Assembly: GCA_029266335.1 (NCBI GenBank)
Contig: JAQSXC010000030.1
Location: 1-44,787, forward strand
Length of the DNA: 44,787 nucleotides
Direction: 5' to 3'
DNA from: Eubacterium sp.
Lineage (GTDB): Bacteria; Bacillota; Clostridia; Acetivibrionales; DSM-1351
In this document: positions 1 through 44,787 of the stretch, piece by piece
Layout of the letters: every line of letters starts with the position of its first letter
Position numbering within the stretch: position 1 is the first letter of the stretch
Notes under the pieces: generated by a model
The model's input: only the letters and a program-made list of their open reading frames with translations
What the model was told of the DNA's origin: nothing
The model's database searches: none
Position numbers and translations under genes: made by a program

Positions 1-93
1 GTGTCTACGCCATGGTATACATTCTATGCTTTAGTCATGATTAAAAGAAATTCCCCATTTAATACGGCAATTGTTTAATCATGCCTTTGTCAA

Positions 94-2208
94 TTATTTT
101 ACTTCTTCGGGACTATTTTCATCAGTCATAGCATCTTTTCTCGAGAGATTGATTCTTCCCTGTTTGTCTATTTCAGTTACCTTAACAAGAATTTCATCTC
201 CGATACTGACAACATCTTCAACCTTATCTACTCTCTTCTTATCAAGTTTTGATATATGAACAAGTCCGTCTTTTCCAGGTAAAATCTCAACGAATGCACC
301 AAAGGTTGTGATCCTTACAACTTTACCCATGTAAATCTCACCCGGCTCAATTTCCTTTGCAATTCCGTGTATTATTTTCAGAGCTTTCTGAGCTGCATCA
401 GCATCAGGAGTAAGAATATAAACTCTTCCGTCCTCTTCTATATCGATCTTTACACCGGTTTCAGCAATGATTTTATTTATCATTTTTCCACCAGGTCCTA
501 TAACATCCCTTATCTTTTCAGGATCGATATTAGTAGTTATTATCTTGGGTGCATAGGTGGAAAGCTCTTTTCTTGGTGCAGGGATTGCTTTCAGTATAAC
601 ATCATTTATAATCTGTATACGTCCCTTTTTGGTAAGTTCGAAAGCCTGACGGATAATTTCATAATTCAGACCGTCAACTTTGATATCCATCTGTATAGCA
701 GTGATACCTTCAGTTGTACCGGCAACCTTAAAGTCCATATCGCCGAAGAAATCTTCTATACCCTGGATATCCATAAAGGTAATGAAATTGTCAGGGTTTT
801 CTTCATCGATAACCAAACCGGCAGATATACCTGCAACAGGTGCCTTTATTGGAACACCGGCATCCATTAATGCCAAAGTACTTCCGCAAACACTTCCCTG
901 AGAAGTTGAACCGTTGGACATCAATACTTCAGAAACAAGTCTGAAAGCATAAGGGAATTCATTTTCAGAAGGAATTACAGGAACAAGTGATCTTTCTGCA
1001 AGAGCACCGTGACCTATTTCTCTTCTTCCTGGACCTCTTGAGGTCTTTGCTTCTCCAACACTGTAACCCGGGAAATTATAGTGGTGCATATATCTCTTGG
1101 TTTCTTCAGTATCTATACCATCCAGCATCTGAACATCACCCATTGCTCCAAGGGTAATGGTAGTCAACACCTGTGTCTGTCCTCTCTGGAAGAGACCTGA
1201 ACCGTGAGTTCTTGGAAGTAATCCCACTTCTGCAGACAGTGCTCTGATTTCATCAAGACGTCTTCCGTCAACACGCTTTCCTTCCTTTAAGATATACTCA
1301 CGTACAACCTTCTTTTCAAGTTTGTAAATAGCTTCATTTATCTTGGACTGCATTTCAGGGAACTGTTCAGCAAGGGCAGCCTGAGTTTCTTCAGTCAATT
1401 TTGTAACCTTTTCGTCTCTAACCTGCTTGTCTGTTGCAAGAACCGCTTCACGCATGGTTTCATAACCAAAAGCTTTAACTGCTGCAAACAAGTCTGCAGG
1501 TACCTCTGCTGATTGGTATGTGAATTTCGGCTTACCGATCTCTTTAACTATATCATTAATAAAGTCACAAATTTTCTTTATTTCTTCATGACCTTTCTTT
1601 ATTGCTTCAAGCATAATATCATCAGGAACAATATCTGCTCCCGCTTCAATCATTGTAATTTTTTCCTTGGTTCCTGCAAGAGTAACATACATCTTGCTCT
1701 TTGAGCGCTGCTCTTCATTCGGATTAATAATAACTTCGTTATCAATCAAGCCGAGTACAACACCACCGATAGGTCCGTTGAAAGGTATATCCGAAATGCT
1801 TATTGCAACAGACGCACCAATCATTGCCGCTATTTCAGGAGAGTTATCCTGTTCAACTGACATTACTGTATTTACTACAGCTACATCATTTCTAAGATCC
1901 TTTGGGAAAAGTGGCCTGATAGGTCTGTCTATAACTCTTGAAGTCAATATTGCCTTTTCGGATGGTTTACCTTCTCTTTTTATGAATCCGCCGGGTATTT
2001 TACCTACTGAATATAAACGTTCCTCGTAGTCAACACTGAGCGGAAAAAAATCTATTCCGTCCCTGGGTGATGCTGATGCCGTAGCTGAAGACATTATAAC
2101 GGTGTCTCCATATCTGATTAATGCTGCTCCGTTTGCCAGCTGAGCCAGCTTGCCTGTCTCAACAGTGAGTGTTCTGCCGGCGAGTTCCATGCTAAATGTT
2201 TTAAACAT
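94..2208 (-). CDS. pnp: Polyribonucleotide nucleotidyltransferase (PNPase)
   Basis: A 3'-5' phosphorolytic exoribonuclease that degrades mRNA and processes RNA 3' ends in the cytoplasm. The 704-residue product has the full family layout: two RNase PH domains (about 10-140 and 315-545) joined by a helical linker, a KH domain with the GPGG loop ([15 protein letters not shown], about 565) and a C-terminal S1 domain (about 625-695, [17 protein letters not shown]). The ATG at 2208 has AGGAGG on the minus strand (2215-2220) with six bases between. It lies 383 bases downstream of rpsO, the usual rpsO-pnp order. Length and domain order are normal, so the identification is secure. Confidence 0.98.
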
Positions 2209-2550
2209 GTTAGTCCTCCTAAGTCTCTTTAATAGTTTTTCATATGCTATTTAAAACTATAGACTGTAGCATGTAGATTCTGCGTCAAATGTTTTTTTGG
2301 CGTACAATCTACCTTCTACCGTCCATAGCCATATGCAGATGTCAAGGTATGATTAAATAATACAACGGTTATTTAATCATATCTATTATTATTTCTACTT
2401 TTTTGTTTCTTATAACGCCTCAATTCCAAAGGAAATTTACCGAATCCAGGGAAATTTCCTTATATCAGTAACTTTTCAACGAGGCCAAGGTATTACTTAA
2501 AGTTTCCCACAAAATATATGTAAATTATACCACTAATTATGGAGCGAACT
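2209..2550 (-). other. rpsO-pnp spacer / pnp leader with two inverted repeats
   Basis: No gene is seen here. The spacer holds a 12-bp perfect inverted repeat with an 8-base loop (2349-2360 with 2369-2380, arm ATGATTAAATAA). It also holds a 10-bp repeat (2429-2438 with 2452-2461, AAGGAAATTT / AAATTTCCTT) nested inside a GCCTC/GAGGC pair (2417-2421 with 2481-2485). Neither is followed by a U-tract on the minus strand, so they look like leader or processing structures rather than terminators. In E. coli the pnp leader is a folded RNase III and autoregulation target; a similar role here is inference. Confidence 0.45.
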
Positions 2551-2581
2551 ATATAAAACAGGCAGGCGTTAGCCTGCCTGT
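2551..2581 (-). terminator. Rho-independent terminator after rpsO
   Basis: A perfect 10-bp stem (2558-2567 with 2572-2581, arm ACAGGCAGGC) with a 4-base loop. On the minus strand it is followed by TTTATAT and begins 11 bases after the rpsO stop codon. It should separate most rpsO transcripts from pnp, so pnp probably has its own promoter or depends on read-through. Confidence 0.8.
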
Positions 2582-2591
2582 CCTATAAAAA

Positions 2592-2855
2592 TTACTTTCT
2601 TAGACCAAGTTTCTCTACAATAGCACGATATCTTTCAATATCATTCTTTTGAAGATAGTTCAACAGACCCCTTCTAGCACCAACCATTTTCAGAAGACCT
2701 CTTCTTGAGTGGTGATCCTTTTTGTGAGTCTTTAAATGATCATTGAGGTGATTGATTCTTTGTGTAAGAATAGCAACCTGAACCTCTGGTGAACCTGTAT
2801 CGCCTTCATGAAGCTGATACTTAGTGATTATTTCCTGCTTAACTTCCTTAAACAT
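2592..2855 (-). CDS. rpsO: 30S ribosomal protein S15
   Basis: A primary 16S rRNA-binding protein of the small subunit. The 87-residue product matches S15 throughout ([35 protein letters not shown] and an [14 protein letters not shown] tail) and has the normal length. An upstream in-frame ATG at 2897 would add 14 residues foreign to the family. The ATG at 2855 is preceded by GGAGG (complement of 2865-2869), so 2855 is chosen. A terminator follows the stop immediately. Confidence 0.97.
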
Positions 2856-2963
2856 GTTTGAAAACCTCCAAATAATAAATAATTTAATAAACGCCATAAA
2901 CCAGGTAAATGGACGGAGAACCCATGAACATAGTTAATGGTTAAATTAATTTGTACCTCTGGT

Positions 2964-2992
2964 ATTTTAGCATATTTCATAATTATTTACAA
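2964..2992 (-). promoter_or_regulatory. Probable rpsO promoter
   Basis: On the minus strand TTGTAA (2987-2992) and TAAAAT (2964-2969) are 17 bases apart, and the -10 has an upstream TGC (extended -10). It lies about 110 bases before the rpsO start. The rest of the 373-base divergent spacer (2856-3228) is AT-rich. A TATAAT at 3187-3192 could serve moxR but lacks a good -35. Confidence 0.6.
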
Positions 2993-3228
2993 TAATTAAT
3001 TTAATCATGCTTTACGTCATCCCAGATTTATTATTGTCAATCTTAAATTACTTTTATGCTTGTGTTCAAATAAACAGAACATCATTATAACTATTTCTCT
3101 TTAAATTTATCCAATTATGATAAATGAATAATTTTTACTAGTATTATATGGATATTAATTATATGGAATTATTTGCATTAAAATAATATAATTAGAGCAT
3201 TATTTGTATTAACGAAGGAGATGATGCA

Positions 3229-4185
3229 ATGAATAATAACTCTGCTCTTTTAAGAAAAATTGCCGACAATGTCGAAAAAGTTATTGTTGGTAAAAGAAAT
3301 GCTATAGAACTGTCGCTGGTTGCACTTGTATGCAATGGACATGTACTCCTGGAGGACGTTCCGGGTGTTGGAAAAACCAGCTTGGTTTCAGCATTGGCAA
3401 AGTCAATTTCAGCTTCATTCAGACGAATTCAGTTTACTCCAGACATTCTCCCCTCCGATATAACAGGCTTCTCAATCTATAATCAAAAAACCTGCGAATT
3501 TGAATTCAGACCAGGAAGTGCAATGTGTCAGATATTATTGGCTGACGAAATCAACAGAACCTCCCCCAAGACCCAGTCAAGTCTTTTGGAAATAATGGAA
3601 GAAAACCAGGTTACCGTTGATGGTAAAACGTACAAGCTCCCCAAACCCTTCATGGTTTTGGCAACTCAGAACCCTATTGAGTACATAGGCACCTATCCTC
3701 TCCCTGAAGCCCAGATGGACCGTTTCTTTTTGAAAATATCTCTTGGCTACCCCCAGGCCGGTGAAGAAGTATATATCCTGTCCAGATTTCTTCAGGATAA
3801 TCCTTTGGAAACTCTTGAGCCTGTAGCTGAGAGTTCTGATATTATTAATATTCAAAACGAAGTCAAGCAGGTTTACATTGATAAAACCCTGAAAAATTAT
3901 GTTGTTGATATTGTCAACATGACAAGAAAAAATGATTACATAGCTCTCGGTTCCAGCCCCAGAGGCTCTCTGGCAGTATGCCGTGCGGCCCAGGCCTGGG
4001 CGTATTATAATGGAAGAGACTACGTGCTTCCTGAAGATATCAAGAAAATGCTTCTGCCTACACTCTCCCACCGTATTATTCTCAAACAGGAAGCTAAATT
4101 AAAGAAAATGTCTGCTTTGGACATCCTGACTGCAATTATAGACAAGGTTTATATACCTTTGGTAGATAACTATGAGAAAAAATAG
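3229..4185 (+). CDS. MoxR-family AAA+ ATPase
   Basis: A cytoplasmic AAA+ ATPase of the MoxR/RavA group, chaperone-like proteins that typically activate or assemble partners encoded beside them. Visible motifs are Walker A (LEDVPGVGKTS, residues 41-51), Walker B (LLADEINR, 103-110), the MoxR stretch TSPKTQSSLLEIMEE and the sensor region ATQNPIEYIGTYPLPEAQMDRFF. At 318 residues it has normal length. The ATG at 3229 follows AAGGAG (3215-3220). The next gene starts inside its last codons (14-base overlap), which indicates translational coupling with the DUF58 and transglutaminase partners. Confidence 0.93.
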   Translation: MNNNSALLRKIADNVEKVIVGKRNAIELSLVALVCNGHVLLEDVPGVGKTSLVSALAKSISASFRRIQFTPDILPSDITGFSIYNQKTCEFEFRPGSAMCQILLADEINRTSPKTQSSLLEIMEENQVTVDGKTYKLPKPFMVLATQNPIEYIGTYPLPEAQMDRFFLKISLGYPQAGEEVYILSRFLQDNPLETLEPVAESSDIINIQNEVKQVYIDKTLKNYVVDIVNMTRKNDYIALGSSPRGSLAVCRAAQAWAYYNGRDYVLPEDIKKMLLPTLSHRIILKQEAKLKKMSALDILTAIIDKVYIPLVDNYEKK

Positions 4186-5371
4186 GATAACATTTTTGTT
4201 TTTATTAATCCTGGCTGTTATTTTCAGGTATAATTTTGGTGGCTTTGCGCCATCTTTTTTCCTGAACACTCTATTGGCGCTCCTTATCTTCTCAATAAGC
4301 TACACACTTTATGTATATGTCCGTATTAAATTTGTTCAGGATATTGATAAAAGGGTAATTACAAAGGGTGAGACGGTAAAACTGGTTGTAAAACTCAGTA
4401 ATGAAGACATTATCATCTACCCTTTTATTCATGTGTCCTTTTTCGGCTCACATACCCTCTTTAATTCTGCCAGCTATTCTCAGAGTTTATCGATTACTCC
4501 ACTGTCAAAGAAAGAATTCGTTTTCGATATGGAATGCAGGTACAGAGGTCAGTATGAAGTTGGAATAAGTGATATTCAAATTGAAGACTTTCTCGGACTT
4601 ATCAGGCTTAACTACAGAATTCCCGAGACAAAAAAAATCATAGTATACCCCAAAATCGAACATTTGGGTAAATTTGATGTATTTACCACCAACAGTTTTG
4701 ATTCTCAGAATTCTTCCCAGGGAGCTGTTGAAGATGTCAACAATATTAAGGATATGAGAAGTTATCAATATGGTGACAGTTTCAGAAAAATACACTGGAA
4801 GCTGTCGGCAAGGAATAATAGCTGGATGATAAAGAATTATCAGTGTACTTCCGATGCAAATGTCAATATACTTATAGATCTGAAGGAAAACGATTATCTG
4901 AATGATATTACAATTGTATTGGAAGACAAACTTATTGAAGCAGCAGTTGCAGTACTGAATTATTATCTCAACAAAGGAATTTCCGTTAACTACATATATT
5001 ATGAAGATAAGATAGAAATTTTAAAAGCATCAAACCGGCATGAGTTCGAATTCATATATAAGACATTATCTACAATTTCCTTTAATCAAAAGGTTCCTTT
5101 GTCGGATATAGTATCTCTTCATTATGAAAGCAGCAGTAACACCAATGATATGATTATTATTACAAGCATTCTGGATGTTGATCTGTATAACGTGATTTAC
5201 AAAGCTCAGATGTCAAATCATTCAATTTGCTTGATTTATGTCTCACCTAAAACTCTGATTGATGAGAAATTTGATGTAGTTAATGAAATTCTGGATATTT
5301 TACCCGAAATTGGTGTCAGGGCTTATACCATCAATCCTGATGACGATATAAAAATGATACTTGGAGGTTAA
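4172..5371 (+). CDS. DUF58 domain membrane protein
   Basis: A membrane-anchored DUF58 protein of unknown biochemical role that nearly always accompanies MoxR ATPases. Two hydrophobic segments (about 5-24 and 32-52) open the 399-residue protein. A beta-rich region follows, then the DUF58 signature MRSYQYGDSFRKIHWKLSAR at about residue 190-210. The C-terminal part has a von Willebrand A-like pattern (NILIDLKEND). It overlaps moxR by 14 bases and ends 5 bases before the transglutaminase gene. The three proteins probably act together at the cell envelope, by analogy with other MoxR-DUF58-transglutaminase operons. Confidence 0.9.
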   Translation: MRKNRITFLFLLILAVIFRYNFGGFAPSFFLNTLLALLIFSISYTLYVYVRIKFVQDIDKRVITKGETVKLVVKLSNEDIIIYPFIHVSFFGSHTLFNSASYSQSLSITPLSKKEFVFDMECRYRGQYEVGISDIQIEDFLGLIRLNYRIPETKKIIVYPKIEHLGKFDVFTTNSFDSQNSSQGAVEDVNNIKDMRSYQYGDSFRKIHWKLSARNNSWMIKNYQCTSDANVNILIDLKENDYLNDITIVLEDKLIEAAVAVLNYYLNKGISVNYIYYEDKIEILKASNRHEFEFIYKTLSTISFNQKVPLSDIVSLHYESSSNTNDMIIITSILDVDLYNVIYKAQMSNHSICLIYVSPKTLIDEKFDVVNEILDILPEIGVRAYTINPDDDIKMILGG

Positions 5372-5376
5372 GGCAT

Positions 5377-7821
5377 ATGACACGAGATAATAAACTTGGC
5401 ATACTTGCAAATTTAATACTGGTTATGTTTATGTCCTCAAGTATCAGCCAGACTCTGTATACTTCATTTTTTATGACTGAAAAACCCAGCCTGGTTGTTT
5501 TTTTACTTGTAATTCCATTTACATTTTTGTTTTATTTTATGTTCCGGAATAAATTGTCTGCAATAATATCATTAATATTGATTTTTTCGGCTGCCATAGC
5601 CGGGCTTTCGATAATTATGTTCAAAACTGGTATTGAGGCTGTGGAATTTTGGTCCTTAAGGTATTTAAACTGGTTTATAGACATGAGCAACGGATATTTT
5701 GACACCTCACTACCTTCCTTTTCATACTTTACAATTATAGTGCTTGTTTTTGCAATAACCTTTTTGGTATATCTATTTACAATAAAAATTTACAACTTCT
5801 ATGTTATAACCGTTCTATTTTTTAGTCTTTTCTTCGCGCAGCTGCAGTTCAATCTCATGGGAGGCAACATTGCTTTTGTAATGTTTATTTTCTCTTTCCT
5901 TCTCTATTATTTTTTCTATATATTGGAAAGGAGAAGTAATAATAAATCCTACGATGTGGGTAACAGGCTAAAGTATCTGATACATATAATACCGGTTTGT
6001 GTCCTGGTGCTTGCAATCACTTTTTTGTTTCCGGTTCAACAGAACCGGGTTGCCATACCATGGCTGGATAAAAAAATTGATACAGCAATAGAAAACATCA
6101 TCAACCGTTTTTCAGGTGTAAATGTATCGGACTTTGATTACTTTTCATTCGGTGCCTCAGGCTTTGGTAACTCGGAAAGGCTGGGCGGAAATCTCAAACT
6201 CAACAAAACTCATGTAATGAATGTAATAACCGATCACTCGAACTTGTACCTGAGAGCTTCCACAAAACTTAAATATGATGGTCATCGCTGGTATGATGAC
6301 CAGAATCAATTCTCCTCACTTGGAATCGAAGCTGAATATAACCGTAAAATAAGCAATGATGCGTTACAAGTTTACACCAATATTCTGCAGCAAACCAGTC
6401 TGACACCTGATCAGCTTGATAAAAACGATTATTATGAAATTTCCAAAGCTCAGATTGAATTTGTTAATATGAAAACCAAATCCATATTTTTGCCTAATAA
6501 AACTTTCAATTTGACATTGAAATCACCCCAGGAGATCTTTAAAGATTCTGAACAGATGCTTTCAGCAAAAAATGTTCAAGAAAAAGGCTTCTCATATAAC
6601 ATAAATTACTTCAGTCTGATGCTCAATAATGACAAACTGATTGAATTATTGAGAAAAAGCAAGTCTCTTGAGGCATCAGGCCTGGTAGGAGATATGCCGG
6701 CGGCAAGCTCCGTTACACCTGTTGAGGTCAGAAGCCTTGACAGCATAGAGGCTTCTAAAATACCTGTTACTGAAAAAGCAGTATCCATAGAAGAGCTATA
6801 CAGCAAGTACACTCAATTACCCGAGACCATAACTCCGAGAGTCCGCCAGCTGGCTGAAGAACTGACAAGGGATAACCAGAATAAATATGATAAGGCTAAG
6901 GCTGTAGAAACTTATCTTTCCAGGAATTACCCATATAGTCTTACTCCCGGCAATCCTCCAAGGAGAAAGGATTTTGTGGACTATTTCCTTTTTGAAGGTA
7001 AAAAGGGCTACTGTACTTACTATGCTTCAGCTATGACTGTACTTCTCAGATGCGTTGACATCCCTGCCAGATACGTGGAAGGCTATATATTACCCCCTGA
7101 AAGCAAGGATGGTGTCTTCAAGGTTACCAACCAGCAGGCACATGCGTGGGTTGAAGTATACTTTGACGATTACGGCTGGATATCTTTTGAGCCTACCTCC
7201 CCTTTTGTTGCAAATCTGTATAATGACAGGACAATTTCGGCTACAGTAAGCAGTGATATGGCTGGCAGGGGATACGATGACTATATGGATATGATGAACA
7301 GGTATAGAAATCAGAATGCAAGTATCAGTTATGATGCAAGTGATATAGTTTCTACCGATACCGGAATTAAAAAGCCCATTTTGTATTTGATAATTATATC
7401 CTCTGTATTGGCTGTTATAATATTGATTATAGGTACTCTGGCATCAATTAATTATTTCAGATTTTATAATCTTCACAGGAAAATAAAAAAAGGAGCTCCA
7501 AATGCCGCAATACTGATGGCCTATAATTATATTTTGAAGGCATTAAAATATCAGGGTATCACAATAGCTCCCGGAGAAACACCTACTCAATTTGGAGAGA
7601 GGGTTGAAAAATTATTGGATATTAAAGGTTTCTCCTTCAATCAAACAAGCTTTACAAAAATCACCGAGTATTATGTGAAAGCACGTTACAGCCCTAAGCC
7701 TTTATCAGACCTTGAAAAGGATCAGATCAGGAAATTCATATTTGTATTATTGGAGCTTATAAATGAAAAAACCGGTAAAATCAGATTTGGCTTTGCACGC
7801 TACTTCCTGGGAAAGCTTTAG
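5377..7821 (+). CDS. Transglutaminase-like membrane protein (TgpA type, DUF4129 tail)
   Basis: An 814-residue membrane protein. The N-terminal third has several hydrophobic segments (about 10-215), followed by a large extracytoplasmic region. The transglutaminase-like core carries Cys546 (KGYCTYYASAMTVLLR) and His589 (QQAHAWVEVYFDDYGW). One further transmembrane helix lies at about 667-690 before a cytoplasmic DUF4129-like tail. Where many relatives have DPT after the core Trp, this protein has FEPT, so the third catalytic position appears to be Glu; I recall this variant in other clostridial members. GGAGG at 5363-5367 precedes the ATG. It is the last gene of the MoxR-DUF58 operon. Its substrate is unknown; cell-wall peptide hydrolysis or crosslinking is inference. 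Confidence 0.9.
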   Translation: MTRDNKLGILANLILVMFMSSSISQTLYTSFFMTEKPSLVVFLLVIPFTFLFYFMFRNKLSAIISLILIFSAAIAGLSIIMFKTGIEAVEFWSLRYLNWFIDMSNGYFDTSLPSFSYFTIIVLVFAITFLVYLFTIKIYNFYVITVLFFSLFFAQLQFNLMGGNIAFVMFIFSFLLYYFFYILERRSNNKSYDVGNRLKYLIHIIPVCVLVLAITFLFPVQQNRVAIPWLDKKIDTAIENIINRFSGVNVSDFDYFSFGASGFGNSERLGGNLKLNKTHVMNVITDHSNLYLRASTKLKYDGHRWYDDQNQFSSLGIEAEYNRKISNDALQVYTNILQQTSLTPDQLDKNDYYEISKAQIEFVNMKTKSIFLPNKTFNLTLKSPQEIFKDSEQMLSAKNVQEKGFSYNINYFSLMLNNDKLIELLRKSKSLEASGLVGDMPAASSVTPVEVRSLDSIEASKIPVTEKAVSIEELYSKYTQLPETITPRVRQLAEELTRDNQNKYDKAKAVETYLSRNYPYSLTPGNPPRRKDFVDYFLFEGKKGYCTYYASAMTVLLRCVDIPARYVEGYILPPESKDGVFKVTNQQAHAWVEVYFDDYGWISFEPTSPFVANLYNDRTISATVSSDMAGRGYDDYMDMMNRYRNQNASISYDASDIVSTDTGIKKPILYLIIISSVLAVIILIIGTLASINYFRFYNLHRKIKKGAPNAAILMAYNYILKALKYQGITIAPGETPTQFGERVEKLLDIKGFSFNQTSFTKITEYYVKARYSPKPLSDLEKDQIRKFIFVLLELINEKTGKIRFGFARYFLGKL

Positions 7822-7870
7822 TCCATAAGCTTTAGTCATAGAATATCAGGCAATGAGCCGTATATATTTT

Positions 7871-7916
7871 AAGAGCCATGAAACACTCTTTTGTCAGTGT
7901 TTCATGGCTCTTTTCC
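7871..7916 (+). terminator. Terminator between convergent genes
   Basis: A perfect 17-bp stem (7871-7887 with 7896-7912, arm AAGAGCCATGAAACACT) with an 8-base loop, followed on the plus strand by TT and then CC. It ends the transglutaminase operon and lies 26 bases from the stop of the convergent glycosidase gene, so it may act on both strands, although the minus-strand U-run is poor. Confidence 0.75.
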
Positions 7917-7941
7917 TAGGAGGATCAACTAATACAATTTA

Positions 7942-10254
7942 TTATTTTATTTTAAAGTATGCATGATACGGACAGTCAAAAGCCGCATAATTTGGAATAA
8001 CTGTTATACCGTTTACAGTAAATGTTAAATTCTTACTTGTACTGGTAAATGACTTTGATATATCCTCAGAATCCAGAGCAAGCTCTATATATTTATCAGT
8101 ATCATTTATTCCAACCATTGCCAGAGGCCCATACATAATACTTCCAACGGCAGGATCGTCCGGGGTCTTCTCTATCCTGAAGGTAAACGGTGTTGATACC
8201 TCTATTCTATCTCCCGGGTTCCATTCTCTGGACAAAGTAACATAGCTGCCGGGAACTGGAGCAATGCTCTGCTTTTCTCCATTAATTTTGACAATAAAGC
8301 CTTTTTCGATCCAATATGGAACACGGAGCTTTATATCCAGCTTTCCGGAGCCGTCAACTATTATTTCTGTTGACTGATCCAAAAGATAATCGCTGATTTG
8401 AGAAATTTTAAAGCCCTTTTCCTTCCAGTCCAGGGTTGAAGCCATATATAAATTAATGTATAAAGTCGAATTGTCTGAGGAATGAAAATAAATGGAATCC
8501 TGGTACTTTGTGTGATTTTCCATTCCTGTACCATGACAGCAGGTGTTGCCATCTGAATCAAATTCCTTCCTGGAACCGGGACATAAAGGCATAAAGTAGG
8601 TTGAACCGCCATTTGGCGCACTCTGATCCTGAGATGCAATTATGTGGTTATAGAGAGCTCTTTCATAATAGTCCATGTACCTGGGTTCAGGAGTATGGAA
8701 AAACAGAGCCCTTGTCAGCTTCAGCATATTGTATGTGGAACAGGTCTCGGCAGTCTTATCTCCTATATATCTTGCAATCTTGCCGGCTGCCCTGAACATT
8801 TCACCTTCACCATTTCCGCCTATATTATAAGTGTGGTTATTTATAACCATTTCCCAGAAGTTCTTAGCTATTTTATAATAGTACGGTTTTTTGTTTTGCC
8901 TGAACATTTCCATAACGCCTACGACCTGTGGAACATGCTGATTTGAGTGAATTCCTCCCAGTGTGTCAATATTTTCAGACATTGGCACATAGAGCTTATC
9001 ATTGTCAAAGTATTCTGCTGCTTTCAAGTATTCCTGCTTACCGGTCAAACCATAGAGCTGAGCCATTACTTCATTTATCCCGCCAAACTCACCGGCAATA
9101 TACAATGCCCACATTTTTGTCAGCTTCTCTTCCGTCAACCTGCTCAACCTGTTATACACCCAATCTCCAAGCTTTGTGCATATATCAAGGGCCAGTATGT
9201 TTCCTGCAAGTAAATAGCAATCAACAAGTCCCGCCATTATTTTATGCAAAGTGTAATAAGGCGCCCAGATTTTTGGATATGTGGTCAGCTCCTCCAGCTT
9301 ATCAAATTGTTCTTCCGAATAACCGCTTAAAAATCCAGGATTGAATTTGCCTGAAGCAGCCATTGCATCCTGACATTTTCCCAATTCGGTAATCATGTAA
9401 TCAATTTTTTTCTTAAATTTTTCATCCTTTGAGCTGGCATATGCCTGTGCTATGGCAGATAAATAATGTCCTGTTGTATGTCCTCGAAGATTGCAGTCCG
9501 GAGCATCCCAACCTTCTGCAGGCGGAGCATTTTTTGTATCCAGGCCCGATGCATCCCGGAAATTGTACAACAACTGGTCGTCATTAACGGACAAAAGGTA
9601 TTGGTAGTCCCTGTCTCTTCCTGCAGCGAATACTTTATCCTCTATTGTCACACTACCTAATTCAAAAGGTCCGGCAACTCTTTCATATGGAATATTGTCG
9701 TCTTCAGCCTTTGCATCTGCTTCTGAAACAATAACCTTCACATTAGCGGCAGCTTTTAAATCTGTTCCTGTTACCGTACCATAGACTTTAAAGTCTCCCT
9801 GCTTCCGGTAACAATCCACATTGATTTGCTCCCACTCAAGCTCTGCTATACCAAAGGTTCCGTCATCCTTCTCAACTATGGCTACTTTTGGAAGCCTGGG
9901 AAAAAATCCCGCAAGAGTTTCAATATTGTATTCCCTTACTGCTATAATTGTGTGTATGCTTTCTTTCTCAAGCACCGTTACTTCAAATTCTCTTGTATCT
10001 GTAAACTGGCCTTTGGTTATGGTAGCCACCAGAGCAACAACTGCATTGCCTTTTCCGGCCTCAGGTCTTGTAACCTTACCGTCATTGCTTAAGGCATTCA
10101 GATATTTTGATTCCCATGAAATTTTTGAACCATGTTTGCCCTCTGAAGGTAATTTCAAATCTGCCTCTACAGTAAATATATTTCCAAGATATATACTGGC
10201 TTTATCTGCTTTGACAATATCACTGTCTGACATTTTATATGACAACTCTGTCAT
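7942..10254 (-). CDS. GH127/GH146-like beta-L-arabinofuranosidase with N-terminal Ig-like domains
   Basis: A retaining glycosidase of the DUF1680 superfamily that should release beta-L-arabinofuranose from arabinan- or glycoprotein-derived oligosaccharides. The catalytic part (about 195-770) keeps the cysteine-zinc centre: Glu503-x-Cys505 (AETCSTYNM) and Cys572-Cys573 (CCHGTGMENHTKYQDS). The CCxGTGMENH form resembles GH146 more than GH127. Residues 1-100 look like an atrophied bacterial Ig domain and about 105-185 like a Big_4 module. No signal peptide is present, and the ATG at 10254 has a GGGGGAG ribosome site, so the enzyme appears cytoplasmic despite modules typical of secreted proteins. 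It is the last gene of the uptake operon. Confidence 0.85.
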   Translation of the reverse strand: MTELSYKMSDSDIVKADKASIYLGNIFTVEADLKLPSEGKHGSKISWESKYLNALSNDGKVTRPEAGKGNAVVALVATITKGQFTDTREFEVTVLEKESIHTIIAVREYNIETLAGFFPRLPKVAIVEKDDGTFGIAELEWEQINVDCYRKQGDFKVYGTVTGTDLKAAANVKVIVSEADAKAEDDNIPYERVAGPFELGSVTIEDKVFAAGRDRDYQYLLSVNDDQLLYNFRDASGLDTKNAPPAEGWDAPDCNLRGHTTGHYLSAIAQAYASSKDEKFKKKIDYMITELGKCQDAMAASGKFNPGFLSGYSEEQFDKLEELTTYPKIWAPYYTLHKIMAGLVDCYLLAGNILALDICTKLGDWVYNRLSRLTEEKLTKMWALYIAGEFGGINEVMAQLYGLTGKQEYLKAAEYFDNDKLYVPMSENIDTLGGIHSNQHVPQVVGVMEMFRQNKKPYYYKIAKNFWEMVINNHTYNIGGNGEGEMFRAAGKIARYIGDKTAETCSTYNMLKLTRALFFHTPEPRYMDYYERALYNHIIASQDQSAPNGGSTYFMPLCPGSRKEFDSDGNTCCHGTGMENHTKYQDSIYFHSSDNSTLYINLYMASTLDWKEKGFKISQISDYLLDQSTEIIVDGSGKLDIKLRVPYWIEKGFIVKINGEKQSIAPVPGSYVTLSREWNPGDRIEVSTPFTFRIEKTPDDPAVGSIMYGPLAMVGINDTDKYIELALDSEDISKSFTSTSKNLTFTVNGITVIPNYAAFDCPYHAYFKIK

Positions 10255-10311
10255 TATTTGTTCTCCCCCTTCGAAAATATTGGATATATTAACTTAACTT
10301 TACTCCGGTGC

Positions 10312-13023
10312 TTACTGTTTCCCCGCCGATCTGACGATTCTGACCGGTACTGTTGATTGCCTTGAAGGTATCATAACTGCTCTTTCCCTTGAAAAATCTT
10401 CTGAAGTTAACATACGGTCACCTGCCCAGACATTGTATAAGCCCTCCGGGAGGCCGGACAATTTTATGTCAATTACTGCTTCCGAACCCGTTGAAGTTTC
10501 CTTCATTGGAGCTTCAACAATTAAACTGATTTCCGAAAAAGCATCTCCTAAAAACACCGGATGTCCCGAAGAAATCTGTCCGTTTTCTATATATAAATGC
10601 ATACGGCAACTATTATAAAGGACATGCAGCCTTTTACGCAGGCCATCCTTCATTGTAATTTCCATACCATGGTCAAGTTTTTTTAAATCTCCGCCATAGC
10701 AATACAAGCCGAATTCCGGATCGTCAGCAAGAATGGTGGCCGCACATCTGAGTGCCCCGGTAAAGCCCAGATCTATTTCACAGGAATAGTACCAGGACCC
10801 CCGGTGATGCTCCTGATCAAGCCATGTAATGCCATAGGGTGCAGGTTCGAAGCCTCCCCCGGCCCCTCCGTCATTTTCTTTACCGGGAAACCAATATCCA
10901 AAATTGCTTTCCTCAGTTCCTGTATTCATAAGCGCCCATGAGCTTAGATACGATGCATAGCCAAGTCTTAAATACGGGTACGGGTCAGCACATATATGGA
11001 GAGCATAATCCAGAATGGACCAGCCTCCCATTTGAGCCATATAACTTAAGGTATATTCAGCATTCCCACTCGCACGGTAGTCACTGCCCAGCAGGAAATA
11101 TGACGGTTCCAGCCAGCCACGGCAGGCAATGTTGCATTTCATCTGCATTTCCATAAACCTGTATGCATCGTCATATAAAATGACTTCCTTCTTATCTGCC
11201 GTTTTATCAATAGACTGGGAAGAGTTTTGTAGTGCATACTTTGCAAATGCATGAGTTGACTCAAAGCCTGTTGAATCAAAAGGATACTCTGAACCAAAAA
11301 CATCAGGCTTTTCATTTACAAAACAGCGTACTTTTTTATCCCAGTGGTTTTTCAACCTGTATGCCTTTTCATTCATACCTGCTCTGTTCAATTCATTTAT
11401 CATGTCTTCAATAACCAACTCGTTATATAAACCTGTATGATATGCAGACCAGTCACCAGTTTCTACCGGTATGGCAAACATAGCCAGGGCAGTCCTATAG
11501 GCACGTTCAAGATATTGCTCCTTTTCCAGATATGTATCTATATGCGGGAAATTTCGGGCAACTAAATACATACTCCAGTACATAAGAATTATATGAGGAT
11601 AATCATAAATTCTCCATATATGAAGCCTTCCTTTTTTCCCCGGATCGGTACTGCACCGGTTCGTCTTCCAGTCAGGAATTCCATAAATACCGTATGAATA
11701 TTCTTCCTGTTCGGTTCTTTGAAGACCTCCCCATACAAAATGACGGATGTAGTAATCAATTGCTTCAACTTCTTCCTGTACGGGCATTTCAGCATTTTTT
11801 GCCGCAAGAAAGGACGGCTTTGACAATCCGGGATCATCACAGGTTACCTCGTATATTCTCCAGCCCTTAATACGGTCATAGTTATCCGGACCCAGCAGCA
11901 CCTTGGTTTCCATATTCCATTCGCATAACAGCCCATTATACCAGAGCTCATTATCACGGCACTGGGCTTTCCTGATGAAATCAGCCCTTTTACTTATGAG
12001 AGTTTCTATGGGTTCTGTCACAAAAAACTCCAAAACAAGGTGTTTGCCATTACCATAATGAACAGTCAGAAGATTCTCTCCGAACTTTTCAAATTTAACT
12101 TTATAGATATAAGCATTTCCATTACAATGTATGAATCGCAAATCTGTCCTGTCAGGATATTCAGGCTCAATACCCTGGACTTTTTCATTTGTTTTGAGTG
12201 AAAAAGTTGCTGACAAGTCATTTGGAACAGTCATTCCGGGAATGACCGTCACGTCAATAAGGCCATTTTCTACTATCAGCCTGCGCACTCCCTCATAGTC
12301 AGAAGCCCACCGGAATTTGTAAACGTTGGAAATAACAGCATTTTCGCCATTTGGAAGCAAAGAAATGCTGGTATGCTTCTGACGCCAATTGCTGTCTTTT
12401 GCTTTTTCAGCCGAACCACTTGCTGCCGAACCACTTGCTGCCGAATATATAAATGCCCTGTATAAATTTACATTGTCAACTGAAGTATCAGAATGCATTT
12501 CATAGTATTCAAATTTGGAATCCCCGTCACAGCGGGTCCAGAATATATAAGAACCGTGACCCGATATAAAACTGTGACGCATAACGCTATCCCCTGCTTT
12601 TTTCCCCCAGTCAAAAGAGGAATTCATTGGCAAATCCATTGCAACATCGCCTATTTCAATGATTTCACCGCTGATATTTTTTATATTGATGCTGTAAAGC
12701 AAGCAATCCTTATCTGCTCGGAAACCAATATCCACAGTCAGATCAGCTGTAGGTCCAAATCCAACATCATACCTTGCAGAAAACCCGGGAATATCCGGAT
12801 TATAAGTGAATTCCAGTGTTTTATAAGAGTTGTTCAGTGTATGATAAGACCAGTCATTCCCGGTTTTCCTGTAAGCGATTATTATGTCTCCAAAACGTAA
12901 GCCTTGCAGTATGAATTCAGTGTTCCCTGTATCAGCGCTGTTTTTAAGGCTTACAACAGCACCTTCCTCATACTTGATTTCAAAACTGTCATTTTTTAGA
13001 ATCTGCTGCTCCATATATTTCAT
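10312..13023 (-). CDS. DUF5695-like protein, putative glycoside hydrolase
   Basis: A 903-residue cytoplasmic protein without signal peptide. I recognise it as DUF5695-like from its overall pattern (NGLLCEWNMETKVLLGPDNY, GLQRTEQEEYSYGIYGIPDW, WSILDYALHICADPYPYLRL), but cannot verify this here. A beta-rich N-terminal half followed by a helix- and Trp/Tyr-rich half with many acidic motifs suggests a (alpha/alpha)6-barrel carbohydrate enzyme. Its position between the sugar permeases and an arabinofuranosidase supports action on imported oligosaccharides. The ATG at 13023 is preceded by TTGGAGATG. A short tandem repeat (SAASG twice) lies near residue 200. No function is proven and catalytic residues cannot be assigned. 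Confidence 0.6.
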   Translation of the reverse strand: MKYMEQQILKNDSFEIKYEEGAVVSLKNSADTGNTEFILQGLRFGDIIIAYRKTGNDWSYHTLNNSYKTLEFTYNPDIPGFSARYDVGFGPTADLTVDIGFRADKDCLLYSINIKNISGEIIEIGDVAMDLPMNSSFDWGKKAGDSVMRHSFISGHGSYIFWTRCDGDSKFEYYEMHSDTSVDNVNLYRAFIYSAASGSAASGSAEKAKDSNWRQKHTSISLLPNGENAVISNVYKFRWASDYEGVRRLIVENGLIDVTVIPGMTVPNDLSATFSLKTNEKVQGIEPEYPDRTDLRFIHCNGNAYIYKVKFEKFGENLLTVHYGNGKHLVLEFFVTEPIETLISKRADFIRKAQCRDNELWYNGLLCEWNMETKVLLGPDNYDRIKGWRIYEVTCDDPGLSKPSFLAAKNAEMPVQEEVEAIDYYIRHFVWGGLQRTEQEEYSYGIYGIPDWKTNRCSTDPGKKGRLHIWRIYDYPHIILMYWSMYLVARNFPHIDTYLEKEQYLERAYRTALAMFAIPVETGDWSAYHTGLYNELVIEDMINELNRAGMNEKAYRLKNHWDKKVRCFVNEKPDVFGSEYPFDSTGFESTHAFAKYALQNSSQSIDKTADKKEVILYDDAYRFMEMQMKCNIACRGWLEPSYFLLGSDYRASGNAEYTLSYMAQMGGWSILDYALHICADPYPYLRLGYASYLSSWALMNTGTEESNFGYWFPGKENDGGAGGGFEPAPYGITWLDQEHHRGSWYYSCEIDLGFTGALRCAATILADDPEFGLYCYGGDLKKLDHGMEITMKDGLRKRLHVLYNSCRMHLYIENGQISSGHPVFLGDAFSEISLIVEAPMKETSTGSEAVIDIKLSGLPEGLYNVWAGDRMLTSEDFSRERAVMIPSRQSTVPVRIVRSAGKQ
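12411..12440 (-). repeat. 15-bp tandem duplication inside the DUF5695-like gene
   Basis: The unit CCGAACCACTTGCTG occurs twice head to tail (12411-12425, 12426-12440), followed by a partial third copy of 5 bases. It keeps the frame and encodes two SAASG-like units, probably in a flexible surface loop. Confidence 0.85.
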
Positions 13024-13044
13024 TATTTCATCTCCAAATAAGAA

Positions 13045-13938
13045 CTATCCCTTTACAGCACCGATTGTAATACCACCGATAAAGTACTTCTGAAGGAACG
13101 GATATACCAGAAGGATTGGCACGGTAACCACAACAGTAGTTGCAGCTCTGAAGGTCAAAGGTCTGAGATTTTTAAATCTCGACTGGATTAACATTTCATT
13201 TTGCAGATTTTGCACCATATCCATCTCAAGCAGTAATCTTCTCAGATATATTTGAAGTGTATCCCATTTTCCTGAAGGATTATATATCATAACATCAAAC
13301 CAAGCATTCCAGTGCTGAACTGCAAGATATACAGCTACCGCTGCAAACACAGGGAGAGATATGGGTATTATTATCTGAATGTATATTCTCAGCTCGCTGC
13401 AGCCATCTATTCTCGGAGCTTCTATCATGGATTCGGGCAAATTCTGAATATATGATGCAATTAATAGCATGTAATATGCATTAACCAAGCCGGGTATCCA
13501 GTAAACATTGAAACTGTTTGTCAGACCGAGATTGCTTATGAGAAGGTACGTAGGTATCAGTCCGCCGCTGAAATACATTGTGATGACAAATAACACTCTT
13601 ATAAACTTTCTGCCTGAAAAATCTCTCAAAGTAACAATGTAAGCAAGAAGTCCAGTCGCAAAGAGACAGGTGCAGGTACCTACAACAACTCTCAGTATAG
13701 AAATAAGAGCACCTTTAAGCATCTTTGGATTCTGAATCAACCAATGATAAGCATCCAGTGATATTTTTCTTGGAAAGAAGTACAAACCACCTCTCATGGC
13801 ATCAGTTCCGTCATTGAATGAAATAATCAGCTGATTATAAAAAGGATATATAACAAAAAAACAAAAAGCCATCATAAACACAATATTAAATATATCAAAC
13901 AGCCTGCCCGTAACAGTATTCTTATAATATTTTTGCAT
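13045..13938 (-). CDS. Carbohydrate ABC transporter permease (CUT1, YtcP/LplC type)
   Basis: An integral membrane permease subunit for oligosaccharide uptake. It is 297 residues long with about six hydrophobic helices and the EAA-type coupling loop (EAPRIDGCSELRIYIQIIIPIS, about 175-195) that docks the ATPase. The N-terminal VFMMAFCFFVIYPFYNQLIISFND and the conserved YFIGGITIGAVKG C terminus are typical of the YtcP/LplC subgroup. The ATG at 13938 has a G-rich GGGGGTGGA site. It begins 12 bases after the partner permease gene, so the two subunits are co-translated. Confidence 0.93.
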   Translation of the reverse strand: MQKYYKNTVTGRLFDIFNIVFMMAFCFFVIYPFYNQLIISFNDGTDAMRGGLYFFPRKISLDAYHWLIQNPKMLKGALISILRVVVGTCTCLFATGLLAYIVTLRDFSGRKFIRVLFVITMYFSGGLIPTYLLISNLGLTNSFNVYWIPGLVNAYYMLLIASYIQNLPESMIEAPRIDGCSELRIYIQIIIPISLPVFAAVAVYLAVQHWNAWFDVMIYNPSGKWDTLQIYLRRLLLEMDMVQNLQNEMLIQSRFKNLRPLTFRAATTVVVTVPILLVYPFLQKYFIGGITIGAVKG

Positions 13939-13950
13939 TATTCCACCCCC

Positions 13951-14910
13951 TTAAATAATTGATAGATCGCTAACTTTTTTAGAGATCTTATTTGCAATCA
14001 ATACAAGGCCCAGACCAATAACTGATTTCATGAGACCGATCGCAGCACCATATGAGTAACGACCGAGCTGAATTCCGTATCTGTACGCATATGTGTCAAT
14101 TACATCATAATAATCTCTGGTCTGATTATTTCCTATTAAGAGCTGCTGTTCAAATCCTGCGTTCAGAATACCACCGATTTGCAAAATAAATAGAAGCACA
14201 ATGGTTGTCTTAATACCAGGCAACAGAATATGCCAGATCATACCGAAACGTCCCAGTCCGTCAACAGCACCGGCTTGATAAAGCTCTTCATCAATTCCTG
14301 CTATTGCAGATAAATAAATTATTGAACCCCAGCCGATTCCCTTCCAGATATTTGATATTGTAATCAATCCCCAGAAATATTCACCTTTACTGAGAAAAGC
14401 CACAGGTTCATTCACTACTCCCAGCATTTTTAAAACCTCATTTAAAACACCGTCTGTGCCTAAAGTAGTAAACATTATACTTGAAACAACAACCCAGGAT
14501 ACAAAGTGAGGCATATATGAAACAGTTTGAGCAAATTTCTTAAACCGTTTAAGTGCAAGTTCATTTATAAGAATTGCAAGTATTATAGGAGCCGGAAACC
14601 CAAACAATAGGTCCAGTCCACTTATAGCTAATGTATTTCTTAAAACTAAAAACAAATCTGGTGATTCCAGAAACTGCATGAAGTACTTTAATCCAACCCA
14701 CTGGCAATCCAAAAACGGTTTACCGGGAATATATTTCATAAATGCAATAATAATTCCATACATAGGGTAATATGCGAAGGTAGCAACCCATGCTACCAAG
14801 GGAATACACAGAATCCACAGCTGCCTTTCCTTCTTTACTCTTCTTATAATACGCCTGAATTTGCTTTGCTTTGGTTTAACGGGCATATTGTCAATAATAA
14901 TCTCACTCAT
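13951..14910 (-). CDS. Sugar ABC transporter permease (CUT1, LplB type)
   Basis: The partner permease, with about six transmembrane helices. The RRVKKERQLWILCIPLVAWVATFAYYPMYGIIIAF opening and the EAA loop with YQAGAVDGLGRFGMIWHILLPGI are typical of LplB. An in-frame ATG at 15024 would give 357 residues, but the extra 38 are not family-like. The ATG at 14910 gives the usual 319 residues and has a GGGAAGAG site upstream, so it is preferred. The gene lies behind a hairpin that separates it from the binding-protein gene. Confidence 0.9.
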   Translation of the reverse strand: MSEIIIDNMPVKPKQSKFRRIIRRVKKERQLWILCIPLVAWVATFAYYPMYGIIIAFMKYIPGKPFLDCQWVGLKYFMQFLESPDLFLVLRNTLAISGLDLLFGFPAPIILAILINELALKRFKKFAQTVSYMPHFVSWVVVSSIMFTTLGTDGVLNEVLKMLGVVNEPVAFLSKGEYFWGLITISNIWKGIGWGSIIYLSAIAGIDEELYQAGAVDGLGRFGMIWHILLPGIKTTIVLLFILQIGGILNAGFEQQLLIGNNQTRDYYDVIDTYAYRYGIQLGRYSYGAAIGLMKSVIGLGLVLIANKISKKVSDLSII

Positions 14911-15044
14911 ATTCCAGCTCTTCCCTTTCAGTATTTTTATGAAGTGATATAAATAAATATAAAATACATACCATATTAAGAAAATTTCTACAAAATTACT
15001 TATAAATCTTTTATCAATAATCAAATTTTTTTATTGTTTTGTAT

Positions 15045-15076
15045 AAAGAGGGAGTCTGGAATACAACTCCCTCTTT
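15045..15076 (-). terminator. Intercistronic hairpin between binding protein and permeases
   Basis: An 11-bp stem (15045-15055 with 15066-15076, arm AAAGAGGGAGT) with a 10-base loop. On the minus strand it is followed by ATACAAAAC, a weak U-tract. Its place just after the binding-protein stop fits a partial terminator or mRNA-stabilising stem, which would give excess binding protein over permeases. Confidence 0.65.
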
Positions 15077-15105
15077 TTCATTAGTTATTAATTGTGTATA
15101 AGATT

Positions 15106-16764
15106 TTACTTCCAGGCTTCCAAATTCTTTTTATACGCATCTGAATAGAATTTCTCTACTTCTTTGAGACCTGCCTTGTTTGCCTTGTCTCTCATTTCCA
15201 TAAATTTAGCAACACACTCTTGTTCTGTTTTTGCCATAACTGCATTGGCAAAACCTGTAAGGTAAATATCCTTAACCTGCTGATTCTTAACTGTAACTGG
15301 ATCATCAGAAGGAAGTGAAATTGCATAGTAAGCTGAGAAGTCGAAGATTGTGTCCTTAAGATTTTCATCTTTTTGTTTGAACCATTTGCTTGGGAAGTTC
15401 TGATCTATCCAGGCCTGAGTACCATCCCCATGTTTCTGTTGCCCCATAACCATCCATAAAGCTGTTCCACCGTTCAAATCGAATGGAGCCCAGACAAAAG
15501 TACTGTCTTCAAGCTTTTTGCTTTCGTTCTGATTCCATGACCATTCGCCTGCATCAGAAATATTCCATACAGAGGTATCAGAGTTTGGAACACCCCATGA
15601 CAACAGCTTGGTTCCCATGTCCGATACTTCAAAATTCCACCACTTCATTACATTTTCAGGTTGGGTACATTTGTCGGTAATAATTGTTCTGCCCCATCCC
15701 ATTGTGCTCTTTGGATTGAGATATGATTTCTCTGCGCTTGGAGCCTTAATGTTATAGTGAGGATAACGCATATCATCGTTATAATCCTTTTTGGTTTTAA
15801 TCCATGTCATGTTACCAAAATCCTTGGTTACCCACCAGTTTGCAAAATGACCTGCATATCTTTCATTTGAACATTTTGCACCCCAGTCATCTCTTTTTTG
15901 AGTAAAGGAATCAGGATCCAGCAAACCTTCACGTGCAAACTTGTTATACCATTTTGTAAATTCAAGACCTTCATCAGTGTTGACCCAGTGGGTTAATGAG
16001 TTATCGGAACCTTCTTTCCAACCGTATTTCAATCCCCATATACCACCGAGCTGTTCATGGATTTTATCATCCTTCCAGGTTCCTAATGCATATACCTTTT
16101 CACCGGTAGCATTTGTCGGATGTTTTTCCACAAGTTTCTTCAATACATCAAAGTATTCATCCGGTGTTTTAAATTCAGGTGAACCGATTTCCTTATACCA
16201 GTCAAGTCTTACCTGAGCTGCTGCATCTGCAATCGGAAGCAGTCCCCAGCCTACAGGGAGATTGTATATCTTTCCATCTTCATTTTCATATCTCTTTAAG
16301 TAATCGCCCATCTGCTTTCTTACTTCAGGTCCGTATTCATCAATTAACGGAGTTAATTCCTGGGCCTTTTCAAGGTCTATCCACTTTTGAGCTTCTGTAA
16401 CCGACATATTTGAGATTACTTCCGGATAGTCATTGGATGCAAGCATCAGATTGAGCTTTTCAACCATATCTGTGTCATAAACTATCTTGTTTAATTTCAC
16501 ATTGAACTTTTCCAGCAAAAGATCGCTGATAAGCTTGGAATTCTTTGCAACAGTATCAGGATTGTCCTGACCGACATAATAGGATATCTCGATTGTCTTT
16601 TCAGGAACTTCCCAACCATATTCGTTAACTTTCCCTGTAGCTGACGATGTAGATTGTGAACTTGTTGCTGTTGATACTGCACTTTTGTCTCCTCCGCCTC
16701 CGCAGCCCGCTACAGCTGTCAGCACGAAAGCTAAAGTGAGTAACATAACACTTAATCTTTTCAT
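15106..16764 (-). CDS. Extracellular solute-binding lipoprotein (family 1)
   Basis: A lipid-anchored sugar-binding protein for the adjacent CUT1 permeases. The N terminus is a lipoprotein signal peptide with lipobox TAVAG-Cys21, followed by a Ser/Thr-rich linker. The 552-residue length fits the large LplA/YtcQ-type binding proteins that go with YesM/YesN systems. Many Trp/Tyr residues suit sugar stacking. AGGAGG lies just upstream of the ATG at 16764. It is the first gene of the operon and is transcribed away from the two-component system. Arabinose-containing oligosaccharides are the likely ligand given the last gene, but this is inference. Confidence 0.93.
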   Translation of the reverse strand: MKRLSVMLLTLAFVLTAVAGCGGGGDKSAVSTATSSQSTSSATGKVNEYGWEVPEKTIEISYYVGQDNPDTVAKNSKLISDLLLEKFNVKLNKIVYDTDMVEKLNLMLASNDYPEVISNMSVTEAQKWIDLEKAQELTPLIDEYGPEVRKQMGDYLKRYENEDGKIYNLPVGWGLLPIADAAAQVRLDWYKEIGSPEFKTPDEYFDVLKKLVEKHPTNATGEKVYALGTWKDDKIHEQLGGIWGLKYGWKEGSDNSLTHWVNTDEGLEFTKWYNKFAREGLLDPDSFTQKRDDWGAKCSNERYAGHFANWWVTKDFGNMTWIKTKKDYNDDMRYPHYNIKAPSAEKSYLNPKSTMGWGRTIITDKCTQPENVMKWWNFEVSDMGTKLLSWGVPNSDTSVWNISDAGEWSWNQNESKKLEDSTFVWAPFDLNGGTALWMVMGQQKHGDGTQAWIDQNFPSKWFKQKDENLKDTIFDFSAYYAISLPSDDPVTVKNQQVKDIYLTGFANAVMAKTEQECVAKFMEMRDKANKAGLKEVEKFYSDAYKKNLEAWK

Positions 16765-16801
16765 ACAATTCCTCCTGTGATTTAATTATTGATATACTAA
16801 T

Positions 16802-16830
16802 AATATAGCAGTTAAAAATTTTGATGTCAG
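16802..16830 (-). promoter_or_regulatory. Promoter of the sugar-uptake operon
   Basis: On the minus strand CTGACA (16825-16830) and TATATT (16802-16807) are separated by 17 bases, about 40 bases before the binding-protein start. A control site for the YesN-like regulator would be expected just upstream, in the shared 211-base divergent spacer. Confidence 0.55.
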
Positions 16831-16870
16831 TTGAATATATTTGTTTTTAGTGTAATTTTACTACAAGAAG

Positions 16871-16899
16871 TTGAAAATTTTGAGTATTTTTTGTATAGT
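16871..16899 (+). promoter_or_regulatory. Promoter of the yesM/yesN-like pair
   Basis: TTGAAA (16871-16876) and TATAGT (16894-16899) are separated by 17 bases, and a TG just before the -10 makes it an extended -10 element. It lies 76 bases before the histidine kinase start and close to the divergent sugar-operon promoter. Confidence 0.6.
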
Positions 16900-16975
16900 A
16901 TAATTATAATAATTTAATTACAAGTAAAATTTAGGTTAAAAAATTTCATAAAATTAGCAGGATTGGTAAAATATT

Positions 16976-18784
16976 ATGTTAAGAATACTACAGACACTAC
17001 ACAGTTCAAGTTTCAAGGCTAAGCTTTTGTTTTCCTATGTTCTTTTAATAACCATTCCACTGACTATAAGCAGTCTCCTGGTATATCAGCAGTTCAGGAT
17101 ATATTTGAGCGAGAACTCCACTACAATGATTTCTCAGAGGCTGAACCAGGAGACCAACAACATAAATCAAACCTTAACTTCTATTGAGAATATTGGTTTT
17201 CAACTGTCATCGGATTCTTTTTTGACAGCATACCTCAATGAACAGCATGTTCCTTTAAACAATGATTCCTACATTACTATGACAAACAAAATTTCGCCTA
17301 TGTTAAAGTGGTTCAAAAATACAAATCGAAATATAAGTAAAATCAATATAATAACATTAAATGACAGTATCTCTGAGATCGATTCCTTTGTTCATTCCTC
17401 AGGCTTTGAATATGAGGCATGGTTTATGGAAGTTAAGAAGAACACAAGTCTGGGCTTGCCTTACTGGGAAAAGTATCATGAACAGCGTGCTTATAGAAAG
17501 GTAGATACGCTTAACCCTGCTACAACACCAATTTTTTCATTGTTCTGCATAATAAACCCGGTTTATAAGACATCCGCATCATATTTGGAACTGGAAGTGA
17601 ACCCAAAACTGCTTTTTGGCTCCCTTAATGTGTCACCGGTTGGAAAAAGCGGTTACCTTGCCGTTTTAGACGGCTCAGGAAATATTATATCGGGGAAAAA
17701 TACTCCGTTACTTAAGTCGCTGATAGAAAATAAAGATTTAAACAAACTGCTCAAGACATCCAAAGGTGAGTATACATATACCTTTGACGGAAATGACTAC
17801 TTTATTAAATTTCAGGAAATTAAAAAGCTGGGTGTTTATGTGGCAAGTATTGTTTCCACTGCTGAAATTGAAGAATTATTTGATTCTTCAAAAAGAAGTT
17901 ATATAATTACAATTATAGTCACATTCATTCTGCTCCTGGTACTCGCGTACTATCTGGGATATTTTATGACCAAAAAAATAAAAAAATTATCAACTGCATT
18001 TATATCCTTCCAGGGCGGAAACTTTAACACAAGGATTGAAGTCAACGGCTCGGATGAACTGGACAAATTAAGCTCAGACTTTAATAACATGGCCTTTAAC
18101 ATTCAAGATCTTATTAATAAGGTATACAAGGCTGAAATAGCTCAAAGAAAATCTGAATTGTCGGCATTACAATCCCAGATCAAACCTCATTTTATTTTTA
18201 ACACCCTGGAATCCTTGAAAATGACTGCTGAACTCCATGATGAAGAAGAAATTTCAGACGGTCTGACTGCACTTGGTAATCTTATCAGACAAAATATACA
18301 TACAGGTAATCACCTGATAAGTGTAGAAAGCGAATTGGAGAACCTGGCAGACTATATAAAGATTCAAAATCTGATACGCAACAACACAATAAAAGTTGAG
18401 TTTATTATTCAGGATGAAATACGCCAGGCTGCTATTCTGAATCTGGTATTGCAGCCTCTCGTAGAAAATTGCATTATTCACGGATTTCGAAGCAATCAGG
18501 AATTCCTTGAGATTTCAATTTGCGGCAAACTGGTAGAAGACAGTATAATCTTTACAATCAGTGACAACGGCAAAGGTATTGACCTCCGGCAGCTGCAAAT
18601 ATTGAACAGGAATCTGGAGAACAGTTTAAACGACAGCAACAATAGTTCAACCGGAACAGGTATCGGACTGATGAATGTAAACCGCCGGATAAAGCTCTAT
18701 TTTGGAGATGAATTCGGTATATGTATTGAAAGCAACTGTAACGAAGGTACTACCATAACTGTCAATATCCCTTTTTCATTATAA
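16976..18784 (+). CDS. YesM-family sensor histidine kinase
   Basis: A membrane sensor kinase of the LytS/YesM class that phosphorylates the response regulator encoded next. A transmembrane helix (about 18-40) is followed by an extracytoplasmic sensor domain (41-305), a second helix (308-330), HAMP (331-383), and the His-kinase motif LQSQIKPHFIFNTLESLK with phospho-acceptor His405. The ATPase domain carries the N box (QPLVENCIIHGF, Asn498) and G boxes (DNGKGIDL, GTGIGLMNV). Its ribosome site is weak (AGCAGGATTGG at a long distance), so translation may be low. Divergent orientation suggests it senses the imported glycan or its binding protein. Confidence 0.93.
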   Translation: MLRILQTLHSSSFKAKLLFSYVLLITIPLTISSLLVYQQFRIYLSENSTTMISQRLNQETNNINQTLTSIENIGFQLSSDSFLTAYLNEQHVPLNNDSYITMTNKISPMLKWFKNTNRNISKINIITLNDSISEIDSFVHSSGFEYEAWFMEVKKNTSLGLPYWEKYHEQRAYRKVDTLNPATTPIFSLFCIINPVYKTSASYLELEVNPKLLFGSLNVSPVGKSGYLAVLDGSGNIISGKNTPLLKSLIENKDLNKLLKTSKGEYTYTFDGNDYFIKFQEIKKLGVYVASIVSTAEIEELFDSSKRSYIITIIVTFILLLVLAYYLGYFMTKKIKKLSTAFISFQGGNFNTRIEVNGSDELDKLSSDFNNMAFNIQDLINKVYKAEIAQRKSELSALQSQIKPHFIFNTLESLKMTAELHDEEEISDGLTALGNLIRQNIHTGNHLISVESELENLADYIKIQNLIRNNTIKVEFIIQDEIRQAAILNLVLQPLVENCIIHGFRSNQEFLEISICGKLVEDSIIFTISDNGKGIDLRQLQILNRNLENSLNDSNNSSTGTGIGLMNVNRRIKLYFGDEFGICIESNCNEGTTITVNIPFSL

Positions 18785-18822
18785 TAAATGCAACCGGGAT
18801 TAAATATAGGAGGTCAACCATT

Positions 18823-20385
18823 ATGTACAGCATTTTAATCGTAGAAGATGACAATAATATAAGAAAAGGCCTTGCAAAAATAATCAGAAAAATGGAACTG
18901 CCCATTGAAAATATTTTCGAAGCAGAGAATGGCAAAGATGCCATCGATTCTATTGCTCAAAATAATCCGCAAATTGTAATTTCAGACATTAAAATGCCTC
19001 ACCTTAACGGGCTGGATTTTGTTGAACACATGAAGAAGTCAGGTTCCAGTGCCAAATTTGTGATCTTAAGCGGCTATGGAGAATTTTCTTATGCTCAGAG
19101 AGCAATTAGCTGTAATGTTTCAGATTATTTATTAAAGCCTGTAAAAAAGGATAAACTTTATGATACGCTGAAAAGACTGATTGAACAGCTTAAGCAGGAA
19201 GAACAGGACTGGTTTCAAAAATTGGACAATGTTAAAAAAATAAAACAATACCATAACGTTATTTTAAAAGAAATAATGGAAGGCTATCATAAATCCGACG
19301 ATATAAATTTGATTGTATCAAGTGCCGATATTGTTTTTCCAAAAGAAGGCTTTGCAATTTTGTGTATTCATTGCAGAACAATTAACGACATACTTTTGGA
19401 TTTTCTGGATAAGCATGCTGATCGCTTACATTTATTTTATCGCTATATTACCAGCTATAATAATATCATTTGCATGCTTAACATTGATAAGGAGGAATAT
19501 GAAACTTTACTTCCGGTTATTATGGAGTACACCTCTGCCTATTCTGACTTGTATATGGAAATAGTCTATTCAGCTTTAAGTGAATGGTCAAACTCGATCA
19601 CCAGTCTTGCTGATATGGTCAGAAATGCACGGAACGCATTGGATTACAGATTATTGCAGTATTCAACCCATATTTTCCTGTACAATGAAATAAAGGAAAA
19701 TACAATTTTAAATCCCACTTTGAATACTTACTATGAGGAAATACTGAATGCAGTTAATAACAAGAATCCGCAGGAGCTTTATATGAGCATTGATCACCTC
19801 TTCAATTTTTTAATCCGGTTAAAGCCTGTTACACCTGCATTAATCAAAAGCTCTGTAGAAAACCTTGTCAACTATTATTTACCCACTGAAAAGAAAAAGC
19901 TGTTTATTAACAATTTGAATATTGAATACCTCTATCAATCATCTGAATCTCTGGTGGATTTCAGTATCAATCTGAAGCAAACATTCAGCAGTATTTGTAA
20001 AATTGAAAATAATTATAATGAAAAGAGATTTACTAATAAAATCACAGCAGCAATAAAATATATCGAAGAAAACTATATAAATAATTTAAGTCTCGAGGAA
20101 GTTGCCACGTATATTAACATGAACACCAGCTATTTCAGTAATATTTTTAAGAAAGAGACAGGGATGTATTTTTCAGATTTTGTTCAAAAAATTCGTGTTG
20201 AGAAGTCTAAAGGCCTTTTAGTACAGCCAAAGCTCAAAATTTATGAAATAGCTGAGAAGGTTGGTTTCACGGATGAAAAGTATTATTTTAAAATTTTTAA
20301 GAAAATAACCGGAATAACACCTACCCAATACCGTAACCAGTTATTCTCCGAAGAAGAACAGCTCTTCGAAAAGGAAGTTTTATAG
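18823..20385 (+). CDS. YesN-family response regulator with AraC DNA-binding domain
   Basis: The partner of the upstream kinase. The receiver domain (1-120) has acidic residues Asp9-Asp10, phospho-acceptor Asp55 (IVISDIKMP) and Lys in LLKPVKK. A middle region follows, then a C-terminal AraC/XylS double helix-turn-helix (about 415-510, ending YYFKIFKKITGITPTQYRNQ). The 520-residue length is normal for YesN. AGGAGG precedes the ATG, 38 bases after the kinase stop. Such pairs normally activate the neighbouring CUT1 operon; the target is inferred from position. Confidence 0.93.
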   Translation: MYSILIVEDDNNIRKGLAKIIRKMELPIENIFEAENGKDAIDSIAQNNPQIVISDIKMPHLNGLDFVEHMKKSGSSAKFVILSGYGEFSYAQRAISCNVSDYLLKPVKKDKLYDTLKRLIEQLKQEEQDWFQKLDNVKKIKQYHNVILKEIMEGYHKSDDINLIVSSADIVFPKEGFAILCIHCRTINDILLDFLDKHADRLHLFYRYITSYNNIICMLNIDKEEYETLLPVIMEYTSAYSDLYMEIVYSALSEWSNSITSLADMVRNARNALDYRLLQYSTHIFLYNEIKENTILNPTLNTYYEEILNAVNNKNPQELYMSIDHLFNFLIRLKPVTPALIKSSVENLVNYYLPTEKKKLFINNLNIEYLYQSSESLVDFSINLKQTFSSICKIENNYNEKRFTNKITAAIKYIEENYINNLSLEEVATYINMNTSYFSNIFKKETGMYFSDFVQKIRVEKSKGLLVQPKLKIYEIAEKVGFTDEKYYFKIFKKITGITPTQYRNQLFSEEEQLFEKEVL

Positions 20386-20409
20386 GTTCACATACACTTG
20401 CACAAGAAA

Positions 20410-20448
20410 AACACCGGATCCCCTCAGCAGAGGGATCCGGTGTTTTTT
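20410..20448 (+). terminator. Bidirectional terminator after the response regulator
   Basis: A 13-bp stem (20410-20422 with 20432-20444, arm AACACCGGATCCC) with a 9-base loop and a run of six T on the plus strand (20443-20448). On the minus strand it is followed by TTTC, so it can also stop transcription from the convergent aminopeptidase gene. Confidence 0.88.
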
Positions 20449-20523
20449 AGAGGGATCTATCTATTTTACTAAATTCAACTACAAATCATTTATGATTTAT
20501 TGCTGAAAACTTTGTTTGCTAAT

Positions 20524-20555
20524 TCCATGGTGAATTATTTAAAAATCACCATGGA
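20524..20555. repeat. Inverted repeat downstream of the aminopeptidase gene
   Basis: A perfect 10-bp inverted repeat, TCCATGGTGA (20524-20533) with TCACCATGGA (20546-20555), around a 12-base AT-rich loop. There is no U-tract on either strand. It lies between the terminator and the aminopeptidase stop and may protect that mRNA's 3' end. Nothing else is seen in 20449-20598. Confidence 0.6.
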
Positions 20556-20598
20556 GTTGATAAATAATATTTAATTGCCTGCAACAGCTGAATTTGCT

Positions 20599-22386
20599 TT
20601 ACTTCTTTGAAATGCTGCGTGTGTTCTTTTTCAGCCACTCTTTTTCATCACTGTCCAGATAAGGGGAAAGTCTTTCATATACTTTGTCATGATAATTATT
20701 TACCCATTTGATTTCATGGTCGGTTAATAATTCCGGATTAATCCCCTTTAAGCTTATAGGGCAATAGGATATTGGTTCAAACCGCAAAAATTGTCCGTAT
20801 TCGCTCTTTTCATCCTCAATAACCAGAACCATGTTTTCTATCCTTACTCCATGTTTGCCTTCCCTGTAAATTCCCGGTTCTATTGTTATTATCATGCCCT
20901 TTTCCAATTTCACCTTGTTCGGCACCTGGCTGAATCCATGTGGTCCTTCATGGACACTTAAACAGTAGCCTACTCCATGACCTGTACCGCATTTATAGTC
21001 CAATCCGATTTCCCATAAAGGTTTTCTTGCAAGAATATCAAGATTTGAGCCTGTAGCCCCATATAAGAATTTTGCGGATGACAGAGAAATATTTGCTTTC
21101 AGTACCATTGTAAAATCGAAGATTTCCTCATCACTGACATCATCAAAAACGACTGTACGGGTAATATCAGTAGTACCGTTTAAATACTGCCCTCCCGAAT
21201 CAACAACCATCAGTCCTTTATTTTCAAGCACGTATCTGCTCTCTTCTGTAGCAGTATAATGCATCATCGCTCCATGTTCCTTATAGCCTGCAATGGTCTT
21301 AAAGCTTGGACCCAGACTGTTGCGCTGCTGTCTCCTGAAGAACTCGAGTTTTTCATCAACAGTTATTTCACTGACTTCTTCCTTTTCTACATTATTCTCA
21401 AGCCATATTAAAAACTTGACCATGGCAATACCGTCGCTTATTTGGCATTGTCTGATATTGGTCAATTCGGTCTCATTTTTTACACCCTTCAGTATGGTTG
21501 TAATTTCATCTATCTCGATCTTCTTACAGCCAGGGTTTATGGAATCAAAGATCCAGCGATTGGTTCTTTTTGAATCAAACGCAACTCCCTGAGCTTTATC
21601 CAGTTTGGCAAGTTTGTCTTTGATATCCTCATATTCCAATACTTCTACATTGTTTTCATTTAATTTCTTTTTTACATTCAAGGGCACCTTATTGCTATTA
21701 ATAAACAGAAAGGCTTCGGTCATTGAAATCAACGCATAGCTAACAGTAACAGAGACATATGGAACATCATCACCTCTGATATTGAACAGCCATGCAATAT
21801 CATCCAGGCTGCTTAGTGCATAATAACCTGCATTGACTTTTTTCATTTCATCACGTACCTTGTTGATCTTTTCCAATGCAGAGAGACCGGTAAAACAAAT
21901 ATCATGTGAAAAAACCTGTGTTGCAGGAATTTCGGGACGATCCTTCCAGATTTCATCGATCAAATCATGTTGAGCATTAATAGTTATACCTTTATTTGAA
22001 AACTTGTCTTCCATTTCCTTGTATGTAAATTGTGAAATCATCTTACCTGAGAACCCAACACATTCACCTTGTTTTAAAACACTTTCTATCCATTCCGTAT
22101 ATGTAGGTACTCCTGTATTTCCCATTTTGAACAGTTTAATTTCAGTTCCTTCAAGCTGATTTTCAGCCTGTATGAAATATCTTCCGTCAGTCCATAAGCC
22201 GCTTTCTTTTTTTGTAACTACAAAAGTACCCGCCGAACCAGTAAAACCTGATATCCAGCTTCTTGCCTTCCAATGCTCTGCAACATATTCACTCATATGA
22301 GGATCGGGACTTGGAACAATATAGGCATCCAGACCATAGTGATCAAGCAGTTTTCTTAATTCAAGTATCTTTTCATTTACGTTCAT
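20599..22386 (-). CDS. Xaa-Pro aminopeptidase (M24B, long three-domain form)
   Basis: A cytoplasmic metallo-aminopeptidase that removes the N-terminal residue when Pro (or Hyp) is second. The 595-residue length with two creatinase-like N-terminal domains before the pita-bread catalytic domain (about 325-540) matches the long APP1-like form. Metal ligands are visible: Asp396 (VVDSGG), Asp in TTDITRT, His470 (GTGHGVGYCLSVHEGPHG) and the Glu residues of ITIEPGIY and RIENM. GAAAGGAAG precedes the ATG. It lies 54 bases downstream of proC and is probably co-transcribed with it, which links it to proline/hydroxyproline peptide use. Confidence 0.92.
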   Translation of the reverse strand: MNVNEKILELRKLLDHYGLDAYIVPSPDPHMSEYVAEHWKARSWISGFTGSAGTFVVTKKESGLWTDGRYFIQAENQLEGTEIKLFKMGNTGVPTYTEWIESVLKQGECVGFSGKMISQFTYKEMEDKFSNKGITINAQHDLIDEIWKDRPEIPATQVFSHDICFTGLSALEKINKVRDEMKKVNAGYYALSSLDDIAWLFNIRGDDVPYVSVTVSYALISMTEAFLFINSNKVPLNVKKKLNENNVEVLEYEDIKDKLAKLDKAQGVAFDSKRTNRWIFDSINPGCKKIEIDEITTILKGVKNETELTNIRQCQISDGIAMVKFLIWLENNVEKEEVSEITVDEKLEFFRRQQRNSLGPSFKTIAGYKEHGAMMHYTATEESRYVLENKGLMVVDSGGQYLNGTTDITRTVVFDDVSDEEIFDFTMVLKANISLSSAKFLYGATGSNLDILARKPLWEIGLDYKCGTGHGVGYCLSVHEGPHGFSQVPNKVKLEKGMIITIEPGIYREGKHGVRIENMVLVIEDEKSEYGQFLRFEPISYCPISLKGINPELLTDHEIKWVNNYHDKVYERLSPYLDSDEKEWLKKNTRSISKK

Positions 22387-22440
22387 AAATATACTTCCTT
22401 TCAGAAAATAATAACTATCGCTTCAAATACTTTTTATTAT

Positions 22441-23250
22441 TTATATCTTCTCAAATTCCCAGGCTTTCTTATTACAAGCGTCTATTGCTTCATCAACGGC
22501 ATTCCTGATTCTATTCTGGTTAAACAATACTGATGTATTATCAGGCAAATCCATACTTACACTCAGTTCATTGACAGGGGAATCAATATTCTGCCGGTCC
22601 TCAAGATACATTTTTGCCGAGCCAAGTATTGATTGGGCAGATATTTTGTATGCCAGCTCCAGGGGAAGTCCGGTTTTCACTGCAGAGGCTGCCATAGCTT
22701 CCAGCAGCATAAAAACATATGCGGGACTGCTGGCCGTGAGGGAAATAACAGTACTGAGAAGGCTTTCATCCATTTCTTCCACTCTGCCGAATTCTTCAAA
22801 TAATAATTTGACATATTTGATATCTGAATCTTCCATTCCGGCATTATATGTAATAATTGTCATACCTTCCCCTACAAGCACCGGTAAATTCGGCATGGCA
22901 CGGAATATCCTGCTTCCGGTTCCCAAAATATCTTCGAAAACCTTAATGGTGACTCCGGCTGCAAGTGTTATCAGCAGCTTGTTACCAAAACTCTCCTTGA
23001 TTTCTTCGATAACATTTTTTATGCTTTGGGGTTTTACTGCCATAACAATAACATCTGAGCTAGCTGCAAGTTCGGTATTGTTTTTACATATTGATATCCC
23101 CGTCTCATCCCGCAGCTCCCTGAGTTTATCCATATGACTGTTATTCGATGCATATATATTAGCTGCTTTTGTAAAACCTGATTTAACTAGTGCCCTGATC
23201 ATGGCTGATCCTATGCTGCCAACACCGATAAAACCAATTTTTCTCTCCAT
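22441..23250 (-). CDS. proC: Pyrroline-5-carboxylate reductase
   Basis: Reduces 1-pyrroline-5-carboxylate to L-proline with NAD(P)H. The 269-residue product has the Rossmann start KIGFIGVGSIGSAM (4-17), VMAVKPQSI (about 70-78) and the C-terminal ProC pattern TVISLTASSPAYVFMLLEAMAASAVKTGLP. The ATG at 23250 has GGAGGAGG upstream. Hydroxyproline dehydratase loci characteristically carry a P5C reductase. Here it is on a separate transcript but shares a promoter/operator layout with the main operon. It may serve biosynthesis, catabolic redox balancing, or both. Confidence 0.93.
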   Translation of the reverse strand: MERKIGFIGVGSIGSAMIRALVKSGFTKAANIYASNNSHMDKLRELRDETGISICKNNTELAASSDVIVMAVKPQSIKNVIEEIKESFGNKLLITLAAGVTIKVFEDILGTGSRIFRAMPNLPVLVGEGMTIITYNAGMEDSDIKYVKLLFEEFGRVEEMDESLLSTVISLTASSPAYVFMLLEAMAASAVKTGLPLELAYKISAQSILGSAKMYLEDRQNIDSPVNELSVSMDLPDNTSVLFNQNRIRNAVDEAIDACNKKAWEFEKI

Positions 23251-23343
23251 ATGCCTCCTCCATTTTCATTCTGACAATTATTCCGATGTCCTGTAACGAC
23301 ACAAATATCAAATAAAACTAATGTCCTCAAAAAGGCAATACAT

Positions 23344-23392
23344 AATTTAACATTACTAAATACAATTTTAGCATACGTAATATTTTAGTCAA
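23344..23392 (-). promoter_or_regulatory. proC promoter with putative XRE operator
   Basis: On the minus strand TTGACT (23387-23392), 16 bases, then TGC-TAAAAT (-10 at 23365-23370). Directly downstream is ATTTAGTAATGTTAAATT (23344-23361). The 16-base CTAAATACAATTTTAG (23356-23371) is an imperfect palindrome overlapping the -10. The same architecture, base for base at many positions, occurs upstream of pruA (38481-38530), and the motif recurs before fumA (41067-41085). Confidence 0.65.
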
Positions 23393-23517
23393 TAATATTC
23401 CTTTTGCATTTTAGATATAAATTAACAATATTTCTTCAAAAATAAGATAGATTAACGATAAATTGATTTATTAATACATTTTTTATTGGTAAAGTATTCA
23501 TTTATATTAAAATTTGA

Positions 23518-23523
23518 TATAAT
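23518..23523 (+). promoter_or_regulatory. Candidate -10 box for the XRE-cupin gene
   Basis: TATAAT lies 43 bases before the regulator start, but no good -35 sits 16-18 bases upstream. This gene may need an activator or be weakly expressed. Confidence 0.35.
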
Positions 23524-23565
23524 ATATGTAAAATATGTATACTCAGCATAAAACGGAGGATGATT

Positions 23566-24156
23566 ATGTTTTCTGAAATTGGCTCTAAAATAAACAAACT
23601 GCGGCTGGACAAAAAACTTACTTTGAAGGAATTAAGCCAGCTTACCAATTTGTCGGTAGGTTTTTTATCCCAGCTGGAAAGAGGATTGACTACTGTAGCC
23701 ATTGACTCTCTCGATAATATTGCAAAAGCTTTAGGCGTAGATATAAATTACTTCTTCACTCTTACCAAGGAACAGAGCAGGTTTATTCAGAAGAGTTATG
23801 AACGGGAAGTCATATTTATGGATAAGGATAACTTCATACAATATCATTTATCCCACAGCCTCGGTGATAAAAAAATGTTTCCCCGTCTGGTGGAGGTTTA
23901 TCCAAAGAGAGATAATGAAACTGTACTCACATATGCCCATGAAGGTGAGGAATTCATTTATATTCTCGAAGGTATATTGACCTATTATTACGACGGCGAA
24001 AAAAATGAATTATACCCCGGCGATTCAGTTCATATCCGTTCTACTTCCTCCCACAACTGGGAAAATAATACCAACAAAATAGTCAAGTTGTTGATGGTCA
24101 GCACACCTAACCGCTTTGCAGAAAATCCCGAAGAATCTCCTGCTCAGACAGAATAA
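23566..24156 (+). CDS. XRE-family transcriptional regulator with C-terminal cupin
   Basis: A cytoplasmic DNA-binding regulator. Residues 6-62 form a lambda-repressor-type helix-turn-helix (LTLKELSQLTNLSVGFLSQLERGLTTVAIDSLDNIAKAL). Residues about 115-185 form a cupin (HEGEEFIYILEGILTYYYDG, YPGDSVHIRSTSSHNWENN) that could bind an amino acid or related effector. An ATG at 23560 overlaps the ribosome site CGGAGGA (23554-23560), so the ATG at 23566 is the start (196 residues). It is divergent from proC and convergent, 4 bases apart, with the end of the 12-gene operon. It is the obvious candidate to bind the operator shared by proC, pruA and fumA. Confidence 0.92.
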   Translation: MFSEIGSKINKLRLDKKLTLKELSQLTNLSVGFLSQLERGLTTVAIDSLDNIAKALGVDINYFFTLTKEQSRFIQKSYEREVIFMDKDNFIQYHLSHSLGDKKMFPRLVEVYPKRDNETVLTYAHEGEEFIYILEGILTYYYDGEKNELYPGDSVHIRSTSSHNWENNTNKIVKLLMVSTPNRFAENPEESPAQTE

Positions 24157-24160
24157 GGAT

Positions 24161-25045
24161 TTACTTGCAGACACCGAATATTCTTTTCGCTATACTGGCT
24201 CCTGTGGGTGTTGAAGCCAGTCCTCCCTCGGCAGTTTCCTTTAAACACACAGGCATAAGATCTCCGATTGACTTCATTGCATCGATTACTTCATCTGCAG
24301 GAATTACACTTTCTATTCCTGCCAGAGCCATATCTGCAGCCACAAATGCATTTGCAACCCCTGCTGCATTGCGCTTGACACAGGGAACCTCCACAAGTCC
24401 GGCAACCGGGTCACATACAAGTCCAAGTACATTCTTCAGCGAAATTGCACAGGCATTTGCTGCCATTTGCGGTGTACCTCCTGCAATTTCCACCAGAGCA
24501 GCAGCCGCCATAGCAGATGCACTTCCACATTCAGCCTGGCAGCCACCCTCGGCACCTGAAAGACTTGCCCTGCAGGATATGACCTGTCCTATGCCGGCTG
24601 AAGTAAAAAGTGCCATAACAACCTTTTCTTTACTTAAATTTTTCTCTTCCATCACAGTAACCAGCGCAGCCGGTATTATTCCGCAGGAACCAGCTGTAGG
24701 AGCTGCAACAATTCTTCCCATGCAGGCATTTACCTCAGCAACTGCTACAGCCCTAAGTATGGCTGAATCCATCACTTTGCCTGCCAGCGTCTTACCTTCC
24801 TGTATGGCCTTTTTCAATTTGACAGCATCTCCACCCACCAGCCCGGAGTCGGATTTTAAAGAGGAATTAATTCCTTTTGTAACGGATTCGCACATTACAT
24901 CAAAAATGTATGCCATTTCATTAATCAGGTCTTTAGCTGTTTTCCCCGACCGAAGCATCTGATCCTCAAGCACAATATCCGATATGGTTTTGTCATACTG
25001 TAATGCCAGCTCCAGTAGTTCTTTCAATGACTCATATTTTAACAT
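24161..25045 (-). CDS. sdaAA: L-serine dehydratase, alpha subunit (Fe-S)
   Basis: The catalytic subunit of an oxygen-sensitive [4Fe-4S] L-serine deaminase, converting serine to pyruvate and ammonia. The family pattern is clear: APTAGSCGIIPAAL, SGAEGGCQAECGSASAMAAAALVE, GLVCDPVAGLVEVPC, with the cluster cysteines in place. The 294-residue length is normal. AAGGAAAG precedes the ATG, 19 bases after the beta subunit. It is the last gene of the long catabolic operon and ends 4 bases from the convergent regulator with no visible terminator. Serine itself is the likely substrate, but the context leaves room for a specialised one. Confidence 0.93.
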   Translation of the reverse strand: MLKYESLKELLELALQYDKTISDIVLEDQMLRSGKTAKDLINEMAYIFDVMCESVTKGINSSLKSDSGLVGGDAVKLKKAIQEGKTLAGKVMDSAILRAVAVAEVNACMGRIVAAPTAGSCGIIPAALVTVMEEKNLSKEKVVMALFTSAGIGQVISCRASLSGAEGGCQAECGSASAMAAAALVEIAGGTPQMAANACAISLKNVLGLVCDPVAGLVEVPCVKRNAAGVANAFVAADMALAGIESVIPADEVIDAMKSIGDLMPVCLKETAEGGLASTPTGASIAKRIFGVCK

Positions 25046-25064
25046 AGCTTCTTTCCTTTTACGT

Positions 25065-25730
25065 CTATAGTGGTTTTATTGATACTGCTTTAATGATGTT
25101 TGGAAGGTGGTTTACAGAAACCGTTAATTCACTGCTCAACTCCTGATCGGCTTCAATGACCATAATAGCACAGCCACCCCGATCAGATCTGTAAACTTTC
25201 ATTTGAGCTATATTAATTACATCCTGTGCAAGCAAATTTGTTACAGAAGCAATTGTACCCGGCGTATCCATGTGCTGGATTACTAAGGTGTTATACTGGC
25301 CGTTAAAGTTCACATCCAGTCCGTCAACACTTTTGATTACAATGTTTCCGCCCCCCACTGACGCTCCTGTTATAGAAAGTTTTTTCCCCGATACTCCTGT
25401 CAGTTCCAGCACAGCAGTATTGGGATGTGCATCTTTTAAGGAGACAAACTCAAAGCTACAGGAAAGCCCTGCATTGGCTGCAATTTCAAGACTGTTGCCA
25501 AGTCTGCCGTCATCAATTTCCATTCCCAGCAAACCACCCACTATAGCCCTGTCCGTTCCATGGCCTCTATATGTTCTCGCAAAAGAGCCATGCAGTTTTA
25601 TCAATGCACTGTCCAGCGTCTCTCCCAGCATTATCCTGGCTATCTTTCCAATTCTCACAGCACCGGCGGTATGCGAACTTGAGGGGCCCACCATAACCGG
25701 ACCGATAATATTAAAAACATTCACATACAT
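25065..25730 (-). CDS. sdaAB: L-serine dehydratase, beta subunit
   Basis: The beta subunit partner, with the signature IIGPVMVGPSSSHTAGAVRIG at the N terminus and an ACT domain at about 145-215 (VIQHMDTPGTIASVTNLLAQDVINIAQMKV), as in two-subunit clostridial and Bacillus enzymes. The ATG at 25730 touches the GGGGGA sequence directly. A GTG two codons later (25724) has better spacing and gives MNVFNIIGPVM, so the true start may be 25724. It lies between DUF4387 and sdaAA in the same operon. Confidence 0.92.
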   Translation of the reverse strand: MYVNVFNIIGPVMVGPSSSHTAGAVRIGKIARIMLGETLDSALIKLHGSFARTYRGHGTDRAIVGGLLGMEIDDGRLGNSLEIAANAGLSCSFEFVSLKDAHPNTAVLELTGVSGKKLSITGASVGGGNIVIKSVDGLDVNFNGQYNTLVIQHMDTPGTIASVTNLLAQDVINIAQMKVYRSDRGGCAIMVIEADQELSSELTVSVNHLPNIIKAVSIKPL

Positions 25731-25792
25731 TCCCCCAATGAATACATATCCTCTTTACTATTTCCTTAACAAGAACAAATACCTGAGATTTT

Positions 25793-26104
25793 TTATAAAT
25801 CAAATTCTATATTGAATAAGGGCGTATGCTGCTGTGCTCCATAGACGTCGGTTTCACCAAGTTCGCCTGAGCAAATCGGCCTTTCAATTGTTGCCTTTAT
25901 GGCCTTTGCCGGTTTGAATTCCACAATATTGATTACCTTTTCTACAGGTATGCCGTACAGTCCTGCTATTAATTCCTTATTTATAACCTCTGCTGCACAA
26001 GCTTTTTCAAAAACATCCCATTCCTTAAAAATAATATCAAAAGTCAATTCATAAGGACCTGAGTTTTTACTTCTTATTACATAGGCCGCATCAATCAGCT
26101 TCAT
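25793..26104 (-). CDS. DUF4387 protein
   Basis: A 103-residue protein of unknown function. It opens with AAYVIRSKNSGPYELTFDIIF and ends with the conserved-looking GAQQHTPLFNIEF. Its size and RSKNSGPY/TFDIIF pattern recall the small ferredoxin-fold domain found at the C terminus of some AtuA proteins, suggesting it is that domain as a separate subunit. TAGGAGG precedes the ATG. It follows the AtuA-like gene by 86 bases, and the two are expected to work as a complex. No catalytic role can be assigned from sequence. Confidence 0.85.
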   Translation of the reverse strand: MKLIDAAYVIRSKNSGPYELTFDIIFKEWDVFEKACAAEVINKELIAGLYGIPVEKVINIVEFKPAKAIKATIERPICSGELGETDVYGAQQHTPLFNIEFDL

Positions 26105-26190
26105 GTTAACCTCCTAATAAAGTCATGTAAAAATCATGGCTTTGAGCCGCATAGCGGCCGCAAAATATTTATGAAACTCTTTCAAGTTAT

Positions 26191-27555
26191 TTACTGCTCT
26201 ATGGACGGGATCAATTCAATAGGAAACAGTTCTGTCGGATCAGATACTTCAATCAGGTGATATATACTGAAGGCATATACTTCTCCGGCCTTAAAATCAG
26301 ACGGAGAATATGGAAATGCCAGATTTCCTGCAGTTGATATCCTGCCTTCATAGCCGTAATGGAGCATAGTCGATCTTGCAAAGCTGCATATTGTATTTGC
26401 TGTGGATTGATCTCCTGCCACTGCTTCTATGATGATTCCCAGCTCATGGGATTTAATTTCCTTCTCAGGCTCAAGATCACCCATAACTCCATTTTTGCCA
26501 TAAATTTTAAAGTCAAGGCGGTAATCCATTTTTAAATCCTTAAAGTTATCAGTTACTCTTGCTCTTACTCCTGCAATTATTTCATCAATTTTACTAATAA
26601 AAATGGGATCTCGCACACCTGCCACAGAAACGGTTCTATATCCGACTTTTTTAACACCTTCCAGCTTAATGGTATATTTTTCAGAAGGTACAAATTTACT
26701 TCCGGATACCTTAACAGCCCTATCCCCATCCTGTTCAAACTTTGTGTCCACCAGATCCAAAACACCACCTGGTCCCGGGAGTATATACGGATTTGTTTTT
26801 TCATACAAAGTATGAGCAGCCACTGAAAGGGTTGTACACTTTCTTATTGGGTTTAAGGCTTCAACCACGAAATTATCCTTGTTCAGGTATCCCATCATGC
26901 AGTCGCTGCCACTTCCCGGTGTTGCTGCAATACATGCGCACTCCAGTATCTTTCCCATATGAATGGCCAATCCTCTGTCATAGCCCTTTTTTACGGCAAG
27001 TGCTGCAAATACTGCAGGATCATAGGCCCTTCCGGCCAGGATAACCTGGGCATCCATATCAAGTGCTTCGATAAATGGCTCTACTCCCATCTGACCCACT
27101 ATTCTTTCAGTTTTGTGTAGTTCCTCTTCTGTCAGTTCAGGTGCCGGATGAAGCGGTGACACCTTACCTTTTTTCAGCATGTCAAGCACATGCTCCTTAT
27201 CTATTTCAGCATTTATAACCGCTATTTTAAAGTTCAGACCCTTCTCAAAAGCAATCTCTCTTACTATGTTGATATTCCAATTGAGATGAGGATCACCACC
27301 ACAGCCGCCGGCTGTACCAATGATAACAGGTATACCTTCCTTTATGGCTGCAGTGATCATAATATCAAGATCCCTTTTAACGGCATTCCTGTCCGTAAAT
27401 GAAACTCCGGCACCCAGATAATAGGGTCCGGGGTCGGTAGAACCCGCATCTACCGCAATTACATCAGGATGCCTCTTCATTCCCTCTTCAAAGGATTCTA
27501 CCGGAAAGCCATAACCCAGTATAGCTGTCGGAGATAATACGCGCAATCCTTCCAT
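26191..27555 (-). CDS. AtuA-like (DUF1446) protein
   Basis: A 454-residue cytoplasmic protein of the DUF1446/AtuA family, named for acyclic terpene utilisation but without an established reaction that I know of. Visible features are VIAVDAGSTDPGPYYLGAG (about 30-48), a Gly-rich IIGTAGGCGGDPHLNWN (about 78-94) and AGRAYDPAVFAALAVKKG. An in-frame ATG at 27630 would add 25 residues unlike the family. The ATG at 27555 has AAAGGGGG upstream and gives the expected MEGLRVLSPTAILGYGFP start. It sits between mal and DUF4387 in the methylaspartate operon, so a step on mesaconate or citramalate is possible (inference). Confidence 0.85.
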   Translation of the reverse strand: MEGLRVLSPTAILGYGFPVESFEEGMKRHPDVIAVDAGSTDPGPYYLGAGVSFTDRNAVKRDLDIMITAAIKEGIPVIIGTAGGCGGDPHLNWNINIVREIAFEKGLNFKIAVINAEIDKEHVLDMLKKGKVSPLHPAPELTEEELHKTERIVGQMGVEPFIEALDMDAQVILAGRAYDPAVFAALAVKKGYDRGLAIHMGKILECACIAATPGSGSDCMMGYLNKDNFVVEALNPIRKCTTLSVAAHTLYEKTNPYILPGPGGVLDLVDTKFEQDGDRAVKVSGSKFVPSEKYTIKLEGVKKVGYRTVSVAGVRDPIFISKIDEIIAGVRARVTDNFKDLKMDYRLDFKIYGKNGVMGDLEPEKEIKSHELGIIIEAVAGDQSTANTICSFARSTMLHYGYEGRISTAGNLAFPYSPSDFKAGEVYAFSIYHLIEVSDPTELFPIELIPSIEQ

Positions 27556-27645
27556 TGTAAATATGCCCCCTTTATTTTTATTGCACCTCTCAGCTGTTTG
27601 CCCGGCAAACAGCCAGATGTGCATCAGCATTTAAGACTATAGATT

Positions 27646-28893
27646 TCAGGCCATTCTGTTGCGAAGGGCCAGGATTCTTTGCATCTCATTGTATACAATC
27701 ATGAACCCTTCATCCACACCCATACCCGGTTTGGCCAGAATTTGATCCGGTTTTGTTGCCATAGCCAGGTGAACGCATACCTGAGCCGAGCGGTCTGTTT
27801 CATTGCAGGTACCGCCCTGATAAGCACCAATACCCTTTTCCTTACAATATAGCACAGCTTCAACTATGTTATTGATTCCTCCGAGGTCGGGTGTTTTAAT
27901 CTGGATCATATGACCTGCCCTGTTATCTGCGAAATATTTGATATCTTCCCAGGTATTGCACCATTCATCGGCAACGATCTGCAGACTCATTTTTTCTGCA
28001 TCTATCATTGCAGTTATTTCTTTAAGTGCCAGCATCTGCTTTTCACGGTCATCCATATCCATTGGCCCTTCAATTCTGAGTTTCAGCGGATATGCTGCTT
28101 TTTCAAGCTTCTTAAGATATTCCAGTACCTTTTTATTGTCATTGTCAAATGCAATTCCAATTGTTCCATATACATCAATATGGAGCACAGGCTCATAGCT
28201 GTCGTCAGGTTTTAATTCCTCTACCCTGTTCTTTAGCCATTCAACATATTTCAGCAGCAATTCCCCCTGTTTCCCCAGCTTTGACTCAACATTGTTTATC
28301 AAACCGTGTGGAAGGACACATGCACCCTTTAGAATCATTTTGTCAACATTTTCATAACGGTTATCTCCGGACTGTGTAAATATGGGGATCTCTCTGTCAG
28401 ATACTTCGGTATTGTATTCGTCGGCTATAACTTCTGCCATGAGAAGTTTTCTGCTCTTTGCCACAGCATCCAGAATCGCCTGGGTAATTCCGTAGCGTAA
28501 CGCCGTATGTATTTTCTTACCGGTGTTTCCATCGGTGAGATTGTCGATTTCTTCTGCCATTTCTCTGAAGGTGGTAATTTCTTTTCCTTTGAGCAAAGGT
28601 GCTATCTGCCGGTTGATAACAGGTATGAAATCTTCCGCAAGAAACAATGGATCCCTACCTCCTGCACCTGAATATTGTACGGCAGCACATTCACCATATG
28701 CAATCTGCCCATCTTCCAGCAGAAGCATTACAGATATTGATTCTCCTGCCTGCCTTACGGCCGTAAAACCCTTTGTCACCGGAGTTCCTTTGTAGGCGGC
28801 ACCATCCGGAACAGCACTGCTCTTAATGGCTTTCTGATCATCAAAGAAAAACCCTGTTTTCCCTCCGGAACATATCACATCCTTAATTCTCAT
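27646..28893 (-). CDS. mal: Methylaspartate ammonia-lyase
   Basis: Eliminates ammonia from (2S,3S)-3-methylaspartate to give mesaconate, the second step of glutamate fermentation by the methylaspartate route. An enolase-superfamily protein of 415 residues, very like the Clostridium tetanomorphum enzyme as I remember it. His196 (VLPHGLINN) and Lys333 (MIQIKTPDLGG) correspond to His194 and Lys331 there. The Mg ligands lie in HIDVYG, RIEGPMD and VADEWCN. The ATG at 28902 overlaps the AAGGGATG ribosome site, so the ATG at 28893 is preferred and gives the family N terminus MRIKDV. It follows glmE by 83 bases. Confidence 0.96.
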   Translation of the reverse strand: MRIKDVICSGGKTGFFFDDQKAIKSSAVPDGAAYKGTPVTKGFTAVRQAGESISVMLLLEDGQIAYGECAAVQYSGAGGRDPLFLAEDFIPVINRQIAPLLKGKEITTFREMAEEIDNLTDGNTGKKIHTALRYGITQAILDAVAKSRKLLMAEVIADEYNTEVSDREIPIFTQSGDNRYENVDKMILKGACVLPHGLINNVESKLGKQGELLLKYVEWLKNRVEELKPDDSYEPVLHIDVYGTIGIAFDNDNKKVLEYLKKLEKAAYPLKLRIEGPMDMDDREKQMLALKEITAMIDAEKMSLQIVADEWCNTWEDIKYFADNRAGHMIQIKTPDLGGINNIVEAVLYCKEKGIGAYQGGTCNETDRSAQVCVHLAMATKPDQILAKPGMGVDEGFMIVYNEMQRILALRNRMA

Positions 28894-28976
28894 AACACTC
28901 ATCCCTTACTTTTATATTTTTAGGTTATTCAGGTTAAGAACTTATCTGAATTATATTGATACTGGTCTCTTTAAAA

Positions 28977-30428
28977 CTATTTTGGTCTTCCAACCAGACG
29001 TCCTTTACTGATGGCATAAATATCATCTATTACCATCTGGAAACTTGCACTTCTTTTTTCAAACACCGATCTTTCTTCCATCCTTTTTAAATGGAAACTT
29101 TTTATATCATCGTTAAAAGGCACATTCCCAAAATCCAGGAATCTTATTGCTCCATTATTATCTCTTGCAGGAAGAGCCCGTCCCAGATTATATTTGCTTG
29201 GAGCAAAAGGAACATCTATTATGCCGGCTTCAAAAGCTCTTATTGTACCTTTTGCAATATCTCCCATTCCCGACTCAAATATTTTATCAACTATACATCT
29301 TGTCTCTGCCAGAATCATATTTATTTCTACTTCCAGCTCATGAGTCAATGGCATCTTTTGATCGCGAAGCATGGTCACAAGTTGTTTTGTAGCTTTCAAG
29401 CCCGATGCATTGGCTTCCTTTGTCGGTATTCCGAAGGCTTCATGTACTGACTTGACTATGACTTTTGTAGCACCCGATAAGGCAGCTGCTGCAGATCCCC
29501 AGGATATAACTCCGAAAGCCTTGGCTTCATCCTGCGGGAAACCTCCCATCCACTGGTGTAAAACAGTAGTTACGGTAACATCCTTATAGCCGTATTTTTC
29601 AAGATATTCTTCCGTTAACATTCCAAGGGTCCGTATTGCGGCCACATCCTGAATCAGATTTCCGCATTGTCCATAGCCTACCGTAATGTTTTTTACACCC
29701 TGTTCTGCTGCCAGTATACTTTCAACTATAGCAACCGAATGAGATATGCAGGGAGGAACAAGAGTTCCGGTAAGTGGTCCAAAGGGCTCTCTGTTGACAG
29801 ATACGCCTGCTTCTTCATATTTTCCTATAAGTCTGTCAACATATTGCCAATCATAAATTGTCTTTTCAAGAGAGTTATTTTTTGCATAAGGAATATTGTA
29901 TGATACACCACCGCCCTCATAAGAGGTAAAGCCTCCTGCAACACTTATTTCTGTCAGGAGCCTGGCATCGGGAGTACCATGCCTGACCTGTACAGGTATA
30001 TTCAAAGACTCATTAACTCTACGGCAGGCGTTCACACCATGATTTACAGCAGGAAAGCCGTTTAGCATTGATCTGCTTTCTTTGACACTTTCCTTAATCC
30101 CGTTTTCGGCTTCCTCATAACGATTATGTCTGGTATAACTGTCTATTGTTGTAGGAAGCAGATCAGCTCCTCCAAAATCCTGCAGATAGCGGAGCAGTTC
30201 AATGTGATCCTCAATCAGGGCTACACCGGCTCTTGGCTGTATCAAGGTTTCTCCTGACTGCTTTGCGTCGGCAAGCTTTTTTGAAAATACCTTTTCTGCA
30301 GGAATTGCCTTTTGGTACTCAACTACTTCATCGAAGTCAACATCTTTTCCGGTAGGCCATTGTTCAAGAACGTTACTGCGGATTTCTGAAAATAAACTGT
30401 CATCCAACTTCTTATTCCTTAGCTCCAT
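28977..30428 (-). CDS. glmE: Glutamate mutase, epsilon (E) subunit
   Basis: The large subunit of adenosylcobalamin-dependent glutamate mutase, which rearranges L-glutamate to 3-methylaspartate together with GlmS. The 483-residue length equals the C. cochlearium subunit as I recall it. Substrate-region motifs include [34 protein letters not shown] (about 145-180) and [11 protein letters not shown]. The start overlaps the end of glmL by 10 bases, and TTGGAGATG within glmL serves as ribosome site, so the two are translationally coupled. Confidence 0.97.
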
Positions 30429-31813
30429 GAAATCATCTCCAACTCTTTTTTCATTATTCTTACGGCAATTCCGGGGTATTTTACGCTCAGCAAACCCATT
30501 GCTGCCAATATGTACTTTTTATCTAAATATGCCTCTGCCTTTTTTGGCTTTAATATGCCGGGATGTGCTTCATCAAACATGGCTTCCTTAAGCAGCATTG
30601 CAGGGTTGGAACAATTGATGACCGGACCGCCTGTTCCTATAATACGGCTTATCCTTCCAAGATCCTTACCTGATTGCACATACACCGACCCATAGGGTGT
30701 AAATTCCATTTCAATACTTCCTGCATGACGTTCAGTAGCCATCCTTACAGCCATGGCTGCAAGACCATGATCCAAAAGACTGATTTTTTCATTATCCACA
30801 GGAAGAATTCCTGGATTCTCGTTAACCAGACCTGTTGAATTCACAACCTCTTCACGGCTCAGACCTGACTTTTCGGCAATATTTCCAATTCCCGCAGTAT
30901 CCAGAAGAGTTACCGCATTGTATCTTACTCCCAGATCCCCTTCAACTGTTCTTTTTTCTATTGGTTCGGGAAGACCTTTTAATATGACGCCAGCCATATT
31001 TGGGCTTCCGTCATTAATAGAATACACGTCGGTGGTTGCTCCGCCTACATCGACCACCAGTAAATCTCCAATTCCCTTTTCATCTTCAAAACCTGAGGAA
31101 AGGTAGTGCGCTGCATTTAGTACCGCAGACGGGGTAGGCATTAATATACCTTCGATCAGATTCTGAACTTTTGTCAGTCCTTTTGCTCTGATTATCCTTT
31201 CGAGAAAAATTTCCCTAATCAGCAATCTGGCAGGTTCAATGTTTAATTTATTGAATCTGGGCATTACATTTTCACATAACCTGGCATCCTTCTTATTTTT
31301 TGCAAGAATTTCCACTATCTCATCAGAAGCTGATTTGTTTCCTGCAACCACAACCGGGAAATCAAGTTCAATTTCAGAAATCACACGGGCATTGTGAAGT
31401 ATAACCTTACTGTTTCCGCCATCTGTACCACCTGACAATAGGACGATGTCAGGTTTAAGCTCATATATTTCTTTAGCTTCCCTGGCACTCAATTCATAGC
31501 AATAGGTTTTCAAGACCTTTGCCCCGGCGCTTAAAGCGGCCATTTTAGCTGCTTCTGCCGTAAGCTCGGGTACCAGACCTACCGCAATCATTTTTAGTCC
31601 ACCGGCAGCACTGCTGCATGCAAACTTACCGGAATATTCTCTTATCCCGGTTTTATTGCCCAATTCCTCTATAGCCTTTTCGAGACCCTCATTTACATCA
31701 GTCTCTATTGTGGTAAACGATTTAGCGGTGCCCAATATGCATTCGCCGTTTAAATCAACTGCTGTAACCTTGGTAAATGTACTTCCGATATCTATCAACA
31801 ATACGGCATCCAA
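30419..31813 (-). CDS. glmL: Glutamate mutase reactivase/chaperone GlmL (MutL)
   Basis: An ASKHA-fold ATPase encoded between the mutase subunits and thought to protect or reactivate glutamate mutase by exchanging damaged cobalamin. Phosphate-binding motifs are [15 protein letters not shown] at the N terminus and [16 protein letters not shown] (about 250). An in-frame TTG at 31822 overlaps the GGGAG ribosome site, and the TTG at 31813 has the right spacing and leaves one base after the glmS stop. It is preferred, giving 464 residues, close to the known 462. TTG initiation is unusual and may limit GlmL relative to the catalytic subunits. Confidence 0.93.
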
Positions 31814-31814
31814 G

Positions 31815-32228
31815 CTACTCAACTCCCAAATCCTTTTTAAGGTCTGCTATAGTTACCTCAGGCATTGTTCCGGGTGGATAAACCCTGTTGTATCCCATTG
31901 AGAGGAATCTGCCCTCTACTTCTTCAAAAGGGGTCTTTCCTACTACCAGATTGCCTCCCACATACAGCGGTATGTTTTCAAGTCCGGCTTCATTACATTT
32001 TTCTCTGAGGCCTCTGCAATCTATCTCGCCATGTCCATATAGTGATGAAACAAGTATCACATCAGCAGCCGTTTCAACTGCTGCCTGTATGTACTCTTCC
32101 TGGGAAACCATTACTCCAAGGTTTACTACATTGAAGCCTGCCTGTCTGAAAGCATGCTCTAGAATTTTGTTACCTACAGAATGAACATCTGCGCCAATAA
32201 CTCCCATTACCAATGTTTTATTATTCAT
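31815..32228 (-). CDS. glmS: Glutamate mutase, sigma (S) subunit, B12-binding
   Basis: The small cobalamin-binding subunit of glutamate mutase. The base-off/His-on motif DxHxxG is visible as [11 protein letters not shown] with His16, the same residue number as in the C. tetanomorphum protein, followed by [19 protein letters not shown] and a YVGGNLVVG loop. An upstream ATG (32240) has a poor site. The ATG at 32228 follows GGAGAAAAA and gives 137 residues, the known length. The symbol is for glutamate mutase and should not be confused with glucosamine-6-phosphate synthase. Confidence 0.96.
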
Positions 32229-32240
32229 TTTTTTCTCCAT

Positions 32241-32450
32241 TTCCGTATAGGTATAAATGAATTATCCCTATGCAGACTCGGAAGCTTCCGGAGCTTTCAT
32301 CGAGAGTAAAGTCTTCATAGGATAAAATTCATTTTTATCCCGTACCTTTGATTATTTTTGGAGTTTTCAAATTTCTGACTTCAGTTTTATAACGCTTCAG
32401 CAGAAAATTTTCCGGTTTCAGAAAAATTTTTCTTACCTCTATTCACTTCG
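32241..32450 (-). other. glmS leader with hairpin and two tiny overlapping reading frames
   Basis: A 210-base spacer with no normal gene. It holds an 8-bp stem (GGATAAAA / TTTTATCC, 32320-32340) and a 12-base perfect palindrome CGGAAGCTTCCG (32279-32290). On the minus strand a 5-codon frame (MNFIL, start 32332) ends inside the start of a 16-codon frame (32318 to 32268, MKTLLSMKAPEASESA). Expression is unproven; the second frame has no ribosome site of its own. No cobalamin riboswitch B12 box was recognised. Confidence 0.35.
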
Positions 32451-33374
32451 TTATAGACTTAATTTATTGAGATCATCGATGTCTATGGCTCTCTCAGAAC
32501 CAACAAGTCCCACAAGAGCATAAACCCCGGATATAAGATCGTACTTGAATTCCTTGAACAGTTGAAAATTCTCTATCTCACCGGTATTTCTGACATGTAT
32601 TCTGGGGCCGGTGCAATGAAAATTATCCGAATCTCCTATATGTATGTGCTTTTCATCCATATAGCCAACCGCCAGACCTTTTTTTATGTATTCCTTTACC
32701 CTGTTTTCAACTACTTCAATATCGATATTGGGTTTTTCGGTAAATTCCAGCACGAACCCATGCCTGACATCACTGTGAACCTGATGATGACTGAATCCAA
32801 ATTCTTCGGAAAGTACCTTACAGGTCAGATCTTCTGCAGTATGTGCCATTTTTCTGTATTTAATGGATTTGAAAACAATATCCGAAATATCTTTCGGCAG
32901 CGGGCCAAAAACATTGGGACGCGTCACAATAACTTCTTCTCCAATTCCAATCAGCACCTCTGCATTCATACCCAGCACAGGATACAGCAGGTCGAAATGT
33001 TCAATTATTACTCTTTTGTCCTGTTGAACAGCACGTTTTACAGCATCTGCCAAATCATTTATCTGAGAAAAAGCCAATTCAAATCTTGCATCAATATGAT
33101 AGGTATGACTGCTGAAAAAAGCTCTGTCAGTGTCTCTGAAAATAGGCAGCGGGCGAATATTTAATCCTTCATCGTCATTTGTAAGTTCAAGGCCCGGAAA
33201 CATCCCGCGAATAAGAAGAGATTTACCGGCTCCGGCATCTCCAATAAGCCCTATCAATCTGTCGGTTGCACTGATATGCCTTTGGGAAATCAGGTGACCC
33301 AGATTCAATATTCTGCTCTTGCCTCTCGGTGCGAAATAAACTGCATATAAAAGTTGTTCATGTGCCAGGGACAT
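32451..33374 (-). CDS. P-loop NTPase fused to an AlaRS second-additional-like (SAD) domain
   Basis: A 307-residue protein of unknown function. Residues 35-130 look like a small P-loop kinase/NTPase with Walker A GDAGAGKS (45-52) and a Walker-B-like RVIIEHFD (121-128). Residues about 170-300 resemble the alanyl-tRNA synthetase SAD/AlaX editing fold: His178-T-A-E-Asp182 in place of HTxxH, and Cys274 to His280 followed by VRNTGEIENFQLF, matching the AlaRS zinc loop. I recall such proteins annotated as 'alanine-tRNA synthetase second additional domain' in other clostridia. Its ribosome site is weak. It lies between hypD and glmS, suggesting a role for the mutase or dehydratase system (inference). 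Confidence 0.75.
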   Translation of the reverse strand: MSLAHEQLLYAVYFAPRGKSRILNLGHLISQRHISATDRLIGLIGDAGAGKSLLIRGMFPGLELTNDDEGLNIRPLPIFRDTDRAFFSSHTYHIDARFELAFSQINDLADAVKRAVQQDKRVIIEHFDLLYPVLGMNAEVLIGIGEEVIVTRPNVFGPLPKDISDIVFKSIKYRKMAHTAEDLTCKVLSEEFGFSHHQVHSDVRHGFVLEFTEKPNIDIEVVENRVKEYIKKGLAVGYMDEKHIHIGDSDNFHCTGPRIHVRNTGEIENFQLFKEFKYDLISGVYALVGLVGSERAIDIDDLNKLSL

Positions 33375-33455
33375 ATAAGTACCATCAGCCTTTCCGCTTC
33401 ACAAAATTAGTGGATAATAATTAATCACTCGCCAGCAGTACTAAATTCAACAGGA

Positions 33456-33499
33456 AGCTGTTTAGTTTGAAAGTACTTTTCTTTCAAACTAAAACAGCT
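33456..33499 (-). other. Large hairpin between hypD and the P-loop/SAD gene
   Basis: Arms of 18 and 19 bases (33456-33473 with 33481-33499; arm begins AGCTGTTTAGTTTGAAAG) pair with a single bulge around a 7-base loop. No U-tract follows on the minus strand. It starts 23 bases after the hypD stop, and probably stabilises or delimits the upstream pruA-hypE-hypD part of the message. Confidence 0.6.
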
Positions 33500-33521
33500 C
33501 CAATATCATTTATTGAACTAA

Positions 33522-35882
33522 TTAAAAGGATTCATGTTCTGTTCTCTCAATAATCTCATTTTGCAATGCCGTATTCAAATTGCAGAAATAATCGCTGTAA
33601 CCGGCAACCCTTACAATAAGATCCCTGTATTTTTCAGGATTTTTCTGTGCCTCCAGTAAGGTTTCCTTTTCTATGACATTAAACTGAATATGATGACCAT
33701 CAAGTTTAAAATAAGATCTGATCAAACCTGCCAGAGCTCTGATGCCTTCTTCATTTTGCAGAAGCTGCGGGGTAAATTTCATATTCAGCAGCGTTCCGCC
33801 CGTCCTCAGGTGATCCATTTTTGCCGCAGACTTAAGTACTGCTGTTGGCCCCTCATGTTCTGACCCCTGCACAGGTGATATGCCTTCCGAAAGCGGCAGA
33901 CCTGCATTCCTGCCATCTGCTGAAGCCCCAATGACTGAACCGAAGTATACATGGCAGGTGGTAGGAAGCATGTCAATCCTGTAACAACCGCCCTTCATGT
34001 TCTTTCTTTCGTTTACTTCATTGTAGTATGCATCAAAAACTTCCTTCATAATACTATCTGCAAAATCGTCGTCATTCCCGTATCTCGGAGTTTTGTTCAA
34101 AAGCTGCTGCTGAACATCCTTGCTGCCTTCAAAATCATTATTCAGAGCAAATAACAGCTTTTCCATGGTAAGATTTTTCTTCTCAAACACATGGTACTTT
34201 ATAGCAGAAAGACTATCGGTAATACTTCCTATACCTACACCCTGTACGTAGGTAGTGTTGTATCTTGCACCTCCTGCGTTGTAATCCCTGCCGTCTTTAA
34301 TACAGTCACTGATGATAATCGACAAGAATGGTGAAGGCATATACAATGCGTATATTTTTTCAATTATATTGTTTCCCTTGATTTTTATATCTAAAAAATG
34401 ATGCATCTGTTTTTTAAATGCTGTAAACAGTTCATCATAAGACTTGAAGTCGACAGCATTGCCGGTTTCAAGACCTATTTTTTTATTTGATCCCGGATCG
34501 GTTCCGTTATGCAGCGTAATTTCCAGTATTTTCGGAATGTTAAAATAACCTGTCAGGATATAGCTTTCCTTCCCGAAGGCACCTGCCTCAACACACCCGC
34601 TGGTACCGCCGCATCTTGCATCTTCAATACTTTTACCCTGTCTCAGCAGCTCTTCCACAACAGCATCGGCATTAAAGACAGAAGGCTGTCCCCAACCTTT
34701 TTTGATAATCTCACATGCTTGTTTCAAAAACCTGTCAGGAGTCTTTTTGCTTAACTGGATATTTGAACTTGGCTGTAAAAGCCGCATGTCATCAATAACT
34801 TCCAGCAGCAGGTAAGACACATCATTTATTCCGTCAGAGCCATCCGCTTTCAGACCGCCCACATTAATATTTGCAAAATCAGTATAGGTTCCGCTTTCCT
34901 TAAGCGTTACGCCAACCTTTGGAGGTGCGGGCTGATTATTGAATTTTACCCAGAAGCACTGCAGTAGTTCCTTGGCATCTTCGCAGGTAAGTGTACCGGC
35001 ATCAATTCCGCTTTTGTAGAAAGGATACAGGTGCTGGTCCAAACGACCCGGATTAAAGGAGTCCCAGGTATTCAATTCAGTTATGACTCCAAGATGGATG
35101 AACCAGTATGCCTGCAAAGCTTCCCAGAAGTTTTGCGGAGCATGGGCAGGCACTCTTCCCGTCACCTCAGCAATTTTCAGCAATTCTTTCTTCCTCTGGG
35201 GATCCACTTCCTGAGCAGCCATTGAACTTGCTTTCTCAGAGTAGCGTTGGGCCAGCCTTATGATTGCATCTGCACAAATAAGCATAGCTTCCAGTTCCTG
35301 CTGTTTTTCATATGCATATTCATCCTTGAAGAAGTCTAAACTTTTCAGGCTCTGCTCAATATCTGCCTTAAAATCAAGAAATCCTTTCCGGTATATTTTT
35401 TCATCTGCCACAGTATGTCCCGGAGCACGCTGCTCCATGAATTCTGTGAATATTCCGGCTTCATAAGTATCTTTCCACTCTTGTGACATGCTGTTGAAGA
35501 TAATTTCCTTGATGGATTTACCCTTCCAGAAAGGAATAATTTCCTGACGATAGAAATTTTTCAACTCATCGCTCACTTTAAAGGATATTTTTTCACGGTT
35601 GTTTATAATATCAAGATCCTCTTCACTGTGGCAACACAATTCCGGATAGGTTGGTGTTGCAAGTGGAGCCGGACCCCTTTCTCCGACTATGAGCTCACCC
35701 TCCTGAATAGCTATGGACTTGTTTTCCATGATATGCTTGAAAACAAGAGCACGTAATACAGGCTGAGACACTTTTCCAGAATGTTTTGAATAAACTTCGG
35801 TAACAAGTCTGGCTCTTTCTTCGGTAATGAAAGGTTTTCCTTCAACACTTTCCTTTCTCAATTTCTGGATCCTTTTATTCAA
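33522..35882 (-). CDS. hypD: trans-4-Hydroxy-L-proline dehydratase (glycyl radical enzyme)
   Basis: Dehydrates trans-4-hydroxy-L-proline to (S)-1-pyrroline-5-carboxylate by glycyl-radical chemistry. The C-terminal radical loop is RVAGYSDYF (Gly761), and the thiyl site is GGTSGCVEAGAFGKES (Cys430, Glu432). The residues I recall for C. difficile HypD (His160, Asp278, Ser334, Phe340, Cys434, Glu436, Tyr450, Gly765) all have identical counterparts here (His156, Asp274, Ser330, Phe336, Cys430, Glu432, Tyr446, Gly761) at a constant offset. This separates it from pyruvate formate-lyase, glycerol and choline enzymes. The in-frame TTG at 35897 is part of the TTGGAGG ribosome site; the TTG at 35882 is the likely start (786 residues). 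HypE lies 4 bases upstream. Confidence 0.95.
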   Translation of the reverse strand: MNKRIQKLRKESVEGKPFITEERARLVTEVYSKHSGKVSQPVLRALVFKHIMENKSIAIQEGELIVGERGPAPLATPTYPELCCHSEEDLDIINNREKISFKVSDELKNFYRQEIIPFWKGKSIKEIIFNSMSQEWKDTYEAGIFTEFMEQRAPGHTVADEKIYRKGFLDFKADIEQSLKSLDFFKDEYAYEKQQELEAMLICADAIIRLAQRYSEKASSMAAQEVDPQRKKELLKIAEVTGRVPAHAPQNFWEALQAYWFIHLGVITELNTWDSFNPGRLDQHLYPFYKSGIDAGTLTCEDAKELLQCFWVKFNNQPAPPKVGVTLKESGTYTDFANINVGGLKADGSDGINDVSYLLLEVIDDMRLLQPSSNIQLSKKTPDRFLKQACEIIKKGWGQPSVFNADAVVEELLRQGKSIEDARCGGTSGCVEAGAFGKESYILTGYFNIPKILEITLHNGTDPGSNKKIGLETGNAVDFKSYDELFTAFKKQMHHFLDIKIKGNNIIEKIYALYMPSPFLSIIISDCIKDGRDYNAGGARYNTTYVQGVGIGSITDSLSAIKYHVFEKKNLTMEKLLFALNNDFEGSKDVQQQLLNKTPRYGNDDDFADSIMKEVFDAYYNEVNERKNMKGGCYRIDMLPTTCHVYFGSVIGASADGRNAGLPLSEGISPVQGSEHEGPTAVLKSAAKMDHLRTGGTLLNMKFTPQLLQNEEGIRALAGLIRSYFKLDGHHIQFNVIEKETLLEAQKNPEKYRDLIVRVAGYSDYFCNLNTALQNEIIERTEHESF

Positions 35883-35895
35883 ATCTTCAACCTCC
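35882..35895 (-). promoter_or_regulatory. hypD ribosome binding site and TTG start
   Basis: GGAGG (complement of 35891-35895) sits in the last codons of hypE, 8 bases before TTG at 35882. This spacing argues against the upstream TTG at 35897, which would place the start on the ribosome site itself. Confidence 0.7.
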
Positions 35896-36789
35896 AATTT
35901 TTACACAAAATCCATTATTCTTAAAAACATCAGCTATTTTTTGCATCTCGTGTACCTCAGGTGTAATAAGTCCCTTAAGCCTGTATTGAATCCCAAGTTT
36001 ATCATACTTATATATCCCTATATCATGATAAGGAAGTATGCCGATATTTCTGATGGAAGTGGATTTTAAAAATACGATGCTTCTGTCAATATTCTCTTCA
36101 TCATCATTTACACCGGGTATAACAGGTATCCTTACGCAGATATTATTGTGTATCTCAGAAAGCTTCTTCAGATTATGCAATATAATTTTGTTGGACACAC
36201 CGGTATACTTAATGTGCTTTCCCTCATCCATTAATTTAAGATCATATAAAAACAGATCAGTATAACCGGCAATGTTCTCCATCCTGTCCCAGGCCGTATA
36301 ACCCGAGGTTTCAATGGCAGTATGTATGCCTTTCCTTTTACAGCTTTTAAGCATTTCATACAGGAATTCATACTGCAGGAACGGCTCTCCTCCGGTAAAG
36401 GTTACACCTCCGCCAGACTCATCATAAAATATGGTGTCTTTTTCTATGATATCCATAAGCGCAGAAACAGTCATTTTTCTCCCAATGGACTCCAGAGCAT
36501 TATCCGGACATACATCAATACAATTGTAACAATGGGTACACTTATTCCGATCCCATCTCAGATCCTTGTTCTTGAAGTAAACAGCTTCATCTTTGCATAT
36601 TTCAATGCATCTGCCGCAGTGGTGGCATTTTTCCTCATGATAAACAATGACTCCTGAAGGCTCTTGGCCTTCAGGATTATGACACCACCAGCAGTTTAAC
36701 GGACATCCTTTCAAAAAAACAGTGGTACGGATTCCGGGACCGTCATGAATGGAATACTTTTGAATTTTAAAAACAATACCTGTCATCAT
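35887..36789 (-). CDS. hypE: Hydroxyproline dehydratase activating enzyme (radical SAM)
   Basis: Generates the glycyl radical on HypD using S-adenosylmethionine. The radical-SAM motif CxxxCxxC is Cys29-Cys33-Cys36 (KGCPLNCWWCHNPEG), followed by a ferredoxin-like insert with two [4Fe-4S] motifs (Cys55/58/61/65 and Cys84/87/90/94), as in most glycyl-radical activases. The 300-residue length is normal. Two ATGs in tandem (36789, 36786) start 1 base past the pruA stop without a recognisable ribosome site, so translation is probably coupled to pruA. Confidence 0.94.
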   Translation of the reverse strand: MMTGIVFKIQKYSIHDGPGIRTTVFLKGCPLNCWWCHNPEGQEPSGVIVYHEEKCHHCGRCIEICKDEAVYFKNKDLRWDRNKCTHCYNCIDVCPDNALESIGRKMTVSALMDIIEKDTIFYDESGGGVTFTGGEPFLQYEFLYEMLKSCKRKGIHTAIETSGYTAWDRMENIAGYTDLFLYDLKLMDEGKHIKYTGVSNKIILHNLKKLSEIHNNICVRIPVIPGVNDDEENIDRSIVFLKSTSIRNIGILPYHDIGIYKYDKLGIQYRLKGLITPEVHEMQKIADVFKNNGFCVKIGG

Positions 36790-36790
36790 T

Positions 36791-38338
36791 TTATAGTTTT
36801 TCAGTTACTGATTTGGCCTGCATGAACAATGTAAGATAATCAGTTCCTCCGCCTTTGGAGTCGGTACCCGACATATTGAAGCCTCCGAAAGGCTGAACAC
36901 CCACAAGTGCTCCGGTACACTTTCTGTTTAGATAAAGATTTCCTACATGGAATTCACGTCTGGCTTTTTCAAGCTTGCTTCTGTTTCTTGAAAATACCGC
37001 ACCGGTCAATCCATACTCTGTTCCGTTTGCTATATCTAATGCATCCTCATAATCTTTAGCTTTAATAACAGCCAACACTGGTCCGAAAATCTCTTCCTGT
37101 GATATTCTTGCCTCAGGCTTTATATCAATAATAATTGTAGGCTCTATGTAGTAGCCTTTTTCCGGAAGGGCATTTCCTCCAAGTAACAGCTTTCCTTCTT
37201 TCTTGCCTATTTCGATATATGATAAAATATTCTTGTAAGCCTTGTCATCTATTACAGGTCCCATGTTTATTCCCGGTGTTCTTGCCGGACCAACAGTTAA
37301 TTTTGCTGCTTTTTCCTTTACCAGTTCAACTATCTTGTCATACACATCTGCAACTATAATTGCTCGTGAGCATGCTGAACACTTTTGTCCCTGGAAACCG
37401 AATGCTGCAGCGACTATACCTGCTGCCGCCTCATCAAGATCTGCTTCAGAGTCAACAACAATGGCATCCTTACCACCCATTTCGAGGGCAACTCTCTTTA
37501 TCCATTTCTGTCCTGGTGTGTGCTCGGCAGCCATACTGTTTATTCTTAAACCTATTTCCTTTGATCCTGTAAAATTAATAAATCTTACTTTTGGATGTTT
37601 TACAAGATAGTCTCCGATTAATCCGCCTGATCCCGGAAGATAATTAAGTACTCCGGCTGGAAGTCCTGCTTCTTCCCAAACTTCCATATACTTTGCGGCA
37701 ATAATTGCAGTAGTGCTGGCAGGCTTCATTATAACCGCATTTCCTGCAACAATGGCAGCAGCTGTCATACCTGTCAAGATAGCTAGAGGAAAATTCCATG
37801 GGGAAATAACAACACCTACACCCAAAGGTATATATGTGCATTCATTGATTTCACCAACTGTAGAATAGACATCCATTCCCTTATCCAATGAAAGCATTTG
37901 TCTGCCGTAATATTCCAAAAAGTCAATTGCTTCTGCAGTATCAGCATCAGCTTCGGCGAAATTCTTACCTGATTCTTCTACAAGCCAGGCTGAAAATTCA
38001 AGTTTACGTCTTCTGATAATTGCTGCAGCTTTAAACAAATAACCGGCACGTTCTTTCGCACTGACATTTTTCCAGCTTTCAAAAGCTTTTAATGCAGACT
38101 GAACTGCTTTTTCAGCCTGATCAACAGATGCACTTGCTGTTGTTCCGATGACTTCTTCGTAATTTGATGGATTTAAAGACTTAATTACTGCTTCAGAGTT
38201 AACTTTTTCTCCACCTATAACAAGCGGATAATGTGTTCCCTTGCGGCTGTCAACCAGCTTTAACGCCTCCTGCATTGCAGCTGCATTCTCTTGCTTTGAA
38301 AAATCAATATACGTTTCGTTTTTGTACTCTGGTAACAT
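36791..38338 (-). CDS. pruA: L-glutamate gamma-semialdehyde (P5C) dehydrogenase
   Basis: Oxidises glutamate semialdehyde, the open form of P5C, to L-glutamate with NAD+. An aldehyde dehydrogenase of 515 residues with ISPWNFPLAILTGMTAAAIVAGNAVIMKPA, FTGSKEIGLRI, catalytic Glu286 (ALEMGGKD) and Cys320 (QGQKCSACSR), typical of the RocA/PruA group. AGAGGTGA precedes the ATG. It is the first gene of the operon, so the first enzyme encoded is the one that turns the HypD product into glutamate, the substrate of the mutase encoded downstream. Monofunctional: no proline dehydrogenase domain. Confidence 0.95.
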   Translation of the reverse strand: MLPEYKNETYIDFSKQENAAAMQEALKLVDSRKGTHYPLVIGGEKVNSEAVIKSLNPSNYEEVIGTTASASVDQAEKAVQSALKAFESWKNVSAKERAGYLFKAAAIIRRRKLEFSAWLVEESGKNFAEADADTAEAIDFLEYYGRQMLSLDKGMDVYSTVGEINECTYIPLGVGVVISPWNFPLAILTGMTAAAIVAGNAVIMKPASTTAIIAAKYMEVWEEAGLPAGVLNYLPGSGGLIGDYLVKHPKVRFINFTGSKEIGLRINSMAAEHTPGQKWIKRVALEMGGKDAIVVDSEADLDEAAAGIVAAAFGFQGQKCSACSRAIIVADVYDKIVELVKEKAAKLTVGPARTPGINMGPVIDDKAYKNILSYIEIGKKEGKLLLGGNALPEKGYYIEPTIIIDIKPEARISQEEIFGPVLAVIKAKDYEDALDIANGTEYGLTGAVFSRNRSKLEKARREFHVGNLYLNRKCTGALVGVQPFGGFNMSGTDSKGGGTDYLTLFMQAKSVTEKL

Positions 38339-38480
38339 AATTTCACCTCTATGAATTTATAATTTGTTTGAACTTAAACTAAATCAGAGAATAATTTATA
38401 TGCACCATCATATTAATGCCTTAGTTAACTTAGCTGTCCAGTGCTTTTAAATTATAGTCTAAATTTAAGTAAGCAAAACT

Positions 38481-38530
38481 AAATTTACTATTACTAAAAT
38501 TGATTTTAGCATACCAAGATTATAAGTCAA
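38481..38530 (-). promoter_or_regulatory. pruA operon promoter with putative XRE operator
   Basis: On the minus strand TTGACT (38525-38530), 16 bases, TGC-TAAAAT (-10 at 38503-38508). A perfect palindrome CTAAAAT-CA-ATTTTAG (38494-38509) overlaps the -10, and TTTTAGTAATAGTAAATTT lies directly downstream (38481-38499). The layout matches the proC promoter. It sits about 160 bases before pruA, inside the 294-base divergent spacer; a clear promoter for the plus-strand gene was not identified. Confidence 0.68.
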
Positions 38531-38632
38531 TACAATACAAAAATGTTCCACTAATTCTACGTTTTTTACACTGTTGTTTTTTATGAAACTTGATAATATA
38601 GAATCATACACTACCAAGGAGGTATTTATATA

Positions 38633-39562
38633 ATGGTTGAAACAGTTCTTGAGTATCTTCGTAAGAAAGGATATCCTGCCCGTATTGTATCGGTGGGGCA
38701 TTTAAAAGAAGTTCAGGAAGAAATTGAAAAACTCAATGAAGCCAGGTATTTGGATCAAAGCATGTATAAACTGTTTAAAGATTTCCATAATTTCAGTATT
38801 CCTGCTTCTCCGGATCAGGCAAAATCAATTTTTATTGTTGCTTCCCCCAGTCCCGTGGTAAAAATCAACTTCAACCATGAGGGAATGAGTTTTCCGGTGC
38901 TAATACCTCCCACATATACAGAGTACTATAAAAAGCCGGAAGAAATTAAGCAGTACTTAAATGAAATACTTGAAAGTTACGGATATAACGCAGTCAGAGT
39001 TACAAGACTGCCCGAAAAACTTATTGCTGTACACAGCGGTCTGGCAGAATATGGTGCGAATAACATCACATATATTCCTGAATTCGGGAGCTTTTTTCTA
39101 CTGTCTGCCTTCTATTCCGATTTGCCATGTACCGATACTGATGAAACCTGGAATAAGCTCCGGGTTATGGATAGGTGTAAAAATTGCCGCGTCTGTATCA
39201 GTAAATGTCCGACAGCTGCTATTACTGAAGAAAGGTTTCTTATTAAAGCAGAACGCTGCCTGACTTATTACAATGAATTTAAAGGTACACCGGAATTTCC
39301 CGGATGGATCAGACCTGAATCTCATAATTGCCTGGTAGGCTGCCTCAGATGCCAGCTGCCCTGTCCGCAAAACAGAGGACAGCTGGACAAGGTTGAAGAA
39401 TTGGCAGAAATAGATGAAACTGAAACTTCACTAATTCTTGAAAAACTGGAATTTGAAGAGCTCCCTCCATCCCTTGCAGCAAAACTGGAGGATCTCAATA
39501 TATCAATGTATTATCATCATCTTGCAACCAACCTGAAGGCTCTAATAACGCAAAACAGCTGA
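38633..39562 (+). CDS. QueG-like protein with two [4Fe-4S] clusters
   Basis: A 309-residue protein related to epoxyqueuosine reductase QueG and reductive-dehalogenase-type corrinoid proteins. C-terminal cluster motifs are CKNCRVCISKCPTAAI (about 182-197) with Cys in AERCLTYY, and NCLVGCLRCQLPCPQNRGQ (about 229-247). The N-terminal part corresponds to the QueG cobalamin-binding region, with ENSGLAEYG replaced by VHSGLAEYGANNITYIPEFGSF. It lacks the C-terminal HEAT-like extension of many QueG proteins. AAGGAGG precedes the ATG. It is divergent from pruA across the shared control region. A redox role with a corrinoid, for instance supporting B12-dependent glutamate mutase, is inference. Confidence 0.8.
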   Translation: MVETVLEYLRKKGYPARIVSVGHLKEVQEEIEKLNEARYLDQSMYKLFKDFHNFSIPASPDQAKSIFIVASPSPVVKINFNHEGMSFPVLIPPTYTEYYKKPEEIKQYLNEILESYGYNAVRVTRLPEKLIAVHSGLAEYGANNITYIPEFGSFFLLSAFYSDLPCTDTDETWNKLRVMDRCKNCRVCISKCPTAAITEERFLIKAERCLTYYNEFKGTPEFPGWIRPESHNCLVGCLRCQLPCPQNRGQLDKVEELAEIDETETSLILEKLEFEELPPSLAAKLEDLNISMYYHHLATNLKALITQNS

Positions 39563-39583
39563 GTTAAATGCTCAGCTGTTTTT
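39552..39583. terminator. Bidirectional terminator overlapping the QueG-like stop codon
   Basis: A 12-bp stem AAAACAGCTGAG (39552-39563) with CTCAGCTGTTTT (39571-39582), 7-base loop, T-run at the end on both strands. The left arm includes the last codons and stop of the plus-strand gene. It serves the convergent fumB as well. Confidence 0.82.
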
Positions 39584-39605
39584 GCATTCCATATAAACAC
39601 AAGTT

Positions 39606-40160
39606 TTAAATAGCACTGCAGTATTTGTTCCTGCCACTCTCATACAGGTTTTTCCCAAAACGGTCTATAACAACAACGGCCGGGAAATCTATTACAGTAA
39701 GTTTTCTCAATGCTTCGGGGCCTAACTCAGGGAAGGCTATAATTTCTTCCCTGACAATAGTTTTTGAGATAAGCGCCGCAGCTCCGCCAATGGCTCCGAA
39801 ATATACGGCCCCATGCTTCATCATTGACTCAACTACCTCCTTACTACGCAAGCCTTTTCCGATCATCCCAGCAAGACCTAACTCCAAAAGTTTCGGTGCA
39901 TAGGCATCCATGCGGCTGCTGGTAGTAGGCCCGGCCGAACCCATCACCTGTCCCGGACGGGCAGGACAGGGTCCAACATAGTATATGATCTGATTCTTCA
40001 CATCAAAAGGCAAATCAATACCTTCCTGGAGCATGTTTACCATAAGCTTGTGCGCCGCATCCCTTGCGGTATATATTGTACCGCTTATTTTCACCATATC
40101 TCCCGCTTTTAAATTGTCAACTGTTTCCTTCGTCAAAGGAGCTTCAATATTATAAGTCAT
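39606..40160 (-). CDS. fumB: Class I fumarase/mesaconase, beta subunit
   Basis: The C-terminal-domain subunit of a heterodimeric, oxygen-sensitive class I hydro-lyase. Family motifs include VKISGTIYTARDAAHKLM, YYVGPCPARPGQVMGSAGPTTSSRMD and FGAIGGAAALISK. The 184-residue length is normal. GGAGG precedes the ATG, 38 bases after the alpha subunit. In the methylaspartate pathway this enzyme class hydrates mesaconate to citramalate. Class I members often accept both fumarate and mesaconate, so the sequence alone cannot decide, but the context favours mesaconase. Confidence 0.9.
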   Translation of the reverse strand: MTYNIEAPLTKETVDNLKAGDMVKISGTIYTARDAAHKLMVNMLQEGIDLPFDVKNQIIYYVGPCPARPGQVMGSAGPTTSSRMDAYAPKLLELGLAGMIGKGLRSKEVVESMMKHGAVYFGAIGGAAALISKTIVREEIIAFPELGPEALRKLTVIDFPAVVVIDRFGKNLYESGRNKYCSAI

Positions 40161-40198
40161 AAAAAATCCTCCGGATACTTATTCTATTTTTTACTATG

Positions 40199-41041
40199 TC
40201 ATATAGTGACTTCCGCATGCCTTGTTGCATGACAATTCAGATTAACAGCCACAGGCAGTCCAGCAATATGTGTAGGAAAAACTTCTATGTTTACTGCAAG
40301 TGAAGTTGTGCTCCCTCCAAGCCCCGCAGGACCTATTCCCAGTTTGTTTATTTTTATCAGCAGCTCTTCCTCAAGCTTTTTCACATGTTCCAGTCCGCTC
40401 GGGCAATCAACAGGCCTCATCAGGGCTTTTTTTGCAAGAAGGGATGCCTTCTCCATAGTTCCTCCGATCCCTACTCCTACCACAATAGGTGGACAGGGAT
40501 TTGGCCCTGCGCTGCTTACAACATCCAGGATAAACTGTTTTACTCCTTCAATGCCGTCGGAGGGCTTGAGCATTTTCAACCCACTCATATTCTCGCTTCC
40601 GAAACCTTTAGGAGCAACCATGAGTTTTAATGTATCACCTTCAATAATGTTATAATGAATAATTGCAGGCGTGTTGTCTCCGGTATTAACTCTCTCAATG
40701 GGGTCACCCACCACAGATTTTCTCAGATAACCATTTTTATATCCCCGTCTTACACCTTCATTTATGGCATCCGTTAAGCTTCCTCCTCTTATGTATACTT
40801 CCTGACCTATATCCACGAAGACAACCGCCATACCCGTATCCTGGCAGATGGCCATCTTTTCGTTCTTTGCAATTTGAGCATTTTCCACCAGTTGTTTCAA
40901 TATGCTTTTACCCAAGTCTGATTTTTCGGTCTCAACAGCAGCTTTTATAGCAGCTTCCATGTCAGGGTTAAGATAGTAATTGGCATCGATGCACAGCTTT
41001 TCTATAATAGCTGAAATTTCTTCTATTTCTATAGTTTTCAT
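40199..41041 (-). CDS. fumA: Class I fumarase/mesaconase, alpha subunit
   Basis: The Fe-S-bearing N-terminal subunit, 280 residues, with cluster cysteines in [36 protein letters not shown] and [11 protein letters not shown] and the conserved [17 protein letters not shown]. Two ATGs lie in tandem (41044, 41041). GGAGG at 41047-41051 has proper spacing only to the second, so 41041 is preferred. It is the first gene of a two-gene unit with its own promoter carrying the same motif as the pruA and proC promoters, which ties it to the hydroxyproline/glutamate pathway. Confidence 0.92.
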
Positions 41042-41066
41042 CATATCCTCCTGAATTTATTTTATC

Positions 41067-41113
41067 AATTTTACTATTACTTAAATACTATTACATTTTA
41101 CTAAAATTTTCAA
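41067..41113 (-). promoter_or_regulatory. fumA promoter with third copy of the shared motif
   Basis: On the minus strand TTGAAA (41108-41113), 17 bases, TAGTAT (41085-41090), then TTTAAGTAATAGTAAAATT (41067-41085). This matches the pruA downstream motif at 17 of 19 positions by eye. The perfect -10 palindrome of pruA is not conserved here. Confidence 0.55.
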
Positions 41114-41170
41114 TAAATATTAAAATCACATTTAACTCATTTTCGCTGGATAATTTAATGGTTTGATCAA

Positions 41171-41213
41171 ATATAAAAAGCCACTGCACACCTTGTTTGT
41201 GTGTAGTGGCTTT
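41171..41213 (-). terminator. Terminator after the DMT transporter gene
   Basis: A 15-bp stem (41177-41191 with 41199-41213, one G-U pair) with a 7-base loop, followed on the minus strand by TTATAT. It separates the 44620-41274 gene group from fumAB. Confidence 0.85.
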
Positions 41214-41273
41214 ATGCCAGGTTTTAATCTGAATTTGATGTTGCATTTGACCAGTTTTGCCATGTCATTAAGC

Positions 41274-42125
41274 TTATTGAACTTTTGATATTCCCCTGAT
41301 ATCTTTTATGAAGGAAAGCTTGGTTTCTGATATTATAACAGCAATAAATATAAGGATAAAGCCTATAATCAATCTTAATGTCAGCTGCTCACCATAGAAC
41401 ATTACCGAGAACATGACACCGAATACCGACTCCAGACTGAGTATTATTGCAGCAGCCGATGGATGTGTCCATTTCTGGCCTATGTTCTGGAACAGTAATG
41501 CAACAGCAGTTGCAAATACCGCCAGATAAAGCAGCCCCATCATATTGGCCATTCCCCAGCTGGCAGGAAACTCCTCAAAGGTCAGTCCCAGACACCAGGA
41601 GAACAGGGCTGCAAAACCAAATTGCAATATGGTAAGGATTATGGGGTCCTTGCCCTTTCCCAGTTTTGCAACTGCTACCAGGTGTCCTGCATATAGAAAG
41701 CCTCCCAGCAAAGTAAAGGCATCACCATATCCTATGGAAAAATCTCCTTTCAGAGACACAAGCCCTATTCCTGATATACAAACTATTGCAGCCATAAAGT
41801 TATAGAGATCCGGTCTTGACCTGTCTACCAGCCAGAACAAAAAAGGTACAATAACACAATAGATGGCAGTTAAAAAAGCATTTTTCCCCGGAGTAGTCTG
41901 GGTAATTCCAATGGTTTGAGTACCATAACCAAGAAAAAGAAAAAGGCCTATAACTGCACCTTTCCAAATATAATCAAGGTTTATCTGCCTTAGCTTTTTG
42001 AAAAAAACAATACATAACAGAATACTTGCGATGGTAAATCTGAAGCCCAGTAATATGTAAGGCGGAAACACATCTACGGTATTTTTCATAATGAAAAAGG
42101 AACTTCCCCATATAAAGGCAGACAT
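41274..42125 (-). CDS. EamA/DMT-family transporter
   Basis: An inner-membrane permease of the drug/metabolite transporter superfamily with ten hydrophobic helices in two EamA repeats (IWGSSFFIMKN near the start; LESVFGVMFSVMFYGEQLTLRLIIGFILIFIAVIISE in the second). The substrate is unknown. The ATG at 42125 has no ribosome site. The frame upstream stays open for 18 codons and reads family-like sequence (KALPKLALF before MSAFIWG). An ATC at 42173 lies 10 bases after GAAGGGA and could be a non-standard or decayed start. Confidence 0.85.
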   Translation of the reverse strand: MSAFIWGSSFFIMKNTVDVFPPYILLGFRFTIASILLCIVFFKKLRQINLDYIWKGAVIGLFLFLGYGTQTIGITQTTPGKNAFLTAIYCVIVPFLFWLVDRSRPDLYNFMAAIVCISGIGLVSLKGDFSIGYGDAFTLLGGFLYAGHLVAVAKLGKGKDPIILTILQFGFAALFSWCLGLTFEEFPASWGMANMMGLLYLAVFATAVALLFQNIGQKWTHPSAAAIILSLESVFGVMFSVMFYGEQLTLRLIIGFILIFIAVIISETKLSFIKDIRGISKVQ

Positions 42126-42229
42126 AAAAAGTGCCAGTTTAGGTAGTGCCTTTCTTGAATATAGTTCTTTGATTTTAAATCAATCCCTTCAGAATAATGT
42201 GTCAAAACAATATTTTAGCATGAATTGCT

Positions 42230-42685
42230 TCAATTGAGAATCATATCATTCTGAGAATCCACAAATCCATATTTCCGGTATATGGGCCTTCCCATATCGG
42301 TTGCATTAAGTGTTATTTTTTCACACCCATGGTTTTTTGCTTCCTCTACAATTTTTTGAAAAAGAATATTTGCAATTCCCTTTCCCCTGAAATCAGGCAG
42401 GGTATACATATTCATTATATACGCTGTCTTTCCGCTAATATTTTTAAATGATGGCGGCAGTTTATAAAAACAAACTCCGCTGGTGCCAACAATCCTGCCA
42501 TCTTCAATTGCCAGCCAGGAAATGAAAGCATCCTCCTTCATGGTTTCACCAAAGTATTCCGTCAGTGTCTCTATAAGCTGTTCATCACCTTCAGTGCTTT
42601 CCACCTTCTGAACCTCCCTGACAAAATCAATCCTCAGTCTTACCAGCTCATTTATATCCTCTATAGTGGCTTTCCGGTATATCAT
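42230..42685 (-). CDS. GNAT-family N-acetyltransferase
   Basis: A 151-residue acetyl-CoA-dependent transferase. The acetyl-CoA loop is visible as LPDFRGKGIANILFQKIVEEA (about 97-117), with preceding strand TAYIMNMYT and the C-terminal YRKYGFVDSQNDMIL. The acceptor is unknown. Its ATG overlaps the end of the YjbR-like gene by 4 bases (ATGA type), so the two are translationally coupled. Confidence 0.9.
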   Translation of the reverse strand: MIYRKATIEDINELVRLRIDFVREVQKVESTEGDEQLIETLTEYFGETMKEDAFISWLAIEDGRIVGTSGVCFYKLPPSFKNISGKTAYIMNMYTLPDFRGKGIANILFQKIVEEAKNHGCEKITLNATDMGRPIYRKYGFVDSQNDMILN

Positions 42686-43077
42686 ATGCTACCTCCGGGG
42701 TTAATAATCTCCTGCTGCAGTTTTTTGCCCAGTGATTTATAAATTAATTGATAGGACATATCCACCATTTGCTTTATAACACTTTGAGGTACCTGTCCCT
42801 CCAGATAAACCGAATTCCAATGTTCCTTGTTCATATAATAACCCGGCAGTATATCAGGATACTGTTCCCTGAGCATGCTTGCAACAGTTGGTTCGCACTT
42901 CAGCGTTACTATTTGTCCTCCTGTTTTATCAGAACAAATTGCTGCAAACATTTTATCCTTTAATAAATACCGGTGCCATTGCCATTCAATTTTGAAATCC
43001 TTTGATGATCCTGCTTTTAAACTCAGATATTCATCAAGCCATAAATAATTTAAAGGTAATGTACTTTTGTCATCCAT
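42682..43077 (-). CDS. MmcQ/YjbR-family protein
   Basis: A 131-residue protein of the MmcQ/YjbR family, small DNA-binding-like fold proteins of unsettled role. Typical features are FKIEWQWHRYLLKDKMFAAICSD, IVTLKCEPTVASMLREQYPDILPGYYMNKEHWNSVYL and the C-terminal YQLIYKSLGKK. A GTG at 43086 is in frame, but AGGTGA (43083-43088) is the ribosome site and fits the ATG at 43077. The start lies inside the end of the preceding acetyltransferase gene (8-base overlap). Confidence 0.88.
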   Translation of the reverse strand: MDDKSTLPLNYLWLDEYLSLKAGSSKDFKIEWQWHRYLLKDKMFAAICSDKTGGQIVTLKCEPTVASMLREQYPDILPGYYMNKEHWNSVYLEGQVPQSVIKQMVDMSYQLIYKSLGKKLQQEIINPGGSI

Positions 43078-43942
43078 ATATCTCACCTGATTTTTTTAAT
43101 TCATAATAATCATATACCGTATCTTCTTTGAACCCGCAGGATTTATACAGATTCAGCGCCCGTTCATTTTCTACCGCAACCTCCAGAAAAACAGTTGTTA
43201 TTTGCTCAGAAAGAAACTGATTCAGTGCCAGGCTTAGAATTTCCCTTCCGTAGCCTTTTCCACGCAGCTCGGGTTTTACGGCAAAACCAAATATATAACC
43301 TTCATCATTCTCTCTTGAAAGTCCTATCTTACCGACCAGGCTTCCATTTAAATACGCTGCAAGAGTGCTATTGAAAGAGTCAGAAGAGAAATCTGCCCCT
43401 TCTTCAATAATGTCGCCAAAACAAATGCTGTCAAGCGCACCTAATTCATAAAAGCAGCTGGGATCAGCTCTTTTTAATGTAATACCGTATGTTGAAGCAA
43501 AAGGAACTGAAGCCTGCTGAAATTTCATCCCGTATTCTGAAAAGGAGTACCGTGCCCCAACCGACTTAATAAATTCACTACCCGAAACAGTCGAATGTTC
43601 CGATATTAAAAGGATTCTTTCAGCATTTATTTCCAGACACTTTTCTATTGCCTTTTTAAAAAGCCCTGTATAAATTCCTTTTCGTCTGAATGCCGGGTGA
43701 ACCATTCCGGTAATTTCAATTTCTTTTGATTGCTGAACTATATGGTAAAGGCCTATAAAGCCCACCAGCTCCACCTCTTCATAACATAAAAAATCATATA
43801 TACAATCTTTTGGTCTGGTTCTGAGCATATCCCAGTTTAATTTCATATGCAGCGGCTCATACTTGCCGCATGCTTCCTCAAGCTTGCATATGTCCTCAAG
43901 CTGCTTGTCTGTCAAACCTTTTGCTGATAAAATATTTTTCAA
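43070..43942 (-). CDS. Tandem-domain GNAT acetyltransferase
   Basis: A 290-residue protein with two GNAT folds: the first with HPAFRRKGIYTGLFKKAIEKC (about 82-102), the second with KPELRGKGYGREILSLALNQF (about 228-248) and ALNLYKSCGF. The initiation codon is TTG at 43942, supported by GGAGG eight bases upstream and the absence of a nearby ATG. It is the second gene of a tight minus-strand group. Tandem GNATs include mycothiol-synthase-like enzymes, but nothing here fixes the substrate. Confidence 0.88.
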   Translation of the reverse strand: MKNILSAKGLTDKQLEDICKLEEACGKYEPLHMKLNWDMLRTRPKDCIYDFLCYEEVELVGFIGLYHIVQQSKEIEITGMVHPAFRRKGIYTGLFKKAIEKCLEINAERILLISEHSTVSGSEFIKSVGARYSFSEYGMKFQQASVPFASTYGITLKRADPSCFYELGALDSICFGDIIEEGADFSSDSFNSTLAAYLNGSLVGKIGLSRENDEGYIFGFAVKPELRGKGYGREILSLALNQFLSEQITTVFLEVAVENERALNLYKSCGFKEDTVYDYYELKKSGEIYG

Positions 43943-43978
43943 AAAATTACCTCCGTTTAATTAATACATGTTTCGTTT

Positions 43979-44620
43979 TTAAATTTCCATGTAATTCAAC
44001 TTTTCAAGTGTACATACCAGACAATCTGCCAAAGAAAGATCCTGATTTCCCGAGCTGGGGTTTTTAAAGGCAATACATTTCATTCCCGCAGCTTTTGCAG
44101 CATTGACACCATGTCCGGAATCCTCAAGAACAATACATTCACTGGGTTTAACACCTAATCCTTCTGCCGCCTTAAGAAATATGTCAGGTGCAGGTTTGCT
44201 GTTTTTTACCTCTTCACCGCTTATGACAATATCAAAATAATCATAAATGTTCAAATTTTTCAGTATCATTTCAATGAATTCCCTTGAAGAGGAGGATGCC
44301 AGTCCTAAAAGGATATTTCTTTCTTTCAGGTCTGAAATCAACTCCGGTATTCCGCTTATTGCCTGAAGCGTACCTTGTCCGAATAATTCTCTTTTATATT
44401 TATTCTGGATCTCCAGCAGTTTCTCTATAGAAGCACCTAAATTATAACTTTTTATCAGGTCAGCCCACATTTTTGGATTGGTTACACCCACAAATTTCAT
44501 TAGTTCGCTATCGGGTATGTCTATTCCAAACTCCTTCATTACCAGCTTGTCTGATTGAAAATGAAGCGGTTCACTATCAATTATTACACCATCCATGTCA
44601 AAAATAAAAGCTTTAATCAT
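43979..44620 (-). CDS. HAD-superfamily phosphatase (beta-phosphoglucomutase-like)
   Basis: A 213-residue HAD hydrolase with motif I FDMDGVIIDSEPLH (Asp8, Asp10), cap-domain region, motif II LGLASSSSREF, and motifs III/IV KPAPDIFLKAAEGLGVKPSECIVLEDSGHGVNAAKAAGM. It resembles the beta-phosphoglucomutase/2-deoxyglucose-6-phosphatase subgroup; the substrate is unknown. GGGAGG precedes the ATG. It heads the minus-strand group ending with the DMT transporter. The 167 bases beyond it are AT-rich with several -10-like boxes, none clearly paired. Confidence 0.92.
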   Translation of the reverse strand: MIKAFIFDMDGVIIDSEPLHFQSDKLVMKEFGIDIPDSELMKFVGVTNPKMWADLIKSYNLGASIEKLLEIQNKYKRELFGQGTLQAISGIPELISDLKERNILLGLASSSSREFIEMILKNLNIYDYFDIVISGEEVKNSKPAPDIFLKAAEGLGVKPSECIVLEDSGHGVNAAKAAGMKCIAFKNPSSGNQDLSLADCLVCTLEKLNYMEI

Positions 44621-44787
44621 TTTGCCTCCCCATAGTTACTGTTTGCACCTTAATGTATTTTTAGTCTGAAACTTAATCAATACTGAAATTGATTGGTTTT
44701 ATTAATATATCTTTACTACATAAAGACTATAATGATTATATCAAAGACAACAGATTTATTACCATTTATATTTTAATTATAGCAGAT

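Follow-up and report, generated by a model that had tools for sequence, protein, structure and literature searches.

In Clostridioides difficile and Clostridia of the gut, hydroxyproline is used by HypD and HypE acting together with P5C reductase (P5CR), a route reportedly described by Levin in 2017. Two further papers (PMC7077986, PMC9044972) document this route, and in another HypD is described mainly as a proline supplier for Stickland reduction (PMC11574389). The methylaspartate pathway of glutamate fermentation is assigned, in PMC8473912 and PMC4682846, to C. tetanomorphum and its relatives. The window analysed here, a stretch of 44,787 nucleotides from a Eubacterium sp. (contig JAQSXC010000030.1), carried genes of both pathways.

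As in the C. difficile route, the same dehydratase and activase were encoded and an extra proC lay nearby. All 14 active-site and substrate-contact residues of HypD that were compared, taken from PMC7077986 (eLife 2020), were kept at an offset of +1, so that the constant offset claimed from the sequence alone was correct. Unlike in C. difficile, the putative operon was led by pruA and ran on into glutamate fermentation genes, and no proline reductase was found in the genome. With C. tetanomorphum the locus shared GlmS, GlmL, GlmE, Mal and a two-subunit class I fumarase, and the same products would be expected. It differed in the position of these genes beside the hydroxyproline genes, in a putative citramalate lyase of the CmlAB kind instead of CitDEF and in the location of fumAB outside the operon. 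Another close system was a Syntrophomonadaceae MAG (L040), whose HypD is likewise coupled with a pathway that uses a B12-dependent amino acid mutase; the partner genes there encode ornithine transaminase, OraE, Ord and OrtAB, together with proC, and not glutamate mutase. Among the matches listed in a literature search, which did not extend to the founding HypD papers, none linked HypD with methylaspartate or glutamate mutase. The locus would represent a joining of two known pathways, and no description of the join was found in the literature searched.

Gene order and content of the locus

The genes pruA-hypE-hypD, a gene for a P-loop/SAD protein, glmS-glmL-glmE-mal, an AtuA-family gene, a DUF4387 gene and sdaAB-sdaAA followed one another on the minus strand over 14.2 kb (Table 1). 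This is the order given by the sequence-only reading, and every gene it had named was present, the pathway enzymes exceeding curated NCBIfam cut-offs or matching a solved enzyme. Intergenic gaps ranged from overlaps up to 210 nt, with a single nucleotide between pruA and hypE. Judging from the shared strand and the spacing, pruA to sdaAA would form a single, presumably co-transcribed operon. The same reading had added the nearby fumAB; uniform strand and spacing are in line with one operon for pruA-sdaAA, but fumAB lies outside, separated by an opposite-strand gene.

Table 1. Features of the locus and its surroundings, with the matches that identify them (score versus cut-off where two values are given)
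Feature	Position	Strand	Assignment	Match
M24 peptidase	20599..22386	-	Xaa-Pro-type aminopeptidase	Pfam creatinase N, M24, M24_C
proC	22441..23250	-	P5C reductase (forms proline from P5C), second copy in the genome	TIGR00112, 205 vs 196.75
HTH/cupin gene	23560..24156	+	regulator	HTH_3 and Cupin_2
sdaAA	24161..25045	-	L-serine dehydratase alpha subunit	TIGR00718, 364 vs 243.2
sdaAB	25065..25730	-	L-serine dehydratase beta subunit	TIGR00719, 215.3 vs 161.2
cmlB-like	25793..26104	-	putative citramalate lyase subunit B (DUF4387)	9erq_B, 98.8 bits, E 1.5e-27
cmlA-like	26191..27630	-	putative citramalate lyase subunit A (AtuA family)	9erq_A, 540 bits, E 3.1e-161
mal	27646..28902	-	methylaspartate ammonia-lyase	TIGR01502, 592.4 vs 286.15
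glmE	28977..30428	-	glutamate mutase, catalytic subunit	TIGR01503, 788.5 vs 390.1
glmL	30419..31822	-	glutamate mutase accessory/reactivation protein	NF040745, 636 vs 475
glmS	31815..32240	-	glutamate mutase, B12-binding subunit	NF002612, 219.6 vs 110
P-loop/SAD gene	32451..33374	-	307-aa protein, by weak family-wide matches TsaE-like P-loop and tRNA_SAD-like, partner of glm operons	
hypD	33522..35897	-	hydroxyproline dehydratase	NF043068, 1420.7 vs 1100; 6vxc, 1153 bits, gapless
hypE	35887..36789	-	radical-SAM activase of HypD	NF043069, 426.4 vs 425 (only 1.4 bits above)
pruA	36791..38338	-	P5C (glutamate-gamma-semialdehyde) dehydrogenase, P5C to glutamate	NCBIfam NF002852, 826 vs 648; TIGR01237, 768.5 vs 659.65
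QueG-like	38633-39562	opposite to operon	between operon and fumAB	
fumB-like	39606..40160	-	class I fumarase beta subunit, candidate mesaconase	NF005310, 287.3 vs 238
fumA-like	40199..41044	-	class I fumarase alpha subunit, candidate mesaconase	NF004885, 424.4 vs 276

The two gaps flanking the P-loop/SAD gene (147 and 210 nt) each contained a strong hairpin (z -3.8 and -3.3); both hairpins sit between the hyp and glm modules and were counted against tight coupling. Promoter-like matches (63 versus 51.3 in shuffles, sd 7.9) and terminator-like matches (25 versus 14.9, sd 3.5) were not used as evidence. In G+C content the island genes (38.2-45.5%) overlapped with the remaining genes (35.7-43.7%); composition is therefore hardly informative, and a foreign origin could not be read from it. 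No dedicated hydroxyproline transporter was recognised within the window.

Conserved motifs supported the assignments in both halves of the gene set. PruA matched PDB 3qan and other P5C dehydrogenases and carried the motif GQKCS at position 317, HypE contained CxxxCxxC at residue 29 and GlmS had DVHSVG at position 18. GlmE aligned with 6h9e over residues 1-483 (747 bits) and retained all nine residues which we take to be active-site residues. Mal matched 1kcz with 598 bits, and nine of the ten residue entries compared for it fitted; the remaining one was an alternative entry for position 361.

The AtuA and DUF4387 genes had been listed from the sequence alone without a function. They are present but they are not blanks: they matched, over nearly their full length, the two chains of PDB 9erq and 9evf, named citramalate lyase CmlA and CmlB. 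The function given to CmlAB follows the depositors' naming of 9erq, and our literature search found no paper on CmlAB or 9erq. With these two subunits the operon would reach pyruvate and acetate. Homology of CmlA begins at residue 29, so translation may actually start some 25 codons further in. The presence of cmlA at 51 of 85 glmE loci suggests that in many operons for glutamate fermentation the last step belongs to this newer citramalate lyase, CmlAB.

The 307-aa protein encoded between the two modules did not reach the Pfam cut-off for either domain (tRNA_SAD E 0.014, TsaE E 0.03). Among 26 aligned members of its family, with the threshold relaxed to E 10, TsaE was matched in 24 (best 3.6e-5) and tRNA_SAD in 18 (best 5.1e-5). 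Thus the P-loop/SAD reading gains weak backing from the family as a whole but not from the window member itself. A PDB profile search with the protein gave nothing better than E 0.076. Matches to it (tblastn) occurred at 50 of the 85 glmE loci. A riboswitch upstream of glmS was considered and dropped, as no Rfam family reached its gathering score anywhere in the window and a relaxed threshold, applied to 23000-41500, yielded nothing above chance level. The stretch before glmS is single-copy in the genome, and brief inspection by eye revealed no like structure in ten listed glmS upstream stretches (that of L150 being mostly N).

Neighbouring genes and possible fates of P5C

The proC gene lies beyond the operon end, 0.9 kb from it and about 10 kb from hypD. 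A stronger copy was found on another contig (C226), giving two copies over cut-off in this genome as against one in each of the six congeners examined, and proC is absent from the corresponding place in the congeners G001 and G009. The M24 peptidase is present at the same place in both (83%). Relatives of the HTH/cupin regulator occurred within 8 kb of hypD at 8 of 80 named loci and 3 of 40 loci from the phylum.

No PrdA was detected in this genome, which is 92.6% complete, so that the absence is not certain, nor in G034, a genome from another family of the order. In the same search three of six genomes had PrdA over cut-off (G492, G493 and G494, the genomes of loci L011, L026 and L031), and G079 gave a weak match of 58 bits. 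The known route from HypD to Stickland reduction therefore looks unavailable. A CitF-only search, which detected E. coli among its controls, found no CitF in the genome either. Taken together, the two absences fit glutamate as the fate of P5C. The sequence-only reading had HypD wired into oxidative glutamate fermentation instead of P5C reductase. The presence of all enzymes and the failure to find PrdA agree with this, but the P5C reductase next door means that HypD is not wired to glutamate alone.

A second copy of fumA lies on contig C8; two copies over cut-off were also found in one congener (G006) and a single one in five of six. The FumA of the window grouped with housekeeping fumarases and not with the fumA of glm operons (97/98), and a mesaconase lineage for FumAB was not supported. 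Class I fumarases are described as promiscuous (PMC4682846), and FumAB may act as mesaconase.

An extensin island was also considered and rejected: GH127 and its ABC transporter occur in G001 and G009, both without hypD over cut-off, so GH127 is not tied to the operon. The window also has a DUF5695 gene that is extra at its place relative to these two genomes.

Distribution of the two gene sets

Neither hypD over cut-off nor glmE was present in any of ten congeners. At the site taken up by the hyp and glm genes, G009 carries nothing but an EamA-like gene, and G001 shows a gap of similar size. Among 58 genomes of the order HypD exceeded the cut-off in two, both of them among the five with glmE; leaving out the genome studied here, the chance figure was only 0.07, and this was counted against coupling. 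Across 397 genomes of the phylum 16 had both HypD and glmE, 62 glmE only, 50 HypD only and 269 neither. Tight co-inheritance in this sample was accordingly rejected, the association being no more than chance (Fisher p 0.31).

Genomes were searched for hypD beside glmE and pruA, as the sequence-only reading had proposed. Adjacency of hypD and glmE was found at none of 123 other HypD loci (0/80 named, 0/40 phylum, 0/3 relatives), many of which are cut by contig ends, only 37 of the 80 named and 24 of the 40 phylum loci having 5 kb on both sides. Conversely, 85 glmE loci, of which 66 were flanked by 5 kb at either end, contained no true hypD and no true pruA; one held another glycyl radical enzyme (36%) and one a pruA match at 33%. 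On the other hand, pruA adjoins hypD in L011 and hypE in L041, and pruA-hypE-hypD recurs in G034. There the order is proC-regulator-pruA-hypE-hypD-PepQ-like, followed by an opposite-strand gene, and the regulator, divergent from pruA, is 74% identical to the HTH/cupin protein of the window. A separate contig of G034 carries glmSLE-mal-cmlAB-SAD. Its HypD was sister to that of the window (support 0.999, 71 rows), as was its GlmE (support 0.869, 76 rows).

Proposed fermentation and alternative explanations

The explanation that we consider probable is that the two known modules are joined into one fermentation of hydroxyproline to acetate, with ProC as a possible electron sink. HypE would activate HypD, which would dehydrate trans-4-hydroxy-L-proline to P5C, and PruA would oxidise P5C, or else the open semialdehyde, yielding glutamate and NADH. 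The B12-dependent GlmSE, kept alive by GlmL, would then form 3-methylaspartate, which Mal would deaminate to mesaconate. Hydration of mesaconate to (S)-citramalate could fall to a class I fumarase, either FumAB (39606-41044) or the one encoded on C8, and CmlAB would cleave the product into acetate and pyruvate. Pyruvate would in turn yield acetyl-CoA, ATP and reduced ferredoxin, as is established for this pathway. The predicted flux would balance as Hyp + 3 H2O -> 2 acetate + CO2 + NH3 + 4[H], and part of the P5C may pass through the extra ProC to proline, taking up those electrons. As claimed in the sequence-only reading, the operon and its immediate surroundings encode an enzyme for every step that leads from hydroxyproline to citramalate, FumAB being a candidate for mesaconate hydratase; the final lyase step, beyond the endpoint then envisaged, is likewise encoded.

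It might be thought that two independent catabolic modules came to share a strand by an accident of insertion at one site. The pruA-hypED genes would then provide glutamate (or, with ProC, proline) for growth, while glmSLE-mal-cmlAB would ferment glutamate whatever its origin, histidine and peptides being examples. We give this view a substantial chance, though a smaller one than the joined fermentation. No other locus examined shows the adjacency, G034 keeps the modules on separate contigs, with hypD followed there by the PepQ-like and opposite-strand genes, co-occurrence in the phylum does not exceed chance and hairpins mark the joint. Uniform strand with short gaps or overlaps within each module speaks against it, as do the presence of both modules at one site that lacks them in G001 and G009 and the sister relationship of both HypD and GlmE to those of G034. 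The two explanations overlap and are not exclusive, since glutamate made by PruA would be usable in either case.

An ordinary use of HypD with ProC, yielding proline for protein synthesis or excretion while PruA degrades only proline-derived P5C, seems improbable. It would account for the position of proC, missing there from G001 and G009, and accords with the pairing of HypD with P5CR in the literature (PMC7077986, PMC9044972). However, without a detectable PrdA proline would bring no Stickland gain, pruA directly precedes hypE here and adjoins hyp genes in G034, L011 and L041, and the glm-cml half would not be needed. Least credible, and very improbable in our estimate, is an assembly chimera or contamination that brought a foreign hyp-glm stretch into the bin. 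The genome consists of 356 contigs with 5.06% contamination and, as noted, none of the ten congeners has these genes. Yet both contig flanks are colinear with G001 and G009 (about 72-89% nucleotide identity), colinearity is broken not once but at several separate places (proC, the operon, fumBA, DUF5695 and 42230-43942) and the PNPase encoded on the contig shares 96% and 95% identity with its counterparts in two congeners. Because of this synteny and the PNPase identity, contamination of the bin was judged unlikely.

A further, rather doubtful version of the joined fermentation is a dismutation, in which one third of the hydroxyproline would be oxidised by way of P5C, glutamate and methylaspartate, leaving acetate, CO2 and ammonia, while the extra ProC would reduce the other two thirds to proline (3 Hyp + H2O -> 2 Pro + 2 acetate + CO2 + NH3, with ATP from acetyl-CoA). 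If true, this would be a fermentation of the Stickland kind that runs on one amino acid alone and does not need proline reductase. The joined route in general would convert all the carbon of hydroxyproline into acetate and CO2, with a glycyl radical enzyme and a B12 radical enzyme encoded in the same gene set. Anaerobes without proline reductase would thereby gain a way to live on hydroxyproline derived from collagen or extensin.

Gene layout and enzyme identities

The operon lies on contig C79 (44,787 bases) of a genome of 5.5 Mb in 356 contigs, 92.6% complete and 5.06% contaminated. All of the genes from pruA to sdaAA that the sequence-only reading had listed were there, in the claimed order and on one strand. 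Adjacent genes overlapped by 8-11 nt at hypE/hypD, glmS/glmL and glmL/glmE, and the widest gaps were 147 nt 3' of hypD and 210 nt 5' of glmS. On the pruA side a QueG-like gene in divergent orientation is followed by fumB-fumA; the sdaAA side has a convergent HTH/cupin regulator, proC and an M24 peptidase.

Features of the locus and of a HypD cluster used for comparison
Feature	Position	Strand	Remarks
hyp-glm operon	38338-24161	-	pruA, hypE, hypD, 307-aa gene, glmS, glmL, glmE, mal, AtuA-family gene, DUF4387 gene, sdaAB, sdaAA
Very long hairpin	33375-33521	-	immediately 3' of hypD, at the joint of both modules
307-aa gene (P-loop/SAD)	32451-33374	-	between hypD and glmS
Long hairpin	32241-32360	-	5' of glmS
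AtuA-family and DUF4387 genes	25793-27630	-	CmlAB-type
GH127 and DUF5695 genes	7942-10254 and 10312-13023	-	adjoining
Ornithine-type HypD cluster	L040:7329-22121		named Syntrophomonadaceae MAG

Both wider gaps hold hairpins. The one at the joint (z -3.8) is by eye without a clear T-tract; the other (z -3.3) occurs once in the genome and matched no Rfam family at gathering score. Elsewhere in the window, the GH127 beta-L-arabinofuranosidase is common to the congeners G001 and G009, and the DUF5695 gene is missing from that place in both.

The pathway enzymes of the operon scored above the curated NCBIfam cut-offs. HypD aligned without gaps to the solved Clostridioides difficile enzyme (6vxc, 1153 bits), and the constant offset proposed for its catalytic residues was borne out by all 14 residues drawn from the eLife 2020 paper, at +1. 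GlmE matched 6h9e over its whole length, Mal matched 1kcz and PruA matched 3qan. The AtuA-family and DUF4387 genes had been noticed previously without recognition of a role; their products match chains A (E 3e-161) and B (E 1.5e-27) of 9erq, named citramalate lyase by its depositors. CitF was absent from the genome in a search in which the E. coli control gave a signal. The operon is predicted to encode the conversion of hydroxyproline via P5C, glutamate and methylaspartate to mesaconate, plus cleavage of citramalate to acetate and pyruvate. The gene set originally described was sound and turns out fuller than first described.

Hydration of mesaconate and fate of P5C

Mesaconate hydration is the only pathway step encoded outside the operon; candidates for it are the neighbouring FumAB and the copy on contig C8. 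Class I fumarases hydrate mesaconate (PMC4682846). In a phylogenetic tree the window FumA grouped with four FumA proteins from its own genome, two congeners and one member of the order (support 97/98) and stood apart from the fumA of other glm operons; its branch was fairly long (0.4), and the second FumA of the congener G006 fell outside the group. The genome thus has an additional, diverged fumarase, but its sequence does not mark it as a dedicated mesaconase.

For Clostridia the fate given for P5C is reduction to proline (PMC11574389, PMC7077986), and that P5C can feed other pathways is stated in general terms (PMC7077986); hypD and proC are also treated in PMC9044972. The wiring of HypD to glutamate claimed for this operon agrees with the absence of PrdA from the genome, but proC next door leaves proline as a possible product. 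Two proC genes scored above cut-off in the genome (contig C226 and the window), compared with one in each of six congeners examined. PrdA was found neither here nor in G034, a member of another family of the order, though it was above cut-off in the genomes of the fetched loci L011, L026 and L031. With two proC and no PrdA, the cell could convert hydroxyproline to proline, but further reduction of the proline by PrdA is probably not to be expected. By our own arithmetic the glutamate route would give Hyp + 3 H2O -> 2 acetate + CO2 + NH3 + 4[H], and the 4[H] would be consumed by reduction of two further P5C to proline.

Distribution of the hyp and glm modules

The suggested search for hypD beside glmE and pruA covered 398 genomes sampled from the phylum, 100 relatives and, for named HypD loci, the best 80. 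Neighbours of glmE were scored by tblastn with the window proteins at 85 loci, namely 79 regions from 78 genomes of the phylum sample (matches of 392 bits or less left out) and 6 from relatives; at 66 of them glmE had 5 kb of sequence to either side. Partner genes were glmS (77), glmL (71), mal (70), cmlA (51), the P-loop/SAD gene (50), cmlB (49), fumA (23) and fumB (22). True hypD, true pruA, sda and proC were found at none of the 85; stray matches were another glycyl radical enzyme (36%) in L193 and a pruA-like gene (33%) in L125. Since the AtuA and DUF4387 genes occur at 51 and 49 of these loci, CmlAB-type citramalate lyase may commonly catalyse the end step of glutamate fermentation in the phylum.

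The HypD sample comprised the best 80 of at least 577 confirmed named loci, 37 of them with 5 kb to either side; 40 from the other 66 phylum genomes above cut-off, 24 of which extended as far; and 3 relatives. Within 8 kb of HypD none of these had glmE, glmS, mal or cmlA; pruA (at least 40% identity) was a neighbour in L011, L041 and L108. Among the best named and the phylum loci respectively, proC occurred near HypD at 6/80 and 1/40, the HTH/cupin regulator at 8/80 and 3/40, and sdaAB/sdaAA, which in the window span 24161-25730, at 4/80 (serine dehydratase-like genes in L040, L049, L055 and L076) and 0/40. Across 397 genomes HypD and glmE were distributed independently (16 with both, 62 glmE only, 50 HypD only, 269 neither; p 0.31). 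They lay on separate contigs in 10 of the 16, and the nearest pair on one contig outside the window was 39.6 kb apart. From this survey the hyp-glm join is rare, and conservation of adjacency lends it no support.

Support comes from closer relatives. One contig of G034 carries proC, a regulator (74% identical) in divergent orientation to pruA, and after pruA the genes for HypE, HypD and a peptidase of PepQ-like type; a second carries glmSLE-mal-cmlAB-SAD. Its HypD is sister to that of the window (0.999, in a tree built from the window and the 70 rows with the best scores), as is its GlmE (0.869). For CmlA the fetched loci L112 and L113 were nearest, though weakly supported (0.62), and L111 joined after them. 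Among 58 genomes of the order HypD was above cut-off in 2, both among the 5 with glmE; the chance of this overlap is 0.07 without the window's own genome. The organisation of G034, the sister proteins and the co-occurrence in the order support the join; a coupling of the hydroxyproline and glutamate modules is inferred. In G079, of the same class, HypD and a distant glmE (40%) are likewise on different contigs, the glmE together with cmlAB (55%, 48%).

Origin of the island and wiring of HypD

Neither hypD above cut-off nor glmE was found in 10 congeners. To either side of the operon G001 and G009 run colinear with the window, and both have the regulator (90%) and, at 83%, the M24 peptidase at the same site; compared with both, the window has proC and fumBA as further, separate additions. 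In the operon's place, the regulator and the QueG-like gene of G009 flank a 317-aa gene judged EamA-type by eye, and G001 has a gap of similar size there. A third congener, G002, was also compared, and the 60 kb fetched from it had no match to most of the window middle. The G+C content of operon genes (38.2-45.5%) overlaps that of other genes (35.7-43.7%).

Weak TsaE (P-loop) and tRNA_SAD matches were seen across the family of the 307-aa protein, and no Pfam family above cut-off was found for the protein. It may, and this is only an idea, be a quality-control factor for a pathway amino acid mischarged on tRNA.

In the L040 cluster hypE-hypD stands with Ord, OrtA, OrtB, OraE, ornithine transaminase, proC and a GlmL-like Or-4 (597.1 against a cut-off of 600). 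These partners make up a near-complete ornithine degradation set, and a serine dehydratase-like fusion lies there too. A similar layout in L055 was deduced from tblastn and ORF lengths. Behind hypD-pruA in L011 come a PepQ-like peptidase (scoring below its family cut-off), PrdR and proline racemase. These layouts show HypD as a module joined to different amino acid fermentations.

No paper linking HypD with the methylaspartate pathway or glutamate mutase was found in the open-access literature, among the matches listed; the excerpted text of PMC8473912, which treats the methylaspartate pathway, does not contain the word hydroxyproline. The window carries a glutamate version of the HypD module and L040 and L055 a second radical-mutase wiring, and the pathway encoded here combines known enzymes in a new way and is probably functional.
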